Below are positions 1 through 64,000 of a stretch of 64,000 nt of DNA, one piece after another (position 1 is the first letter of the stretch; every line of letters starts with the position of its first letter). The translations under genes and the position numbers were made by a program. The notes beneath the pieces are model-generated. The model worked only from the letters and a program-made list of their open reading frames with translations, was not told where the DNA came from and searched no databases. The DNA lies in the NCBI GenBank assembly GCA_009712635.1, contig WASS01000026.1, positions 62,001 to 126,000 on the forward strand, given 5' to 3'. This DNA is from Hungatella sp. (lineage in GTDB: Bacteria; Bacillota; Clostridia; Lachnospirales; Lachnospiraceae).

Positions 1-67
1 AATGAAATCTTTCTATGGTATTATTTTAAACGGCGCAGATAAATGCATGGTCAGATATCTGCAGTAA
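1..67 (+). CDS. possible 3' end of an upstream gene (partial)
   Basis: One frame is open from the left edge and stops at a TAA at 65-67, ending in the residues GADKCMVRYLQ. The stretch is too short to identify, and it could equally be non-coding leader of the next gene. No family is proposed. Confidence 0.25.
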   Translation, partial: MKSFYGIILNGADKCMVRYLQ

Positions 68-97
68 AAAATACATATTGGTTACAAGGAGGTAATA

Positions 98-1768
98 ATG
101 TCGGTTAATGACATATCGAGTTTGTTTACATTCATGGGAGGGCTGGGACTGTTTTTGTACGGCATGAATACCATGGCAGACGGCATGCAGAAAAGTGCAG
201 GAAGCCGTATGAGTCAGTTTCTTGGAATGCTGACAAACAACCGCTTTATGGCAGTACTTCTGGGAGCAGTGATTACGGCTATTATCCAGAGCAGCGGTGC
301 AACTACGGTTATGGTAGTTGGATTTGTAAGTGCAGGAGTTTTAAATCTGACTCAGGCTGTGGGCGTAATCATGGGTGCAAACATCGGAACAACCATTACA
401 GCATGGATTGTTTCCATGAATCAGCTGGGAGACGCATATTCTATATTACAACCTTCATTTTGTGCTCCCCTTCTTGTGGGAATCGGAGCGGTTCTTCTTT
501 TATTTGTGAAAAAGCAGAAGACCAGAACCATTGGTGAGATACTGGTGGGACTTGGCATGCTGTTTATAGGACTTGATTTCATGTCCGGTGCAATTTCACC
601 TTATACAGATGCGCCGATATTTTCGGAAGCATTCCGTATCCTGGGTAATAATCCTTTGCTTGGCATGATAATCGGAGCGCTGGTAACAGCCCTCTTACAG
701 AGCTCTTCGGCTTCGGTGGGTATTTTACAGACTCTTGCAATGAATGGAGTGGTTACTACCAATGCTGCTATTTTCATTACACTTGGTCAAAACATTGGTT
801 CCTGTGTGACGGCATTGATCTCAAGTATCGGCAGTTCCAGGACTGCAAAGCGGGCTGCAGCCATTCATCTTTCCTTTAATGTCATCGGTGCTATCATATT
901 TGGAATTGCATCTTTTCTTATATTTATAGCGTTGCCAAATATTGCAGACCACAACATTACAGCAGTGCAGATTTCTATTTTCCACACCGTATTTAATTTA
1001 ACCAATACCTGCATTCTGTTTCCCTTTGCGAATCAGCTGGTGAAGTTGTCTGGTATGCTGGTACCTGAAGAGAAGAAGGCACCACAAGAATCCGGGGATC
1101 AGGAAAGTAAAACCATGAAGCATCTGGACGAAAGAATTTTTGAATCACCTGCATTCGCAGTGGAGACCGCTGCCATGGAAGTGGTACATATGGGACAGAT
1201 CGCCATGGAGAATGTGCAGCTTGCCATCGATGCGGTTATTTCTAAAAATGTCAATAAAGCAAAAGATGTGTATAAAACCGAAAAGACGATTAATAATATG
1301 GAAAAGATGCTGACGGAATATCTGGTCAAAATCAACAATCTGTCTTTGACAGAGGAACAGAAAATAATAGTCAACAACCTGTTTTACAGTATCAACGATA
1401 TTGAGCGTGTGGGTGACCATGCAGAAAATCTGGCGGAACAGGCGGAATATATGGCGGAGCATGAAGTGGCATTTTCTGAAACCGGAATATCCGACCTTAA
1501 GGTGATCTGTCAGACGGCTTTTCAGTCGTTCTCCCATTCCATTGATGCAAGAAGAAGAGGCGACATGGATGAGGTCCGCAAGGTGATTAAGTATGAAGAT
1601 GAGGTAGATGCCCTGGAGGAGGAGCTAAGGGAGAAACACATCGAACGTCTCTCGACTGGAGAGTGCAGCACCGCCGCAGGCGTGGTATTTTTAGACCTGA
1701 TCAGCAACCTGGAACGCATTTCCGATCATGCTTACAATCTTGCTGGATACGTCAAGAATGAAATGTAA
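98..1768 (+). CDS. Na+/phosphate cotransporter, NptA/PNaS family with C-terminal PhoU-like domain
   Basis: This is probably a sodium-driven phosphate importer of the inner membrane. The N-terminal ~320 residues are hydrophobic and carry the two inverted-repeat signature motifs of the family, QSSGATT near residue 64 and QSSSAS near residue 200. Residues ~350-550 are soluble and helical and resemble PhoU domains, with acidic pairs such as DIERVGDHAENL and NLERISDHAYNL that bind metal in PhoU. The length of 556 residues is normal for the bacterial NptA-PhoU fusion. An AAGGAGG ribosome binding site lies just before the ATG. The substrate is inferred from the family. Confidence 0.9.
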   Translation: MSVNDISSLFTFMGGLGLFLYGMNTMADGMQKSAGSRMSQFLGMLTNNRFMAVLLGAVITAIIQSSGATTVMVVGFVSAGVLNLTQAVGVIMGANIGTTITAWIVSMNQLGDAYSILQPSFCAPLLVGIGAVLLLFVKKQKTRTIGEILVGLGMLFIGLDFMSGAISPYTDAPIFSEAFRILGNNPLLGMIIGALVTALLQSSSASVGILQTLAMNGVVTTNAAIFITLGQNIGSCVTALISSIGSSRTAKRAAAIHLSFNVIGAIIFGIASFLIFIALPNIADHNITAVQISIFHTVFNLTNTCILFPFANQLVKLSGMLVPEEKKAPQESGDQESKTMKHLDERIFESPAFAVETAAMEVVHMGQIAMENVQLAIDAVISKNVNKAKDVYKTEKTINNMEKMLTEYLVKINNLSLTEEQKIIVNNLFYSINDIERVGDHAENLAEQAEYMAEHEVAFSETGISDLKVICQTAFQSFSHSIDARRRGDMDEVRKVIKYEDEVDALEEELREKHIERLSTGECSTAAGVVFLDLISNLERISDHAYNLAGYVKNEM

Positions 1769-1805
1769 AATAATTGTGAGGAATTGCTAAAATTAAAAAA
1801 AGGAC

Positions 1806-1834
1806 TTGCTATTTACTGGAATATTAGGTAGAAT
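1806..1834 (+). promoter_or_regulatory. sigma-A-type promoter of gap
   Basis: TTGCTA (1806-1811) and TAGAAT (1829-1834) are separated by exactly 17 bases, about 60 bases ahead of the gap start codon. This should start the glycolytic transcript. No operator-like palindrome was noticed beside it. Confidence 0.7.
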
Positions 1835-1896
1835 AAACGGTAGTTGATTAATATTTAACGATCACTTTTAATTTTATTCTTAGGAGGAATTGAATT

Positions 1897-2928
1897 ATGG
1901 CAGTAAAAGTAGCGATTAACGGTTTCGGACGTATTGGCCGTCTTGCTTTCAGACAGATGTTTGGCGCAGAAGGCTATGAAGTAGTAGCAATCAACGATTT
2001 AACAGATCCAAAGATGTTAGCACATTTATTAAAATATGATACAGCTCAGGGCGGATACGCTGGATTTTATGGTGAGAATGTTCACACAGTAGAAGCTTCT
2101 GAGGATTCCATTACAGTTGATGGAAAGACCATCAGAATTTACGCAGAGAAAGATGCTAAGAATCTTCCTTGGGGAGAGATCGGCGTAGACGTAGTACTTG
2201 AGTGTACTGGTTTCTACTGCTCCAAAGCTCTGTCTCAGGCTCATATCGATGCAGGCGCTAAGAAAGTAGTTATTTCTGCTCCAGCAGGCAACGATCTTCC
2301 AACCGTTGTTTTCAGCGTAAACGAGAATGTATTAACAGCAGATGACAAGATCATCTCCGCTGCTTCCTGTACAACAAACTGCCTTGCTCCTATGGCAAAG
2401 GCATTAAATGATTATGCTCCGATCCAGTCTGGTATCATGAGCACCATTCACGCTTACACAGGTGATCAGATGATCCTTGACGGACCTCACAGAAAAGGTG
2501 ATTTAAGAAGAGCAAGAGCTGGTGCAGCTAATATCGTACCAAACTCTACCGGTGCTGCAAAAGCAATCGGTCTTGTTATTCCTGAATTAAACGGCAAGTT
2601 AATCGGTTCCGCACAGCGTGTTCCGGTTCCTACAGGTTCTACCACTATCTTAACAGCAGTTGTTAAGGGTGCTGAAGTAACCAAAGACGGAATCAATGCA
2701 GCTATGAAGGCAGCAGCAAGCCAGTCTTTCGGATACAACACAGATGAGATCGTATCTTCTGACGTAATCGGTATGAGATTTGGTTCTTTATTCGATGCTA
2801 CTCAGACTATGGTTTCCAAGATCGGTGATGATTTATATCAGGTACAGGTTGTTTCCTGGTATGATAACGAGAATTCCTATACAAGCCAGATGGTTCGTAC
2901 AATTAAGTACTTCGCTGAATTAGGCTAA
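1897..2928 (+). CDS. gap: glyceraldehyde-3-phosphate dehydrogenase, type I
   Basis: This enzyme oxidatively phosphorylates glyceraldehyde-3-phosphate with NAD in the cytosol. The N-terminal dinucleotide-binding motif is NGFGRIGR (residues ~8-15), and the catalytic cysteine (about residue 158) sits in SAASCTTNC. The 343-residue length is close to the family norm. A GGAGG ribosome binding site precedes the ATG. Its own promoter and a strong terminator flank it, so it may be made in excess over pgk and tpiA, which follow. Confidence 0.97.
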
Positions 2929-2937
2929 AGATCCACG

Positions 2938-2977
2938 AAGGGTCCGGTCGGAAAGGACCGGGCCTTTTGTTTTTTTA
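2938..2977 (+). terminator. intrinsic terminator/attenuator after gap
   Basis: A 9-bp GC-rich stem (2941-2949 with 2956-2964, one G-T pair) closes a 6-base loop and is followed by a T-rich run. Because pgk follows in the same direction within 40 bases, it may allow partial read-through. Confidence 0.8.
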
Positions 2978-3015
2978 TGATGTTGTAAAACATAATCTGA
3001 AAGGAGCACAATAAG

Positions 3016-4227
3016 ATGCTTAATAAAAAAACAGTTGACGATTTAACCGGATTAAAGGGTAAGAAAGTACTTGTAAGATGTGATTTTAACGTACCGTTAA
3101 AGGAAGGTGTGATTCAGAACTTTAACCGTATTGACGGAGCAATCCCTACCATTAAAAAACTGCTTGATCAGGGCGCTAGAGTTATTTTATGCTCCCATCT
3201 TGGAAAACCAAAGGGCGAGCCTCTTCCTGGATTATCTTTAGCACCAGTTGCTCCTGCTTTAAGCGAGCGTCTTGGCGTAGAAGTTAAATTTGTAAACGAC
3301 CCTAAGGTAACTGGTCCTGAGACACTGAAAGTAGCTGAGGAATTAAAGGATGGAGAAGTTCTTCTTCTTGAGAATACCCGTTACAGAGTGGAAGAGACCA
3401 AATACGGCAAAGATGAGTCCGCAGAAGAATATGCAAAAGAGCTTGCTTCTCTTTGTGATGGAATCTTTGTAAACGATGCTTTTGGTACTGCTCACAGAGC
3501 TCACTGCTCCAACGTAGGTGTTACCAAATATACATCTGAGAATGTGGTTGGATACTTAATGGAAAAAGAAATTAAGTTCCTTGGTCAGGCAGTTGAGAAC
3601 CCGGTACGTCCTTTTGTGGCTATCCTGGGTGGTGCAAAGGTTTCCGATAAGATTAACGTGATCAACAACCTTCTAGACAAGGTTGATACCTTAATTATCG
3701 GCGGCGGTATGGCTTATACCTTTGCAAAGGCTCAGGGTCATGAGATTGGAAATTCCTTATGTGAGGAAGATAAGCTTGACTATGCATTAGAGATGATCAA
3801 AAAAGCAGAGGAGAAAGGCGTGAAACTCCTTCTTCCTATCGATAATGTAATAGGCAAAGAATTCTCCAATGATACAGAACGCAAAGTGGTAGAATCCATT
3901 GATGCTGGCTGGTCAGGATTTGATATCGGACCTAAAACCATTGAACTGTTTAAGGAAGCATTAAAAGGCGCTAAGACTGTTGTCTGGAACGGACCGATGG
4001 GCGTATTTGAATTCTCTAACTTTGCAGAGGGTACCTTAGAAATTTGCCGTGCAGTTGCAGAACTTAGTGACGCTACCACAGTCATCGGCGGCGGAGATTC
4101 CGTAAATGCAGTTAAGAGACTTGGCTTTGCTGATAAGATGACTCACATCTCAACTGGCGGCGGAGCATCCTTAGAGTTCCTGGAAGGCAAAGAACTGCCA
4201 GGCGTTGCAGCAGCAGATAATAAATAA
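3016..4227 (+). CDS. pgk: phosphoglycerate kinase
   Basis: This enzyme transfers phosphate from 1,3-bisphosphoglycerate to ADP. The N-terminal substrate loop RCDFNVPL and the C-terminal nucleotide-binding segment [10 protein letters not shown] (about residue 355) are both intact. The length of 403 residues is typical. It follows gap and precedes tpiA by 19 bases, which supports a shared glycolytic transcript. An AAAGGAG ribosome binding site lies before the ATG. Confidence 0.97.
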
Positions 4228-4246
4228 CGGAAGGTAAGGTTATTTT

Positions 4247-4999
4247 ATGTCCAGAAAAAAAATTATTGCAGGAAACTGGAAGATGAATATGACTCCAACC
4301 GAAGCGGTGGAGCTTGTTAATACATTAAAGCCATTAGTAGCAAGCGATGAAGTAGATGTGGTATTTTGCGTACCCGCTATAGACATCATTCCTGCCATGG
4401 AGGCAGCAAAAGGTTCTAACATTAACATCGGCGCTGAGAACATGTACTATGAAGATAAGGGTGCCTATACCGGAGAGATATCACCGGCTATGTTAAAGGA
4501 CGCAGGTGTAAAATACGTTGTAATCGGTCATTCCGAGAGAAGAGAGTATTTTGCAGAGACAGATGAAACCGTTAACAAAAAAGCATTAAAGGCTTTTGAA
4601 TATGGAATGACTCCTATTATCTGCTGCGGTGAATCACTGACACAGAGAGAACAGGGAATTACCATTGACTGGATTCGCCAGCAGATTAAGATTGCATTCT
4701 TAAATATACCGGCTGAGAATGCTGCGAAAGCAGTTATCGCTTACGAGCCTATCTGGGCAATCGGTACAGGTAAGGTTGCAACAACGGAGCAGGCTCAGGA
4801 AGTTTGCCAGTCTATCCGCTCCTGCATTGCTGAAATCTATGATGAAGCAACTGCACAGGCAATCCGGATTCAGTATGGCGGTTCTGTTTCCGCCGGCAGC
4901 GCACCAGAACTGTTTGCACAGCCGGATATCGACGGCGGTCTTGTAGGAGGAGCATCCTTAAAACCGGAATTCGGAGATATTGTTAATTATAAGAAATAA
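4247..4999 (+). CDS. tpiA: triosephosphate isomerase
   Basis: This enzyme interconverts dihydroxyacetone phosphate and glyceraldehyde-3-phosphate. The N-terminal GNWKMN lysine motif, the catalytic histidine in GHSERRE and the catalytic glutamate in [12 protein letters not shown] are all present, as is the C-terminal phosphate-binding GGSVS. The length of 250 residues is normal. It lies 19 bases after pgk, and a GGAAGG site provides ribosome binding. Confidence 0.97.
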
Positions 5000-5000
5000 C

Positions 5001-5046
5001 ACAGCTGCTGCTTCCTGTCTGCTTTCGGGCAGGGAGCAGCTTTTTG
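5001..5046 (+). terminator. intrinsic terminator after tpiA
   Basis: Complementary arms built on AGCTGCT...AGCAGCT, with an inner stem around CCTGTC/GGCAGG, are followed by TTTTT. It ends the pgk-tpiA transcript ahead of a new promoter for gpmI. Confidence 0.8.
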
Positions 5047-5075
5047 CTTCCTGATAATTTTTCATCATTCCCAGG

Positions 5076-5104
5076 TTGCAGGAAATTACGAAATCATGTA
5101 AAAT
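5076..5104 (+). promoter_or_regulatory. sigma-A-type promoter of gpmI
   Basis: TTGCAG (5076-5081) and TAAAAT (5099-5104) have 17-base spacing, 74 bases before the gpmI start. A second set of weaker hexamers lies just downstream, so the exact start site is uncertain. Confidence 0.55.
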
Positions 5105-5177
5105 AATGTGTTGAAAGACAATGATTGCAATAAGCACAATTACGATAGAATGAACAGAAGGAAAAGGAGAACTAGTT

Positions 5178-6716
5178 ATGAGCAAAAAACCGGTTGTATT
5201 AATGATCCTTGATGGTTACGGGTTAAATAATAACTGCGACCATAATGCTGTGTGTGAAGCGAGAACTCCCGTTATGGACCAGCTGATGAGCCAGTGTCCA
5301 TACGTAAAAGGCAATGCCAGCGGCCTGGCAGTCGGTCTGCCGGACGGTCAGATGGGTAACTCTGAGGTTGGTCATTTAAATATGGGTGCAGGACGGATTG
5401 TATATCAGGAACTGACCAGAATCACAAAATCAATTTCCGACGGTGACTTTTTTACCGTTCCAGAATTTTTACAGGCAGTGGAAAACTGCAAAAAGAACAA
5501 TTCCGCACTTCATATGTGGGGACTGGTTTCAGACGGCGGCGTTCACAGCCACATCGGCCACATCTATGGATTATTGGAACTTGCTAAGAAAAACGGCCTT
5601 GAGAAAGTATTTGTACACTGCTTCTTAGACGGCCGTGATACACCTCCGGCTTCTGGAAAAGGCTTTGTGGAAGCGCTGGAAGCAAAGATGAATGAGCTTG
5701 GCGTAGGCAAAGTGGCATCTGTTTCCGGACGTTATTATGCTATGGACAGAGATAACCGCTGGGATCGTGTAGGCCGGGCTTATGATGCACTGACAAAGGG
5801 AGAAGGAAATCAGGCCCAGTCAGCAACTGCTGGTATTCAGGCTTCCTATGACGCAGGAAAAAATGACGAATTTGTGGAGCCATTCGTTGTAACAGAGAAC
5901 GGAGCACCGGTTGCTGTGGTAGAGGATGGTGATTCTGTTATCTTCTTTAACTTCCGTCCGGACCGTGCAAGAGAGCTGACAAGAGCTTTCTGCGATGATG
6001 AGTTTACAGGATTTGAGAGAGAGAAACGTCTGAATCTCACTTATGTCTGCTTCACTGATTACGATGAGACAATTAAGAATAAGCTGGTTGCATTTAAAAA
6101 GGAATCCATTGTCAACACATTTGGACAATTCCTTGCTGATCACAACATGACTCAGGCCAGAATTGCTGAGACGGAAAAATATGCACACGTAACATTTTTC
6201 TTTAACGGCGGTGTGGAAGAGCCGAATAAGGGAGAAGACAGAATTTTAGTACCGTCACCAAAGGTTGCCACCTATGATTTACAGCCAGAGATGAGCGCTC
6301 CGGTTGTCTGTGACAAACTGGTGGAGGCTGTGACCTCCGGCAAATACGATGTAATCATTGTGAATTTTGCAAATCCGGACATGGTTGGACATACTGGTAT
6401 TGAAGATGCGGCAATTAAGGCTATTGAGACGGTTGATGCGTGTGTGGGAAGAACCGTTGATGCGGTGAAGGAGATGAACGGAGTCATGTTTATCTGTGCA
6501 GATCATGGGAATGCAGAGCAGCTTCTGGATTATGAGACGGGTGAACCGTTTACAGCCCATACAACCAATCCTGTACCTTTCATTCTGGTAAATGCTGATC
6601 CAGCCTGTAAGCTGAGAGAGGGCGGCTGTCTTGCAGACATCGCACCGACCTTAATTGAACTGATAGGTATGGAACAGCCGAAAGAGATGACAGGAAAATC
6701 ACTGATTGTCCGTTAA
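5178..6716 (+). CDS. gpmI: 2,3-bisphosphoglycerate-independent phosphoglycerate mutase
   Basis: This enzyme converts 3-phosphoglycerate to 2-phosphoglycerate through a phosphoserine intermediate and uses manganese. The metal motif ILDGYG starts at residue ~9, and the nucleophilic serine is in MGNSEVGH (about residue 62). The C-terminal metal site HGNAE and the segment FADHGNAEQ-like around residue 440 are present. The 512-residue length is standard for the alkaline-phosphatase-superfamily form. An AAAGGAG ribosome binding site precedes the ATG. Confidence 0.97.
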   Translation: MSKKPVVLMILDGYGLNNNCDHNAVCEARTPVMDQLMSQCPYVKGNASGLAVGLPDGQMGNSEVGHLNMGAGRIVYQELTRITKSISDGDFFTVPEFLQAVENCKKNNSALHMWGLVSDGGVHSHIGHIYGLLELAKKNGLEKVFVHCFLDGRDTPPASGKGFVEALEAKMNELGVGKVASVSGRYYAMDRDNRWDRVGRAYDALTKGEGNQAQSATAGIQASYDAGKNDEFVEPFVVTENGAPVAVVEDGDSVIFFNFRPDRARELTRAFCDDEFTGFEREKRLNLTYVCFTDYDETIKNKLVAFKKESIVNTFGQFLADHNMTQARIAETEKYAHVTFFFNGGVEEPNKGEDRILVPSPKVATYDLQPEMSAPVVCDKLVEAVTSGKYDVIIVNFANPDMVGHTGIEDAAIKAIETVDACVGRTVDAVKEMNGVMFICADHGNAEQLLDYETGEPFTAHTTNPVPFILVNADPACKLREGGCLADIAPTLIELIGMEQPKEMTGKSLIVR

Positions 6717-6726
6717 TGTAATAAAC

Positions 6727-6771
6727 GAAGAGGGCTTCCCGGTAAACCTGCTGGGCGGTCTTCTTTTTTAT
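6727..6771 (+). terminator. probable intrinsic terminator after gpmI
   Basis: GAAGA at the start pairs with TCTTC at the end around an inner CCC/GGG helix, and TTTTTTA follows. The stem is imperfect, so confidence is moderate. Confidence 0.6.
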
Positions 6772-6868
6772 AAAAGTTTGAAATTTACTTTGTCCATATA
6801 CGTTTTGTGCTTCCATTTCTAACAAAAATACGATAGAATATAGAAAGGTATGTTAGGAAGGATTTCAG

Positions 6869-8116
6869 ATGAGTATAAGAATCAGATTTTCTTTGGAGCC
6901 CAAGAAAAAAATATTTTCCGGATTTGCCTGGAACATTCAGTCTGCGGAGCTTATGGTAAAGGATCTGGCAAAGAAGATGGGATATCAGTGTTTTCGCATT
7001 GAAGGCATGCTGCTTGTTCAGCTGTGTCCGGAAGGATATATCTGGTTTAACTGGAATAAGCGTAAGCTTCAGGGGGAGAGCCAGACAAACATTGCAGGTC
7101 CCGGGTTTCATGCTGCAGTGGTGGAATTTTTAGAAGAAGCAGCACGGGAGAAGAAACTAAAACTAAGAGTAGAGGACCGGACCGGTTATTTCATAAAAAG
7201 AGATTTTCTGGCTATGAGACAAAAGTATTTTTACCAATGGTTTTCCGATTTGATGGATTTAGTATCCGGCTGGAATGAAAAAGGGGAATATATGTTTTGC
7301 TGGCCTGCCATCTACTATATTCCATCCAGGCAGGAAGGAAAGCTGATTACCCACATCCGGTCTTTTTCATTTAAAGAGATCGCAGGTATGGTTCATTCCG
7401 GTATGAGTGTGGTATTTGCCAAGGATTTTTTTGTGTGGAATGATCTTCAAAAAGATGCCAGATATTACAGAAACAGTGCTATGGTTCTTTTAAACCAGTC
7501 CTGTTATTTTATGCCATCCCAGCGGAGCACTCAGGACGTTTATGTAAATCAAAGGATTATAGAGCTTCTTGAAAAAGCATATGTTATGGATCCGGATATT
7601 CCATTTCCCCATAAAACCTATCTTGACATCTGTGCTCTTGATTCCCATACTCCCATGGAGATGAAGTCTGTGAATCATATGGATATTGAAGATTCCATCG
7701 GTTGCAGAAAATATCTGGTCTATCGTAAGATCGGCAATATGAGTTTTGCCCTGCCAGGGAATTTCTTATACGATGAGGAAGATAACAGCGCTATGGATCA
7801 TTATTATGACGGCAGAGATTACGGCGGTCATGATTACTATATTTATGCAGCGGTCTTTGCAGGACGTGAAGCGGAGTTTAAATCCCAGTGGTTTGAACAG
7901 GGCAAGCCTGAGGAGATTCTGGATTTTGAACTGAATAACGCAAAGGTCAGGGTTGCATTTTATGAACCGGAGGAGAAGCCGGGAGAGACCAGATATGGAG
8001 TATCTGCCCAGGTACTTTATAAAGACCAGCGTATGAATATTAATATTGTAAGCAGAAAACCGGGGGAGAAAGACTGGGCTTTGGAACTGATAAAGAGTAT
8101 TCGAATAACAGAGTAG
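6869..8116 (+). CDS. protein of unknown function, 415 residues
   Basis: I do not recognise this protein. It has no signal peptide and no long hydrophobic helix, so it is probably cytosolic. It is rich in aromatic residues; the N-terminal third reads as a mixed alpha/beta fold with basic patches, and a histidine/tyrosine-rich segment (DHYYDGRDYGGHDYY) lies near residue 310. The stop is only 8 bases before the ABC transporter start, so the two are likely co-transcribed. The GGAAGG ribosome binding site and an intact frame support expression. Confidence 0.8.
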   Translation: MSIRIRFSLEPKKKIFSGFAWNIQSAELMVKDLAKKMGYQCFRIEGMLLVQLCPEGYIWFNWNKRKLQGESQTNIAGPGFHAAVVEFLEEAAREKKLKLRVEDRTGYFIKRDFLAMRQKYFYQWFSDLMDLVSGWNEKGEYMFCWPAIYYIPSRQEGKLITHIRSFSFKEIAGMVHSGMSVVFAKDFFVWNDLQKDARYYRNSAMVLLNQSCYFMPSQRSTQDVYVNQRIIELLEKAYVMDPDIPFPHKTYLDICALDSHTPMEMKSVNHMDIEDSIGCRKYLVYRKIGNMSFALPGNFLYDEEDNSAMDHYYDGRDYGGHDYYIYAAVFAGREAEFKSQWFEQGKPEEILDFELNNAKVRVAFYEPEEKPGETRYGVSAQVLYKDQRMNINIVSRKPGEKDWALELIKSIRITE

Positions 8117-8124
8117 AGGAACGT

Positions 8125-9894
8125 ATGAATCAAAAAGAGATGAAAACAGGCGTATTGATGAGGCGCTTTGTGCCTTATTATAAAAAGTATACAAAAATCA
8201 TGGTAATGGACTTAATCTGTGCGTCCTTAACCACTATATGTGAGATGGTGCTGCCCCTGATTCTCCGGTATATTACCAATCAGGGGCTGCGGGATTTATC
8301 GGCACTGACTGCCCGCACCATTATAAGCATCGGGGCACTTTATTTCGGTCTGAGGATCATTGACGGTATGGCTAGTTTTTACATGGCTTATACGGGTCAC
8401 GTGATGGGGGCTGCCATAGAGACGGATATGAGAGAGGATGCGTTCGGCCATCTTCAGAAGCTTTCGGATAATTATTTTAATAACACCAAAATCGGGCAGA
8501 TTATGTCACGGATAACCAGCGATTTATTTGAGGTGACGGAGTTTGCCCATCATTGTCCGGAAGAATTTTTCATTGCATTTTTAAAGACAGTGATTTCTTT
8601 TATTATCCTGTCTGGGATTAATCTCCCTTTAACCATTCTTATTTTCCTGCTGATTCCGGTCATGGCAGTATCCTGTACCTATTTTAACATTCAGGTGAGA
8701 AAAGCGTTTAAGCACCAGAGAAATCATATTGGTGAACTCAATGCCAGGATAGAAGACAGTCTGCTGGGAAACAGAGTGGTAAGAGCCTTCGCCAATGAAA
8801 AGATAGAGATAGAGAAATTCAATCGCGACAATCAGGAATTCTTACAGATCAAGCGAAAAACTTATAAATATATGGCTGCTTTCCAGAATACCATACGGAT
8901 GTTTGACGGTCTGATGTACGTGGTGGTAATCGTTGCAGGCGGTATTTTTATGATTAAAGGTCTTATTGAGCCTGGAGATCTTGTGGCTTACACTCTTTAT
9001 GTGAGCACATTACTGGCGACCATACGAAGAATTATTGAATTCGCAGAGCAGTTCCAGAGAGGAATGACAGGTATTGACCGATTCATGGAACTGATGGATG
9101 CCAATGTAGATATATTTGATGAAGAGGGGGCAAGACCTCTGACGAAGATCGACGGGGAAATCTCCTTTGAAGATGTTTCGTTTGAATATCCGGATGACCG
9201 GAATCCAGTCCTTTCACATATCAGCTTAAAGATCAGACCGGGTGAAAAGGTGGCTTTGGTAGGCCCGTCGGGTGGCGGAAAAACCACTCTCTGCAGCCTG
9301 GTACCGCGGTTTTATGATCCCACTGAGGGAAGAATTTTAATTGATGGGCAGGACATTCGGGAAGTGACCCTTAAGAGCTTAAGAAGCACTGTAGGTGTAG
9401 TTCAGCAGGATGTTTACTTATTCTCAGGAACCGTATTTGAGAACATTGAATACGGTCGTCCCGGGGCTTCCATGGAAGAGGTGGTTTCGGCCGCCAGGAT
9501 GGCAGGCGCTCATGAATTCATTACAGGATTAAAGGATGGATACAATACATACGTTGGGGAACGTGGTGTAAAGCTTTCCGGAGGCCAGAAGCAGAGGATC
9601 AGTATTGCCAGAGTGTTCCTTAAAAATCCTCCGGTACTGATACTTGATGAGGCAACTTCTGCGCTGGATAATGAAAGCGAGCAGCTGGTTTCCCAGTCTT
9701 TGGAACGGCTTTCCAAAGGAAGGACAACGGTGACTATCGCACACCGGCTGACTACCATACAGAATGCAGACCGTATTTTAGTTCTTTCCGATAACAGCAT
9801 TGTGGAGGAAGGAAATCATGAAGAACTGCTTTTAAAGAAAGGCATGTATTACCAGCTTTATACCTCTGTGAGTGAAGCAGAGAAGAATACTTAA
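8125..9894 (+). CDS. ABC transporter, fused permease and ATPase (exporter type)
   Basis: This is a half-size type-1 ABC exporter expected to act as a homodimer in the inner membrane. Residues 1-~320 form six membrane helices. The ATPase domain carries Walker A GPSGGGKTT (~380), the signature LSGGQKQR (~485), Walker B VLILDEATSALD (~505) and the H-loop IAHRLTT. The length of 589 residues is normal for MsbA/BmrA-like proteins. It starts just after the unknown gene. The substrate cannot be told from sequence. Confidence 0.93.
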   Translation: MNQKEMKTGVLMRRFVPYYKKYTKIMVMDLICASLTTICEMVLPLILRYITNQGLRDLSALTARTIISIGALYFGLRIIDGMASFYMAYTGHVMGAAIETDMREDAFGHLQKLSDNYFNNTKIGQIMSRITSDLFEVTEFAHHCPEEFFIAFLKTVISFIILSGINLPLTILIFLLIPVMAVSCTYFNIQVRKAFKHQRNHIGELNARIEDSLLGNRVVRAFANEKIEIEKFNRDNQEFLQIKRKTYKYMAAFQNTIRMFDGLMYVVVIVAGGIFMIKGLIEPGDLVAYTLYVSTLLATIRRIIEFAEQFQRGMTGIDRFMELMDANVDIFDEEGARPLTKIDGEISFEDVSFEYPDDRNPVLSHISLKIRPGEKVALVGPSGGGKTTLCSLVPRFYDPTEGRILIDGQDIREVTLKSLRSTVGVVQQDVYLFSGTVFENIEYGRPGASMEEVVSAARMAGAHEFITGLKDGYNTYVGERGVKLSGGQKQRISIARVFLKNPPVLILDEATSALDNESEQLVSQSLERLSKGRTTVTIAHRLTTIQNADRILVLSDNSIVEEGNHEELLLKKGMYYQLYTSVSEAEKNT

Positions 9895-9918
9895 TTTGAG
9901 AAATAAAGGAGAGCCGGA

Positions 9919-10785
9919 ATGAAAGTAGCGATCGTTACAGACAGCAACAGCGGAATTACCCAGAAGCAGGGAAAGGAAGCTGGGATTTATGTCGTTCCCA
10001 TGCCATTTATGATGGATGGAGAGATGTATTATGAGGATATCAGCTTAAGCCAGCAGGAGTTTTATGAAAAGCTGGAAAACGGCGCTGATATTTCTACCTC
10101 ACAGCCGTCACCCGGTGATTTAATGGATTTATGGAATGAACTGTTAAAGGAATACGATGCCATTGTGCACATACCCATGTCCAGTGGTTTAAGCAGTTCC
10201 TGCCAGACAGCCATTATGCTGGCGGAGGATTATGAAGGTAAGGTGTTTGTTGTTAACAATCAGAGAATCTCTGTGACCCAGAGACAGTCTGTTCTTGATG
10301 CAAAGGAGATGGCAGATCAGGGAATAAGTCCTCAGGCAATCAAGGAAAAACTGGAGGAGACTAAGATGGACTCCACCATTTACATTACCCTGGATACTCT
10401 GGAATATTTGAAAAAAGGGGGGAGAATCACTCCTGCGGCTGCACTGCTTGGCAGTTTTCTGCGGATTAAACCGGTTCTCACCATTCAGGGAGAAAAGCTG
10501 GATGCATTTGCAAAGGCAAGAACCATGAAGCAGGCGAAAGCCATGATGATTGCAGCCATTAAAAAGGACATGGATGAACGTTTTAATGATCCAAACGGTG
10601 CGGTGACTCATATAGCAGTTGTACACTCAGACAGTCTGGAAGCTGCCAGGGAATTTAAGCGGGAGCTTCAGGAGCTGTTTCCGGAAACAGGGGAGATCCA
10701 TGTGGATCATCTTTCTCTCAGCGTTTCCTGTCATATCGGTCCTGGTGCACTGGCAGTTACATGTACCAAAAAATTAAATTTATGA
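9919..10785 (+). CDS. DegV family fatty-acid-binding protein
   Basis: DegV/FakB proteins bind a single fatty acid and present it to the kinase FakA. The N-terminal VTDSNSGIT and the segment PMSSGLSSSCQTA (about residue 90) are family hallmarks that contact the carboxylate, and the conserved YLKKGGRI segment is near residue 165. The length of 288 residues is usual. No FakA partner is in the window, so the physiological partner is inferred. It sits 24 bases after the ABC transporter. Confidence 0.93.
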   Translation: MKVAIVTDSNSGITQKQGKEAGIYVVPMPFMMDGEMYYEDISLSQQEFYEKLENGADISTSQPSPGDLMDLWNELLKEYDAIVHIPMSSGLSSSCQTAIMLAEDYEGKVFVVNNQRISVTQRQSVLDAKEMADQGISPQAIKEKLEETKMDSTIYITLDTLEYLKKGGRITPAAALLGSFLRIKPVLTIQGEKLDAFAKARTMKQAKAMMIAAIKKDMDERFNDPNGAVTHIAVVHSDSLEAAREFKRELQELFPETGEIHVDHLSLSVSCHIGPGALAVTCTKKLNL

Positions 10786-10812
10786 TAAGTCAGAGATTGG
10801 AGAGGTGAGACC

Positions 10813-12255
10813 ATGTTTCAGGATAAACTATTCAGCCGAAAGCCCGTTATCAGCCTGCAGGTCACTCTGATCCTCGTCTTTTTGTTTATAGGAAGTATTC
10901 CGGTTTTTGTCGGGAGTTCTGTTCTGTTGGGAGCATTCCGGCAAAACCTGATCGATTCACGAATGCAGGAGATTCAAAACCAGTGCTGGATATTAAGCAA
11001 TAAGATGACCAGGATTGGATATTTAACAATGGATCCCAAAGATCCCCTTTTGGATAATGAGATGGCTGTGAAAGCGGATATGTTTAACGGAAGAATTGTA
11101 ATTATCAATAAGAGCTTTCGTATAATCAGCGATACCTTCTCGCTCTCTGCAGGTAAGACCAATGTATCGGAGGAAGTGATCCGGTGCTTTAATGGTGAAA
11201 ACAGCAGCAAATACAATCAGGATAAAAAGTATTTTTCTCTCACAATCCCAATCTATTCCAATAGTGAGGAAAAAGAGATTGACGGAGTTATGATCATTAC
11301 GGCATCCTCTGAAGATCTTTTAAACCGCATTGTCACAGTATCGGATAAAGGAGCATTTTTGCAGCTTTTAATTATTTCCATACTGGCAATTGTGATAGTT
11401 CTTCTGGTAAAGCTATTAATGAAGCCGTTTCGGGAATTGCAGAGGATGTTAAACCGTGCGGCAGAAGGAAACATAGATGAAGATATTATCTCCCGTGTTT
11501 ACAAGGAAACCAGGCAGATTTCGGATTCCATTAATACCACGTTAAAGAAACTGAAAGCGGTAGACAAGTCCAGGGAAGAATTTGTTTCCAATGTGTCACA
11601 TGAGCTAAAAACCCCCATTACGTCCATTCGTGTGCTTGCTGATTCTCTCATTGGGATGGAGGATGCCCCGGTGGAATTATACCGGGAGTTCTTAAGCGAT
11701 ATTTCGGAAGAGATTGAACGAGAGAATAAAATTATCGATGATCTCCTTGCTCTTGTTCGAATGGATAAGACAGCAGGCGCTAACTTAAATGTAGCCCAGG
11801 TTAAAATTAATGGTCTGCTGGAACTGATTTTAAAACGTCTTCGTCCCATTGCCGGGAAACGTAATATTGAACTGACCTTTGAAAGTATGAGGGAAGTTAC
11901 GGCAGATGTAGATGAGATGAAGCTGTCTCTGGCACTGAGCAATCTTGTTGAAAATGCCATTAAATACAACATAGAAGGCGGCTGGGTACGGGTTACCCTT
12001 GATGCAGATCACAAGTTCTTTTATGTAAAGGTTGCGGATTCAGGGATTGGAATTTCAGAAGAGTTCCAGGAACGGGTATTTGACCGTTTTTACCGGGTGG
12101 ATAAGGCAAGATCCCGGGAGACTGGAGGAACCGGGCTTGGTTTATCCATAACGAAAAAGATTGTTCTGATGCATCAGGGAGCGATCAAGCTTCAGAGCAA
12201 AGAGGGAGAGGGTACTACGTTTACAGTACGTATTCCTCTTACATACATTTCTTAG
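10813..12255 (+). CDS. membrane sensor histidine kinase, HAMP type, no adjacent response regulator
   Basis: Two membrane helices (~17-37 and ~184-204) flank an extracytoplasmic domain of ~145 residues, followed by a HAMP linker. The phosphoacceptor histidine lies in VSHELKTP (about residue 265). The ATP-binding domain has the N box NLVENAIKYN (~376), the G1 box DSGIGIS and the G2 box TGGTGLGLSI (~437). The 480-residue layout is that of VicK/PhoR-like kinases. No response regulator gene is next to it, which is unusual. Instead a GerMN lipoprotein follows after 17 bases and probably shares its transcript. Confidence 0.93.
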   Translation: MFQDKLFSRKPVISLQVTLILVFLFIGSIPVFVGSSVLLGAFRQNLIDSRMQEIQNQCWILSNKMTRIGYLTMDPKDPLLDNEMAVKADMFNGRIVIINKSFRIISDTFSLSAGKTNVSEEVIRCFNGENSSKYNQDKKYFSLTIPIYSNSEEKEIDGVMIITASSEDLLNRIVTVSDKGAFLQLLIISILAIVIVLLVKLLMKPFRELQRMLNRAAEGNIDEDIISRVYKETRQISDSINTTLKKLKAVDKSREEFVSNVSHELKTPITSIRVLADSLIGMEDAPVELYREFLSDISEEIERENKIIDDLLALVRMDKTAGANLNVAQVKINGLLELILKRLRPIAGKRNIELTFESMREVTADVDEMKLSLALSNLVENAIKYNIEGGWVRVTLDADHKFFYVKVADSGIGISEEFQERVFDRFYRVDKARSRETGGTGLGLSITKKIVLMHQGAIKLQSKEGEGTTFTVRIPLTYIS

Positions 12256-12272
12256 GAACAGGAGGGATAGGG

Positions 12273-13259
12273 ATGAAGCCACGAATGGGTATATTGATAT
12301 TCCTGCTGTCAGTGGTATGCTTTTTATCCGGCTGTTCAGGAAGAGCACCTGAAAAAAGCACGGATAGCGGGGAACTTTATCAGATCTACTATTTGAATTC
12401 GGCCATGACAAAAATGGAGCCTCAGCCATATACCATGCCTGAAAAGCCTGTGGATGAATCAGAAGAAGAAACAGACTGGAAAATTAAAAACCTGATGGAA
12501 CAGCTGCGCAATGTTCCCAAGGATTTAGACCGGCAGGCAGCCGTCCCGGACAAGGTGGGATTTGAGCGGTATAAGCTGGAGGATACAGTATTATATCTGT
12601 ATTTTGATAATAATTATGCGATGATGAACAGCACCAGAGAGATTCTTTGCAGGGCTTCTCTTGTCAGAACCCTGACTCAGATCAAGGGAATCGCATACGT
12701 AGCAATCTACACAGCGGAACAGCCGCTTATGGACAGCACCGGAAATCCGGTGGGACCAATGCAGAGTACGGATTTTATTGATAATATCAGCAATGTCAAT
12801 TCATTTGAAAAGACAGAACTGTCCTTGTATTTTGCCGATGAAAGCGGAGAAAAGCTGGTAAAAGAGTCAAGAGAAGTAGTTCATAATATTAATACTTCCC
12901 TGGAAAAGCTGGTAATTGAACAGCTGATCGCAGGACCTGGCAGACCAGGATTAAACCCTACGCTGCCCAAGGAGACCAAACTGATCAATGTGTCGGTCAA
13001 TGAAAATGTCTGCTACATCAATTTTGACTCCTCATTTCTCAATAACACTCTGGAGGTAAAGGAATATATCCCCATCTATTCCATCGTCAACTCTCTGGCT
13101 GCGGTTTCATCCATTAACAAGGTTCAGATCACAGTCAATGGTTCTCAGGATGTGATGTTTCGGGACTCCATTTCTTTGAACCAGCAGTTTGAGCGAAATC
13201 TGGATTACAATAAGGAAAATGAGGAATCAACAGAAGAAACAGGAGGAACACAACAATAA
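12273..13259 (+). CDS. GerMN-domain lipoprotein
   Basis: The N terminus is a lipoprotein signal with lipobox LSGC (cysteine 21), so the protein should be anchored outside the membrane. The segment EQLIAGPGRPGLNPTLP (about residue 210) followed by a short beta-rich stretch matches the GerMN (sporulation/germination) domain. Residues ~70-170 look like a second, more diverged copy. The C-terminal tail is acidic and low-complexity. The tight link to the upstream kinase suggests a sensory or accessory role, analogous to LpqB beside MtrB in Actinobacteria. That analogy is inference. Confidence 0.85.
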   Translation: MKPRMGILIFLLSVVCFLSGCSGRAPEKSTDSGELYQIYYLNSAMTKMEPQPYTMPEKPVDESEEETDWKIKNLMEQLRNVPKDLDRQAAVPDKVGFERYKLEDTVLYLYFDNNYAMMNSTREILCRASLVRTLTQIKGIAYVAIYTAEQPLMDSTGNPVGPMQSTDFIDNISNVNSFEKTELSLYFADESGEKLVKESREVVHNINTSLEKLVIEQLIAGPGRPGLNPTLPKETKLINVSVNENVCYINFDSSFLNNTLEVKEYIPIYSIVNSLAAVSSINKVQITVNGSQDVMFRDSISLNQQFERNLDYNKENEESTEETGGTQQ

Positions 13260-15724
13260 AACGCCCATTATGTCTGATTGCAGGGGGATTTGTACTTGGA
13301 GAGACTGCCGTACTGCTGGCTTTGACATCTTGGCTTTTTATTCCGGCACTGATTGCTGCCGGGATGATTTTTTGTGGTTGCAGGAGAGGCAGAAACCCGA
13401 TTTGGGTCTTTTTGCCTCTTGTTTTTTTCTATCTGGGCTGGGCTCGTGCAGGTCTTGAGATGGATCAATTAACACAACGGGATATCCGGCTTTTAGAGAT
13501 TACAGGTTATTACACAGAAGTACAGGGCAGTATTTCATCTATTTCAGAAGAGAAGGGAGTTGTCAGTCTGACTCTGAAGAATAACCGGATCAGAAAAATG
13601 ATGAAAGGCAAGTGGGAAGAGGTTCTTTATGAACCCCCTGGAATCATGGTATCTTTAAAGGAGTGTGAAGGTGCTTCTTTAAAATCTCTGGGAATTGGAC
13701 AGATTGCTGCTGTGCGGGGTGAGGTACAGCCCTTTTCACAGGCAAGAAATCCGGGAGAGTTTGATTTTAAGAGCTACTACCAGTCTCTGGGGGTGGATTT
13801 TACCCTATTTGCAGAGGAGATTGATATAGTAGAAGTGGAGAAGTCTCCTCTTTTGGAGTTCTTAAGAAAATTAAAAGTCCATAGTAAAACCCTTCTTTAC
13901 CGGGACGCAATAGAAACGGATGCAGGGATCTTTACGGCTGCGGTGCTGGGCGATAAAATGGGAATCTCCAGGGATATTAAGGATTTATACCAGAAAAATG
14001 GGATTGCCCACCTCCTTGCCATCAGCGGCCTTCATATGTCTTTTATCGGACTCTCTTTTTATAAACTGATAAAAAAGGCTGGTGCAGGCTTTTGGGGTGC
14101 AGGTCTTGTCAGTATGGTACTTCTGATTTTATATGGTATATTAACGGGTGCAAGTCCTTCTGTGGTGCGGGCCGGGGTGATGATGTGCCTGGGATTTTAT
14201 GCTGCCTGTCTTGGAAGAACTTATGATTTATTATCTGCAGCTTCGCTGTCATTATTTTTTCTGGGTTTTCAGTCTCCGTCACTCCTGATGCAGGGAGGTG
14301 TTCAGCTTTCGTTCGGTGCCGTATTTGCAATAGGAGCAATCGCTCCGCTTATACAGGGCTGGCTGGGTAAGGATAGCCTATTTTCCGGAAGTATTTCCGC
14401 CTGCTTTGCAGTGCAGATGATTACTCTGCCAGTGACAGCCTTTCATTTCTACCAGATTCCGCCTTATGGTCTGGTTTTGAATCTGCTGGTTATTCCACTG
14501 ATGGGCGGAGTTCTCTGTTCCGGTCTGGGAGTGATTGCATTTGGATCCTTAAGTCCTGTTCTTGGAACTGCGGCAGCGGGAACGGGGCATTATATACTGT
14601 CTCTGTATGAGATTCTTTTAAACATTGCCGGGGGAATGCCGGGTAGCAATATTGTTATGGGCAGACCTGGTATCAGAACGCTGGCGGCTTATGGGGTTCT
14701 TCTCACTGGCTGTATTTTTATAATGAAATTATTAAGCAGGGTTAAAAAGGAAGCAGAGAAAAAAAGCATTGATACTGTGGGAGAAAATGAAGATACCCCG
14801 GAAAAAGGAAAAATTTCCTATATAGGAAAACTACTTATCCTGGCAGGATTTTATATATTATCCATATTTCTTTTATTACCTGAGCCGGTAAAGGGGCTGG
14901 ATGCATGGTTTCTTGATGTAGGGCAGGGGGATGGGATTCTGCTCAGGACAGAAGGGGCATGCGTGCTGATTGATGGTGGAAGTTCCTCTAAAAAATCTCT
15001 GGGAGAGTATACACTGTCCCCATGTCTGAAGTCTCTTGGTGTTTCGGTGATTGATTATGCATTCGTCAGTCACGGAGACCTGGATCATTTAAGCGGAGTT
15101 AAATATTTGCTGGAAAGCTGTGAGGACATACAGATAAAGAATTTATATCTCCCTTATCATGGACGGGATGAGGAAATGATACAATCTCTGGCTGCACTGG
15201 GGGAAAAAAGGGGAGCCTGTGTGCAGTATCTGACAGGGGGAGATGTAATGAAGGTAGGAAAGCTGTCTATTACCTGCCTTTATCCTGGAGTAGATGACGT
15301 ACCCACAGATGTTAACGGCGAATCCCAGGTGCTTAAAATGGACTATGGCGATTGCCATATGCTGTTTACCGGTGATATGGGGGAGCGGGAGGAACAAATT
15401 CTTCTTGAAAAAAAGAAAGATCGGCTATTAAGTGAAGTAAATGTTTTAAAAACGGCTCACCACGGTTCAAAATATTCATCCAGCCAATCATTTCTTGATG
15501 CAGTTTCACCTGTCTGGGCTGTGATTTCTTATGGACAGGGGAATTCATACGGACATCCTCATAAAGAAGTGTTAGAACGTTTTCATGAGCGGAATGTTAC
15601 GGTGTTTGAAACTGGAATGAACGGAGCAGTCAGGCTGGAAACGGATGGAACCAGGGTTCGTTTTTCAACTTTCGTTGACGGAACCAGAAACCATGGGTAT
15701 AATGAAAAGAAGGAAAAGGAGTGA
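13256..15724 (+). CDS. comEC: ComEC/Rec2-type DNA uptake channel, probable AUA start
   Basis: ComEC forms the membrane channel and nuclease for uptake of transforming DNA. The protein has an N-terminal DUF4131-like region, a polytopic competence domain (~200-480) with the motif HLLAISGLHMS, and a C-terminal metallo-beta-lactamase domain with SHGDLDHLSG. The first conventional start is the TTG at 13322, which lacks a ribosome binding site and lies inside the first hydrophobic helix. The frame is open upstream. An ATA codon at 13256 sits 9 bases after a perfect AGGAGG (13241-13246) and would give an N terminus beginning KRPLCLIAGG. I therefore place the start at 13256; 13322 is the conservative alternative. 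The gene overlaps the stop of the lipoprotein gene. Confidence 0.85.
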   Translation: MKRPLCLIAGGFVLGETAVLLALTSWLFIPALIAAGMIFCGCRRGRNPIWVFLPLVFFYLGWARAGLEMDQLTQRDIRLLEITGYYTEVQGSISSISEEKGVVSLTLKNNRIRKMMKGKWEEVLYEPPGIMVSLKECEGASLKSLGIGQIAAVRGEVQPFSQARNPGEFDFKSYYQSLGVDFTLFAEEIDIVEVEKSPLLEFLRKLKVHSKTLLYRDAIETDAGIFTAAVLGDKMGISRDIKDLYQKNGIAHLLAISGLHMSFIGLSFYKLIKKAGAGFWGAGLVSMVLLILYGILTGASPSVVRAGVMMCLGFYAACLGRTYDLLSAASLSLFFLGFQSPSLLMQGGVQLSFGAVFAIGAIAPLIQGWLGKDSLFSGSISACFAVQMITLPVTAFHFYQIPPYGLVLNLLVIPLMGGVLCSGLGVIAFGSLSPVLGTAAAGTGHYILSLYEILLNIAGGMPGSNIVMGRPGIRTLAAYGVLLTGCIFIMKLLSRVKKEAEKKSIDTVGENEDTPEKGKISYIGKLLILAGFYILSIFLLLPEPVKGLDAWFLDVGQGDGILLRTEGACVLIDGGSSSKKSLGEYTLSPCLKSLGVSVIDYAFVSHGDLDHLSGVKYLLESCEDIQIKNLYLPYHGRDEEMIQSLAALGEKRGACVQYLTGGDVMKVGKLSITCLYPGVDDVPTDVNGESQVLKMDYGDCHMLFTGDMGEREEQILLEKKKDRLLSEVNVLKTAHHGSKYSSSQSFLDAVSPVWAVISYGQGNSYGHPHKEVLERFHERNVTVFETGMNGAVRLETDGTRVRFSTFVDGTRNHGYNEKKEKE

Positions 15725-15732
15725 AACATGCG

Positions 15733-16704
15733 ATGCAGACCCTGAATCAGGATATAAAAAACAACAGTTTTAAGCCGGTTTATCTCTTATATGGAGAAGA
15801 GGCTTTTCTAAAAAACAGCTACAAGAATCAGATGAAATCGGCCATAACTCAGGGAGATACCATGAATTTCAACCAGTTTGGCGGAAAATCCATTGATGTA
15901 AGGGAGCTCATAAGCCTTGCTGATACGATGCCTTTTTTTTCGGAGAGACGATTGATCCTTGTAGAAGACAGTGGATTTTTTAAGGCTGCTGCAGAAGATC
16001 TGGTTAACTATCTGCCCCAGATGCCGGATACAACCTGTATGGTGTTTGTGGAATCAGAAGTAGACAAGAGAAGCAAAATGTTTAAAAAGATAAAGGAACT
16101 TGGCTATGCCGCCGAGATGGAGCGACAGGATATGAATCAGCTTGCCAGGTGGGCAGGAACATTACTTTCCAGAGAAGGAAAGAAGGTGACTGGACAGACC
16201 ATGGAGCTCTTTTTAAATATGACCGGTGATGATATGGAAAATATCCGCATGGAGCTGGAAAAGCTGATTAGCTTTACGTTAGGAAGAGATGTCATAACGG
16301 ATGAAGATGTGATGGCGATCTGTACAGAGCGGACGACCAATAAAATATTTGATATGGTTACTTCCATCGTTAACCGCCAGACAAAAAGGGCTCTTGAACT
16401 TTATGAGGACTTGCTTACATTAAAGGAACCTCCCATGAGAATCATGTTTCTCATTGCAAGACAGTTTAACCAGCTGTTGCAGGTAAAGGAGCTGATGGGC
16501 AAGGGAATGGATAAAGGGGGAATTGCCGCAAAGCTTAAAATCCCGCCTTTTGCTGCCGGTAAGCTGATGCCTCAGGCAAGAACTTTTTCCAAGGAACAGA
16601 TTCTTTCTTATGTCAATTCCTGTGTTGAGGCAGAAGAAGCGGTTAAAACAGGAAGACTTACGGATCGTATGGCAGTGGAGCTTCTGCTGACTGCAAAATA
16701 TTAA
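15733..16704 (+). CDS. holA: DNA polymerase III delta subunit
   Basis: HolA is the clamp-loader subunit that opens the sliding clamp. The N terminus MQTLNQDIKNN...VYLLYGEEAFL is characteristic, and the protein shows the usual AAA+-like and helical collar domains without a Walker A motif. I chose the ATG at 15733 because family members begin a few residues before the DIK segment. A GTG at 15721 in the same frame would add MKHA and overlap the comEC stop. The comEC-holA order is standard in Clostridia. Confidence 0.92.
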   Translation: MQTLNQDIKNNSFKPVYLLYGEEAFLKNSYKNQMKSAITQGDTMNFNQFGGKSIDVRELISLADTMPFFSERRLILVEDSGFFKAAAEDLVNYLPQMPDTTCMVFVESEVDKRSKMFKKIKELGYAAEMERQDMNQLARWAGTLLSREGKKVTGQTMELFLNMTGDDMENIRMELEKLISFTLGRDVITDEDVMAICTERTTNKIFDMVTSIVNRQTKRALELYEDLLTLKEPPMRIMFLIARQFNQLLQVKELMGKGMDKGGIAAKLKIPPFAAGKLMPQARTFSKEQILSYVNSCVEAEEAVKTGRLTDRMAVELLLTAKY

Positions 16705-16729
16705 GACAACAGGTTGTCTGTGTCAGAAA

Positions 16730-16773
16730 ACGGGAGGATAGGGAACTGGTGAGTGATTCCTTATCGCTCCCGT
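16730..16773. terminator. bidirectional hairpin between convergent holA and the DUF6774 gene
   Basis: ACGGGAG (16730-16736) pairs with CTCCCGT (16767-16773), with further inner pairing of ATA-GGGAA with TTCC-TTAT. A pyrimidine-rich tract follows on the + strand and TTTTC follows on the - strand. It can stop transcription from both sides and overlaps the 3' end of the minus-strand gene. Confidence 0.65.
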
Positions 16774-16988
16774 CTTCTTTCACTTTGAAAGCCAAAAAAT
16801 ATATCATCATTAACATTGTCATTTTTATCATTGCCGCAACAGAGAGCCTGGTGGGCTGCAATCGTCTCCAGGGTATCAGCCAGCTGACTAAAAATACAGC
16901 TGAGGAGTGCTATTTCGTCAGCTGTCCGCCCTTGTGAAAGACAGCAGGCAATGGATGACACAAGTGTTACTAATTCGCAGGACTGCAT
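16761..16988 (-). CDS. small DUF6774-like protein
   Basis: This 75-residue protein begins MQSCELVTLVSSIAC and continues with ELALL-like and QLADTLETIAA segments. I recall this pattern from the DUF6774 family of small Clostridial proteins of unknown role. An AGGTGATG ribosome binding site lies upstream on the minus strand. The N-terminal two thirds are hydrophobic and helical with two or three cysteines, and the C-terminal tail is charged. It lies at the left edge of the accessory block and may be an old resident of the holA-rpsT interval rather than part of the tail module. Confidence 0.7.
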   Translation of the reverse strand: MQSCELVTLVSSIACCLSQGRTADEIALLSCIFSQLADTLETIAAHQALCCGNDKNDNVNDDIFFGFQSERRRER

Positions 16989-17046
16989 AGTTCATCACCT
17001 CTGGATAATATATGATGCACCAGGTGACATTAAGATAAGAAAAAAA

Positions 17047-17511
17047 TTATTCTGCCATTTTATAAATATTAAACGGTTCGAAAAGAATTAAATAGTTGTC
17101 CTTTTGCAGTCCCTTCTCATATTTTGTACGATAGCATTCCAGTGCTTCCAACAGAAATTCTTCCGTAACCTCTAAATGTTCCGCTATCTCAAAGCTGTTT
17201 CTGCAGCCGGCTTCTTTCGCGGCAACCAGCTTCTCCAACGTGATCATTTTGTTATAAGCCCATAAACGTGCCGTGCGTTCCTGTTTCCTGTTTGAAACAT
17301 CAGACTGATCCAGTATATCTCCGGCAGTGGTGTAGTAATGTCCAAGTTCTTCAGCCAGTACGCAGGCTTTCTGACAGCCAGACATGTTCTGTCGGATAAG
17401 AATCTGATCGCCCCTGATCCGTCCGTCATTACCAATTAATGGTTTTTCTTTAATCATGATTCCTTCAGAGTCTGCTTCCTCTAATAATATGTCATAATTC
17501 AAATAAATCAC
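17047..17511 (-). CDS. ImmA/IrrE-type metallopeptidase, phage-switch protease
   Basis: Proteins of this family cleave the partner repressor to release lytic or tail genes after a stress signal. The expected HELGH zinc motif appears as EELGH (residues 54-58), with the first histidine replaced by glutamate. The flanking pattern VLAEELGHYYTT followed by NRKQERTARLWA is typical of the prophage subgroup. The C-terminal half looks like a small helical domain. The gene lies 18 bases downstream of the repressor on the same strand, as is usual for ImmR/ImmA pairs. Whether the variant motif is still active cannot be told. Confidence 0.8.
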   Translation of the reverse strand: MIYLNYDILLEEADSEGIMIKEKPLIGNDGRIRGDQILIRQNMSGCQKACVLAEELGHYYTTAGDILDQSDVSNRKQERTARLWAYNKMITLEKLVAAKEAGCRNSFEIAEHLEVTEEFLLEALECYRTKYEKGLQKDNYLILFEPFNIYKMAE

Positions 17512-17529
17512 CTCAACGAATTTTATTCC

Positions 17530-18012
17530 TTATTCATCGAAAAAGGCATCATCATGCTGTCTCATTTCCTCAGTCACTTCAATATCCGTCCGTTCATGTG
17601 CTGCTACCGGCTGTAAATAAGATCTGGAATCATGATGCAAAGGCCGGACAACCGGGTCTGCTTTAGTATATTGGGGGATGTGCACCATCTCACTGACCCG
17701 TTTTAGCGCCTCTTTTTGTCCGCTTTCATTAAGCTTTTGAAAATTACTGAGCATTTCTCTTGCTGACTCTCCGAAACAGCTGTTTTCATGATCCAGCGCA
17801 AAAACATCTGTTTCCTCCCAGCCCATGAGGGAAGCCGGAGTTGTTCTCAGTGCTTTTGCGATTGCAGTAATTTTAGACTGGGGAAGGCCTCTGCCGTCTA
17901 CCTCTATCTTATTGATGGAAGAACGGGATTTGTAACCCGCCTTATTCGCAAGCTCTTCCTGAGACATTCCCAGTTCCTCACGTCTTTGTTTTATGATCTG
18001 ACCGATATCCAT
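17530..18012 (-). CDS. XRE-family repressor of the tail module
   Basis: The N-terminal ~65 residues form a lambda-type helix-turn-helix (MSQEELANKAGYKSRSSINK). A linker and a C-terminal region of ~90 residues lack the Ser/Lys residues of a LexA-type self-cleavage domain, which fits repression relieved by the adjacent ImmA-type protease. The GGAGG ribosome binding site and a divergent TTGAAA/TATAAT promoter lie upstream. It is the natural candidate to bind the repeated GTAGAC-N5-GACTAC sites near the rightward promoter. Confidence 0.88.
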   Translation of the reverse strand: MDIGQIIKQRREELGMSQEELANKAGYKSRSSINKIEVDGRGLPQSKITAIAKALRTTPASLMGWEETDVFALDHENSCFGESAREMLSNFQKLNESGQKEALKRVSEMVHIPQYTKADPVVRPLHHDSRSYLQPVAAHERTDIEVTEEMRQHDDAFFDE

Positions 18013-18032
18013 AGGACCACCTCCATGACAGC

Positions 18033-18061
18033 ATTATAACACGGAGTAGAATTACTTTCAA
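18033..18061 (-). promoter_or_regulatory. leftward promoter of the repressor-ImmA pair
   Basis: On the minus strand TTGAAA (18056-18061) and TATAAT (18033-18038) have 17-base spacing, just ahead of the repressor ribosome binding site. Its -35 box lies about 18 bases from the -35 box of the rightward promoter, so a repressor bound between them could affect both. Confidence 0.8.
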
Positions 18062-18079
18062 CAAAAATTGAGAAACGTG

Positions 18080-18108
18080 TTGACAAAAAGGAAACGACGG
18101 AGTATGAT
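18080..18108 (+). promoter_or_regulatory. rightward promoter of the tail module
   Basis: TTGACA (18080-18085) and TATGAT (18103-18108) with a 17-base spacer form a near-consensus promoter. It is the only strong promoter seen ahead of the tail genes. A GTAGAC-N5-GACTAC palindrome covers the expected start of transcription. Confidence 0.85.
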
Positions 18109-18114
18109 GGTGGT

Positions 18115-18131
18115 GTAGACAAAAAGACTAC
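18115..18131 (+). promoter_or_regulatory. candidate operator O1 at the tail-module transcription start
   Basis: GTAGACAAAAAGACTAC is an imperfect inverted repeat (five of six positions pair in each arm) that lies right after the -10 box. A near-identical copy occurs 243 bases downstream. A weaker look-alike, GTTGACAAAAAGGAAAC, overlaps the -35 box. Recurrence of the same site beside a repressor gene supports an operator. Confidence 0.6.
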
Positions 18132-18147
18132 AAGAAAGGAGGAGGGC

Positions 18148-18399
18148 ATGACCAATACGGTTCGGTTAAATGAGTTAATCAAAAAATCCGGGCTGAAAAA
18201 GGGGTGGATTGCGGACAGACTTCACTTGTCCAGCTATGGGTTTCGGAGGAAACTGTGGAATAAGAGTCAGTTTAAGGCGGGTGAGATTAAAGTGCTGTGT
18301 GAGTTGCTTGGGATTGCATCGTTGGAAGAGATTAGTGATATTTTTTTTAATGATGGTGTAGACGAAAAGACTACAAAAATTCTGGTAGAAGGTAGGTGA
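18148..18399 (+). CDS. small phage-type helix-turn-helix protein (Cro/DUF739-like)
   Basis: This 83-residue protein reads as a compact helix-turn-helix (LNELIKKSGLKKGWIADRLHLS, shortened here, followed by FRRKLWNKSQFKAGEI). It resembles the small Cro-like regulators that open phage and tailocin operons. It is the first gene of the rightward transcript, with an AAAGGAGG ribosome binding site. It could down-regulate the divergent repressor or activate later genes; the sequence does not decide. A second copy of the operator lies within its 3' end. Confidence 0.7.
   Translation: MTNTVRLNELIKKSGLKKGWIADRLHLSSYGFRRKLWNKSQFKAGEIKVLCELLGIASLEEISDIFFNDGVDEKTTKILVEGR
18358..18374 (+). promoter_or_regulatory. 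candidate operator O2 inside the 3' end of the small HTH gene
   Basis: GTAGACGAAAAGACTAC differs from the promoter-proximal copy at one base of the spacer, and the flanks (GATGGT before, AA after) also match. Its place within the coding region suggests a roadblock or DNA-looping site. Confidence 0.5.
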
Positions 18400-18417
18400 A
18401 AGGGATGGAGGCAAGGA

Positions 18418-18831
18418 ATGTATAACAAAATAATGGAATCATTAATTAAGAAGTTGAGATTTATCTTTCCTGAAACAAAGATTCGTTTAGGATCTATTGA
18501 AGAAGAGGAGAAAGAATCCTTCTTAGTGGCCGGAATTTCACAGGTGTCGGAAAATTGTATAAACGGGAAGCGATACTGCTGTAGTATAAAAATATTTATT
18601 AATTATTATCCCAAGGAAGCAGATGAGCAATATGAGGACCGGTACCATGTATTAGAGTTGTTAATGAAACATTTGGAATCGATTTCTTTGGAAAATGGGG
18701 TAGTTATAGGAAGTAAAGACAGATCTGGATTAGTAGAAAACGGTAATCTGAAATTTCAAACGGAATATCAAATATTCTTTCTGAAAAATCAGGAGGAGGA
18801 AGTGTCTATGGAGGACATTAACTTAAAATGA
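18418..18831 (+). CDS. phage tail terminator-like protein (DUF6838-like)
   Basis: The 137-residue protein begins with an amphipathic helix and continues as a beta-rich chain (KRYCCSIKIFINYYP; YHVLELLMKHLE). This is the pattern of the small protein encoded just before the sheath in Firmicute contractile tails. The likely role is capping the tail tube and sheath at the head-distal or free end. The call rests mainly on position and general pattern. A GGAGGCAAGGA ribosome binding sequence is present. Confidence 0.55.
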   Translation: MYNKIMESLIKKLRFIFPETKIRLGSIEEEEKESFLVAGISQVSENCINGKRYCCSIKIFINYYPKEADEQYEDRYHVLELLMKHLESISLENGVVIGSKDRSGLVENGNLKFQTEYQIFFLKNQEEEVSMEDINLK

Positions 18832-18844
18832 AAGAGGTAAATTA

Positions 18845-19045
18845 ATGACTGGAAACAGTAGAAGAAAGGCTGCGGAAAAATCTGATGCAGCACGTTATAC
18901 AAAAAAACAGTTAATTTGTTCAGAAAAGTATTGCAGCCAAAGTGACTTGCTATGCGCATTGTTAGAGAACGGAAAAACTTATTCACTGGCAGAAACAGAT
19001 GAGATAATGAATCGATTTAAGAAAGGTAAGGTAAACGTATGTTAG
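18845..19045 (+). CDS. small conserved protein preceding the tail sheath gene
   Basis: This 66-residue protein contains YTKKQLICSEKYCSQSDLL and LLENGKTYSLAE segments. I recall short proteins with the same layout directly before sheath genes in clostridial tail modules; their role is unknown. It ends inside the sheath start region, overlapping by 7 bases, which implies translational coupling. It has an AAGAGGTAAATT leader and no signal or membrane segment. Confidence 0.65.
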   Translation: MTGNSRRKAAEKSDAARYTKKQLICSEKYCSQSDLLCALLENGKTYSLAETDEIMNRFKKGKVNVC

Positions 19046-20337
19046 GTGGAGGAAATTTTAAAACACAAAATAAGGTATTTCCCGGTGCATATATAAATTT
19101 TATTAATCGTGCCACGTCAGGGGTATCCTTTGGTGACAGAGGTGTTGCTGCAATTCCAATGAGTTTAAGCTGGGGGCCGGAAAAGGAGATTTTTGAAGTT
19201 ACCGATGAGGAATTCCAGTACAACTGTAAAGAAATTTTTGGTTATTCGGTTGAGGATGCAGCAATGCTGCCTGTAAGAGAATTATTCAAAAATTTGAAAA
19301 AGGGAATCTTCTATCGGTTAAATACCGGTGACCATGCATTCTGTGACTATGGAACAGCAAAGTATTCCGGAATCCGGGGAAACAATTTGATGGTAGTCAT
19401 CTCAAAAAATGTAGATGACAATTCAAAATATAATGTGAGCATCTTATTTGATGGGAAAGAAATAGATGTTCAGACTGTATCGAAAACAGCTGAACTTAAA
19501 GATAATAATTACGTAATTTTTAAGAAGGAAGCAACACTGGCAGAAACTGCAGGACTTCCATTTGCTGGAGGTACCGATGGGAACGAAATAACCGGCGAAG
19601 ATTATTCGGAATTTTTACATGCGGTAGAAAGCAGCTCTTACCAGATTCTATGCTGCCCCTCACAGGATGATAAGGTGAAAGCATTATTTGCGGCCTTTAC
19701 CAGAAGAATGAGGGATGATGTCGGAGTGAAATTCCAGACAGTTCTACATCAATATTCAAAAGCAGATCATGAAGGAATCATATCAGTGGAAAATGAAGCC
19801 AAAGAGCATACTCCAGGTCTGGTTTATTGGGTAACAGGCGCTGAAGCAGCCTGCGATATTAACAAAACAGTGGAAAACAAGAAGTATGACGGAGAATACA
19901 CTGTAAAAGTTCCTTATACCCAGCTGCAGCTTGCTGATGCAATGAAGGCCGGCAAGTTCCTTTTACATAAGGTTGGAAGTGAGATCAGGGTTCTTACAGA
20001 TATTAATACACTGGTAACCTATACAGATGAAAAAGGAGAAGATTTCTCTAATAACCAGACCATCCGTGTTCTGGATCAGATTGGTAATGATGTTGCGGAA
20101 CTTTTTTATTCTCGTTATCTTGGAAAGATGCCAAATGATAATGCAGGGAGAATCAGTCTGTGGAATGATATTGTAACTTACGGCAAACAACTGGCAGTTT
20201 TAAGAGCAATTGAAGACTTTGATGCAAAAGCGGTCACAGTGGATAAAGGGGAGGGGAAACGGTCTGTTTTAGTGAATTTCCCGGTTCAGCCTATTAACTG
20301 TATGAGTATTTTGTACATGACAGTCGTTGTTTCATAA
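19039..20337 (+). CDS. contractile tail sheath protein (XkdK-like)
   Basis: This protein polymerises around the tail tube and contracts to drive it into the target envelope. The N terminus FKTQNKVFPGAYINFIN and GVSFGDRGVAAIPMSLSWGP are the linker and first domain typical of PBSX-type sheaths. The C-terminal domain around RAIEDFDAKAVTV carries the conserved sheath core. At 432 residues it is full length. It begins inside the preceding small gene and is followed 17 bases later by the tube gene. Confidence 0.92.
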   Translation: MLGGGNFKTQNKVFPGAYINFINRATSGVSFGDRGVAAIPMSLSWGPEKEIFEVTDEEFQYNCKEIFGYSVEDAAMLPVRELFKNLKKGIFYRLNTGDHAFCDYGTAKYSGIRGNNLMVVISKNVDDNSKYNVSILFDGKEIDVQTVSKTAELKDNNYVIFKKEATLAETAGLPFAGGTDGNEITGEDYSEFLHAVESSSYQILCCPSQDDKVKALFAAFTRRMRDDVGVKFQTVLHQYSKADHEGIISVENEAKEHTPGLVYWVTGAEAACDINKTVENKKYDGEYTVKVPYTQLQLADAMKAGKFLLHKVGSEIRVLTDINTLVTYTDEKGEDFSNNQTIRVLDQIGNDVAELFYSRYLGKMPNDNAGRISLWNDIVTYGKQLAVLRAIEDFDAKAVTVDKGEGKRSVLVNFPVQPINCMSILYMTVVVS

Positions 20338-20354
20338 GAAAGGGGTAATGAATA

Positions 20355-20828
20355 ATGAGTAATATAACAATGAATGCGTGGGATGCAGTCAGCGCAGCAA
20401 AAGCAGAGTGCTTTATTACAATTGAAAATGAGCGTTTTAATTTTATGCAGGCTTTGAATCTGGAAGCAAAGATTGAAAAAGTGAAGTCTGAAATCCCGAT
20501 TCTTGGACGAGCTATGAAAGGGAATAAAACGGTTGGAATGAAGGGAACCGGTTCTGCAACATTTCACTATAACACAAGCATTTTCCGTGATATTTTATAT
20601 CGATACCAGCAGACTGGCAAGGATATCTACTTTGATATTCAGGTTACGAATGAAGATCCTGCTTCCAGTGTAGGAAGACAGACTGTCATTTTAAAGAATT
20701 GTAACTTAAACGGCGGAATTATTACCAAGTTTGATGCCTCAGGAGAATATTTAGAGGATGAATTTGAATTTACATTTGAAAGCTGGGAAATGCCAGAGCG
20801 TTTCGGAACAATTGCAGGAATGCAGTAA
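20355..20828 (+). CDS. tail tube protein (XkdM-like)
   Basis: Hexamers of this protein stack to form the inner tube. The 157 residues include the family segments NAWDAVSAAKAECFITIE, KMKGTGSATFHYN-like around residue 60 and DIYFDIQVTNED, and the chain ends in a beta-hairpin region DEFEFTFESWEMPE. The length and place directly after the sheath are those of PBSX XkdM. A strong ribosome binding site precedes the ATG. Confidence 0.92.
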   Translation: MSNITMNAWDAVSAAKAECFITIENERFNFMQALNLEAKIEKVKSEIPILGRAMKGNKTVGMKGTGSATFHYNTSIFRDILYRYQQTGKDIYFDIQVTNEDPASSVGRQTVILKNCNLNGGIITKFDASGEYLEDEFEFTFESWEMPERFGTIAGMQ

Positions 20829-20848
20829 ATACAAGGAGGGACATGAAA

Positions 20849-21277
20849 ATGGGAGATTTAAGTTGTTTTTTAAGTCAGAATGCTGTTAAAGCGGAGAATG
20901 AGAAATTTGTAGCTTCAAAACGTTTTATTGGTCAGAAAAATAAACCAGTTGAGTGGGAGATTAAAGCGATCACTTCAAAAGAAGATGAGGCGTTGAGAAA
21001 AGAGTGCACGAAACGGGTACAGGTGACTGGCAAAAAGGGGCAGTATACACAGGAGACTGACTATAATCTTTATCTTGGAAAACTGGCCGCAGAATGTACG
21101 GTGTATCCCAATTTGAATGATAAAGGTCTACAGGATTCCTACCAGGTTATGGGATCAGATGCTCTGTTAAAAGCAATGCTGACTGCTGGAGAATATGCCG
21201 GATATTTAGAGCGGATCCAGCAGGTAAATGGATTTGATACAACACTTGAAGAGCAGGTTGAAGAAGCAAAAAACTAA
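20849..21277 (+). CDS. tail assembly chaperone, short (G-like) product (XkdN-like)
   Basis: This protein is expected to hold the tape measure during tail assembly, like lambda gpG. It includes SKRFIGQKNKPVEWEIKAI and YNLYLGKLAAECTVYPN, segments typical of XkdN. I chose the ATG at 20849 because it lies 9 bases after AAGGAGG; an ATG at 20843 adds two residues. Its last codons are GCA AAA AAC TAA, which place a canonical A AAA AAC slippery heptamer immediately before the stop. Confidence 0.9.
   Translation: MGDLSCFLSQNAVKAENEKFVASKRFIGQKNKPVEWEIKAITSKEDEALRKECTKRVQVTGKKGQYTQETDYNLYLGKLAAECTVYPNLNDKGLQDSYQVMGSDALLKAMLTAGEYAGYLERIQQVNGFDTTLEEQVEEAKN
21268..21274 (+). promoter_or_regulatory. programmed -1 ribosomal frameshift site
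   Basis: The heptamer A AAA AAC is in the correct phase relative to the XkdN-like frame (GCA AAA AAC TAA). A -1 slip avoids the stop and continues through LIDGGD into the downstream small frame without any intervening stop. This matches the conserved G/GT frameshift of tailed-phage chaperone genes. No downstream hairpin was confirmed. Confidence 0.8.
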
Positions 21278-21291
21278 TAGATGGAGGCGAT

Positions 21292-21456
21292 ATGGAAGCT
21301 AACATTGCTTACTATTGTCTCCACAAGCTTCACAAATGGCCACATGAATTTTTAAGCCTTGACCGGTATGAGAAGGCGTTTATCATTGCAGCAGTGAATC
21401 TGAAACTGGAAAATGATAAAAAACAGGCTCAAAAAGCAAAGGCCAGGCACAGGTAA
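21292..21456 (+). CDS. T-like extension of the tail assembly chaperone
   Basis: The 54-residue frame encodes HKWPHEFLSLDRYEKAFIIA followed by a lysine-rich tail, a pattern found after XkdN-like genes in Firmicute tail modules. It lies in the -1 frame of the preceding gene and is reachable through the slippery site, giving a fused product of about 202 residues. A GGAGG at 21283-21287 before its ATG could also permit independent translation. It should bind the tape measure or tube protein during assembly. Confidence 0.75.
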   Translation: MEANIAYYCLHKLHKWPHEFLSLDRYEKAFIIAAVNLKLENDKKQAQKAKARHR

Positions 21457-21515
21457 AATGAGGGAAGCGTTTTAACAGACGTTTCCCAAATAATAAATGG
21501 AAAGGAGGTAGAAGT

Positions 21516-23978
21516 GTGGCGACATTAGAAAACTCAATACAGCTTGTTGACGGTGCAACACCTGTACTGAAAAGAGTCAGTACTTCCATTAATATGACTG
21601 CCGGTCTTATGCGCAGCTTACAAATGGCATCATCAAATGCGCTGGCGTTACCTGGAATGCAAATGTGGGAATCTTCACTGGCTGGAATTCGCTTGCAGTA
21701 TGACAGGGTAGAAGAAACGGTGTATCAAGTGAAAGACCAGCAGGAAGAGTTAACTGATAGTACAAAAGAGAATGAGAAAGAAGTCGAAAAGCTAAAGAAA
21801 GCCTGGGAAAAAGTGGTTTCTGTCACAAAGAAAATGGGTATTAAGACAGGTGCCATGGATATTTTCAATCAGGCAAACGACATGAAAGCCGCAGGTAATG
21901 TCATACAGACAAGAACCGGTATGCAAGGACCAGATCTTAGTGCAGCGCAAAAAAGTGCTTCTAATCTCTATATTGATAATTTAAGTCCCAGTCTCAGCTC
22001 GGCAGCACAAAGCCTTTCTGCAGTTAATCAGCTTACTGGACAAACGGGAAGCGGATTAGAGCAGATAACCCGTGCCGGGCTGCTGATGCAGGATACCTTT
22101 GGATATGGACTGACAGATAGTATAAAGTCCGCAGGTATGTTGGAACAGCAGTTTGGTATATCTGGTGCTGAAGCATTTGATTTGATTATTCAGGGAACAC
22201 AGGCAGGTCTTAATAAGAATGGAGATTTACTGGCAACAATTAATCAGTATTCATCCAGATTTAAAAGCCTGGGCCTTGGTGGAGGCGAAATGTTTCAGGC
22301 TTTCATTAATGGTGCTGAAAATGGAGGAGTTTCAATAGCTTCCCTTGGTACAGCGGTTAGCGAATTCTCAAAACGTGCAGTCAGTGGTGGTAAAGATTCC
22401 AGCCAGGGATTTGCTGCTTTAGGACTTGATGCAAATAAAATGACGGAAGCATTTAAAGGTGGTGGAGAGACCGCAAAGCAAGCTTTTATGCAGACAATGG
22501 ATGCCTTAAACAATATGGAAGACCCGGTAAGTAAAAATCTGGCAGGAGTTAAGCTGTTTGGTGATGCATGGGCAAATATTGGAAGTGACGGTGTAATGGC
22601 ATTGTCTGACCTAAGTGGATCCGTTGAATTGACAAAAGATCATCTGGAGGAACTAGACAGTATAAAGTATAACGATGCAGCAAGTGCTCTCAGTTCACTG
22701 GCAAAGACAATTAATATTGGATTAGCAGGACCAATTGGCGGGATAGTAGACTTTGTTACAAAAAGTATTCAGGATTTTACATCAGGATTGCAGGGAGATG
22801 TTGAAAATATCAGTGGGATTTTTGGTGTAATTGGACTGGCAGCGGGAACTATTGGTAATTTTATTGCTGAGTCATGGTCGGTTCTCCAACCTGTTATCCT
22901 GGGGATTGTTGCTGCCTTAATTGTTTACAATGCAGTTTTGGGAGCTGGTTGGCTGGTAATGGCTGCTAATGCGGCTCAAACAGCCTTGAGTACGGTTTGC
23001 GGTTGGGCCAATGTTGTAGCTACAACAGCACAAAAGATTGCAGTTGAAGGTCTAAATGCAGCACTGGGAGCTTCTCCTCTGACTTGGTTCCTGATTCTGC
23101 TTATTGCGATTATTGCTCTTTTTTATGCAGGAGTAGCGGCTATTAATCATTTTGCCGGAACATCCTATAGTGCTACAGGAATAATTTGCGGTGTATTCGC
23201 AGCGGCATTAGCTTTTATCGGTAATATTCTGATGGCAATGGGAGAAATGGTTATTGGAGTAGTTGAATTTATGTTGAATCCTTTTATTTTCTTGGCTAAT
23301 TTTATAGCAAATATGTTCCGTGATCCTCTTGCTTCGGCAGTGTATCTATTTGCAGATTTTGGAGATCAAATTTTGGGCCTGATTCAGAAGGTAGCAAAAG
23401 CTCTGGATCTGGTTACTGGTTCTAATTTTGAAGCAACAGTATCAGTCTGGAGAGAAGACATTTATGGTTTTTATGATAGATTTGCTAAGAAACATGGAAA
23501 TGGGACTTACGAAGAAAAGTTTAAACCATTGGATTTAGATAAGATGATGTCTGAAGCGGGATATAAACTGGATCGTTTTAATTATGGTGATTCTTATAAA
23601 AATGGTAATAATTTTGGTACGGGTATAGAAAATGGAGTTAAAAATAAATATGAGGATATTAAAACGCTTGTTAAGCAGCATGATCCTGTAGAAAACACAC
23701 AGGTACCCAATGAAGATATTATAAAAAACACAGGTAATACTGCGGTGAGTACAGCAGCTATGGCAGATTCCATGGATATCGTAGATGAGGAATTAAAGTA
23801 CATGCGGGATGCAGCTGAGCAGGAAATTATTAACCGGTTTACACTGGCGGAATTGAAGGTGGATGTTAATAATAATAACACCATAAAGACTGTTACGGAC
23901 ATTGATAACGTAGCTCGAATGCTTAGTGATGTTACTACAGAAATGCTGGTTTCTTCCGCAGAAGGGACGGTATATTAA
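21516..23978 (+). CDS. tail tape measure protein
   Basis: This long protein of 820 residues sets tail length. It has a charged coiled-coil start (~50-110), a central region rich in small residues, several hydrophobic helices (~440-620) typical of tape measures, and an acidic C terminus. The GTG start at 21516 follows AAAGGAGGT. By the rule of roughly 0.15 nm per residue known for lambda-type tails, a tail near 120 nm is expected; this is an estimate. It directly follows the chaperone pair, as in all such modules. Confidence 0.92.
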   Translation: MATLENSIQLVDGATPVLKRVSTSINMTAGLMRSLQMASSNALALPGMQMWESSLAGIRLQYDRVEETVYQVKDQQEELTDSTKENEKEVEKLKKAWEKVVSVTKKMGIKTGAMDIFNQANDMKAAGNVIQTRTGMQGPDLSAAQKSASNLYIDNLSPSLSSAAQSLSAVNQLTGQTGSGLEQITRAGLLMQDTFGYGLTDSIKSAGMLEQQFGISGAEAFDLIIQGTQAGLNKNGDLLATINQYSSRFKSLGLGGGEMFQAFINGAENGGVSIASLGTAVSEFSKRAVSGGKDSSQGFAALGLDANKMTEAFKGGGETAKQAFMQTMDALNNMEDPVSKNLAGVKLFGDAWANIGSDGVMALSDLSGSVELTKDHLEELDSIKYNDAASALSSLAKTINIGLAGPIGGIVDFVTKSIQDFTSGLQGDVENISGIFGVIGLAAGTIGNFIAESWSVLQPVILGIVAALIVYNAVLGAGWLVMAANAAQTALSTVCGWANVVATTAQKIAVEGLNAALGASPLTWFLILLIAIIALFYAGVAAINHFAGTSYSATGIICGVFAAALAFIGNILMAMGEMVIGVVEFMLNPFIFLANFIANMFRDPLASAVYLFADFGDQILGLIQKVAKALDLVTGSNFEATVSVWREDIYGFYDRFAKKHGNGTYEEKFKPLDLDKMMSEAGYKLDRFNYGDSYKNGNNFGTGIENGVKNKYEDIKTLVKQHDPVENTQVPNEDIIKNTGNTAVSTAAMADSMDIVDEELKYMRDAAEQEIINRFTLAELKVDVNNNNTIKTVTDIDNVARMLSDVTTEMLVSSAEGTVY

Positions 23979-24646
23979 TGGCTTATCAAATCTATATTGA
24001 TGACATGCTTCTTCCTCTTCCACCAGAAAAAATACCATTAAAATACAATGGACAGAATGAAACTGTAAATCTCATTAATGGAGAGGAGATTAATTTAGTT
24101 AAGCCAACTGGTCTTGCTGAAATAAGCCTGGATGTAATTATCCCTCAAATGGAATATCCATGTGCCACTTGGGATGGAAGTATAGGAAGTGCAGAAGATT
24201 TCTTAACTAAAATAAAAAAACTTAAGGATAATGGGAATTTTTTTGAATTTACTGTAATACGTGAAGGTCTAATGGGAAACAGTTTATTTGACACAACTCT
24301 TGATGTGACATTGGAGGACTTTAAAGTCACAGATGATGTCAGTGAGGGGTTTGATCTGGCAGTGTCTCTTAACATGAAAGAATATAAAAGTTATGGAACA
24401 AAAATCATGAATTTTAAAATCGATGAGGATGAATCCCAAAATGAAGTGACCAGTTCGGAAGAAGAACGTCAGGGAGAGCCGCCAATCGTAAAAGAATATA
24501 CGGTTGTAAAAGGAGATTGCCTTTGGTCCATTGCTAAAAAAAATCTTGGAGATGGAAGCCGGTGGAAAGAAATATACCAGTTAAATCGCGATAAAATTTC
24601 CAATCCTAATTTGATTTATCCAAATCAGGTATTAATTATGCCTTAG
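23978..24646 (+). CDS. LysM-domain tail protein (XkdP-like)
   Basis: The protein is 222 residues long. Its first ~130 residues form a beta-rich baseplate-type domain, and the last ~48 form a LysM motif (YTVVKGDCLWSIAKKNLG...IYPNQVLIMP, shown in part) that binds peptidoglycan or the hub. The gene overlaps the tape-measure stop by one base and precedes the hub protein. XkdP of PBSX has the same domain order. Confidence 0.9.
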   Translation: MAYQIYIDDMLLPLPPEKIPLKYNGQNETVNLINGEEINLVKPTGLAEISLDVIIPQMEYPCATWDGSIGSAEDFLTKIKKLKDNGNFFEFTVIREGLMGNSLFDTTLDVTLEDFKVTDDVSEGFDLAVSLNMKEYKSYGTKIMNFKIDEDESQNEVTSSEEERQGEPPIVKEYTVVKGDCLWSIAKKNLGDGSRWKEIYQLNRDKISNPNLIYPNQVLIMP

Positions 24647-24658
24647 GAAAGGAGAAAG

Positions 24659-25615
24659 ATGAAAGCACATTTATATATCCAAAATAATAGGACCGTTTAT
24701 GAACCAGTCGTATGCGGAAACATTTCATGGCAGACCCAACGGAGAGGACAGCCGGGAAAGTGCACATTTACTCTTCTCCCGGACAAAATGCTTCAAATTG
24801 AAGAGGGCAATGCTGTCCGGTTGGACGTAACTGGAATCCCTGTTTTCTTTGGGTTTATTTTCGAACGTAACTGGAACAGTGATGGTCAGGTAAAGGTTAC
24901 AGCATACGATCAGCTGCGTTATCTAAAAAATAAAGACACTTATAATTATACGGATTTAACTGCCGCTGAATTAATACAGATGATTGCAGATGATTTTCAT
25001 CTAAAAACAGGAGAACTTGAGGATACTGGTCAGAAATTTTCCAGAAAAGAAAAGGACAAGACGTTGTTTGATATTATTTTGAACAATATGGATCTTGCTA
25101 TGATACATTCTGGGAAATTATATACGTTCTATGATGATGTAGGAAAATTAACACTAAAATCTATGGAAAACATGAAGCTGGATATCATGATTGATGAAAC
25201 GACAGCACAGGACTATGACTATAAAGTCAGTATTGACAGCAATACCTTTAATCTCATCAAACTGTATTACGACAATAGTGATACGAAACAAAGAGAGTGT
25301 TACATTACGAAAAGCACAGAGAACATAAATAAATGGGGAGTCCTTAAAAAGGATGAATCCATTGAAAAGGGAGTGGATGGACAAAAAGTAGCAGAAACCT
25401 ATCTGACTTTGTATAACCGCCCCTCCCGTTCCCTGACAATAAAAGATGCATTTGGTGATATTCGTGCCAGAGCTGGTTGTCTTATCCCGGTTTTTCTGGA
25501 TACATTAGACACAAGTTGTAAAAATTATCTGGTTATTGAATCAGTCACTCACAAAATTGATGAAGGAATTCATACTATGGATTTAACATTGAGAGGAGCA
25601 AAAATAGTTGGCTGA
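24659..25615 (+). CDS. baseplate hub protein (XkdQ/gpD-like)
   Basis: This 318-residue protein resembles the XkdQ/YqbQ family, which is related to late control protein D and gp27-type hubs joining tube and baseplate. Supporting segments are GNISWQTQRRGQPGKCTF near the N terminus and the C-terminal VIESVTHKIDEGIHTMDLTLRG. The position between the LysM protein and DUF2577 protein is the PBSX order. No transmembrane segment is present. Confidence 0.88.
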   Translation: MKAHLYIQNNRTVYEPVVCGNISWQTQRRGQPGKCTFTLLPDKMLQIEEGNAVRLDVTGIPVFFGFIFERNWNSDGQVKVTAYDQLRYLKNKDTYNYTDLTAAELIQMIADDFHLKTGELEDTGQKFSRKEKDKTLFDIILNNMDLAMIHSGKLYTFYDDVGKLTLKSMENMKLDIMIDETTAQDYDYKVSIDSNTFNLIKLYYDNSDTKQRECYITKSTENINKWGVLKKDESIEKGVDGQKVAETYLTLYNRPSRSLTIKDAFGDIRARAGCLIPVFLDTLDTSCKNYLVIESVTHKIDEGIHTMDLTLRGAKIVG

Positions 25616-25922
25616 CGTTGAATGGATAGAGAACATAAAAAGAATTGTAATGCAGGCTGTAGAGGCTGGTGATCCTTGTGATGTTATAACTGCTTCTGTG
25701 CTTAACACGGATCCATTAGAAATCCGGATAGATCAGAAAACCATATTAACAAAAACCCAGATTATATTACCAGAACAGTTTACAGACCATTTAAGTGTAA
25801 TGGAAATACCAGGTTTGGGAGAAATGACAGTGACTGTAAAGGCAGGTCTGAAAAATGAAGACAGGATTCTTCTCATTCAAAAACGGGGAGGACAACAATA
25901 CGTAGTCGCAGGCAGATGGTAA
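25608..25922 (+). CDS. DUF2577 baseplate protein (XkdR-like)
   Basis: This is a 104-residue protein with the pattern DPLEIRIDQKTILTKTQIILPE, a small OB-fold-like chain typical of DUF2577, thought to contribute to the spike/hub. It starts with TTG and overlaps the end of the hub gene by 8 bases, implying coupled translation. It ends GGQQYVVAGRW, as members of this family often do. Confidence 0.88.
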   Translation: MADVEWIENIKRIVMQAVEAGDPCDVITASVLNTDPLEIRIDQKTILTKTQIILPEQFTDHLSVMEIPGLGEMTVTVKAGLKNEDRILLIQKRGGQQYVVAGRW

Positions 25923-25934
25923 AGGAGGAATACT

Positions 25935-26336
25935 ATGCTCCCAGTAACAGGTAATATTTTGGAACAGGACTTTAAAGTAATTGAGCAGCCATCTAAAACC
26001 TTCCGTCTTGTTATGGACAGGGGTCGTATTATGGGAATGACAGATGGTTTAGAGGCAATTCGACAGTCTGTTTACTGCATTTTAAATACGGAGCGTTTTG
26101 ACTGGCTAATTTATAGCTGGAATTATGGAGTGGAATTAAACAGGCTTTATGGAAGGCCGTTAGGGCTGGTTAAAGCTAAAGTGAAAAAAAGAATCATGGA
26201 AGCCCTAAAGCAAGACGACCGAATCAATGAGGTGGATAATTTCTCTTTTAAAGAGAAGGGTACTTCACTATATGTAACATTTACCGTCCATACTCCAGTG
26301 GGAGAAATTAATGCTGAAAAGGAGGTGAATTTTTAA
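25935..26336 (+). CDS. DUF2634 baseplate wedge protein (XkdS/gp25-like)
   Basis: The 133-residue protein includes GLEAIRQSVYCILNTERFDWLIYSWNYG (partly quoted), the hallmark of the gp25/XkdS wedge family that initiates sheath polymerisation. An AAAGGAGG ribosome binding site precedes the ATG. It is immediately followed by the baseplate J gene, as in other contractile tails. Confidence 0.9.
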   Translation: MLPVTGNILEQDFKVIEQPSKTFRLVMDRGRIMGMTDGLEAIRQSVYCILNTERFDWLIYSWNYGVELNRLYGRPLGLVKAKVKKRIMEALKQDDRINEVDNFSFKEKGTSLYVTFTVHTPVGEINAEKEVNF

Positions 26337-27392
26337 GTGTATGAAAGTGTTTCGTATGAGAACATATTAAAGCGTATGTTAAATAAAGTATCATCTGACT
26401 TAGATAAAAGAGAAGGTTCTGTAATTTATACAGCGCTGGCTCCAGCTGCTGCAGAGCTTGCTATTATGTACATAGAGATCGACCAGGTTTTAAAAGAGAT
26501 TTTTGCTGATACTGCTGACAGAGAATTTTTAATACGTAGAGCAGCTGAGCGCGGAATTATTCCAAAGGCAGCTTCTTATGCAGAGCTAAAGGCACGATTT
26601 AATATGGAAATTCCAATAGGAAGTCGTTTTTCCCAAAACTTAATTAATTACAAGGCTATAGAAAAATTAGGTGACTTTGAATACCGGATGCGGTGTGAAA
26701 CAATTGGTACTTCAGGAAATGCAAATTTAGGCAGATTGATCCCCATTGAATATATAAAAGGCTTAACATTTGCTGAACTTACAGAACTTTTAGTACCAGG
26801 AGAAGAGGAAGAGGAAACAGAACGGTTTCGTAAACGATATTTTGACAGTTTGAAATCTCAGGCGTACGGTGGAAATATTGCAGATTATAAAGAGAAAGTT
26901 TCAGCAATTTCAGGAGTAGGTGGGGTAAAGGTGTTTCCTGCCTGGAATGGTGGCGGAACGGTGAAACTGGTCATTGTTGATTCCTCTTTTTACGCTCCCA
27001 GTCTGGATTTAATTGAACGTGTGCAGGAACAGATTGATCCAATTACAGATCAGGGGAAAGGCTATGGAATTGCCCCTATTGGTCATAAAGTTTCTGTTGC
27101 AGGCGCCCAGGCAGAGGTAGTATCAATTACTGCAAAAATCACATATCAGACAGGATATGACTACAGTAAATGTAAAGATTTTATTGAAAAGACTATGGAC
27201 GAATATTTCGAAGAATTGAATCATTCGTGGCAAGAGTTAAATAACATTATTGTCAGGATTTCCAGAATTGAAAGCAGATTGCTGGATGTGGAAGGGGTTC
27301 TTGATGTCATGGATACAAAGATCAATGGAGTTAATGGTAATTATGTAATTCCCTCTGAGAAGATAGCACTACGAGGTGATGTCGATGCTTAA
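26337..27392 (+). CDS. baseplate J-like protein (XkdT)
   Basis: This 351-residue wedge protein belongs to the baseplate J/gp47 family. It shows the N-terminal helix with DLDKREGSVIYTALAPAAAE and the central AYGGNIADYKEKVSAISGVGGVKVFP region (partly quoted). It starts with GTG directly after the previous stop (TAAGTG), with AAAAGGAGGTG just upstream. It is full length, and its end overlaps the next gene. Confidence 0.92.
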   Translation: MYESVSYENILKRMLNKVSSDLDKREGSVIYTALAPAAAELAIMYIEIDQVLKEIFADTADREFLIRRAAERGIIPKAASYAELKARFNMEIPIGSRFSQNLINYKAIEKLGDFEYRMRCETIGTSGNANLGRLIPIEYIKGLTFAELTELLVPGEEEEETERFRKRYFDSLKSQAYGGNIADYKEKVSAISGVGGVKVFPAWNGGGTVKLVIVDSSFYAPSLDLIERVQEQIDPITDQGKGYGIAPIGHKVSVAGAQAEVVSITAKITYQTGYDYSKCKDFIEKTMDEYFEELNHSWQELNNIIVRISRIESRLLDVEGVLDVMDTKINGVNGNYVIPSEKIALRGDVDA

Positions 27393-28302
27393 TCAAAGAG
27401 AAATAGAATTAATATCATATTTACCAGATTATTTAAGAGGAATCCGAGAGTTTAATGAGATAGGCGGAGCTGAAGAAAATGAGTTGAGGCAGCTGTATTC
27501 AAACATTGGAATCCTATGGAATAACAGTTTTATAGTATCCTCGGATTATCAGGGAATAAAGAAATGGGAGTCATTGTTAGGAATCAAAGGGGATGCGTCA
27601 CTTTCTCTTGAAGAAAGAAGAAACATTGTATTAGCAAACTGGAATTATCAGCTCCCCTATACCCAAAGAAAGTTAATGGAGCAGTTAACACCCCTTCTTG
27701 GTGACAGCTATGAAATCTACGTGGATAGTCTTAAAAGCAATTTAAAAATTGTAGTAAAAGAGTATTCTCTGGTCATTGTGGAAAGCATTCGGGATATGGT
27801 AGGAAGAATAATACCAGCAAATCTGGAAGCAGAATATTGCAGTAAATACCAGGGAAATTATCATGCAAACAGTTCTTTCTTTAACAGCATAACTATTCGT
27901 ACTGTTTATTTTCCTCGATATAATCTGGCGCATTTGAATCTGGATCGTAATTGGATTTTGAATGGGGACAATAAATTAAACGGATACAATGATGAAAGTC
28001 CCATTGACTTTTATCCTGTGGGAACCAGGGTTTGTGCAGAAATACAGCATCCCTATAAACGGGAAGAGCAGTTGCGTATATCGGTTGGCGTACCAAGGCA
28101 GTTGTTTTCAGATAATGAAATAATTGTAGTACAAACAGAATTAAAAAATGATTCTAAAATAAAAGAAATAATGAGTTATAGTTTCAATGCAATGGAATAT
28201 ATGACGGTAGGTCCTGTCTGCATTACAAACAGGAATGTGTTGGATAATGAATGGGCATTGGACGGTAATCGTAACTTAAATGGCGGTTTAACTATTTTAT
28301 AG
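27385..28302 (+). CDS. DUF2313-type tail protein (XkdU-like)
   Basis: This protein of about 305 residues follows the J-like gene, as XkdU/gpI does, and carries LISYLPDYLRGIREFNEI at its N terminus. The second half (~170-300) contains repeated NRNW-LNGDN-LNG motifs (LDRNWILNGDNKLNGY and NEWALDGNRNLNGG), probably fibre-attachment hairpins. I placed the start at the ATG at 27385, which has GAGGTG at good spacing; a GTG at 27376 is possible. It links wedge and fibre. Confidence 0.82.
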   Translation: MLNQREIELISYLPDYLRGIREFNEIGGAEENELRQLYSNIGILWNNSFIVSSDYQGIKKWESLLGIKGDASLSLEERRNIVLANWNYQLPYTQRKLMEQLTPLLGDSYEIYVDSLKSNLKIVVKEYSLVIVESIRDMVGRIIPANLEAEYCSKYQGNYHANSSFFNSITIRTVYFPRYNLAHLNLDRNWILNGDNKLNGYNDESPIDFYPVGTRVCAEIQHPYKREEQLRISVGVPRQLFSDNEIIVVQTELKNDSKIKEIMSYSFNAMEYMTVGPVCITNRNVLDNEWALDGNRNLNGGLTIL

Positions 28303-28316
28303 GAAAGGGAAAATAT

Positions 28317-28712
28317 ATGGCAGACATTACAAATGGAGTTATTACAGTAACAGGGAGAAAGAAATTTTGCAAAGCTCATGCAGGAGATATGGCTCTTCCC
28401 ATTATTACTCATATGGCGTGGGGAGACGGGGGCGTAAATGAAGAGGGGAAGCCAAAGGCGGCTTCTGGAGGTGAAGTTGCTCTTTATCATGAACTTTTAA
28501 AAAAGAAAGTAGAGGCTCACACTTATGTTAACAATGAGGAGACTGCATGCCGTTACACGGCCACATTGGAAAAAGGAGAATTAACTGGAAGTGAAATATC
28601 CGAAATGGGATTGTTTGATGCAGAAGGAGATTTGATTGCATATCGAACCTTTATGCGAAAAGGGAAAGATGCAGATATTCCTCAGATCTATGATATGGAT
28701 GAAATTTTTTAA
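28317..28712 (+). CDS. tail fibre/collar adaptor protein
   Basis: This 131-residue protein has HMAWGDGGV followed by a proline- and alanine-rich stretch and TGSEISEMGLFDAEGDLIAYRTF, a pattern shared with the N-terminal attachment domains of tail fibre proteins (DUF3751-like). Here it is encoded as a separate small protein, so it probably acts as an adaptor between the baseplate and the receptor-binding protein. A good ribosome binding site is present. Confidence 0.75.
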   Translation: MADITNGVITVTGRKKFCKAHAGDMALPIITHMAWGDGGVNEEGKPKAASGGEVALYHELLKKKVEAHTYVNNEETACRYTATLEKGELTGSEISEMGLFDAEGDLIAYRTFMRKGKDADIPQIYDMDEIF

Positions 28713-28724
28713 GGAGGTTTAACA

Positions 28725-29159
28725 ATGGCATTTTGTGATGTAAAGAATCCGCCGGTATATACGGCAGAAATTCGTAAATGGGATAGAGATACACTGGCAG
28801 ATGGCCAGGAAATGGCGGTTGAGATTGAACAGCTTTTTAATAATACTTTTTATAATAAGATGGTTCAGGAGCAGCATGAGAGACCAGTGGAGATTATTCT
28901 CCCTGCCTCTGGCTGGAGCAGTTTCGCACCCTACAGTCAAAAAGTTATGGTAACAGGTGTTAAAGCGTCGGATAATCCGATACTAAGTCCTTGCACTCCC
29001 AAAACCCTTAACCCGGAAATAACTAAGCTTAGACGCAAACTAACAGCCATGATAACAGATGGAGAAACAGAAGATAATTATGTAACATTTTATTGCTGTG
29101 AAAAAAAACCTACAGAAGATTTTTCTGTAATTTTGAGGGGAGTGAGTACAAATGGGTAA
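28725..29159 (+). CDS. tail fibre-associated protein with a fibre-type beta domain
   Basis: The 144-residue protein contains ILPASGWSSFAPYSQKVMVTGV, a segment common in Firmicute tail-fibre C-terminal domains. The N-terminal part, ending near residue 50 in NNTFYNKMVQEQHER, is helical. It overlaps the receptor-binding gene by 8 bases. It could be a fibre shaft or a structural partner of the glycine-rich protein. Precise role unknown. Confidence 0.65.
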   Translation: MAFCDVKNPPVYTAEIRKWDRDTLADGQEMAVEIEQLFNNTFYNKMVQEQHERPVEIILPASGWSSFAPYSQKVMVTGVKASDNPILSPCTPKTLNPEITKLRRKLTAMITDGETEDNYVTFYCCEKKPTEDFSVILRGVSTNG

Positions 29160-30675
29160 AGTAATTATGCCGGTAGGCAGCGGGGCAGGCAGTGGATCAG
29201 ATGAATGTAGTTCAACAAGAGCAGAGGTTTTGAAGGGGTATACTGCTATTACCTCTGATTCGGATGATGAATCTTTGGAAGGAACCTTAGAATTGACGGG
29301 AGATGCTTCAGATAGTCAGGTTCTAGCAGGAAAAACTTATTATAATACAAACCCGAAAAATAAAAGAGTGGGGAGCATGGTAAATCAGGGGGCAGTCAGT
29401 CAGACGATTAATGCAGGAGAAAGTTATACAATTCCTTCTGGTTATCATAATGGTACAGGAAAGATTGTTGCTTCTAGTCTAGTAAATCAAACTGAAGGCA
29501 CTGCTACGGCAACTCAGATTTTAAATGGCCAGACAGCATGGGTAAATGGAAATAAAATTGTAGGTTCTATGGCGATACAAAGCATTCTGTCTTTTAATGC
29601 TGCCGTGTACTCGTCCACGGCTGTTATGTTTAAGTGGAAGAATCCTGAAAAAGGACCATTTTCAGGGGTAATCATTGTAGGGAAAAAAGACTCATATCCG
29701 ACGAGTGTAAAAGATGGCTATATTTATTATAAAGGATATGGAAACAATGCAAATGCTTCAGCTGAGTCATCTATCTTGATATCAAATTTTGAAGGAGGTA
29801 TCAATTATTATTTCCGAATTTATACATATGTTGTTAAAGAGAATAATGAGTGGATATCTACAACAAGCCTTATATCAACTGCATCTACTTTAAAAGGTCA
29901 ACAAACATTCACTTATTCTGGAACATTTACAGTTCCGGCAAGCGTTCGAAGTATTGATGGATTTTGTGTTGGTGGAGGTGGGAGTGGAGGCACTGGTGGC
30001 GGATTTGTTAACACACCAGTAGCCATTCAAGTTGGCGGTGGTGGTGGTGGCGGATTTGCGAAGACATTTAAAGGATTATCAGTAACTCCAGGAGAAATTT
30101 TATCTATCAATATTGGTGCAGGTGGAAATTCGGTAGGGGGATATAAAATAGAAGATTTATATAAGGATGGAAACAGTGGAGGAGAATCAAATATTAAAAG
30201 GGGAAATGCTACATTGGTTTCTGCATTAGGAGGAAATGGCGGTAGAAATGGTGGTTGGAATCCTTATGGTGGAAGCGGTGGTTCAGGAGGAGGTGGAGGA
30301 CTTGATCTGAATACTAAAAGTTCCTATAAAGGAGGAAATGGAGGTTCAAATGGAGGTAATGGAGAGAACGGGTTAGCAAATTATAGAAGTGATGCAACGG
30401 ATGCCACTGGTGGAAAAGGACAAGGAGTCACGACTAAAGCTTTCAATGAATCAGCAGCGACTGTTTATTCAGGAGGAGGAGGTGGTGGTTCCTATGGGAA
30501 TTTTATATCTACAGGAGGAACTGGTGGAGGAGGGGCCGGAGCAAAGGCTTATAACAATAATTTGACAATTGCAGAATCTGGAAAGGCAAATACTGGAGGT
30601 GGTGGAGGCGGTACTTTATATGGTCCATCAGGAAGTGGTGGTTCCGGTATTGTTATTATTAGATGGGGATATTAA
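29152..30675 (+). CDS. glycine-rich receptor-binding tail protein
   Basis: This 507-residue protein probably decides which cells the tail binds. Residues 1-~165 carry fibre-type repeats (GKTYYNTNP, LNGQTAWVNGNKIVGSM). Residues ~170-265 look like a fibronectin-type beta domain. The C-terminal ~240 residues are a glycine-rich sandwich with many GGGGG and GGSGG runs, and the chain ends GSGGSGIVIIRWGY. Such an ending is familiar from polyglycine adhesin domains of the phage S16 gp38 kind. No signal peptide is present, as expected for a particle component. Confidence 0.8.
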   Translation: MGKVIMPVGSGAGSGSDECSSTRAEVLKGYTAITSDSDDESLEGTLELTGDASDSQVLAGKTYYNTNPKNKRVGSMVNQGAVSQTINAGESYTIPSGYHNGTGKIVASSLVNQTEGTATATQILNGQTAWVNGNKIVGSMAIQSILSFNAAVYSSTAVMFKWKNPEKGPFSGVIIVGKKDSYPTSVKDGYIYYKGYGNNANASAESSILISNFEGGINYYFRIYTYVVKENNEWISTTSLISTASTLKGQQTFTYSGTFTVPASVRSIDGFCVGGGGSGGTGGGFVNTPVAIQVGGGGGGGFAKTFKGLSVTPGEILSINIGAGGNSVGGYKIEDLYKDGNSGGESNIKRGNATLVSALGGNGGRNGGWNPYGGSGGSGGGGGLDLNTKSSYKGGNGGSNGGNGENGLANYRSDATDATGGKGQGVTTKAFNESAATVYSGGGGGGSYGNFISTGGTGGGGAGAKAYNNNLTIAESGKANTGGGGGGTLYGPSGSGGSGIVIIRWGY

Positions 30676-30692
30676 TTAAGGAGGATTATGAA

Positions 30693-31040
30693 ATGATTGT
30701 TCATCAGGTATTTGCGCAGATATATGAAGGAGAAATAAAAAATATTATAGTGTGCGATAATTATGAATTAGCAAATTGGCTTACGCGTTCTTCATATGGT
30801 AATGAATCATTAGCCATTGATTGTCTTCATTATCCATGTACAGTAGGAGACAAATATCGTGAAAATAGGTTTTATCGTGTACAGGAAGATGGGAAAGAAG
30901 TTGAGCTTTTAGCGTTGCCAAGTGAGGAGCAGGAAATTCAGAACATTAAAAAAAGCAATATTGAATTATATGAATATCAGATTGAATTAGATTATCTAAT
31001 TTCATGCAGAGATTTAGCTATTAATGGAGGAGAACTATGA
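30693..31040 (+). CDS. small protein after the receptor-binding gene, unknown function
   Basis: The protein of 115 residues begins MIVHQVFAQIYEG and has CDNYELANWLTRSSYGNES and a GDKYRENRFYRV segment, which I recall from small proteins downstream of Firmicute tail fibres. The C terminus is a charged helix. The ATG at 30693 is preferred because AAGGAGG (30678-30684) lies 8 bases upstream. A chaperone or attachment role for the fibre is possible but not shown. Confidence 0.65.
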   Translation: MIVHQVFAQIYEGEIKNIIVCDNYELANWLTRSSYGNESLAIDCLHYPCTVGDKYRENRFYRVQEDGKEVELLALPSEEQEIQNIKKSNIELYEYQIELDYLISCRDLAINGGEL

Positions 31041-31204
31041 CGTATTCAATAATAAAAAAGGTGATTGATAATAATAAAAATATAATGGTAGAAGAAGAAT
31101 GGAAAAGATTTGTACAAGATATAACAAAAAAGTTAGATATATTTCTTCTTAACAGTAGAATTACAGAAGAGCAGTACAATGAACTATTAAAAATTTTATA
31201 TTAA
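31037..31204 (+). CDS. very small tail-module protein (weakly XkdX-like)
   Basis: This 55-residue frame overlaps the previous stop (ATGA) and carries GGAGGAGAAC as a ribosome binding site. It is lysine- and isoleucine-rich and ends in RITEEQYNELLKILY; the ITEEQY pattern is reminiscent of XkdX proteins. The coding case rests on overlap, ribosome binding site and position. Confidence 0.5.
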   Translation: MTYSIIKKVIDNNKNIMVEEEWKRFVQDITKKLDIFLLNSRITEEQYNELLKILY

Positions 31205-31265
31205 ACTATTTAAAAATTGATTTTGAGAAGTACTAAAAAAATTAGAATGTGAGAGGAATAAATAA

Positions 31266-31694
31266 ATGGAAAAAATATTAGAACTGTTTTATTTGGCATG
31301 GAATAGTTCAATTATTAAACTGGTTATATTAGCAGTTGTTATGGATACATGCTTTGGTTGCATCCGGGCTATAAAAGAACACGAATTTAATAGTTGCTTC
31401 GGTATAGATGGAGCAATTCGAAAAATCTCAATGTTAGCTTCTTTGGCGTTTTTATTGGTTCTAGACAAAATTGTTCATCTAAATTTAATAGGCTTTATTC
31501 CAGACACGATAAGAACTGTTTTTCCTGTTGATACGATAGGGGTAGCTGAATTTTTCGGTTTATTATATATCGCATATGAATTGGTTAGTATACTTAAAAA
31601 CATGTCTTTATGTGGTTTGCCGGTAAAACATCTTTGGAAGACAATTAAAAAATTTCTGTTACAGTACACAGACGAACTTCCTGATCGCACATAA
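31266..31694 (+). CDS. phage holin (TcdE/Phage_holin_4 type)
   Basis: The 142-residue protein has three hydrophobic helices (about residues 15-30, 50-68, 85-110). It carries the family segments MDTCFGCIRAIKE and GIDGAIRKISML and a charged C-terminal tail. It should form lesions in the producing cell's membrane so that the lysin can reach the wall and release the tails. It lies before the amidase gene, as lysis cassettes usually do. Confidence 0.88.
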   Translation: MEKILELFYLAWNSSIIKLVILAVVMDTCFGCIRAIKEHEFNSCFGIDGAIRKISMLASLAFLLVLDKIVHLNLIGFIPDTIRTVFPVDTIGVAEFFGLLYIAYELVSILKNMSLCGLPVKHLWKTIKKFLLQYTDELPDRT

Positions 31695-31823
31695 ATAGTG
31701 ACATATATCGACAGAAAACCTTAGTGAAATATTACTAAATTTATATTTCTTACTTTGACTTAAGTACCGAACTTTTATTTTCCTTTCTTCATATGATAAA
31801 TAGAAAGGGACAAGGTGATATCT

Positions 31824-31979
31824 ATGGTAAAAAGCGAATCAACCAAAGACATGAGCAACATTGAACTACTTGGAATACAGGAAAATCTAAAAAATTCCGA
31901 TCATACAGAAATTGAACGTTTCCGGGAATCCTTTGATGCAGATGACATGGGATTCTCGGGAAGAAGGGAGGGGATTTAA
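31824..31979 (+). CDS. small acidic protein of the lysis cassette, unknown function
   Basis: This 51-residue frame follows an AAGGTGATATCT leader and ends on the base before the amidase GTG start. The product is hydrophilic and acidic (NIELLGIQENLKNSD; ESFDADDMGFSG) with no membrane segment. It could be a co-translational leader for the lysin. It is not recognised. Confidence 0.5.
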   Translation: MVKSESTKDMSNIELLGIQENLKNSDHTEIERFRESFDADDMGFSGRREGI

Positions 31980-32810
31980 GTGGAAATAAACAAACTTCTA
32001 ACCCCATATAACTACAGCAACGGCGAGTTAAACCGTATTAAATATATCGTCATTCATTATGTAGGAGCGCTGGGAGGGGCAGAAGCAAACTGCAAATACT
32101 ATGCCTCCCAGTACGTAGGCGCCAGCGCCCACTACTTTGTAGGCTTTTCCGGAGAAATCTGGCAGTCCGTTGAAGACAAAAACATCGCATGGCATTGCGG
32201 AGCCAAGACCTATATTCATCCGGAATGCCGCAACAGCAACAGCATTGGTATCGAGCTGTGTGTCAGAAACAAAGGCAGCCAGTCTGACACAAGCAGAGAC
32301 TGGTATTTTGAAGACGCAACCGTCGCTTCAGCAAAGAAACTGACTAAGCAGCTAATGGAACAATACGGAATCAGAGAAGATCACGTAATCCGTCATTACG
32401 ATGTGACCGGTAAAATCTGCCCAAATCCTTATGTATACAACAACACCATTCACACCTGGGAAGATTTTAAAGATTCTCTTTTATCCGCAGCAGAAGTAAA
32501 ATCCGGCTGGGTGGAAGATGAAAACGGATGGAGATTTTATTTAGGGAATACAGGAGATTATGTGAAAAATGACTGGTATCAGGATGGAGATACCTGGTAC
32601 TGGTTTGATGAAGCCGGATATATGGTGAAAGATACCTGGAAAACCGGAAGTGACGGAAAGTGGTATTATTTAGACAGTGCCGGTAAAATGGCAAAAGACC
32701 AGTGGATAATCTGGAAAAATGAACTTTACCGCCTGACAGCTGACGGCAGTATGTATGAGGGTGAGCTTCACTTAAAGTCAGACCAAAACGGCGCGCTTCA
32801 AATCCAATAA
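31980..32810 (+). CDS. N-acetylmuramoyl-L-alanine amidase with wall-binding repeats (endolysin)
   Basis: The protein has 276 residues. The first ~155 form an Amidase_2 zinc domain (VIHYVGALGG near residue 20, AHYFVG, and RHYDVTGKICPNP near residue 137). Three or more choline-binding-type repeats follow (GWVEDENGWRFYLG; DGDTWYWFDEAGYM; DGKWYYLDSAGKM). It should cleave the stem peptide from glycan at lysis. The GTG start at 31980 has GGGAGGGG just upstream. Position after the holin supports a role in particle release. Confidence 0.92.
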   Translation: MEINKLLTPYNYSNGELNRIKYIVIHYVGALGGAEANCKYYASQYVGASAHYFVGFSGEIWQSVEDKNIAWHCGAKTYIHPECRNSNSIGIELCVRNKGSQSDTSRDWYFEDATVASAKKLTKQLMEQYGIREDHVIRHYDVTGKICPNPYVYNNTIHTWEDFKDSLLSAAEVKSGWVEDENGWRFYLGNTGDYVKNDWYQDGDTWYWFDEAGYMVKDTWKTGSDGKWYYLDSAGKMAKDQWIIWKNELYRLTADGSMYEGELHLKSDQNGALQIQ

Positions 32811-32815
32811 GAACC

Positions 32816-32846
32816 TGGCGGGATTCAGTGAAATGAGATCCCGCCA
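32816..32846. repeat. 9-bp perfect inverted repeat after the amidase gene
   Basis: TGGCGGGAT (32816-32824) pairs exactly with ATCCCGCCA (32838-32846). No T-run follows on the + strand, so it is either a weak terminator of the tail transcript or a boundary palindrome. Confidence 0.6.
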
Positions 32847-32850
32847 AACC

Positions 32851-32886
32851 AAAAAATCCCATTCAGCGGGTTAGTCTGAATGGGAT
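32851..32886 (-). terminator. intrinsic terminator of rpsT
   Basis: An 11-bp perfect stem (32856-32866 with 32876-32886) is followed on the minus strand by TTTTTT (complement of 32851-32856). It also shields rpsT from tail-module transcription arriving from the other side. Confidence 0.85.
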
Positions 32887-32902
32887 AAATATCGTTTATG
32901 AA

Positions 32903-33166
32903 TTAAGCCATTGCGTTAACAGCTTTAGAGATTCTGGATACTTTTCTGGAAGCGTTATTCTTATGATATACGCCTTTAGTAGCAGCTTTGTCGATCTCTG
33001 TAATAGCACTTACTAATAATGCCTGGGCAGCAGCCTTGTCACCGGCAGTAATAGCAGATTCCACTTTCTTAATGGATGTTTTCACTTTGGATCTGATCGC
33101 TTTGTTTCTAGCAGCCTTAGTTTCGTTAACTAAGATTCTTTTCTTTGCAGATTTAATGTTAGCCAA
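32903..33166 (-). CDS. rpsT: 30S ribosomal protein S20
   Basis: This primary 16S rRNA-binding protein begins ANIKSAKKRILVNETKAARN and is rich in lysine and alanine throughout. The start is the TTG at 33166, which lies 7 bases after GGAGGT and yields the standard 87-residue protein. An upstream TTG at 33181 would prepend MEVYR and coincide with the ribosome binding site, so it is rejected. It is convergent with the tail module. Confidence 0.96.
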   Translation of the reverse strand: MANIKSAKKRILVNETKAARNKAIRSKVKTSIKKVESAITAGDKAAAQALLVSAITEIDKAATKGVYHKNNASRKVSRISKAVNAMA

Positions 33167-33257
33167 TCTGTACACCTCCAATAAAATGTAATATGATTTA
33201 TTCTTTGTTTTGCATCAAAGCCTGGACACGGACAGTTCAATGTAAACATACTTTTAT

Positions 33258-33286
33258 ATTCTAGCTAATTTCAGTACATATGTCAA
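33258..33286 (-). promoter_or_regulatory. sigma-A-type promoter of rpsT
   Basis: On the minus strand TTGACA (33281-33286) and TAGAAT (33258-33263) are 17 bases apart, giving a leader of about 85 bases before the TTG start. S20 leaders are often autoregulated; no specific structure was resolved here. Confidence 0.8.
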
Positions 33287-33344
33287 TACATAATTCCTGC
33301 TTTTTTGCAGAAAATACCTTAGAAATGCTGGAAAGGAGGAAGAA

Positions 33345-34322
33345 ATGGAAAACACATTTGAAGTACGTACAGACCTTGCAGTTGAAGAAAAAGAAAGTTT
33401 TCCTGGTGACGGCGGAGAAATATCAGGAGTATCATTAAGGGAATGGCATCGGGCTGACAGCCGGATTAAAATGACAGAGGTAAAAATTCTTGATGAAAAA
33501 GGGTCTAAAGCCATGGGAAAACCCATTGGAACCTATATTACCCTGGAGGCAGACCAGCTGTCTTTAAAAGATGAGGATTATCACAGAGAGGTGTCTAAGG
33601 AACTCTCAATCCAGATTTCCAAGCTGCTGGAAGGAAAAGATTATACAAAACCCAATTTTCATGTATTGGTGGCAGGACTTGGTAACTCTTCTGTAACTCC
33701 CGATTCTCTGGGACCAAGAGTTCTTAATAATCTCCAGGTTACCAGACATTTAAAGGTTCAGTATGGAGACGATTTCTGGCGTGGAAAACCCATGCCTGTG
33801 ATCAGTGGGATTGCACCAGGCGTTATGGCTCAGACCGGAATGGAAACAGCCGAGATTTTAAAAGGTATTATTAAAGAAACAAAGCCCGATCTCATTATTG
33901 CAATTGATGCTCTGGCTGCAAGAAGCGTAAAACGTCTTGGGACAACCATACAGCTTACCGATACCGGAATCCACCCAGGTTCCGGAGTGGGCAATCACCG
34001 TAACAGCTTAACAAAAGAAAGCTTAGGGGTACCGGTCATGGCAATTGGCGTACCTACTGTTGTAGGGGCTGCTGCAATTGTTCATGATACAGTGACAACC
34101 TTAATCCGGGCACTGTCAGAAAATATGGAAACCAAAGGAATGGGAGATTTTATGGAAAATCTTAATTCTGATGAACAGTATGATCTGATACGGGAACTTT
34201 TAGAGCCAGAATTCGGACCGCTTTATGTAACCCCTCCAGATATTGACGAAACTGTGAAAGAATTAAGCTTTACCATCTCCGAGGGTATCCACATGACCTT
34301 TTTGGGACAGGAAGTTTCGTAG
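33345..34322 (+). CDS. gpr: germination protease GPR (spore endopeptidase, family A25)
   Basis: GPR degrades small acid-soluble spore proteins during germination. It is made as a zymogen in the forespore. The N terminus holds VRTDLAVEEKE, the pro-region cleavage zone, and the core shows VLVAGLGNSSVTPDSLGPRV and SGIAPGVMAQTGMET (partly quoted). The 325-residue length is normal. GGAAAGGAGG provides ribosome binding. It shows that the host forms spores. Confidence 0.95.
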   Translation: MENTFEVRTDLAVEEKESFPGDGGEISGVSLREWHRADSRIKMTEVKILDEKGSKAMGKPIGTYITLEADQLSLKDEDYHREVSKELSIQISKLLEGKDYTKPNFHVLVAGLGNSSVTPDSLGPRVLNNLQVTRHLKVQYGDDFWRGKPMPVISGIAPGVMAQTGMETAEILKGIIKETKPDLIIAIDALAARSVKRLGTTIQLTDTGIHPGSGVGNHRNSLTKESLGVPVMAIGVPTVVGAAAIVHDTVTTLIRALSENMETKGMGDFMENLNSDEQYDLIRELLEPEFGPLYVTPPDIDETVKELSFTISEGIHMTFLGQEVS

Positions 34323-34332
34323 TAAACAGCCA

Positions 34333-34372
34333 CCTTTCTGCATAGTATATTATAATCAAGAATGCAGGAAGG
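34333..34372 (+). promoter_or_regulatory. hairpin overlapping the spoIIP ribosome binding site
   Basis: CCTTTCTGCAT (34333-34343) pairs with ATGCAGGAAGG (34362-34372), 11 bp with one G-T pair. The GGAAGG used as Shine-Dalgarno for spoIIP lies in the 3' arm, so the structure could mask it, or it could be a weak terminator after gpr. Confidence 0.5.
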
Positions 34373-34377
34373 CGGCT

Positions 34378-35760
34378 ATGAAACAGAGCAGTGAAAGATT
34401 GAACCGGATAATTAAAAAATTAATGATTACAGTAAGCCTGATTCTGGCCGTTTTTTTAAGTCTTAAAGAAGCTTCCCAGGCAGCAGGCAGGCTGGATTTA
34501 AAAGATATTAAAAACTGGATTGGAGAAGGCGTTGCAGAAAGCGCCTCTATAATCTGGCGTTACCAGTATCCTGCTTCCGTATGGGAGCAGGAAGGGGAAG
34601 GCGGGAAGAACCTGTATCAGGAAAAATCACTTGGAAGCCTGTTTTGTGGTTTTTTCTTCAGTCATTCCCCCTTATCCCGTTATACGAATAAAAACGGAAC
34701 AACAGAAGATTATTACGGGGAAAATGATCCCGCCTACAGGAGTTATTTAGAAAGCGGAAAATTTTACGAAGAACACAGCTTTCTTCTATATGATGGTGGA
34801 GAAGAGAGCGGGGAAGACGGAAGTGTAAATGCCGGTGCACCCAAGGTTTCCCAGGAGACACCAGAAAGCCAGGCGGCTGCAGAGCCCCCAAAACAGGAAG
34901 TGGCCCAAGAGCCCCAACAGCCCGTACCTGCCAGTGGGGAAAAGAATACTGCAATGACCTGTGCATCAAGCAGTATCTGGCCCATAGTAGGAACCACCTA
35001 TCGCAAGGAGCAGCTGGCAGACTATGATTATATGATGAAGCATTTTTACAGTGTTCATACCTCAACCACGGCTGGGCGGGATTTAATGAAAGCCGATCAG
35101 TTTCTTTCAGAGAAATTTACTCTGGAAGGAGGAAATGATAAACCCCAGATTTTAATCTACCACACCCATTCACAGGAAGAATATTCTGACTTTGCATCTG
35201 GTAATAAGGAAGCGACCGTTGTTGGAATCGGAAATTATTTAACCCAGCTGTTAACAGCAAAGGGCTACAATGTCATTCACGATACCTCTGTCTACGACTT
35301 GCAAAATGGAAAGCTGGACAGAAACAAAGCATATACATACGCCCTCGACGGCATTACCAGAATTCTTCAGGATAATCCGTCTATCGAGGTGATCCTGGAT
35401 GTGCACCGGGATGGAGTAAACAGTGATCTGCATATGGTTAATAAGGTCAATGGGAAAATGACAGCTCCTGTCATGTTCTTTAACGGAGTCAGCCAGACCC
35501 CGGAAGGTCCTATTGAATATCTTCCCAACCCATACAGAGAGAAGAATCTTGCTTTCAGCTTTCAAATGCAGCTGGACAGCGCAGCCTATTTCCCCGGGCT
35601 CACCCGCAAGATTTACATAAAAGGGCTGCGTTATAACCAGCATTTAAGAGCCAGATCCGCTTTGATTGAAGTCGGCGCCCAGACCAATTCCTACCAGGAA
35701 GCATTAAATGCCATGGAACCCCTTTCAGAGGTTTTGGATATGGTCTTAAAAGGAAATTAA
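34378..35760 (+). CDS. spoIIP: stage II sporulation protein P
   Basis: SpoIIP is the amidase/endopeptidase of the DMP complex that drives forespore engulfment. The N terminus is a membrane anchor (KKLMITVSLILAVFL). The middle (~140-195) is a low-complexity Pro/Glu linker. The catalytic domain (~240-455) includes ILIYHTHSQEEY, EVILDVHRDGV and ALIEVGAQTNSYQEA. The length of 460 residues is usual. It follows gpr as in many Clostridia. Confidence 0.93.
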   Translation: MKQSSERLNRIIKKLMITVSLILAVFLSLKEASQAAGRLDLKDIKNWIGEGVAESASIIWRYQYPASVWEQEGEGGKNLYQEKSLGSLFCGFFFSHSPLSRYTNKNGTTEDYYGENDPAYRSYLESGKFYEEHSFLLYDGGEESGEDGSVNAGAPKVSQETPESQAAAEPPKQEVAQEPQQPVPASGEKNTAMTCASSSIWPIVGTTYRKEQLADYDYMMKHFYSVHTSTTAGRDLMKADQFLSEKFTLEGGNDKPQILIYHTHSQEEYSDFASGNKEATVVGIGNYLTQLLTAKGYNVIHDTSVYDLQNGKLDRNKAYTYALDGITRILQDNPSIEVILDVHRDGVNSDLHMVNKVNGKMTAPVMFFNGVSQTPEGPIEYLPNPYREKNLAFSFQMQLDSAAYFPGLTRKIYIKGLRYNQHLRARSALIEVGAQTNSYQEALNAMEPLSEVLDMVLKGN

Positions 35761-35783
35761 CAAACAACATAGTAGCAAATAAA

Positions 35784-35823
35784 AAAGCTGGAAGCCTGTT
35801 CTGTTATAGGCTTATCCAGCTTT
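35784..35823. terminator. bidirectional hairpin after spoIIP
   Basis: AAAGCTGGA (35784-35792) pairs with TCCAGCTTT (35815-35823) around an inner GCCT/AGGC stem. A strong T-run follows on the minus strand (complement of 35781-35786) and a short one on the + strand. Confidence 0.65.
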
Positions 35824-35864
35824 GCGTCTTCTCTGAAAATGCTATCTGCAGAGGAGAAAATCAA

Positions 35865-35893
35865 TTGCATGTTAAATTGGGATATGTTACCAT
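35865..35893 (+). promoter_or_regulatory. probable promoter of the holin-like toxin mRNA
   Basis: TTGCAT (35865-35870) and TACCAT (35888-35893) have 17-base spacing, giving a leader of about 65 bases. A small CCATC/GATGG hairpin lies directly before the toxin ribosome binding site. Confidence 0.5.
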
Positions 35894-35965
35894 AAGAACA
35901 TGAAACAATCGTGTCACTGCAGGGGCGTTGGCCTTCCATCATTACATAGATGGGAGGTGATGTGA

Positions 35966-36049
35966 ATGAAATATGACTTTAAAGACCTTATGGCTTTTGG
36001 TACATTCATTTTAGCATTGCTTACCTTTATTTTTATTAATTGTAAGTAA
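35966..36049 (+). CDS. holin-like type I toxin peptide
   Basis: This 27-residue peptide has a charged start (MKYDFKDLM) and a single hydrophobic helix (FGTFILALLTFIFIN). It resembles the 'putative holin-like toxin' family of Firmicutes, which depolarises the producer's membrane. A good GGGAGGTGAT ribosome binding site precedes the ATG. The mRNA leader contains GTTGGCC (35927-35933), complementary to GGCCAAC (36141-36147) in the 3' part, which would allow a 5'-3' fold-back. An antisense RNA gene overlaps the 3' end. Confidence 0.7.
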   Translation: MKYDFKDLMAFGTFILALLTFIFINCK

Positions 36050-36079
36050 TATTTTCTATAAAATCCTGGAAACAGGAAA

Positions 36080-36174
36080 TAGAAAACCCACCCTTGTATA
36101 CTTTGGACGGTAGCAAGGATGGATTTCTATCATTGTCATTGGCCAACCCCTTGTAATGGGGCGGTTGTTTCTTT
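36080..36174 (-). ncRNA. candidate antisense antitoxin RNA overlapping the toxin mRNA 3' region
   Basis: A minus-strand promoter (36181-36209) would start a transcript near 36174. It contains the hairpin of 36142-36170 and ends at a second hairpin (36085-36133; 12 pairs including two G-U on the minus strand only), followed by TTTTC. The convergent overlap of roughly 100 bases with the toxin transcript is the txpA/RatA layout. Ends are estimates. Confidence 0.55.
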
Positions 36175-36177
36175 ACT
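36142..36177 (+). terminator. terminator of the toxin mRNA
   Basis: CCAACCCC pairs with GGGG-C-GGTTG with one bulged base, and TTTCTTT follows. The GGCCAAC just at its 5' edge can also pair with the toxin leader. Confidence 0.6.
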
Positions 36178-36180
36178 ATT

Positions 36181-36209
36181 ATTCTAATACATAATTCCTG
36201 TATTTGCAA
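36181..36209 (-). promoter_or_regulatory. promoter of the antisense RNA
   Basis: On the minus strand TTGCAA (36204-36209) and TAGAAT (36181-36186) are spaced by 17 bases. It is stronger by eye than the toxin promoter, as expected for an antitoxin RNA in excess. Confidence 0.7.
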
Positions 36210-36331
36210 GCGAAAATAGTAACAGGAAATGTATATGATTCAGGGAAATCAACGCTTTCCCGGTGGACAACCGTTAATTTTAATGGTATATTTGAAGACA
36301 CCAGAAACATCAGAAAAGAGGATTATATTTT

Positions 36332-38146
36332 ATGGCAGCTGCCCAGCAGAATAGAATACGTAATTTTTGCATTATTGCTCATATTGATCATGGAAAATCA
36401 ACTCTCGCAGACAGAATTATCGAGAAAACAGGACTGCTGACCAGCAGAGAGATGCAGGCTCAGATTCTTGATAATATGGATCTGGAACGGGAGCGTGGTA
36501 TAACCATAAAGGCCCAGGCAGTTCGTACTGTTTATAAGGCAAATGACGGACAGGAATACGTTTTTAACATGATTGACACACCGGGTCATGTTGACTTTAA
36601 TTATGAGGTTTCAAGAAGCCTGGCAGCCTGTGACGGCGCTGTATTAGTAGTAGATGCCTCCCAGGGAATTGAAGCCCAGACTCTTGCAAACGTTTATATG
36701 GCACTGGATCACGACCTGGATGTATTTCCAGTATTAAATAAAATCGACCTTCCCAGTGCAGAGCCGGAGCGGGTGGTTGAAGAGATTGAAGATGTGATCG
36801 GCATCGAAGCTCATGATGCACCCAGAATCTCCGCCAAGACAGGTCTCAATGTAGAAGCGGTACTGGAAGCGATTGTTGAGAAGATACCAGCCCCTGCAGG
36901 TGATCCGGAAGCACCCCTTCAGGCTCTGATCTTCGATTCCCTTTATGATTCGTACAAAGGAGTCATCGTATTCTTCCGTGTAAAAGAAGGTACGGTAAAA
37001 AGAGGAGATAAAGTGCGAATGATGGCCACCGGTGCAGTGGAAGAGGTAGTGGAAGTCGGATATTTCGGCGCTGGCCAGTTTTTACCATGTGAAGAATTAT
37101 CTGCAGGAATGGTTGGATATTTAACTGCCAGTATTAAAAATGTAAAGGATACGGCAGTGGGAGATACCATTACCCATGCTGACAGACCATGCAAGCAGGC
37201 TCTTCCTGGTTATAAAAAAGTAACATCCATGGTGTATTGTGGTCTGTATCCTTCCGACGGAGCCCGTTACAATGATCTTCGTGATGCACTTGAGAAGCTT
37301 CAGCTTAACGACGCTTCCCTATTCTTTGAACCTGAGACGTCACTTGCCCTTGGCTTTGGTTTCCGCTGTGGATTCTTAGGACTTCTTCATCTGGAGGTAA
37401 TCCAGGAACGTCTGGAACGGGAATATAATTTAGATCTTGTAACGACTGCACCTGGCGTAGTCTATCATGTTTTCAAAAAGAATGGGGAGAAGCTGGAACT
37501 GACCAACCCCTCCAATCTTCCTGATCCTACCGAGATTGAATATATGGAGGAGCCCATTGTCAGCGCAGAAATTATGGTAACTACGGAATTTGTAGGAGCC
37601 ATTATGAAGCTTTGTCAGGAACGCCGTGGTGTTTATCTTGGAATGGAATATATGGAAGCTACCAGAGCTTTGCTAAAATATGAACTTCCGTTAAATGAAA
37701 TCATCTACGATTTCTTTGATGCACTGAAATCCCGTTCCAGAGGCTATGCTTCCTTCGATTACGAGCTGAAAGGTTATGAAAAATCGGAACTGGTAAAGCT
37801 GGACATATTAGTCAACAAAGAAGAAGTGGATGCACTTTCCTTTATTGTACATGCAGAATCCGCCTATGAGCGCGGCAGAAGAATGTGTGAAAAGCTGAAA
37901 GATGAGATTCCCAGACAGCTTTTTGAAATTCCCATTCAGGCAGCTATCGGCGGCAAGATCATTGCCCGCGAGACAGTAAAAGCCATGAGAAAAGATGTAC
38001 TTGCCAAATGCTACGGCGGTGATATTTCACGTAAGAAGAAACTTCTTGAAAAGCAGAAAGAAGGTAAAAAACGTATGCGCCAGGTCGGTAACGTTGAAAT
38101 ACCGCAGAAGGCATTTATGAGCGTACTGAAATTAGATGATGAATAA
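36332..38146 (+). CDS. lepA: elongation factor 4 (LepA)
   Basis: LepA is a ribosome-associated GTPase that back-translocates or remodels stalled ribosomes. The G1 motif is AHIDHGKST (residues ~17-25), and IDTPGHVDF and NKIDL give G3 and G4. The C-terminal domain includes the conserved [14 protein letters not shown]. At 604 residues it is full length. It overlaps hemW by 11 bases. The start has a GAGGA site. Confidence 0.97.
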
Positions 38147-39350
38147 AAAAAATATGGAACTTTACGTGCACATCCCGTTTTGTGCACGTAAATGCGCTTA
38201 CTGTGATTTCTTATCATTTCCCGGAAATAAACGGATGCAGCAGGAATATACAGAACAGCTGCTGGAAGAGATAAAATACCAGAGTGCATATACCAGAGAA
38301 TATCAGGTCATCAGTATTTTTATCGGGGGAGGGACTCCTTCTATTCTGGAAACAAATCAGATGACTGCCATTCTAAACGCATTAAACAATCAGTTTGACA
38401 TTCATCCAGAGGCGGAGATTACCATGGAAGCCAATCCGGGTACCGTTACCTCAGAGGCACTCATTCAGTACAAACGTGCCGGAGTAAACAGGATCAGTAT
38501 GGGACTTCAGTCAGCTGACGATAAAGAACTTGGCTATCTTGGCAGAATACACACTTACGATGAGTTTTTAAAAAGCTATCAGAGAGTGCGCATGGCGGGA
38601 TTTGATAACGTAAATGTGGACTTAATCTCGGCTATTCCCGGTCAGACAGTGGAATCATGGAAGAATACATTAAAAAAGGTTACCATGTTAAAGCCTGAAC
38701 ATATTTCGGCATACAGCCTCATCGTTGAGGAGGGAACCCCGTTCTATGACCGTTATGGAGATCATGTGGAGATGGATAATGATTCTATGACAAGAGAGGA
38801 ACGAAGGCGTCTGATGTCTCTTCCCGAACTCCCTGACGAAGACATGGAGAGAGAGATGTATTATCTGACCAGAGAGTTCTTAAAAGAACAGGGATATGAA
38901 CGTTATGAGATTTCCAACTATTCCAGAAAAGGATATGAATGCAGACATAACATCGGCTACTGGACAGGAGTGGAATATTTAGGTCTGGGACTTGGATCTT
39001 CTTCCTATATGGAAGGCTGCCGTTATCACAACACAGCCAGTTATCAGGATTATATCAATGGCAGTTTTGAAAGAAAAGAAGAGTTTGACAAACTTTTTAG
39101 ACAGGAGTTTGAACACCTCTCCATAGAAGAAAAGATGGAGGAGTATATGTTTTTAGGTCTCCGCCTGATAGAAGGAGTATCTGCTCATGGGTTCGTCAGC
39201 AGTTTTGGCCAGAATATCCGCCATGTTTATGGACCAATTCTTGATAAACTGGAGCAGGAAGGTCTGATGGAATTAAAGGAAGGATTTTACCGGCTGACAG
39301 AACGGGGAATTGATATCAGCAATTACGTTATGAGCCAGTTTTTACTGTAA
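38136..39350 (+). CDS. hemW: radical SAM heme chaperone HemW (coproporphyrinogen oxidase-like)
   Basis: HemW-type proteins bind heme and an iron-sulfur cluster; older annotations call them oxygen-independent coproporphyrinogen III oxidases. The cluster motif is [10 protein letters not shown] (C-x3-C-x2-C), and the GGGTPS and EANPGT motifs of the radical SAM core follow. The 404-residue length fits. The lepA-hemW overlap is common in Firmicutes. The exact start (38136, 38139 or 38154) is unsettled. Confidence 0.93.
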
Positions 39351-39357
39351 CATAAGG

Positions 39358-39395
39358 GGTATGCAAAGAGAGAACAATTACTTTCTTTGCATACC
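39358..39395. terminator. bidirectional terminator between hemW and the 3D-domain gene
   Basis: A perfect 12-bp stem (39358-39369 with 39384-39395) separates the convergent genes; TCTTATT follows on the + strand. Confidence 0.8.
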
Positions 39396-39418
39396 TCTTA
39401 TTCTATGATAAAGCTTCA

Positions 39419-40129
39419 TCACTGAACCAGAAAAACTTCCATACTCCTGGTGCCATAAGCCCGGGTCTCTCCATGGGTATTAAAAAATATATCAATATGA
39501 TTCCCTTTTACCCCACTGCCGCAGTCCTCAGCCGTATAAATCACTCCGCCGATCATAAGGCGGCTTCCATAAGGAATCACTCTTGGATCAACGGAAATGG
39601 TATGACCTGCAGTGGCCACCGTACCCGTACTGGTTCTTCCTCCCCATCTGCCTGAGCAGCCTCTGCATGGGCAGTAAGCTGTGGTCCTGAACATTCCAAG
39701 AGAACGGAGCCCGTTTGAAGAAGCAAAGGAACCAACACCATATACTCTGGAGCCGGAAAGCTTCTGTCCGCCTGCATAGGCTTCCACAAGATAGGAGCCG
39801 TCTCCATAACTGCTCCAGGGAGCGGATACTTCAAAACCGTAATTCCCAGTGCCGGTGCCCTGATCAGCCAGATCCTCCCTGTATTTCGTGGCAGAAGCAG
39901 TCAGTTCTCCCACAACACTTCCGGTTGCCTGATTGGTAATGATGACCTTTACCTCCTGAGAGGAAGAGGGATCTGAGCTGTTCCAGGCCCATCCCCGGAT
40001 GCTGGTTTCATCTGCACCGTCAATAATCCCCGGAGTCTGCCCTGCAAGGACATAAACGGGAGATATGGTATAAAATGCTATCATTAGTAATGTTCCGAGG
40101 AACCAATGTAATTTCTTTGTTTTATTCAT
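39419..40129 (-). CDS. secreted 3D-domain protein with N-terminal beta domain
   Basis: The 236-residue protein has a signal peptide (HWFLGTLLMIAFYTISPVYVLA). A beta-sandwich region (~30-135; DETSIRGWAWNSSDP, DGSYLVEAYAGG) precedes a C-terminal 3D domain (~140-236) with TTAYCPC, ISVDPRVIPYGS and CGSGVKGNHIDIFF. 3D domains are double-psi barrels related to MltA and often cleave or bind peptidoglycan (YabE, YocH). Catalytic aspartates are present. It is the second of two tandem minus-strand 3D genes, each with its own promoter. Confidence 0.85.
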   Translation of the reverse strand: MNKTKKLHWFLGTLLMIAFYTISPVYVLAGQTPGIIDGADETSIRGWAWNSSDPSSSQEVKVIITNQATGSVVGELTASATKYREDLADQGTGTGNYGFEVSAPWSSYGDGSYLVEAYAGGQKLSGSRVYGVGSFASSNGLRSLGMFRTTAYCPCRGCSGRWGGRTSTGTVATAGHTISVDPRVIPYGSRLMIGGVIYTAEDCGSGVKGNHIDIFFNTHGETRAYGTRSMEVFLVQ

Positions 40130-40227
40130 GTAATAATTACTTCCTTTCTTTTTTACAAAAAGTACATATAAAGTAATATAATATAAATATATGTAACAGA
40201 TTTGTAATAAATGAGGTACAAGTAATT

Positions 40228-40255
40228 ATTTTACACTTTTTTCCATATTTGTCAA
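40228..40255 (-). promoter_or_regulatory. promoter of the 39419-40129 3D-domain gene
   Basis: On the minus strand TTGACA (40250-40255) and TAAAAT (40228-40233) are 16 bases apart. The leader of about 90 bases is very AT-rich. Confidence 0.7.
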
Positions 40256-40296
40256 GTTTTTATAGCATTCTGAACCCGGCAGCGGATTTTCTGCAT

Positions 40297-40336
40297 AAAA
40301 AAAGCTGCCGGAAAGGGAGAATCCCGCTTTCCGGCA
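40297..40336 (-). terminator. intrinsic terminator of the 40358-40924 gene
   Basis: On the minus strand a 10-bp stem TGCCGGAAAG/CTTTCCGGCA closes a loop of 11 bases, and GC then TTTTTTT follows. Confidence 0.9.
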
Positions 40337-40357
40337 ACCTATATGGACAATAATTTA

Positions 40358-40924
40358 TTATCTTTCTATTACAGCAAATATCTCTTTTGACTGTCTTCCA
40401 AAAGCAAGAGCTTCTCCCCGGCTTCCGAAATAGATATCCACTTTGTTTCCTCTGATACCGCTTCCGGTATCTTCCACCGTATAGACAACGCCATCAATCA
40501 TGACCTTTGATCCAAGTGGCAGTACAGTAAGATCTGCAGATAATGTGTGCAGCGGCTGTGGGATGGTTCCGGAGTAAGTCTTCTGCTGTCTTCCTGAGCT
40601 GCTGGGGCAGTAGGCTGTTGCAGAGAATATTCCCAGAGATGCTCCTCTTTCAAAAACCGGACCTGTGGGTGCTTTTTCTTCTGGCAGTTCTTTCTTTTCT
40701 ATGCCCGGTCCTACCTCATCGCTCATCGTAGCGTCACTTGCAGTAGCAACCGTTTCGGTACTGTTCTTTTTCATTTGCTTATCCGTATCTACACTCCCTG
40801 ACTGTTGGCTTGCTGTACTCTGGCTATCAGCCGTCTGGGCAGCCATTGCAGTAGTGGATAACAGCAGAATACAAAGGAGTGTCAGAAATCCGGTGATCCG
40901 GAATCGTCTTGAAAAACTAATCAT
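40358..40924 (-). CDS. secreted 3D-domain protein
   Basis: The 188-residue protein has a signal peptide ending near TTAMAAQ, a Ser/Thr/Glu-rich linker (~30-95) and a C-terminal 3D domain with FSATAYCPSSSG, LSADLTVLPLGS and DTGSGIRGNKVDIYFG. It lacks the beta domain of its neighbour. A cell-wall lytic or remodelling role is inferred from the family. A GAGGT site precedes the ATG. Confidence 0.85.
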   Translation of the reverse strand: MISFSRRFRITGFLTLLCILLLSTTAMAAQTADSQSTASQQSGSVDTDKQMKKNSTETVATASDATMSDEVGPGIEKKELPEEKAPTGPVFERGASLGIFSATAYCPSSSGRQQKTYSGTIPQPLHTLSADLTVLPLGSKVMIDGVVYTVEDTGSGIRGNKVDIYFGSRGEALAFGRQSKEIFAVIER

Positions 40925-40965
40925 GATTTACCTCGCAATCGTGTTGTTATGGTGTATCAATTACC

Positions 40966-40993
40966 ATTATATTACAAAAGTGTTAAATGTCAA
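40966..40993 (-). promoter_or_regulatory. promoter of the 40358-40924 3D-domain gene
   Basis: On the minus strand TTGACA (40988-40993) and TATAAT (40966-40971) are 16 bases apart. The match to consensus is perfect in both hexamers. Confidence 0.8.
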
Positions 40994-41091
40994 GAAAAAA
41001 ATGTCATAGGCTTTGTAATATTTGATAGAAATTTGAGATAAAATGTACATGCAGGTAACAAAAACTTCATTTAAAAATTTTCAGGAATGTA

Positions 41092-41120
41092 TTGACAAAT
41101 GTAGAAAAAAAGAATATATT
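41092..41120 (+). promoter_or_regulatory. promoter of the hrcA-grpE-dnaK-dnaJ operon
   Basis: TTGACA (41092-41097) and TATATT (41115-41120) have 17-base spacing and lie just ahead of the CIRCE operator. Confidence 0.85.
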
Positions 41121-41134
41121 ATGAAAAGAAGATG

Positions 41135-41161
41135 TTAGCACTCCTAAACGTCGAGTGCTAA
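41135..41161 (+). promoter_or_regulatory. CIRCE operator (HrcA-binding site)
   Basis: TTAGCACTC-N9-GAGTGCTAA is an exact match to the CIRCE consensus. It lies directly downstream of the -10 box, so HrcA bound here blocks the heat-shock operon until misfolded protein titrates GroE. Confidence 0.97.
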
Positions 41162-41189
41162 CAAATACCTCTGAAAGGAGAGTGGCAGT

Positions 41190-42239
41190 TTGGATGATAA
41201 GGATCAACTGGATGGACGGAAGATCATTATATTAAAAGCGATTATCAAAACTTATCTGGAAACAGGTGAACCGGTTGGATCCCGTACGATATCAAAATAT
41301 ACGGACTTGAATTTAAGCTCCGCCACCATCCGGAATGAGATGTCTGATCTGGAAGAGATGGGTTATATTATGCAGCCCCATACTTCTGCAGGAAGGATTC
41401 CTTCCGATAAGGGATACCGCTTTTATGTGAATACCATACTTCAGGAAAAGGAAGATGAGTTTACTGAGATTAAAGAATTAATGATAAAGCGTGTGGACCG
41501 GGTAGAATCCATGTTAAAGCAGGTAGCAAAGCTGCTTGCCCAGAATACCAACTATGCAGCCATGATCAGTGCGCCCCAGTACCATCATAACAAGTTGAAG
41601 TTTATCCAGCTTTCCAAGGTGGATGAGGAAAAACTGCTTGTGGTAATTGTGGTGGAAGGCAATATTATAAAGAACACCATAATCCCCATTCGTTCAGAAC
41701 TGAGCGACGAGGGAATATTGAATCTTAACATTCTTTTAAATAATGCTTTAAACGGGCTTTCTATAGAAGAGATCAATTTAGAAGTGATCAGCAGGTTAAA
41801 GACCCAGGCAGGTCCCCACAGTGAAGTGGTGGACCGGGTTTTATCGGAGGTGGCAGCAGCCATCAGAGCCGATGATGAGGATCTTCAGATTTATACCAGC
41901 GGAGCAACCAATATTTTTAAATATCCGGAATTAAGCGACGGGGAAAAAGCGAGTCAGTTAATCGGTGCGCTGGAACAAAAGGAACTACTTCAGGAACTGG
42001 TAGATGATGTAAACAGTTCAGAAAGCAGCTCTGGAATCCAGGTGTACATCGGAGATGAAGCACCTGTACAGACCATGAAGGACTGCAGTATCGTTACCGC
42101 CAACTATGAACTTGGGGAAGGCTTAAGAGGTACCATCGGTATCATCGGTCCCAAGCGAATGGATTATGAAAAGGTACTCAATACGCTGAGGAATTTAATG
42201 ACCCAGCTGGATACCATTTTGAAAAAAGATGAAAGGTAA
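41190..42239 (+). CDS. hrcA: heat-inducible transcription repressor HrcA
   Basis: HrcA binds CIRCE and is kept active by GroEL. The N-terminal winged helix contains RKIIILKAIIKTYLETGEPVGS (partly) and SSATIRNEMSDLEEMGYI, and the C-terminal domain has the GTIGIIGPKRMDY dimer region. The TTG start follows AAAGGAG with good spacing. The length of 349 residues is normal. It is the first gene of its own regulated operon. Confidence 0.96.
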   Translation: MDDKDQLDGRKIIILKAIIKTYLETGEPVGSRTISKYTDLNLSSATIRNEMSDLEEMGYIMQPHTSAGRIPSDKGYRFYVNTILQEKEDEFTEIKELMIKRVDRVESMLKQVAKLLAQNTNYAAMISAPQYHHNKLKFIQLSKVDEEKLLVVIVVEGNIIKNTIIPIRSELSDEGILNLNILLNNALNGLSIEEINLEVISRLKTQAGPHSEVVDRVLSEVAAAIRADDEDLQIYTSGATNIFKYPELSDGEKASQLIGALEQKELLQELVDDVNSSESSSGIQVYIGDEAPVQTMKDCSIVTANYELGEGLRGTIGIIGPKRMDYEKVLNTLRNLMTQLDTILKKDER

Positions 42240-42250
42240 AGGGTAGAATA

Positions 42251-42898
42251 TTGAGCATGGAAGATGTTAAAACAGACGAGAATCTGGCAGAAGAGACGAC
42301 AAATCAGGAAGATGCCGTTTCCTCTGAAAAAGAGATAGACGTTACTTGCGACGGTAAGGAAGAATGTTCACAGGAACAGGAAGAGACAGCAGAGTCGGAA
42401 GGCGATGCAAAAGAGGAGCCGGAAAAGAAAGGCTTTTTCGGAAAGAAGAAAGAGAAAAAAGATCCGAAGGATGAGAAGATTGAGGAGCTTACAGACCGTC
42501 TTCAAAGATCCATGGCTGAATTTGATAATTTTAGAAAACGCACTGAAAAAGAAAAATCTGCCATGTTTGAAATCGGAGCTAAGGACATCATAGAGAGAAT
42601 TCTCCCCGTAGTTGATAATTTTGAGCGGGGCCTGGCAGCGATTCCGGAAGCAGATAAGGAATCACCTTTCGCTGACGGTATGGAAAAGATCTATAAGCAG
42701 CTGATGAAAACTCTGGATGAGGCAGGGGTTAAGCCAATCGAAGCGGTTGGAATGCCATTTGACCCCAATTACCACAACGCGGTTATGCATGTGGAGGATG
42801 ATTCTCTTGGAGAGAATGTAGTTTCCCAGGAACTTCAAAAAGGTTACACCTATCGGGATACCGTGGTAAGACACTCCATGGTTCAGGTAGCTAATTAA
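42251..42898 (+). CDS. grpE: nucleotide exchange factor GrpE
   Basis: GrpE releases ADP from DnaK. The first ~75 residues are acidic and disordered with a lysine-rich patch. The coiled-coil (~75-130) contains the segment MAEFDNFRKRTEKEK, and the C-terminal beta domain holds the GMPFDPNYHNAVMHVED and RDTVVRHSMVQVA motifs. A TTG start at 42251 has AAAGGG at 7 bases; the ATG at 42257 is an alternative. The protein has 215 residues. Confidence 0.96.
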   Translation: MSMEDVKTDENLAEETTNQEDAVSSEKEIDVTCDGKEECSQEQEETAESEGDAKEEPEKKGFFGKKKEKKDPKDEKIEELTDRLQRSMAEFDNFRKRTEKEKSAMFEIGAKDIIERILPVVDNFERGLAAIPEADKESPFADGMEKIYKQLMKTLDEAGVKPIEAVGMPFDPNYHNAVMHVEDDSLGENVVSQELQKGYTYRDTVVRHSMVQVAN

Positions 42899-42938
42899 TT
42901 ATAAATCAGAAACTCTCACAATTTTGTTTAATAAATAG

Positions 42939-44810
<1,872 letters not shown>

Positions 44811-44838
44811 TATTAAGTCGTTTGACAGGGCTTTGGGG

Positions 44839-44866
44839 AAAGTGTTGTAGGAATACAGCACTTTTT
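44839..44866 (+). terminator. hairpin between dnaK and dnaJ
   Basis: AAAGTGTTGT (44839-44848) pairs with ACAGCACTTT (44855-44864) over 10 bp with one G-T pair, followed by TT then CC. It may attenuate dnaJ relative to dnaK. Confidence 0.6.
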
Positions 44867-44909
44867 CCGCAGGAATAAATTCCTTACAATTATGAGAGGT
44901 AGACCTAAG

Positions 44910-46043
44910 ATGGCAGAAAGTAAAAAAGATTATTATGAAATCCTTGGCGTTTCCAAAGATGCAGATGATGCAGCACTTAAGAAGGCCTATCGCGCATTGG
45001 CTAAAAAATACCATCCGGACACGAACCCTGGAGATACTGCTGCTGCAGAGAAATTCAAACAGGCTTCTGAAGCTTACAGCGTTTTAAGCGATCCGGATAA
45101 GAGACGCCAGTATGACCAGTTTGGTTCAGCTGCATTTGATGGAAGCGGCGGAGCAGGCGGTTTTGGAGGCTTCGATTTCAACGGCTCCGATATGGGAGAT
45201 ATTTTCGGGGATATTTTTGGAGATATCTTTGGCGGTGGAAGAAGAAGCGCCCAGTATAACGGCCCGTTAAAGGGAGCAAATATCAGAACCAGCATCCGCA
45301 TCAGCTTTGAAGAAGCGATTTTCGGCTGCGAACGGGAGATCGAGATCAATTTTAAAGAAGAGTGTGCTTCCTGCCATGGAAGCGGTGCAAAAGCGGGTAC
45401 ATCACCGGTAACCTGTCCCAAGTGTAACGGGAAAGGCAAGATTATGTACACCCAGCAGTCCTTCTTTGGTCAGATCCAGAACGTACAGACCTGCCCGGAC
45501 TGTAACGGTACCGGTAAGGTGATTAAGGAAAAATGTTCGGACTGTTATGGTACAGGATATATCACAAAGAGAAAGAAGATCAAAGTCACCATTCCTGCCG
45601 GAATTGACAACGGACAGTCTGTAAGACTGGCTGGAGCCGGGGAGCCTGGTACCAATGGCGGAGAGAGGGGAGACCTTCTGGTTGAGGCAGTGGTTTCCAA
45701 TCACCCCATATTTAAACGCCAGGATACCAGCATTTTCTCCACGGTACCCATTTCCTTTGCAAAAGCAGCACTTGGCGGCACCATACTGATAAAAACCGTA
45801 GACGGCGATGTAGAATACGAAGTGAAATCAGGAACCCAGACAGATACCAAGGTACGCTTAAAAGGAAAAGGCGTTCCTACTTTACGTAACCGTGCTGTCA
45901 GAGGCGATCACTATGTTACATTAGTGGTTTCCGTACCTGAACGTCTGACTGAGGCGCAAAAAGAAGCTTTGAAGAATTTCGATGAAGCCATGAACGGGAA
46001 CCCGGACAGTGATAAACATAAAAAGAAGGGACTTTTTAAATAA
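44910..46043 (+). CDS. dnaJ: co-chaperone DnaJ (Hsp40)
   Basis: The J domain ([16 protein letters not shown] at YHPDTNPGD) stimulates DnaK ATPase. A Gly/Phe-rich region and four CxxCxGxG zinc repeats follow ([32 protein letters not shown]), then the C-terminal substrate domains. I chose the ATG at 44910 (MAESKKDYY) because AGAGGT lies just upstream; an ATG at 44892 adds six residues that overlap that site. Confidence 0.96.
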
Positions 46044-46081
46044 AGCCTTTGAAAGTACATGTTACGGAGAAGGGAGAAGGT

Positions 46082-46642
46082 ATGAAAGGGGTAAGAAAAA
46101 AATTAGTATGGGCAGCAGGCTTGTTCGGAATGATAATACTGCTGTCCATGAATGCATGGGCGGATAATGGTCAGACTGCCAGGGATTTTCCGGGCTGGAA
46201 TGGTTCTGGCACCAAAATCGGCGGACCAGGTAATTCAGATGATTATTTTGACTTCTGGGATGATGAAGATGAAGATGACGATGGACCGGGGAACCGCAGT
46301 ACTGGAAGAGGGTGGTATTACAGCCCTGCAGGCTGGTGGTTTCAGTACAGTGACGGCACATGGCCTTCTAACTGCTGGAAATTTATAAACGGCAGATGGT
46401 ACCGCTTTGATCAGGGGGGACACATGGTCACAGGCTGGTATGCGGATCAGAATGGCGCAAAGTATTATTTAAATCCCGTTGATGATGGAATGCTGGGTGC
46501 CATGAGAACTGGCTGGCAGCTAATCGACAAAAAGGCATATTATTTTAACACCATGTCTGACGGAACACAGGGCAGACTTCTTTTGGATACAGTCACGCCG
46601 GATGGTTATAAGGTGGGGGCTGACGGGGCATGGGTTCCGTAA
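46082..46642 (+). CDS. secreted protein with choline-binding-type wall repeats
   Basis: The 186-residue protein has a signal peptide (KKLVWAAGLFGMIILLSMNAWA), an acidic linker (DDEDEDDDG) and tandem aromatic wall-binding repeats (PAGWWFQYSDGTWPSNCW; NGRWYRFDQGGHMVTGWY; QNGAKYYLNP; KKAYYFN). It carries no catalytic domain. The same repeat type occurs in the tailocin amidase, so both may bind the same wall ligand. The ATG at 46082 follows GGAGAAGG. It could be co-transcribed with dnaJ. Confidence 0.8.
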   Translation: MKGVRKKLVWAAGLFGMIILLSMNAWADNGQTARDFPGWNGSGTKIGGPGNSDDYFDFWDDEDEDDDGPGNRSTGRGWYYSPAGWWFQYSDGTWPSNCWKFINGRWYRFDQGGHMVTGWYADQNGAKYYLNPVDDGMLGAMRTGWQLIDKKAYYFNTMSDGTQGRLLLDTVTPDGYKVGADGAWVP

Positions 46643-46661
46643 AAACTTTTTTTGTATAAAC

Positions 46662-46723
46662 GAAAAACAGGAGACATTTGAGATGACTGAATCATCAGCC
46701 GTTCCAAATTTCTCCTGTTTTTC
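46662..46723 (+). terminator. terminator after the wall-binding protein gene
   Basis: A 13-bp perfect stem (46662-46674 with 46711-46723) has T-rich 3' arm and inner CATTTG/CAAAT pairing. It is symmetric enough to work on both strands. Confidence 0.8.
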
Positions 46724-46999
46724 ATTACAAATTCTAATTGCCTTTAGATTGTAATTTTGTAAAAAAGATTCTGTTCCGGTCACAGACACTCAGGCGGGTG
46801 TGATGGGGTGTAATGCATCAAGGAATTTCGTTTACTTGATATGTTTTTTTGCCCTTATATCTGCTACGGAACAAAAGTCTTTTTCATCCGTTCAATTAGT
46901 TAATGCACCAAGTGGAAATTTTATTGCATTCTTTTTAAAAAAAATTAAAAAAAATATATTTTTTCCGGAATATACCGGAGAAAGCCCGATTTTCTGCGC

Positions 47000-47028
47000 T
47001 TGCAACCCATATCATTGTATGTTATGAT
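47000..47028 (+). promoter_or_regulatory. promoter of the TauE-like permease gene
   Basis: TTGCAA (47000-47005) and TATGAT (47023-47028) are 17 bases apart. An A-tract and a 9-bp inverted repeat lie just upstream of the -35 box and could serve as UP element or operator. Confidence 0.75.
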
Positions 47029-47095
47029 ATCATGTGGTTTTCCTTGTAAAGGATTTTTAATCGAATAGGATTCGACGAAAGAAAGGAAACAGAAG

Positions 47096-47842
47096 ATGAA
47101 TCAATACTTAATTGTGTGTCCTCTTGTATTTCTGGCTGGACTGGTAGATTCCATTGCCGGCGGAGGAGGACTTATTTCACTGCCAGCTTTTCTTGCTGCG
47201 GGAATACCGCCCCATCTTGCAATTGGTACCAATAAGATGGGATCTGCCATGGGGACTGTAGTCTCTACGGCACGGTTTGCAAAAAGTGGTTATATAAAAG
47301 TGAAGCTGTCTTTGTGCGCAGCACTTCTGGCAACAGGAGGTTCTGTCATTGGAGCCCATTTATCCATGCTTGCAAGTGAGACGGTGTTAAAAACCATGAT
47401 GTTAGTGGCACTGCCGGTTGTTGCGTTTTATGTATTAAAGAATAAAGATTTGGGAGAGCAGGAAGAAAATAAGGAAGTATCTGAGAGAAAAATGATTCTG
47501 ATCACCATGGGGGCTGCCCTTGTGATTGGCTGCTATGACGGCTTTTACGGACCTGGAACGGGAACGTTTTTGCTTCTTATACTGACCGGCCTTGCAGGAA
47601 TGGATATCAGAAGTGCTTCCGGAACCACCAAGGTGATTAATTTATCTTCCAACATTGCGGCTCTGACTACATTTTTAATAAATGGTAAGGTTTTAATTCC
47701 ACTTGGCCTTGCAGCTGGTGTATTCTGTATTGCAGGACATTACATCGGTTCCGGACTTGTGGTGAAAAACGGGCTGAAGATTGTGCGCCCGGTTGTACTA
47801 GTGGTTTTGTTGTGTCTCTTTGTGAAAATTATAAAAGGATAG
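47096..47842 (+). CDS. TauE/SafE family membrane permease
   Basis: The 248-residue protein has about seven or eight membrane helices. It shows the two inverted family repeats, each with a glycine-rich motif and a TxK segment: DSIAGGGGLISLPA...AIGTNK near the N terminus and YDGFYGPGTGTF...SGTTKVINL in the second half. TauE/SafE proteins export sulfite or sulfoacetate or import related anions; the actual substrate is unknown. It has its own promoter and precedes prmA by 9 bases. Confidence 0.9.
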   Translation: MNQYLIVCPLVFLAGLVDSIAGGGGLISLPAFLAAGIPPHLAIGTNKMGSAMGTVVSTARFAKSGYIKVKLSLCAALLATGGSVIGAHLSMLASETVLKTMMLVALPVVAFYVLKNKDLGEQEENKEVSERKMILITMGAALVIGCYDGFYGPGTGTFLLLILTGLAGMDIRSASGTTKVINLSSNIAALTTFLINGKVLIPLGLAAGVFCIAGHYIGSGLVVKNGLKIVRPVVLVVLLCLFVKIIKG

Positions 47843-47851
47843 GGAATTGTT

Positions 47852-48814
47852 ATGAAATGGAAAAAGTTTACTCTTACTACAACAACGGAGGCTGTTGATT
47901 TAGTCAGCAGCATGTTTGATGAAATTGGAATTGAAGGAATTGAAATCGAAGACAACATTCCTCTTACAGAAGCGGAAACCAAAGGGATGTTCATTGACAT
48001 TCTTCCGGAACTGCCACCTGATGAAGGAGTGGCGAGAGTCAGCTTTTACTTAGATCCGGACTCTGATACCAATATAGAAGAGATGTTAATAAAGGTGGAA
48101 GAGGGACTTGATGAACTTTCCATGTTTACGGACTTGGGAGCACGTACCATTGAAACCAGCGAGACCGAGGACAAAGACTGGATTAACAACTGGAAACAGT
48201 ATTTTAAACCATTTACTGTTGACGATATTTTGATTAAACCTACCTGGGAAGAGATACCGGAAGAACATAAAGAAAAACTACTGATCGAAATTGATCCAGG
48301 TACTGCCTTTGGTACAGGACAGCATGAGACCACACAGCTTTGCATCCGCCAGTTGAAAAAATATGTAAAACCGGGTGACCTGGTTCTTGATGTGGGTACC
48401 GGCAGCGGGATTCTTGGGATTACAGCACTTAAGCTTGGGGCAGGTGAAGTATTCGGAACAGACTTAGATGAAAATGCCATCACTGCCGTTATGGAAAATA
48501 TGGAATCCAATCATATAGATCCGGAGAAGTTTAAAGTTTTAAAAGGCAATATTATTGATGATAAAGATGTAAAAGAAGCCGCAGGCTTTGAAAAATATGA
48601 TGTAGTAGTCGCCAACATTCTGGCTGATGTAATTATTCCTTTACAGAAGGAAATTCCGGTTCATATGAAGAAAGGAACTGTCTTTATTACTTCCGGTATC
48701 ATTAATATGAAGGAAGAAGCTGTTAAGCAGGCATTTGCTGCCAATGATGCCTTTGAACTGGTGGAGATTACCTATCAGGGAGAATGGGTTTCTGTGACAG
48801 TCAGAAAGAAATAG
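47852..48814 (+). CDS. prmA: ribosomal protein L11 methyltransferase
   Basis: PrmA trimethylates L11 with S-adenosylmethionine. The substrate-recognition domain occupies the first ~110 residues. The AdoMet-binding motif DVGTGSGILGI is near residue 178, the preceding PGTAFGTGQHET segment is highly conserved, and VVANILADVI is the active-site loop. The length is 320 residues. The prmA-rsmE pair is common downstream of dnaJ in Clostridia. Confidence 0.95.
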   Translation: MKWKKFTLTTTTEAVDLVSSMFDEIGIEGIEIEDNIPLTEAETKGMFIDILPELPPDEGVARVSFYLDPDSDTNIEEMLIKVEEGLDELSMFTDLGARTIETSETEDKDWINNWKQYFKPFTVDDILIKPTWEEIPEEHKEKLLIEIDPGTAFGTGQHETTQLCIRQLKKYVKPGDLVLDVGTGSGILGITALKLGAGEVFGTDLDENAITAVMENMESNHIDPEKFKVLKGNIIDDKDVKEAAGFEKYDVVVANILADVIIPLQKEIPVHMKKGTVFITSGIINMKEEAVKQAFAANDAFELVEITYQGEWVSVTVRKK

Positions 48815-48818
48815 GAGC

Positions 48819-48871
48819 GCGTCCTGCGGACATACCTTTATGTCCAAAGAACATGGACAGGAAAGAGGAAA
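48819..48871 (+). repeat. GTCC/GGAC repeat element before rsmE (single copy)
   Basis: The element has alternating words GTCC (48821), GGAC (48828), GTCC (48842) and GGAC (48855), then AGGAAAGAGGA, which serves as the rsmE Shine-Dalgarno. GGACATA and TATGTCC form a 7-bp hairpin with a CCTT loop. Four near-identical units lie in tandem before ruvX at 54242-54426. Confidence 0.85.
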
Positions 48872-48874
48872 ACA

Positions 48875-49615
48875 ATGTATCATTTTTTTGTGCAGCAGGA
48901 TCAGATCGGGGAGACCACGGTACGGATTGCCGGAACGGATGTAAACCATATAAAAAATGTTCTGCGCATGGGACCTGGAGAAGAAATTTTGCTTAGCAAT
49001 GGAGTGGATAAGGATTACCTGTGTGAAATTCTGTCCATTACTTCCGATGAGGTTTCGGCAAAGATATTAGAGATCCGGGAAGGCGGTACGGAGCTGCCTG
49101 TGGAGATTTATTTATTTCAGGGACTTCCCAAAAGCGACAAGATGGAACTGATCATACAAAAGGCAGTTGAACTTGGAGTGTTTAAGATCATTCCAGTTGA
49201 AACGAAGCGCGCTGTGGTGAAGCTTGATAAGAAGAAAGAGGAGTCAAAAATCAAACGCTGGGCTGCTGTTTCTGAAAGTGCGGCCAAGCAGTCCAAACGG
49301 CTTTTGATTCCGGAAGTAACTGGTGTAAAGACTCTTCGGGAAGCCTTTGAATATGCAAAGGAATTTGACATACTTTTACTTCCTTTTGAGCATGCCGAAG
49401 GAATGATACACACAAGAGAGATTGTATCCCGTATAACCCCGGGGATGAAAGTTGGGATTTTTATCGGGCCGGAAGGCGGTTTTGAAGACGGGGAAGTGAA
49501 ACTTGGAGAATCATACGGCGCACATACAATTACACTGGGAAAACGTATTTTACGCACGGAAACAGCGGGGCTTTTCGTTCTTTCTGTACTTGGGTTTCAG
49601 TTGGAAAGTGTTTAG
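48875..49615 (+). CDS. rsmE: 16S rRNA m3U1498 methyltransferase
   Basis: RsmE methylates N3 of U1498 in 16S rRNA. The SPOUT/trefoil-knot signature FIGPEGGFEDGEV and the LGKRILRTETAG motif lie near the C terminus. The N-terminal PUA-like domain contains the segment HHIKNVLRMGPGEEI-like VNHIKNVLRMG. The length of 246 residues is typical. The start is directly preceded by the repeat element that supplies its ribosome binding site. Confidence 0.95.
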   Translation: MYHFFVQQDQIGETTVRIAGTDVNHIKNVLRMGPGEEILLSNGVDKDYLCEILSITSDEVSAKILEIREGGTELPVEIYLFQGLPKSDKMELIIQKAVELGVFKIIPVETKRAVVKLDKKKEESKIKRWAAVSESAAKQSKRLLIPEVTGVKTLREAFEYAKEFDILLLPFEHAEGMIHTREIVSRITPGMKVGIFIGPEGGFEDGEVKLGESYGAHTITLGKRILRTETAGLFVLSVLGFQLESV

Positions 49616-49628
49616 GGAGATGACATAA

Positions 49629-50783
49629 ATGGAAGCATATTTTGATAATTCGGCAAGTACCAAAGTTCTGGAGCCGGTAAAAGAAGTTGTAATAAAAACA
49701 ATGATGGAGGATTATGGAAATCCATCAGCCAGGCATAAAAAAGGACTGGATGCGGAACGGTATATCAAAGAAGCTGCCGAAACCATTGCAGGAACTTTAA
49801 AGGTGGCTGCAAAGGAAATCGTATTTACATCCGGCGGTTCCGAGTCCAACAATATGGCTATTATCGAGACTGCCATGGCCAATAAACGGGCGGGAAACCA
49901 CATTATCAGTACTGGGATTGAACACGCTTCCGTATACAATCCTCTCGCCTATCTGGAAGAGCAGGGATTTCGGGTGACCTATCTTTCCGTTGACGGGCAG
50001 GGCCATATTAGCCTGGAAGAATTGGAGGAAGCAATCTGTCCTGAGACGATTCTGGTTTCCATCATGTATGTAAACAATGAAATCGGCGCCATTGAACCAG
50101 TGGAAGCCATTTCTAAAATTATAAAAAAGAAAAATCCAAATATTTTATTCCATGTAGATGCCATACAGGCTTATGGAAAGCTTTTGATCCGGCCGAAGAG
50201 CCAGGGAATTGACCTGCTCTCAGTGAGCGCCCATAAAATACATGGCCCGAAAGGAGTGGGTTTTCTTTACATTGACAAACGGGTTAAAATAAGACCCATG
50301 ATTTATGGGGGAGGTCAGCAAAGAGGTATGCGTTCCGGTACGGAAAATGTTCCGGGTGTTGCAGGTTTATCTGCAGCCGCAAACTTTATGTATACCAATC
50401 ACAGAGAGAAAATCCGTGCAATTACAGAAATTAAGGATTATTTGATTGACAGATTGTCAGAAATAGACGGGGTAACCGTAAACAGCTTAAAAGGGGAATT
50501 GTCGGCACCACAGATTGTCAGTGCCAGCTTTTCCGGAATCCGCAGTGAAGTACTCCTTCACGCACTGGAGGAGAAAGAGATCTATGTATCTTCAGGTTCT
50601 GCCTGTTCCTCCAATCATCCAGCTGTCAGCGGAACCTTAAAAGGTATTGGTATAAAACCGGAACTTTTGGATTCCACCTTACGATTTAGTTTCGGAGTTT
50701 TTAATACAAGGGAAGAAGTGGACTACTGCATACAAACCTTAAAGGAACTGCTGCCTGTACTCAGGCGGTACCAGAGAGGTTAA
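49629..50783 (+). CDS. cysteine desulfurase, NifS/NifZ type
   Basis: This PLP enzyme takes sulfur from cysteine. The PLP lysine is in SAHKIHGPKG, and the catalytic cysteine is in SSGSACSSNHPA. N-terminal YFDNSASTKV is the usual family start. The length is 384 residues. It lies 27 bases before thiI; in Bacillus the dedicated desulfurase NifZ serves ThiI lacking a rhodanese domain, so I infer the same sulfur-relay pair here. Not iscS, since no iscU is adjacent. Confidence 0.92.
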   Translation: MEAYFDNSASTKVLEPVKEVVIKTMMEDYGNPSARHKKGLDAERYIKEAAETIAGTLKVAAKEIVFTSGGSESNNMAIIETAMANKRAGNHIISTGIEHASVYNPLAYLEEQGFRVTYLSVDGQGHISLEELEEAICPETILVSIMYVNNEIGAIEPVEAISKIIKKKNPNILFHVDAIQAYGKLLIRPKSQGIDLLSVSAHKIHGPKGVGFLYIDKRVKIRPMIYGGGQQRGMRSGTENVPGVAGLSAAANFMYTNHREKIRAITEIKDYLIDRLSEIDGVTVNSLKGELSAPQIVSASFSGIRSEVLLHALEEKEIYVSSGSACSSNHPAVSGTLKGIGIKPELLDSTLRFSFGVFNTREEVDYCIQTLKELLPVLRRYQRG

Positions 50784-50810
50784 ATGGGTTTTTAAAAGAA
50801 AGGACAACAG

Positions 50811-51989
50811 ATGCAATATCAATCATTTTTAATTAAATACGCAGAAATCGGTGTGAAAGGAAAAAACCGTTTCTTATTTGAGGATGCTCTTGTGGCACAC
50901 ATCCGCCATGCATTAAAAAGGCTGGATGGAGATTTTATCGTTTCCAAGGAATCAGGACGTATCTATGCCGCTGCCCAGTCCGAATTCGACTTTGATGAAG
51001 TTGTGGAATCATTAAGCCGCATATTCGGAATCGCAGCCATCTGCCCTATGGTTCAGGTGGAGGACAATGGTTATGAGGATTTAAAACAACAGGTTTTAAC
51101 TTATGTGGATCAGTATTACGACGATAAGCATTTTACATTTAAAGTGTATGCAAGAAGAGGAAACAAACGGTATCCGGTTAACTCAGAACAGATTAACCGG
51201 GATCTGGGAGAAGTGATTCTTCATACATTTCCTGACACAAAGGTAGATGTTCATAAGCCGGATGTTATGCTTTATGTAGAAGTCAGAAATAAAATTAATA
51301 TATATTCTAAAATTATCCCTGGACCGGGCGGAATGCCAGTGGGAACCAACGGAAAAGCCATGCTTTTATTGTCCGGTGGAATTGACAGTCCGGTGGCCGG
51401 CTATATGATTGCAAAACGGGGAGTTAAAATTGACGCAGTCTATTTCCATGCTCCGCCCTATACCAGCGAACGGGCAAAGGAAAAGGTCATTGACCTTGCA
51501 AGACTGGTATCCAGATATTCCGGACCAGTTCACCTTCATATCGTGAATTTTACTGACATTCAGCTTTATATTTATGACAAATGTCCTCATGAGGAACTTA
51601 CAATCATCATGAGACGCTATATGATGCGGATTGCTGAGAATCTGGCAGGAGAAGCAGGAGCACAGGCATTAATCACGGGAGAAAGTATCGGACAGGTAGC
51701 CTCACAGACCATGCAGTCACTGGCAGCGACTGATGCAGCCTGTACAATTCCGGTATTCCGTCCGGTAATTGGATTTGATAAGCAGGAGATTGTTGACGTA
51801 TCAGAAAAGATCGGAACTTATGAAACTTCTGTACTTCCTTTTGAGGACTGCTGCACCATCTTTGTTGCAAAGCACCCTGTTACAAAGCCAAGCATTAAAA
51901 TGATTGAGCGTTCAGAAGAAAAACTGGAAGAAAAGATTGATGAGCTGGTTGAGACGGCCATTCGTACCGTAGAAAAAGTCTGGTGTTAA
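50811..51989 (+). CDS. thiI: tRNA 4-thiouridine synthase ThiI, short form
   Basis: ThiI adenylates and thiolates U8 of tRNA. It has the N-terminal ferredoxin-like and THUMP domains (~1-165) and a PP-loop LLSGGIDSPVAGY (~185). The C-terminal rhodanese domain of the E. coli form is absent; the protein ends soon after residue 390. The upstream cysteine desulfurase presumably donates sulfur directly. Confidence 0.95.
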   Translation: MQYQSFLIKYAEIGVKGKNRFLFEDALVAHIRHALKRLDGDFIVSKESGRIYAAAQSEFDFDEVVESLSRIFGIAAICPMVQVEDNGYEDLKQQVLTYVDQYYDDKHFTFKVYARRGNKRYPVNSEQINRDLGEVILHTFPDTKVDVHKPDVMLYVEVRNKINIYSKIIPGPGGMPVGTNGKAMLLLSGGIDSPVAGYMIAKRGVKIDAVYFHAPPYTSERAKEKVIDLARLVSRYSGPVHLHIVNFTDIQLYIYDKCPHEELTIIMRRYMMRIAENLAGEAGAQALITGESIGQVASQTMQSLAATDAACTIPVFRPVIGFDKQEIVDVSEKIGTYETSVLPFEDCCTIFVAKHPVTKPSIKMIERSEEKLEEKIDELVETAIRTVEKVWC

Positions 51990-51994
51990 AGAAA

Positions 51995-52036
51995 AAATGG
52001 GGTCCGGCTCCTTATTAAAAGGACGGATCCCATTTC
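51995..52036. terminator. bidirectional terminator between thiI and the HPr-like gene
   Basis: AAATGGG-TCCG-TCC arms pair with GGA-CGGA-CCCATTT with small mismatches. A T-run follows on the minus strand (complement of 51992-51997) and TTTCTC on the + strand. Confidence 0.75.
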
Positions 52037-52056
52037 TCAAATAACTCTTAATCAAG

Positions 52057-52290
52057 TTAATCTACAATATATGGAGATAAAATGTTTAAGATTTCATCGA
52101 CAGCGCTTTCGGAATGAATATTTAAATCAATCGGCTTGGATAAATCCAGGCTGAAAATACCCATAATGGATTTTGCATCGATCACATATCTACCGGAAAC
52201 AAGATCAAAGTCTGTATCAAATTTTGTCAGGTCATTTACGAAAGATTTTACTTTGTCGATGGAATTTAAAGATATACGAACTGTTTTCAT
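52057..52290 (-). CDS. HPr-like protein lacking the phosphocarrier histidine (Crh-like)
   Basis: The 77-residue protein aligns by eye with HPr. The segment AKSIMGIFSLDL keeps the regulatory serine region (KSIMGVMSL in HPr, Ser46). The His15 loop GIHARPA is replaced by a segment without histidine (LNSIDKVKSF). In Bacillus, Crh has the same combination and acts in catabolite control but not in sugar transport. A similar regulatory role is inference. AAGGAGGT precedes the ATG. Confidence 0.75.
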   Translation of the reverse strand: MKTVRISLNSIDKVKSFVNDLTKFDTDFDLVSGRYVIDAKSIMGIFSLDLSKPIDLNIHSESAVDEILNILSPYIVD

Positions 52291-52352
52291 GTGAAAAACC
52301 TCCTTGCGTGAGCTCTTTTATTAATCAGGGAACCGCCCCCTTTTTCACTTCA

Positions 52353-52381
52353 ATACTACTGATTTATTGTATAAAAGTCAA
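52353..52381 (-). promoter_or_regulatory. promoter of the HPr-like gene
   Basis: On the minus strand TTGACT (52376-52381) and TAGTAT (52353-52358) are spaced by 17 bases. Confidence 0.65.
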
Positions 52382-52440
52382 TGGTAATTTTACATGAAAA
52401 TACTGAAAATTTAAGCAATATTTAGATAGGAGAAAATAAA

Positions 52441-53760
52441 ATGAGAAAGGCAGCCCTGCATAACCTTGGGTGCAAGGTAAATTCATATGAAACAGAAGCA
52501 ATGCAGCAGCTTTTGGAAAACGCAGGCTATGAGATCGTACCATTTGCAGAGGGAGCAGACGTTTATATTATCAACACCTGTTCTGTAACCAACATTGCTG
52601 ACCGAAAATCCAGACAGATGCTTCACCGCGCCAAGAAAATGAATCCCGGTGCAGTCGTTATTGCAGCCGGATGTTATGTCCAGGCAGCAGGTGAAGAACT
52701 GAAAAAAGACGAAGCAGTGGATCTGGTGATAGGAAATAATAAAAAGACAGAGCTGGTTTCCATTCTGGAGGATTACTTTGCACAGAATAAAGTGACAGAG
52801 GAAGAGACAGTGATTGACATCAGCCATACCGCTGAATATGAGAACCTTTCCATCAGCCGGATCGGTGATCACACCAGAGCATTTGTAAAGGTGCAGGACG
52901 GCTGCAATCAGTTCTGCAGTTACTGCATCATCCCTTACACCAGAGGACGGGTCAGAAGCAGAAAGCCCCAGGAAGTGGTGGAAGAAATCACACGGCTGGC
53001 GGCTCTGGGATATGAGGAAGCTGTTTTAACGGGAATTCATTTAAGCTCTTACGGCATGGATTTTCCGGCAGAGGAGAGAATCGGCCTGCTGGAATTAATT
53101 ATAAAAGTACATGAAATACCGGAAATCAAACGAATCCGTCTGGGTTCCCTGGAACCAAGGATTATAACCGAAGAATTTGCCACAGCTCTTGCCGGTATGG
53201 AAAAGATATGTCCTCATTTCCACCTGTCTTTGCAAAGCGGCTGTGATGCCACGTTAAAGCGTATGAACCGGAGATATAGCACCAAAGAATACTTAACAGG
53301 CTGTGAGCTTCTTCGCAGTGCATTTAAGAATCCTGCCATAACAACCGATATCATAGTAGGGTTTCCCGGGGAAACCGACGCTGAATTTGAAACCACCAGA
53401 GAATATTTAAAGAAACTACAGTTTTACGAAATGCATGTGTTTAAATATTCGGTCAGAAACGGCACCAGAGCGGCAGATATGCCGGATCAGATCCCGGAAT
53501 CTGTAAAAACAAAACGAAGCGGTGAGCTTCTGTCTCTGGAGCGGGAGATGTCACTTTCTTACCGTGAATCTCATTTGGGAAGTCAGACCGAAGTGCTGAT
53601 GGAAGAGGAATATGAGGTGGATGGAAAGCGTTACGTGATTGGCCATACAAAAGAATATATCAAAGCAGCAGTGCCTTTTGAAGAAGGATTAAAAGGCAGG
53701 ATGATAAAGGGAACTTTATGGAAAATGCTGACAGATGAAATCATATTTTTAAAATGTTAA
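52441..53760 (+). CDS. mtaB: tRNA t6A37 methylthiotransferase
   Basis: MtaB converts t6A37 to ms2t6A in tRNA. The N-terminal domain has LGCKVNSYE and the first iron-sulfur cysteines (NTCSVT, AAGCYVQ). The radical SAM motif is CNQFCSYCIIPYTRGR, and a C-terminal TRAM domain is present (~375-435). The 439-residue length fits MtaB rather than MiaB or RimO. It is transcribed away from the HPr-like gene. Confidence 0.95.
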   Translation: MRKAALHNLGCKVNSYETEAMQQLLENAGYEIVPFAEGADVYIINTCSVTNIADRKSRQMLHRAKKMNPGAVVIAAGCYVQAAGEELKKDEAVDLVIGNNKKTELVSILEDYFAQNKVTEEETVIDISHTAEYENLSISRIGDHTRAFVKVQDGCNQFCSYCIIPYTRGRVRSRKPQEVVEEITRLAALGYEEAVLTGIHLSSYGMDFPAEERIGLLELIIKVHEIPEIKRIRLGSLEPRIITEEFATALAGMEKICPHFHLSLQSGCDATLKRMNRRYSTKEYLTGCELLRSAFKNPAITTDIIVGFPGETDAEFETTREYLKKLQFYEMHVFKYSVRNGTRAADMPDQIPESVKTKRSGELLSLEREMSLSYRESHLGSQTEVLMEEEYEVDGKRYVIGHTKEYIKAAVPFEEGLKGRMIKGTLWKMLTDEIIFLKC

Positions 53761-53761
53761 G

Positions 53762-53784
53762 AGACAAAAATTATTTTTGTCTTG
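53762..53784 (+). terminator. terminator after mtaB
   Basis: AGACAAAAA (53762-53770) pairs with TTTTTGTCT (53774-53782) around a 3-base loop. The ireB -35 box begins at its 3' edge. Confidence 0.55.
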
Positions 53785-53810
53785 CCGAATCCATGATTAT
53801 GGTTTAAAAT
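53782..53810 (+). promoter_or_regulatory. promoter of ireB
   Basis: TTGCCG (53782-53787) and TAAAAT (53805-53810) are 17 bases apart and end 30 bases before the ireB start. Confidence 0.65.
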
Positions 53811-53840
53811 AAAGGAGAACAGTTAAAGGACGTGAGAAAC

Positions 53841-54101
53841 ATGGGCGATATTCATAATACACAATTTTTTAAAGCAGTCCAGGAAAATAAGCTGGACGTA
53901 AGTCAGGTACTGGAACAGGTTTATATTGCCCTCACAGAAAAAGGCTATAATCCGGTTAACCAGATTGTGGGGTATATTATGTCAGGTGACCCTACCTATA
54001 TCACCAGCCATAAGAATGCCAGAAGTCTGATCATGAAAGTGGAACGGGACGAGATTCTGGAAGAACTGATGCGGGTATATATTGATACGAAGTTAAAGTA
54101 A
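53841..54101 (+). CDS. ireB: IreB family regulatory phosphoprotein (UPF0297)
   Basis: IreB-family proteins are substrates of the PASTA kinase IreK in Enterococcus. The conserved start GDIHNTQFFKAV, the segment VYIALTEKGYNPVNQIVGYI and SGDPTYITSHKNAR are all present. The ATG at 53841 is preferred over the GTG at 53832, which abuts the AAAGGA site. The gene normally lies before ruvX and DUF1292, as here. Confidence 0.95.
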   Translation: MGDIHNTQFFKAVQENKLDVSQVLEQVYIALTEKGYNPVNQIVGYIMSGDPTYITSHKNARSLIMKVERDEILEELMRVYIDTKLK

Positions 54102-54164
54102 TGACGCCTTTTGGTGTCAGTCGGGTAGGTTTCAACTCTATAAGACCTTTGCAATGCGTTACAG

Positions 54165-54209
54165 CTGTCAGATGAAGTGGTAAGAGGCGGAGTCTGGCAG
54201 TTTGTTTTT
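54165..54209 (+). terminator. terminator after ireB
   Basis: CTGTCAGA (54165-54172) pairs with TCTGGCAG (54193-54200), 8 bp with one G-T pair, followed by TTTGTTTTT. It separates ireB from the ruvX repeat region. Confidence 0.7.
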
Positions 54210-54241
54210 ATCTAGTTGGCTGCGAACCAGCTTTGTTTTGT

Positions 54242-54426
54242 TGTCCAAAAAGCATGGACAGGAAAGAGGAGCGTTCTAACGAACATACCTTTATGTCCAG
54301 AAAGCATGGACAGGAAAGAGGAACGTTCTAACGAACATACCTTTATGTCCAGAAAGCGTGGACAGGAAAGAGGAACGTCCAATGGACATACCTTTATGTC
54401 CAGAAAGCATGGACAGGAAAGAGGAA
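54242..54426 (+). repeat. four tandem 51-52 bp GTCC/GGAC repeat units before ruvX
   Basis: TGTCC cores recur at 54242, 54294, 54346 and 54397 (periods 52, 52, 51). Each unit has the form GTCC-AGAAAGCAT-GGACAGGAAAGAGGA, and units are joined by segments with GTTC/GAAC or GTCC/GGAC followed by ATACCTTTAT. The last unit supplies the ruvX ribosome binding site. The same unit occurs singly before rsmE. The paired changes GTTC/GAAC versus GTCC/GGAC keep a stem intact. Confidence 0.9.
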
Positions 54427-54428
54427 AT

Positions 54429-54869
54429 ATGAGAATCATGGGACTTGATTACGGTTCTAAGACTGTGGGAGTTGCAGTTTCCGACTTACTGGGTATAACT
54501 GCCCAGGGTGTGGAGACAATTACGAGAGAAGAAGAAAATAAACTGAGAAGAACCTGTGCCCGGATTGAGGAACTGATTCAGGATTATGAGATTGAAACCA
54601 TTGTTTTGGGTTATCCTAAGAATATGAATAACACGGCTGGAGACAGAGCTAAAAAGACTGAGGAATTTAAAGAAATGCTGGAACGCCGGACAGGACTTTC
54701 TGTGGTTTTATGGGATGAGCGACTGACTACAGCCGCTTCTGAGAGAATTTTAATGGAGAGCGGTGTGAGACGGGAAAACCGGAAAGCAGTCATTGACAAG
54801 GTGGCAGCAGGATTGATTCTGCAGGGATATTTAGACAGTTTAAAACGGGAGACAGGCAATGAACAGTGA
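54429..54869 (+). CDS. ruvX: RuvX/YqgF family pre-16S rRNA nuclease
   Basis: YqgF-type RNase-H-fold nucleases process the 5' end of 16S rRNA (formerly called putative Holliday junction resolvases). The start [19 protein letters not shown] has the catalytic aspartate, and [11 protein letters not shown] and LWDERLTT supply further family motifs. The protein has 146 residues. The ATG at 54429 is right after AAAGAGGAAAT of the last repeat unit. The next gene overlaps by 11 bases. Confidence 0.95.
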
Positions 54870-55140
54870 AGAGAGAAAAATCACCCTGACCAATGACGAT
54901 GGGGATGAAATTGTTTTTTATGTTTTAGAAGAAACCAGAATTAATGGTATGAATTATCTGTTGGTAACTGATTCCACAGATGAGGACGAAGAAGGAGAAT
55001 GTTACATCTTAAAAGACATGTCAAAGCAGAATGAAGAAGAAGCTTTGTATGAGTTTGTTGAGGATGATAACGAGATAGATTATTTATTTAAAATATTTTC
55101 CGAACTGCTTGACGGAGCGGATGTGGATATTGAAAAATGA
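54859..55140 (+). CDS. DUF1292 protein (YrzB-like)
   Basis: This is a 93-residue, highly acidic protein with [18 protein letters not shown] and [20 protein letters not shown], the standard DUF1292 pattern. It overlaps ruvX, completing the conserved ireB-ruvX-yrzB cluster of Firmicutes. Its function is unknown. Confidence 0.93.
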
Positions 55141-55165
55141 TGGTAAGTGATTGAGGGACTGTTGT

Positions 55166-55630
55166 ATGGAACAGGAAGTTTTTAAAGATATGCTTCGAAA
55201 AAAAGGACTCAAGGTGACCAATCAGCGTATGCTGGTGCTGGAACTCATGGCTGAGCGTCCGGGAGAACATCTGACTGCAGAGGAGATTTATGATCTGGCC
55301 AGACAGAGCTGCCCGGAGATCGGACTTGCCACGATTTACAGGACTGTACAGGTGCTGGTGGATTTGTCAGTGATTGATAAGGTCAGCTTTGATGATGGAT
55401 TTGCCCGCTACGAACTGGGGGGCTTTAATCGTGAGTCCGGACACCACCACCACCATGCCATTTGCAGCCGATGCCAAAAAGTATTTTCCTTTAAGGGCGA
55501 CCTTTTAGATACTCTGGAACAGGCACTTCTTGATACAGAGGGGTTTATGGTAACAGATCATGAAGTGAAACTTCACGGGTACTGCAGGGAATGCCGGGAA
55601 AAAATGGAAGAAGATCAGGACGGGAAATAA
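55166..55630 (+). CDS. Fur-family metal/peroxide regulator
   Basis: The protein has an N-terminal winged helix (KVTNQRMLVLELMAERPGEHLTAEEIYDL, partly quoted) and a C-terminal dimer domain with GHHHHHAICSRCQKV and HGYCRECREKM. The two CxxC pairs form the structural zinc site. A Fur, PerR or Zur identity cannot be decided. The ATG at 55166 is chosen; a TTG at 55151 would prepend MRDCC. The length is ~154 residues. Confidence 0.92.
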   Translation: MEQEVFKDMLRKKGLKVTNQRMLVLELMAERPGEHLTAEEIYDLARQSCPEIGLATIYRTVQVLVDLSVIDKVSFDDGFARYELGGFNRESGHHHHHAICSRCQKVFSFKGDLLDTLEQALLDTEGFMVTDHEVKLHGYCRECREKMEEDQDGK

Positions 55631-55648
55631 TAAAACGGAGGTAAAAGA

Positions 55649-57316
55649 TTGAAGAAACAAGACAGCAACGCGAAAGTAAAAATCATTCCCTTAGGAGGAA
55701 TGGAGCAGATTGGTATGAATATCACTGCTTTTGAATACGAGGACAGCATCATTGTTGTGGACTGCGGACTGGCATTTCCGTCAGATGATATGCTTGGAAT
55801 CGACCTGGTAATCCCGGATGTTTCCTATTTGAAACAAAATATTAACAAAGTAAAGGGATTTGTTATCACCCATGGTCACGAGGATCATATTGGTGCGCTC
55901 CCTTATATTTTAAAAGAGATCAATGTGCCGGTTTATGGTACCAAACTGACCATCGCATTAATCGAGAACAAATTAAAAGAACATAATCTTTTGAAAAACA
56001 CCAAGAGAAAGGTGATTAAACATGGTCAGTCTATTAATTTAGGCTGCTTCCGTATTGAATTCATCAAAACAAACCATAGCATCGCCGATGCATCTGCCCT
56101 CGCTATTTTCTCACCGGCAGGTGTAATTCTTCATACAGGAGACTTTAAGATTGACTATACTCCCGTTTTTGGAGAACCGGCAGATTTAGAGCGTTTTGCA
56201 GAACTTGGAAAAAAAGGCGTGCTTGCCCTCATGTGTGACAGTACCAACGCCATGAGACCAGGCTTTACCCAGTCGGAAAAGACGGTTGGTAAGACCTTTG
56301 ACAATATATTTGCGGACCATAAGAATAACCGTATCATAGTGGCAACCTTTGCATCCAATGTGGACCGTGTGCAGCAGGTAATCAATTCCGCTGCCAAGAA
56401 CGGACGTAAAGTTGTAGTTGAAGGAAGAAGTATGGTCAATGTAATCGGTACGGCCAGTGAACTGGGTTACATTGATATCCCGGAAGGCACATTAATTGAC
56501 ATTGATCAGCTGAAGAATTATCCCGATGAGCAGACTGTGTTAATTACTACGGGAAGCCAGGGAGAATCCATGGCAGCTCTTTCCCGTATGGCTGGAAGTA
56601 CTCATAAAAAGGTTTCCATTAAGCCAAATGACGTGATTATATTAAGCTCTAACCCGATTCCTGGCAATGAAAAAGCAGTTTCCAAAGTAGTAAACGAGCT
56701 TTCCATGAAGGGTGCTGAGGTAATCTGCGAAGATACCCACGTATCCGGACACGCATGTCAGGAAGAAATTAAGCTTATGTATGCCCTGGTTCGTCCTCAG
56801 TATGCGATTCCGGTACATGGAGAATACCGTCACTTAATTGCACAAAAGAGTGTGGTTCAGTCCATGGGTATTCCTAAAGAGAACGTAATTATCATGTCCT
56901 CCGGTGATGTAGTGGAGCTGGGATCAGAATCCTGGAAAGTAGTAGATCACGTTCAGTCCGGAGGTATCCTGGTAGACGGACTTGGAGTTGGTGATGTAGG
57001 AAATATCGTATTAAGAGACAGACAGAATCTGGCACAGAACGGAATTATTGTGGTTGTGCTGACTCTGGAGAAATATTCCAATCAGCTTCTTGCAGGTCCT
57101 GACATTGTATCCAGAGGATTTGTATATGTAAGAGAATCTGAGGATCTGATGGAAGAGGCAAGAGCCATTGTAAATGATGCAGTTCAGGACTGCCTGGAAC
57201 GCAAAATCAATGACTGGGGTAAAATCAAGAATATTATCCGGGACAGCTTAAGCGATTTCCTTTGGAAGCGCATGAAGCGTAATCCCATGATTCTGCCGAT
57301 CATTATGGAGGTTTAG
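55649..57316 (+). CDS. ribonuclease J
   Basis: RNase J is the 5'-3' exo/endonuclease of mRNA decay and rRNA maturation in Firmicutes. The metallo-beta-lactamase motif THGHEDHIGALPY is near residue 75, beta-CASP motifs follow (DSTNAMRPG; VSGHACQEE), and PVHGEYRHL is near residue 390. At 555 residues it matches RNase J1/J2. The TTG start follows GGAGGT. A GGAGTTT/AAACTCC inverted repeat lies across its stop. Confidence 0.95.
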   Translation: MKKQDSNAKVKIIPLGGMEQIGMNITAFEYEDSIIVVDCGLAFPSDDMLGIDLVIPDVSYLKQNINKVKGFVITHGHEDHIGALPYILKEINVPVYGTKLTIALIENKLKEHNLLKNTKRKVIKHGQSINLGCFRIEFIKTNHSIADASALAIFSPAGVILHTGDFKIDYTPVFGEPADLERFAELGKKGVLALMCDSTNAMRPGFTQSEKTVGKTFDNIFADHKNNRIIVATFASNVDRVQQVINSAAKNGRKVVVEGRSMVNVIGTASELGYIDIPEGTLIDIDQLKNYPDEQTVLITTGSQGESMAALSRMAGSTHKKVSIKPNDVIILSSNPIPGNEKAVSKVVNELSMKGAEVICEDTHVSGHACQEEIKLMYALVRPQYAIPVHGEYRHLIAQKSVVQSMGIPKENVIIMSSGDVVELGSESWKVVDHVQSGGILVDGLGVGDVGNIVLRDRQNLAQNGIIVVVLTLEKYSNQLLAGPDIVSRGFVYVRESEDLMEEARAIVNDAVQDCLERKINDWGKIKNIIRDSLSDFLWKRMKRNPMILPIIMEV

Positions 57317-57362
57317 GAGTTTTATTAAACTCCTGCCTTTAAGGCGAAAGGAATGGATCGTT

Positions 57363-57758
57363 ATGAGCCGGACAACGAATGAGATAAATAAAATAACAGG
57401 AGCGATCATAGCCATATCCTCCAGACTTATCATTTTTGCACTGGTCGTAATGCTGCTGTATGAGGGTGTGACCAGAGGCTATGATTTTGGTCATGAGATA
57501 TTCTATGCCTCCGCAGTTGAACAAAAACCCGGTCAGGATAAGAACATCACTGTGGAAAAGGGTGCATCAGCTGGGCGGGTAGCCAGACTTTTAAAGGGAA
57601 GCGGCTTAATTGCCAATGAATATTCCTTTATCATACAGGCAGAGTTCTTTGATTATAAGGTGAATCCGGGTATCTATACCTTTAATACTTCCATGACCTC
57701 CAAGGAGATCCTTCAGATGATGAATGATAATACGGAGGAAAAGAAAGAGAAACAATGA
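57363..57758 (+). CDS. MltG-like membrane protein lacking the catalytic domain
   Basis: The 131-residue protein has one membrane helix (~18-40). An extracytoplasmic domain follows (ITVEKGASAGRVARLLKGSGLIANEYSFI, partly quoted; VNPGIYTFNTSMTSKEIL) that matches the LysM-like part of MltG. The transglycosylase domain with its catalytic glutamate is absent. It occupies the place of mltG (yrrL) ahead of the trmR and U32 genes. It overlaps the next start by 4 bases. Confidence 0.8.
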   Translation: MSRTTNEINKITGAIIAISSRLIIFALVVMLLYEGVTRGYDFGHEIFYASAVEQKPGQDKNITVEKGASAGRVARLLKGSGLIANEYSFIIQAEFFDYKVNPGIYTFNTSMTSKEILQMMNDNTEEKKEKQ

Positions 57759-58420
57759 TTGTTAACGACAGGATAACGGAATATATAAAATCTCTGGAGA
57801 CAGACCGCAACGGTCTTCTTACAGAGATTGGAGAAAAGGCAAGAATGGAAGGCGTTCCGGTAATCCGGGAAGAAACCGCCGCTTTTTTACAGACAATGAC
57901 TGCCGCCATGCAGCCACAGGCCATATTGGAGGTGGGAACAGCGGTCGGATACTCTGCTCTTTTGATGGCAGAGGTTATGCCCCGTGATTGCCATATTACA
58001 ACCATAGAAAAATACGAGAAAAGAATTCCCCAGGCGAAGTCGAACTTTGAAAAAGCCGGAGAAACGGATCGGATTACCCTGTATGAAGGGGATGCCGAGG
58101 AGGTATTAGAGGGGCTTAACGGCCCCTTTGACCTTGTCTTTTTAGATGCCGCCAAGGGCCAGTATTTAGTCTGGCTTCCCAGAATTCTTGAACTCTTAAG
58201 GCCAGGCGGAATGCTGATTTCAGATAATGTTCTTCAGGATGGGGATATTATAGAATCCCGCTATGCAGTAGAGCGGCGCAACCGGACCATTCACACCCGT
58301 ATGCGGGAATATCTGTTTGAATTAAAGCATTGTGAACAGCTTATTACATCGGTGGTTCCAATTGGAGACGGAATTACCGTCAGCATTTTAAAAGAGAAGT
58401 ACGAGAGAGGAGTTTCATGA
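57755..58420 (+). CDS. SAM-dependent O-methyltransferase, TrmR-like
   Basis: The AdoMet motif EVGTAVGYSALLMAE and DLVFLDAAKGQY with its metal aspartate identify a family-3 O-methyltransferase. In Bacillus the homologue YrrM (TrmR) methylates 5-hydroxyuridine-34 of tRNA and lies next to U32 proteins. The gene here is likewise followed by a U32 protein with a 4-base overlap, so the tRNA role is inferred from context. The length is 221 residues. Confidence 0.85.
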   Translation: MIVNDRITEYIKSLETDRNGLLTEIGEKARMEGVPVIREETAAFLQTMTAAMQPQAILEVGTAVGYSALLMAEVMPRDCHITTIEKYEKRIPQAKSNFEKAGETDRITLYEGDAEEVLEGLNGPFDLVFLDAAKGQYLVWLPRILELLRPGGMLISDNVLQDGDIIESRYAVERRNRTIHTRMREYLFELKHCEQLITSVVPIGDGITVSILKEKYERGVS

Positions 58421-59646
58421 GAAAGACCGAACTTTTGATTCCGGCAGGCAGCCTGGAAGTATTAAAAACCGCAGTCATTTACGGTGCAGATGCTGTTTAT
58501 ATCGGAGGAGAAGCCTTTGGACTGCGCGCCAAGGCAAAAAACTTCACAAATGATGATATCCGGGAAGGAATTGCCTTTGCCCACAAACATGGGGTAAAAG
58601 TTTATATTACAGCCAATATTCTGGCTCACAACGATGATCTTTCCGGAGTAGAGGAATATTTTAACGAATTAAAAGAAATAAAACCAGATGCGGTGATTAT
58701 TTCCGATCCGGGTGTATTTGCCATTGCAAAACGGGTGATTCCGGATATGGAGCTTCACATCAGCACCCAGGCCAACAATACAAACTACGGGACTTATCTG
58801 TTCTGGCATCAGCTGGGAGCAAAACGTGTGGTATCAGCCAGAGAACTGTCCCTTGCAGAGATTAAAGAAATCCGGGGAAAGATTCCGGAAGATTTAGAGA
58901 TTGAAAGCTTTATACACGGAGCCATGTGTATGTCCTATTCCGGCCGTTGCCTGCTGAGCAACTATATGACCGGCAGAGATGCAAACCAGGGAGCCTGTAC
59001 CCATCCATGCAGATGGAAATATTCCATTGTGGAAGAAAAGCGCCCAGGCGAGTATATGCCGGTTTATGAAAATGAACGTGGGACTTATATCTTTAATTCC
59101 AAGGATTTATGCATGATTGAGTATATTCCGGAGATGATGGATGCGGGAATTGACAGCTTTAAGATAGAAGGACGTATGAAAACGGCTCTTTATGTGGCAA
59201 CGGTGGCAAGAACTTACCGGAAAGCCATTGATGATTACAACAAAGATCCGGAACTTTATAAAGCCAATATGGACTGGTACCGTTCTGAAATCGGAAAATG
59301 TACCTACAGGGAATTTACAACCGGATTTTATTTTGGCAAACCCGATGAGACGACTCAGATCTACGACAACAATACCTATGTAAAAAATTACACCTATTTA
59401 GGCACGGTTCTGTCTGTTGATGAGAGAGGGTATGCAAAAATCGAGCAGAAAAACAAATTCACGGTGGGAGAGGCCATTGAGGTCATGAAGCCTGATGGAA
59501 GAAATATGGAAGCTATCGTTAAGGCTGTTTACGACGAGAAAGGAAACAGCATGGAAAGTGCTCCTCACCCCCAGCAGATTCTTTTTGTAGAACTAACGGT
59601 GGATCTGGAACAATATGACATCCTTCGCAGAAGTGAATTGAAGTAA
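58417..59646 (+). CDS. peptidase U32 family protein, TrhP-like tRNA hydroxylation factor
   Basis: The 409-residue protein begins ELLIPAGSLEVLKTAVIYGADAVYIGG (partly quoted) and has the U32 signature ESFIHGAMCMSYSGRCLLSNY (partly quoted) with conserved cysteines, followed by a C-terminal beta-barrel domain. Members next to trmR (YrrN/YrrO) generate 5-hydroxyuridine in tRNA from prephenate. I infer the same here. The older label collagenase-like protease is less likely. Confidence 0.88.
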   Translation: MRKTELLIPAGSLEVLKTAVIYGADAVYIGGEAFGLRAKAKNFTNDDIREGIAFAHKHGVKVYITANILAHNDDLSGVEEYFNELKEIKPDAVIISDPGVFAIAKRVIPDMELHISTQANNTNYGTYLFWHQLGAKRVVSARELSLAEIKEIRGKIPEDLEIESFIHGAMCMSYSGRCLLSNYMTGRDANQGACTHPCRWKYSIVEEKRPGEYMPVYENERGTYIFNSKDLCMIEYIPEMMDAGIDSFKIEGRMKTALYVATVARTYRKAIDDYNKDPELYKANMDWYRSEIGKCTYREFTTGFYFGKPDETTQIYDNNTYVKNYTYLGTVLSVDERGYAKIEQKNKFTVGEAIEVMKPDGRNMEAIVKAVYDEKGNSMESAPHPQQILFVELTVDLEQYDILRRSELK

Positions 59647-59702
59647 AAAAGACAAGTAAGGAATAGGAAAGCAGTCGCTTCTTTATCCTTACTTGTCTTT
59701 TT
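59646..59702 (+). terminator. terminator after the U32 gene
   Basis: A perfect 17-bp stem (59646-59662 with 59686-59702) ends in CTTTTT. It is strong in both directions. Confidence 0.92.
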
Positions 59703-59749
59703 CCCATTAATCAGATACCATAACAAATAAGTTGTTTAAAAAATAATAC

Positions 59750-59778
59750 TTGACAATTAGAATTCTAACTGTTAGAAT
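59750..59778 (+). promoter_or_regulatory. promoter of the marR-padC operon
   Basis: TTGACA (59750-59755) and TAGAAT (59773-59778) are 17 bases apart, 30 bases before the regulator's start. Confidence 0.85.
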
Positions 59779-59780
59779 TC
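59760..59780 (+). promoter_or_regulatory. candidate MarR operator
   Basis: GAATTCTAA-CTG-TTAGAATTC is a perfect 9-3-9 inverted repeat that covers the spacer and the -10 box. A palindrome overlapping the promoter of a MarR gene is the usual autoregulatory arrangement. Confidence 0.75.
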
Positions 59781-59807
59781 AATTTGTTTCAAAAAGAGGG
59801 GAGATTT

Positions 59808-60224
59808 ATGTATCATAAATTAATGTTGGAAAACCATACAATGTTTACAAAACAAGTATATGAACAGTTGGCAGGCAGAGAACTTTCTTCAGGACAGCCA
59901 AAGATTCTGGAATATCTGTTTGAACATGACGGATCCGTACAAAAGGATATTGCACTGGCATGTGGAATAGAGCCGGCAACTGTTACCAGTCTCTTATCAA
60001 GAATGGAAAAGAGCGGAATCATTGAGCGAAAAATGCAAAATAATAATCGCAGGTTCTGGTATGTGTATTTAACAGAGAAAGGAAAGGAAGAAGCTGTTTA
60101 TGTAAAAAAAGCATTTGATACTGTAAAAGAAACTGCATTAAAAGATTTTACAAGCGATGAAAAAGAACAGTTTACAGAGTATTTAAGGCGAGTAAATAAG
60201 AATTTAAAGGAAGTATTATTTTGA
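59808..60224 (+). CDS. MarR-family transcriptional regulator
   Basis: The protein has ~138 residues. It has a winged helix with the segment VQKDIALACGIEPATVTSLLSRMEKSG (partly quoted) and a charged wing (NNNRRFWYVYLTEKGKE). The ATG at 59808 follows AGGGGAG; an upstream TTG at 59784 is unlikely. It probably represses this operon until a phenolic ligand binds. The next gene starts within its stop codon. Confidence 0.9.
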   Translation: MYHKLMLENHTMFTKQVYEQLAGRELSSGQPKILEYLFEHDGSVQKDIALACGIEPATVTSLLSRMEKSGIIERKMQNNNRRFWYVYLTEKGKEEAVYVKKAFDTVKETALKDFTSDEKEQFTEYLRRVNKNLKEVLF

Positions 60225-61495
60225 ACAAAAGAGAGTTAACAAAACGTTATATTGTGTTTCTGATTGGGTTGTACATCAATTCATTCGGTGTAAGTTTTGT
60301 CACAAAGGCAAATCTTGGTACATCACCTATTTCTAGTATTCCATATGTTTTAAGCCTAGGATTCAATTTAACATTAGGACAGTTTACAATTCTATTTAGT
60401 TTGTTATTAATTGCATTGCAGGTAGTAATACTTGGAAAAAAATTTCAGAAGGTACAGTTATTCCAGGTACCGGTATCAATTGCATTCGGGTATTTTATTG
60501 ACTTATCTATGAAAGTATTGTCGTGGCTTGAACCGGACCAATACTATTTAAAGGCAGCTTCTTTGATCATTGGCTGTTTCATTTTAGGATTTGGTGTTTA
60601 TCTGGAAGTGATCGCGGATGTGGTGATGCTTCCGGGAGAAGCATTTGTTAAGGCAATTACACAAAGATTCAAAGTGGAATTTGGAACAACAAAAGTATGT
60701 TTCGATACATCTATGACAGTAATTGCAGGAATTGTTTCCATTTTTTTGTTTCATAGAATTCAGGGAGTTCGGGAAGGAACCATTATTGCAGCTTTGTTTG
60801 TAGGACTCATTGCCAGGTCTTTCGGAAAAATTCTGTTTCCATTTACTAACTGGTTATTCCCCAAACAGACGAATGCAGACAGTAATACTGAAAAGCAAGA
60901 TCAGGAACCCCTGGTTATTACCATTGCACGGGAGTATGGCAGTGGAGGCAGGGAAATTGGCAAACTGATTGCAGGGAAACTTGGGATTGCTTATTATGAC
61001 GATGAACTCATTCATCGTGTTGCAAAAGAAAACGGTTATTCAGATGAATTTGTCCTGAATAACGACCAGAAATTGACACATAGCTTTTTATATGATTTAT
61101 ATACGCAGAATTATGCTTATATCAATGGGGAAGATGGGAAATATGATGCACTTTTTCATGCAGAAGAAAGAACGATTAAAGAAATTGCAGCAAAGGAATC
61201 CTGTGTTATTATTGGAAGACTTGCAAATTTTATCCTGACAGAACAAAAGAATACTTTTCATGTCTTTATTTGCGCAGATATGGTTTCTAAAGTGAAGCGC
61301 GTAATGATGCGCGAAGGCCTTAATGAAAAAGAAGCTGAAAAGAAAATAAAAAAAGCAGATTCTGAACGGAAAAATTATTGCAGACATTTCATGCAAAAAG
61401 AATGGGGAATGGCGAATGCTTATGATTTATCATTAAAGGCAGACGTATATGGGGCAGAAAAAGCGGCAGAAATTATTATGGAATTGGCTAAATAA
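60221..61495 (+). CDS. YczE-type membrane protein fused to a cytidylate-kinase-like domain
   Basis: Residues 1-~215 form about six membrane helices with the segment VSFVTKANLGTSPISSIPY, typical of YczE/YyaS (DUF6198) proteins. Residues ~228-424 form a P-loop kinase-like domain (ITIAREYGSGGREIGKLIAGKLG, partly quoted; YYDDELI; CVIIGRLANFIL), matching cytidylate-kinase-like proteins. The TTG start overlaps the marR stop. The substrate of either half is unknown. The fusion is intact, without frameshift. Confidence 0.85.
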   Translation: MNKRELTKRYIVFLIGLYINSFGVSFVTKANLGTSPISSIPYVLSLGFNLTLGQFTILFSLLLIALQVVILGKKFQKVQLFQVPVSIAFGYFIDLSMKVLSWLEPDQYYLKAASLIIGCFILGFGVYLEVIADVVMLPGEAFVKAITQRFKVEFGTTKVCFDTSMTVIAGIVSIFLFHRIQGVREGTIIAALFVGLIARSFGKILFPFTNWLFPKQTNADSNTEKQDQEPLVITIAREYGSGGREIGKLIAGKLGIAYYDDELIHRVAKENGYSDEFVLNNDQKLTHSFLYDLYTQNYAYINGEDGKYDALFHAEERTIKEIAAKESCVIIGRLANFILTEQKNTFHVFICADMVSKVKRVMMREGLNEKEAEKKIKKADSERKNYCRHFMQKEWGMANAYDLSLKADVYGAEKAAEIIMELAK

Positions 61496-61545
61496 ATATC
61501 AAACAATATTTAGACATATATAATTGAATATAAGGAGACAAACAA

Positions 61546-62088
61546 ATGGAAAACAAAAAGAACTTCAAAGATTTAAATGATTTTATAGGAACGCATTTTA
61601 TATACACCTATGATAATGGGTGGGAGTATGAATGGTATGCAAAAAATGAAAACACTGTAGATTACCGCATTCATGGCGGAATGGTCGCAGGTCGGTGGGT
61701 AACAGATCAAAAAGCTGATATCGTAAAATTGACAGACGGTGTATTTAAAATTACCTGGACAGAACCTACCGGAACTGATGTGGCATTAGATTTTATGCCA
61801 AATGAAGGAAAGCTGCACGGCGTTATATTTTTTCCTAAATGGGTTCATGAGCACCCGGAGATCACGGTCTGCTATCAAAATGAACACATCGGTTTAATGG
61901 AAGAATCCAGAATGAAATATGAAACGTATCCCAAATATATTGTTCCGGAATTTGCAAAAATAACTTATATGGGTGATGCAGGTAAAGATAATGAAGATGT
62001 TATCTGTGAGGCGCCATATGAGGGAATGACCAATGATATCAGAAATGGAATCTATTATACGAAAGACTACAAACGCATTAAGAAATAA
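61546..62088 (+). CDS. padC: phenolic acid decarboxylase
   Basis: PadC decarboxylates ferulic and p-coumaric acids to vinyl phenols, detoxifying plant phenolics. The N-terminal [17 protein letters not shown] carries the catalytic tyrosines, and GGMVAGRWV and ITWTEPTG hold the conserved arginine and glutamate. The 180-residue length is usual. In most Firmicutes it is controlled by PadR; here a MarR protein opens the operon. A ribosome binding site AAGGAGA precedes the ATG. Confidence 0.95.
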
Positions 62089-62119
62089 TATAGTATTTAA
62101 GATTTTTGGGTTTTAGAAT

Positions 62120-62168
62120 CAAGTCGGAATGGCTCTTTAATTATTATTTAGCCTTCCGGCTTTTTTTA
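62120..62168 (+). terminator. terminator after padC
   Basis: AGTCGGAA-T-GGCT pairs with AGCC-TTCCGGCT with one bulge and one G-T pair, followed by TTTTTTT. Confidence 0.85.
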
Positions 62169-62205
62169 TCATCTGATACCTCTTATTCCGACTTCTTTTG
62201 CCTGG

Positions 62206-62234
62206 TTGTAGAAATCCCCTTATTGTGGTATGCT
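62206..62234 (+). promoter_or_regulatory. promoter of the YdcF-like gene
   Basis: TTGTAG (62206-62211) and TATGCT (62229-62234) are 17 bases apart; a TATAAT just downstream is an alternative -10. Confidence 0.5.
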
Positions 62235-62297
62235 ATTAAAGTATAATGCCCAAAATTTCCCTGGGCTTAGAACTTATAGAATGGAGGCCGATGAACC

Positions 62298-63119
62298 ATG
62301 TGGATTTTATGGCTGATAGCTGTTTCCTGTATCATATATTATACTGTGATCGTGATTTATTCTGGCATTACCACTTCATTTTCGTTAATCTGGTTAATGT
62401 TCGCTGCCATAAGCGTATTGCTGGCTGCAGGATGGGAAGCATATATAAAATATAAGGACAAAATTCCCTTATGGATTCCGGTATCGGTGGTCACTATGTG
62501 CTGTACAGGAATCATGGTGTTTGCGGTGGTGGAGATTCTTATATTTACCGGAGTCACTGTCCGTGACACCTCGAATCTGGACTATGTCATTGTGCTAGGT
62601 GCAAGAGTGAAAGAAACCGGAATCACCAAATCCTTAAAAAAACGATTGGATAAAGCAATCAAATATCTGGATGACAATCCCGGTACCATTCTGGTGCTTT
62701 CCGGCGGGCAGGGAGAGGATGAGCCAGTCAGTGAAGCAGTTGCCATGCGGGATTATCTGGTATATAACGGGGTAAGGGAGGAAAAGCTGATATTAGACAC
62801 CCGGTCTTTCAGTACGGTAGAGAATATAGCATACAGCAGGGTTGCAATAGAAGAAGATCAGGCCAGGAAGAAGGTCAGCCGGCTGGATAATCCAATTATT
62901 ATGAAACCCGGAACGTTTATGGAGGTACCTGACAAGCCTATTAAGATTGGGGTGCTGACCAATGATTTTCATGTATACCGTGCCCAGCAGATAGCAAAAA
63001 AATGGGGAATTCCGGATATCTGTGCCATATCCTGTGACTCCGACCCCATTCTTTTCCTACACTTTTGTGTGAGAGAGTGTGCAGCGATATTAAAAGACAA
63101 ATTAGTGGGTAATATGTAA
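62298..63119 (+). CDS. YdcF/ElyC family membrane protein (DUF218)
   Basis: The protein has 273 residues. Three hydrophobic helices occupy the first ~85 residues. A DUF218 domain (~95-270) follows with YVIVLGARVKETGITKSLKKRL (partly quoted), LVLSGGQGEDE and TNDFHVYRA. A stretch of about 30 residues (RKKVSRLDNPIIMKPG) looks like an insertion before the last strands. Members affect envelope precursor metabolism; the exact activity is unknown. GGAGG precedes the ATG by about 10 bases. Confidence 0.88.
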   Translation: MWILWLIAVSCIIYYTVIVIYSGITTSFSLIWLMFAAISVLLAAGWEAYIKYKDKIPLWIPVSVVTMCCTGIMVFAVVEILIFTGVTVRDTSNLDYVIVLGARVKETGITKSLKKRLDKAIKYLDDNPGTILVLSGGQGEDEPVSEAVAMRDYLVYNGVREEKLILDTRSFSTVENIAYSRVAIEEDQARKKVSRLDNPIIMKPGTFMEVPDKPIKIGVLTNDFHVYRAQQIAKKWGIPDICAISCDSDPILFLHFCVRECAAILKDKLVGNM

Positions 63120-63153
63120 TTAATACAGAGTTTGCAGGAGGAAAAAATCATAT

Positions 63154-64000
63154 ATGAATCAATTAGAAAAACTTGCAGCCTATGAGGTTGTGGAGGAAAA
63201 AGAAATTGCGGAGTTAAACGCCACAGGATGCGTACTCCATCATAAGAAAAGTGGAGCAAGAATTTTCATTATACCATGCGACGATGATAATAAGGTATTT
63301 AACATTGGATTCAGAACTCCTCCGGGGGACAGCACTGGAGTGGCACACATTCTGGAACACAGCGTTTTATGCGGTTCTGATCAGTTCCCTGTAAAAGATC
63401 CTTTCGTGGAATTGGTCAAAGGTTCCCTTAATACATTCTTAAATGCCATGACTTATCCGGATAAAACCGTATATCCGGTTGCAAGCTGTAATGAAAAGGA
63501 TTTTCATAACCTGATGAATGTCTATATGGATGCAGTTCTTCATCCAAACATTTATAAAGAAGAGAAGATCTTTATGCAGGAAGGCTGGCATTATGAGCTG
63601 GAAGATAAAGACTCGAATTTAATCTATAACGGAGTGGTTTATAATGAGATGAAAGGTGCTTTTTCCTCTCCGGAAGAAGTTCTTGACCGTTTTACCAGAA
63701 AGGTACTTTTCCCGGATAACTGCTATGGTCAGGAATCCGGCGGAGATCCATCCTTTATTCCCAATCTCACATATGAGGAATTCTTAAATTTCCACAGGAA
63801 GTATTATCACCCGTCCAACAGTTATATTTACCTTTACGGCGATATGGATATGGAAGAAAAGCTTACATGGCTGGACCGTGAGTATTTAAGCCACTATGAT
63901 CAGGCAGAGGTTGATTCCAGAATAGAAAGACAGAAACCGTTTGAACATCCGGTACAGGAAGAGACATTTTATTCCATAACAGAAGGGGAATCCGTAGAAA
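63154..64000 (+). CDS. M16C insulinase-family metallopeptidase (partial, runs off the window)
   Basis: This is the first ~282 residues of a presequence-protease-like peptidase. The inverted zinc motif HILEH (HxxEH) is in VAHILEHSVLCGSD near residue 66, and the third ligand region GVVYNEMKGAF follows about 100 residues later. FLNAMTYPDKTVYPVAS is also typical. AGGAGG precedes the ATG. The full-length family protein has near 970 residues, so roughly two thirds lie beyond the right edge. Confidence 0.93.
   Translation, partial: MNQLEKLAAYEVVEEKEIAELNATGCVLHHKKSGARIFIIPCDDDNKVFNIGFRTPPGDSTGVAHILEHSVLCGSDQFPVKDPFVELVKGSLNTFLNAMTYPDKTVYPVASCNEKDFHNLMNVYMDAVLHPNIYKEEKIFMQEGWHYELEDKDSNLIYNGVVYNEMKGAFSSPEEVLDRFTRKVLFPDNCYGQESGGDPSFIPNLTYEEFLNFHRKYYHPSNSYIYLYGDMDMEEKLTWLDREYLSHYDQAEVDSRIERQKPFEHPVQEETFYSITEGESVE

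Follow-up and report, generated by a model that had tools for sequence, protein, structure and literature searches.

The locus studied here raises the question of whether a contractile phage tail encoded without a head is the residue of a truncated prophage or a particle that the host has domesticated for its own use. It lies at positions 17047-32810 of the window (the whole 64,000-nucleotide stretch analysed), with holA on one side and rpsT on the other, and comprises 22 genes. The host is a gut-type bacterium of the genus Lacrimispora (Lachnospiraceae), in agreement with the Lachnospiraceae-like host proposed by the sequence-only reading. That reading had also placed the right end at 32846, while the lysin stop lies at 32810; its other coordinates held. 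All the parts it named were recovered in the same order by Pfam and phrog family scans of the ORFs. A switch of ImmA, CI and Cro comes first; tail terminator, sheath and tube follow, then a chaperone pair with a frameshift, the tape measure, the baseplate and fibre genes, and last the holin and the amidase. Twenty ORFs, from cro onward, are on the plus strand and ImmA and CI are divergent, so that its single-strand description is limited to the genes for structure, fibres and lysis. No gene is broken, as it had stated: none of the 22 ORFs has an internal stop, and 95% of the stretch is coding. An Rfam scan of window positions 14000-36000 and a PADLOC search with six proteins gave no match. In other genera, holA faced rpsT at a distance of 85-285 bp, an empty-site arrangement, in 11 of 29 loci. 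The features are as follows.

17047..17511, minus: ImmA-like metalloprotease (Peptidase_M78, Pfam 1.9e-9; phrog_87 7.9e-35)
17530..18012, minus: CI/Xre-type repressor (HTH_3 3.3e-13)
18033..18061, minus: divergent promoter-like site before CI (TTGAAA-17-TATAAT, TG before the -10; 11/12 consensus)
18080..18108, plus: predicted main operon promoter (TTGACA-17-TATGAT; 11/12 consensus)
18114..18132, plus: operator-like site O1, TGTAGACNNNNNGACTACA (pattern with matches in the window)
18148..18399, plus: Cro-like small HTH protein (phrog_3 2.6e-5)
18357..18375, plus: operator-like site O2, 19 bp, 3' end of cro, left border of the exchanged module
18418..18831, plus: tail terminator, first structural gene (PF20765 4.2e-12, tail terminator 8)
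18845..19045, plus: small conserved tail protein (phrog_966 3e-17)
19039..20337, plus: tail sheath, 432 aa (PF04984 5.3e-27; phrog_279 7e-123)
20355..20828, plus: tail tube (DUF2001 7.9e-48; PBSX XkdM structure 3.6e-24)
20843..21277, plus: tail assembly chaperone, XkdN-like (PF08890 3.9e-49)
21268..21456, plus: -1 frameshift site A_AAA_AAC and chaperone C-terminal extension (slip site at 21268)
21516..23978, plus: tape measure, 820 aa (PF10145 6.7e-17; phrog_1068 1.4e-94)
23978..24646, plus: LysM tail protein, XkdP-like (LysM 9.9e-13; phrog_380 4.6e-63)
24659..25615, plus: baseplate hub, YqbQ/XkdQ-like (PF24032 8.6e-102)
25608..25922, plus: DUF2577 protein, XkdR-like (PF10844 4.5e-18)
25935..26336, plus: sheath initiator, gp25-like (PF10934 8e-31)
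26337..27392, plus: baseplate J wedge (PF04865 3.6e-54; diffocin TRI-2 CD1371 7e-24)
27376..28302, plus: baseplate protein, Mu gp48-like (PF10076 1.5e-18)
28317..28712, plus: tail-collar fibre adaptor (PF12571 1.9e-5; phrog_1780 1.7e-21)
28725..29159, plus: conserved fibre-cassette protein, 144 aa (no family above cut-off)
29152..30675, plus: receptor-binding protein, RBP (PF21722 2.8e-18; fn3 just 0.022)
30663..31040, plus: small protein after the RBP, in fibre-chaperone position (no family match)
31266..31694, plus: holin (PF05105 1.1e-20, holin 4_1)
31824..31979, plus: conserved 51-aa ORF of the lysis anchor (motif search, 7 of 19 oriented loci; no Pfam match)
31980..32810, plus: lysin, amidase with choline-binding repeats (Amidase_2 2.8e-30)

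The chaperone pair of the sequence-only reading is real in sequence, encoded by way of the slip site at 21268; the -1 product has 204 aa and ends at 21456, and the heptamer and open -1 frame were also present in the four sisters compared. The DUF2577 protein is presumably a spike or hub part, and a PDB sequence search with the hub returned no relative. Three features were absent from the earlier reading: the 51-aa ORF, the pair of operator-like sites and the divergent promoters.

In all 25 Lacrimispora genomes examined, the holA-rpsT interval contained the switch, the lysin or both as parts of a common chassis, and the site held a window-type (R) tail in 16 genomes, an unrelated P2/R-pyocin-like contractile tail in six and no tail in three. 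Culturable carriers of the window-type tail include L. amygdalina and [Clostridium] aerotolerans DSM 5434. Tail genes are under purifying selection: dN/dS was 0.03-0.10 for the sheath, 0-0.03 for the tube and 0.03-0.10 for the hub, against 0.02-0.09 for holA (distances exclude G024 and counts exclude pairs with undefined dS; dS was >2 in a few of the pairs included). R sheaths from 15 site loci formed a single clade (100/100), separate from two head-bearing prophage sheaths and branching much like the core tree; switch, lysin and sheath descended largely along that tree, which was built on holA and rpsT only (G014 through rpsT alone). The sequence-only reading had taken frequent disruption of the tail genes in sisters as evidence against itself, and the sisters were compared on this point. 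The tail is kept at the site in 16 of 25 genomes; it is missing in three, the second tandem tail copy in G019 is broken, and frame breaks were seen in G016 and G024. As holA is broken too in G024, an assembly error is indicated there; the loci of G016 and G014 are split over contigs, and since each gene was represented by its best hit alone, split hits lower the coverage in G024, G016 and the second G019 copy.

These data bear on the best surviving alternative, a decaying, functionless prophage remnant with tail genes kept by chance. The loss of head and integration genes, the three tail-less sisters and the broken G019 copy would all fit decay. Purifying selection counts against it, as do the 22 intact ORFs, the same cassette in 16 genomes with a sheath tree largely tracking the core tree, and the conserved operator-like sites, so that a remnant appears very improbable.

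Even slightly less probable is a helper locus giving tails to the heads of another phage, with complete virions formed in trans. The ORFs scanned in the locus yielded no hit to a terminase, portal, capsid or integrase family, as the sequence-only reading had claimed, and ten phiC2 head, packaging and connector queries had no match in the window. Absence of head, packaging, replication and integration genes rests on ORF accounting, family scans and the phiC2 queries, which were single-sequence tblastn searches whose capsid query was blank even in head-bearing loci. Head genes of the same phage elsewhere in the genome, the other finding that the earlier reading held damaging to itself, were also searched for, with the families PF04466, PF05133 and PF05065. 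The genome has no PBSX-type terminase (PF04466); one SPP1-type portal (C7) and one HK97-type capsid (C30) lie on two other contigs and come from other elements. A helper role would be favoured by these two genes and by the retained tail terminator, the head-joining tail end. Against it, the phiC2 head-tail adaptor had no match in the locus, and the genome has one sheath of the window family and no further sheath by PF04984 or a P2-type query. The portal of a sister head-bearing prophage matched the genome only partially (26%); it was full-length in four of 25 genomes, this one not among them, and not full-length in the other 21.

The fibre cassette is common to a head-bearing Lacrimispora prophage in G013 (collar 82%, 144-aa protein 78%, RBP 54% over 64%). 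The RBP has a conserved N part, an FN3-like part and a Gly-rich C domain, and in several sisters its alignment was limited to the first 28%. No relative was found in a PDB sequence search with the RBP, and its AF2 model (mean pLDDT 50, 10 rows) was left out of the fold search; the model of the 144-aa protein (AF2 pLDDT 73.5) had no PDB match at E<=0.001. An eCIS-like contractile injection system, delivering effectors to other cells instead of serving as a bacteriocin, would fit the contractile, headless build and the fixed site. It is highly improbable given the phage-type fibre and lysis genes, a fibre cassette common to a head-bearing prophage, and the scanned genes, none of which matched an ATPase or effector-like family.

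With contractile tail genes, lysis genes and a regulator in one cluster, intact and under selection, the locus is best read as an R-type tailocin, domesticated and headless, whose tail is phiC2/PBSX-like and which is built on a reusable chassis (probability roughly 0.86). Domestication rather than truncation, as proposed by the sequence-only reading, is supported by the intact ORFs, the selection and the tail kept in 16 of 25 genomes; the particle would very likely kill rival strains. In this reading the chassis consists of the CI/ImmA/Cro switch with the operator-like pair at left and the lysin at right. At O1 (and O2), CI would hold down the strong promoter reading rightward until, upon SOS induction by DNA damage, ImmA removes CI. 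The operon would then yield sheath, tube, baseplate and fibre proteins assembling around the 820-residue tape measure, the tube being capped by the tail terminator so that no head would be needed, and holin and lysin would burst the producer cell. At 0.15 nm per residue, a tape measure of this length predicts a tail of about 120 nm. The variable fibre would bind relatives, and contraction through the envelope would cause death by depolarisation.

ImmA counterparts were present in sister loci, including the tail-less G003 and G006 (a fragment in G005), and the lysin was 73-99% identical in all 24 other genomes. Both promoters were predicted in a scan that returned 54 sites overall versus 50 in shuffles, and the main operon promoter was found in 17 of 19 oriented loci (missing in G009 and G005). 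Allowing <=3 mismatches, the O1 pattern had three matches in the window against 0.04 expected, the third (3 mismatches) at 41100; exact matches numbered 44 in the 25 genomes, 43 of them inside the holA-rpsT locus, and the reversed control gave two. O1 and O2 are conserved across loci, and may be bound by CI.

Compared sisters of all three kinds shared the same borders, namely O2 at the 3' end of cro and about position 31780 before the lysin; homology to four P2-type sisters and the tail-less G003 ended at 18375-18378. Both tails occurred in tandem on two metagenome contigs, each preceded by its own operator pair, and in one genome a CHAP-enzyme gene was flanked by two cro-operator units. Insertion at an att site was considered and rejected, as border alignments (8 left and 7 right loci, by eye) displayed no repeat common to both ends in the aligned subset. 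Rfam had no match in three P2-type loci.

Chassis parts in all 25 genomes suggest that the chassis probably predates the diversification of Lacrimispora. Recent import of the P2 module was not favoured: between G007 and G009 its genes had dS of about 1.6-4.3 (holA 1.76), values close to or beyond saturation; among members of the G007 group dS was 0.02-0.28 (holA 0.12-0.18). Each module looks long established in the genus, so that a tandem in the ancestor followed by reciprocal loss would fit at least as well, as would alternative alleles kept over a long time. Seven state changes were counted on the core tree (5-7 in bootstraps for the R label), a soft number since 19 of 200 label shuffles were as low; the interleaving of R, P2 and tail-less states was only modestly different from that of shuffled labels.

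A tentative view, held at somewhat less than even odds, treats the locus as an "operator-tagged weapon array". An operator pair of its own, accompanied by cro or not, would stand or have stood ahead of every cargo, be it the phiC2-like tail, the P2-like tail or the CHAP lytic enzyme; a single CI/ImmA pair would silence all, and recombination between repeated units would insert, stack or precisely delete weapons. If so, sister lineages would retain different contractile machines under a single switch and with a single lysis gene, and the tail-less switch-plus-lysis loci G003 and G006 would be unloaded chassis. A chassis shared by different particles is beyond what the sequence-only reading could see. 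Across the examined genomes of a whole Gram-positive genus, the tailocin reading implies a fixed headless weapon locus in which unrelated contractile machines alternate or are stacked behind one switch. Such a locus would offer, in culturable anaerobes, a natural experiment on the exchange of entire killing machines, and the 19-bp site makes its regulation directly testable.

No report of a Lacrimispora tailocin locus was found in the literature searched (subscription papers and preprints lay outside the search). The nearest relatives, which have the same tail gene order and families, are the Lacrimispora prophages in G005 and G013 (sheath 68-70% identical) and the complete Clostridioides myophages phiCDKH02/phiC2 (52%). 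In phiC2, genes for terminase, portal, head protease, capsid and adaptors lie upstream, whereas the tail module of the window begins at the tail terminator; portal, head protease and adaptors are likewise present in the two prophage loci and not in the window. Tail terminators of eight sister site loci matched phiC2 ORF12, and the window copy had no match at E 1e-3. PBSX and monocins, cited as parallels by the sequence-only reading, are poor ones: PBSX makes heads that package host DNA, whereas the locus has no head genes, and monocins are non-contractile. The fair comparator is therefore diffocin of Clostridioides difficile, which is R-type and headless with a PBSX-like tail, and whose CD1363 sheath, CD1364 tube and CD1371 wedge are detectably related. 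Identity is low (sheath E 5.5e-11, 45 bits; tube 3e-4) compared with the prophage sheath DSY3957 (1.4e-86) and PBSX XkdM (3.6e-24), and the locus falls outside the diffocin family proper. The window sheath bears extra domains typical of phage sheaths; the diffocin sheath is a short two-domain form (PMC6088184).

For the alternative P2-type sheath, found in sister loci and not in the window, Faecalibacterium phage FP_Epona comes nearest among phage records (46%), and R-pyocin PA0622 is the only solved relative. R-type tailocin prophages of solvent clostridia have contractile cassettes common in clostridia but include capsid modules together with an integrase or resolvase, which the holA-rpsT locus lacks; a review of them describes capsid genes as highly conserved in Gram-positive tailocin prophages, with diffocin as the one widely recognised headless case (PMC10538166). 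For Gram-negatives, R-type tailocins without heads are well documented. The Pseudomonas mutS-cinA/recA hotspot combines a fixed site with regulator and lysis genes and several tail types, single or in tandem (PMC7815802). It differs in being Gram-negative with PrtR-type regulation, and homology of the loci is not claimed. As a fixed site with shared regulators and lysis genes and different tails, single or in tandem, was found here too, the holA-rpsT locus can be regarded, by analogy, as a Gram-positive counterpart of the Pseudomonas tailocin hotspots.

The tail locus of the window (17047-32810, between holA and rpsT), on contig C10 in a genome of 5.63 Mb, comprised 22 open reading frames (ORFs), with 95% coding density and no internal stops. 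The sequence-only reading had described it as a headless R-type tailocin, and every component it named was recovered intact among these stop-free ORFs, in the families expected from family scans. At 21268 the chaperone pair carried a -1 slip site, A_AAA_AAC, with a predicted product of 204 aa. Sheath matches placed the kin of the locus in Lacrimispora: identity was 95% with L. xylanisolvens ASCUSBR21 and 80% with L. amygdalina, and mostly 73-75% with the others.

The annotated phages closest by sheath were phiCDKH02 (52.1%) and phiC2 (51.6%). Unlike the window locus, phiC2 encodes terminase, portal, head protease, scaffold, capsid and adaptors ahead of its tail, and ten of these upstream proteins used as queries had no match in the window. 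Among the holA-rpsT loci of sister genomes, only ORF12, at the tail-terminator position, was matched by the same queries (8 loci); the phiC2 capsid query was uninformative, finding no match even in loci clearly having heads. G005 and G013 harbored the same tail type at other places (sheath identity of 70% and 68%), there accompanied by portal, head protease and adaptors, and are, judging by these genes, complete-phage relatives of the window tail. Because ORF12 was the sole upstream match and these relatives possess head genes, the domesticated locus starts at the tail terminator, the gene closing a tail. No phage that would complete the tail was found elsewhere in the window's own genome, in keeping with the earlier reading: sheath searches returned one member of this family and none with the P2-type query, the PF04466 terminase was not found, and the portal of the sister prophage, full-length in 4 of 25 genomes (G005, G009, G013, G014), had only a partial match (26%) within the portal on contig C7. 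This was the one SPP1-type portal of the genome (G000:C7:165749), and there was one HK97-type capsid (G000:C30:85008), each on another prophage-like element. Many Lacrimispora genomes encoded further contractile tails (e.g., L020-L024, L028-L031): a 445-aa-class sheath (33-35% identity) and, in G009, G014 and G015, a 350-aa sheath of diffocin-like length, with a full-length portal within about 6 kb of the latter in G009 and G014.

Both holA and rpsT were present in all 25 Lacrimispora genomes compared (G000, the window's own, to G024), holA being disrupted in G024 and present as a fragment in G014. The interval between them harbored the phiC2/PBSX-like tail of the window (R) in 16 genomes (G000, 001, 002, 004, 008, 010, 011, 012, 016, 017, 018, 019, 020, 022, 023, 024), another contractile tail in six (G007, 009, 013, 014, 015, 021) and no tail in three (G003, 005, 006). 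The other tail was P2-like (PF04985 tube, gpU, gpV-like spike, phrog_23 sheath, and gp25-, J- and I-like baseplate proteins), as annotated on G007, matched gene by gene in G009 and G015, and recognized by sheath and a few genes in G013, G014 and G021; the sole solved relative of its sheath was R-pyocin PA0622. Tail-less loci ran from cro to holin (PF05105, 1.6e-34), the 51-aa ORF region and lysin in G003, and from CI to holin and lysin in G006. These two loci kept switch, holin and lysin without a tail (L099 and L097), with dN/dS of 0.03-0.16 for CI, ImmA and lysin, while in G005 CI and ImmA were fragmentary. The 51-aa ORF (31824-31979 in the window) belonged to no family and was nearly identical across tail-bearing, P2-type and tail-less loci. 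Sugar-uptake and glycosidase genes (about 10.5 kb; L097 524-11061) separated lysin from rpsT in G006, and enlarged holA-rpsT spans of 28-49 kb were also found in G008, G009, G017, G019 and G020.

Two stretches of the window, about 15610-18376 and 31780-33300, were 94.7-96.6% identical to four P2-type sisters (G007, G013, G015, G021). In the interval separating them, blastn (1e-5) returned a diverged fibre stretch (75-76%) that begins at 28276 and ends near 29500, the holin at 73-75%, 178 bp at 30629 in G015, two short operator-region pieces and nothing else. Tail-less G003 displayed the same borders, at 18378 (89% identity) and 31787 (92% identity). The left border fell where a 19-bp dyad, TGTAGACNNNNNGACTACA, ends in the 3'-terminal part of cro, and a second copy directly followed the -10 element of the main promoter. 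The dyad pattern had 44 exact matches in the 25 genomes (two for a reversed control pattern), of which 43 fell within the holA-rpsT locus by coordinate comparison and one on another G018 contig; G005 had none. We read these dyads as candidate operators of CI.

Some loci carried more than one cargo. Two IMG/VR contigs (L231, L232) encoded the switch edge, the P2 tail and the R tail in a row, each tail being preceded by an operator pair (allowing up to 2 mismatches), and locus L053 had a cro fragment ahead of its second tail. G019 harbored the R tail twice, each copy with ImmA and CI, the second copy being broken. In G008, two cro-operator units 4.4 kb apart enclosed an 854-aa protein with CHAP and peptidoglycan-binding repeats (L290 1854-4418), possibly a third cargo. 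Recombination between repeated units could add or remove cargo.

Computed from at most 8 tail pairs with defined dS, dN/dS was 0.03-0.10 for sheath and hub, 0-0.03 for tube and chaperone, 0.04-0.27 for baseplate J and 0.12-0.28 for the tape measure, compared with 0.02-0.09 for holA; the receptor-binding protein gave 0.27 and 0.44 (two pairs only). Distances correlated with those of holA (Pearson) for CI (0.90), ImmA (0.94), lysin (0.87) and sheath (0.90), and less so for J (0.48) and the 144-aa fibre-cassette protein encoded at 28725-29159 (0.50). R sheaths from 15 site loci (G016 omitted for its split hit) formed one clade (100/100), separate from the two prophage sheaths, with internal branching largely following the core tree. 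On that tree, R, P2 and tail-less states required 7 changes, and the divergence of P2 genes was also genus-deep. Both machines therefore look old within Lacrimispora, whose lineages have retained R, P2, both tails or no tail.

A conserved structured element of about 317 nt interrupted the P2-type tape-measure gene, with ...MALA encoded before it and GWKTEDM... after it (L095 6308-6624 and 12 further P2-type loci; absent from L188). Of its 97 predicted pairs, 12 were changed on both sides (7 sequences). Group I introns are marked by an exon end in U, a guide-like stretch and an element end in G; here the exon ended in U, the stretch was GGUC/GGCC and the element ended in G, so that its ends and guide-like stretch fit a group I intron. 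Rfam 15, however, yielded no match at E<=1. The 3' part of the element also occurred in the tape measure of another phage (L273, L281) and, from the frames read, in a terminase-like gene at its Walker A (L274 and L280, with shorter pieces in L282).

Outside the genus, 57 genomes had an rpsT match, and 29 of these loci were inspected together with 1.5 kb on either side. There, holA faced rpsT with 85-285 bp between matches in 11, lay on the opposite side in 2 and was out of reach in 16. Five of the latter, fetched wider, displayed gaps of 1.6, 2.5, 3.0 and 4.2 kb and, in one, no holA in 19 kb, with no query-gene match at 1e-4 apart from holA and rpsT. The sheath was found at E<=1e-90 in 12 of 298 other-genus Lachnospiraceae genomes sampled (43-57% identity); head or connector genes accompanied it in 9, and one locus (G194) was cut by a contig end. 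Because the loci of G057 and G168 looked headless at other sites, with an HTH and ImmA-type pair close by and, farther out, host-like genes (genes named by reading the sequences), this tail type may have been domesticated in headless form on more than one occasion in Lachnospiraceae. These apparently headless relatives with HTH/ImmA genes (L157, L161) come from two other Lachnospiraceae genera, L161 adjoining metG- and tatD-like genes (likewise named by reading).

The nearest conceptual match to the Lacrimispora locus was the Pseudomonas mutS-cinA/recA hotspot, which hosts different R- and F-tailocins together with PrtR and lysis genes (PMC7815802). The same study describes a mutant without particles that retains the lytic genes of the cluster and still lysed with mitomycin C (PMC7815802), and this lysis offers a precedent for those Lacrimispora loci that lack a tail.
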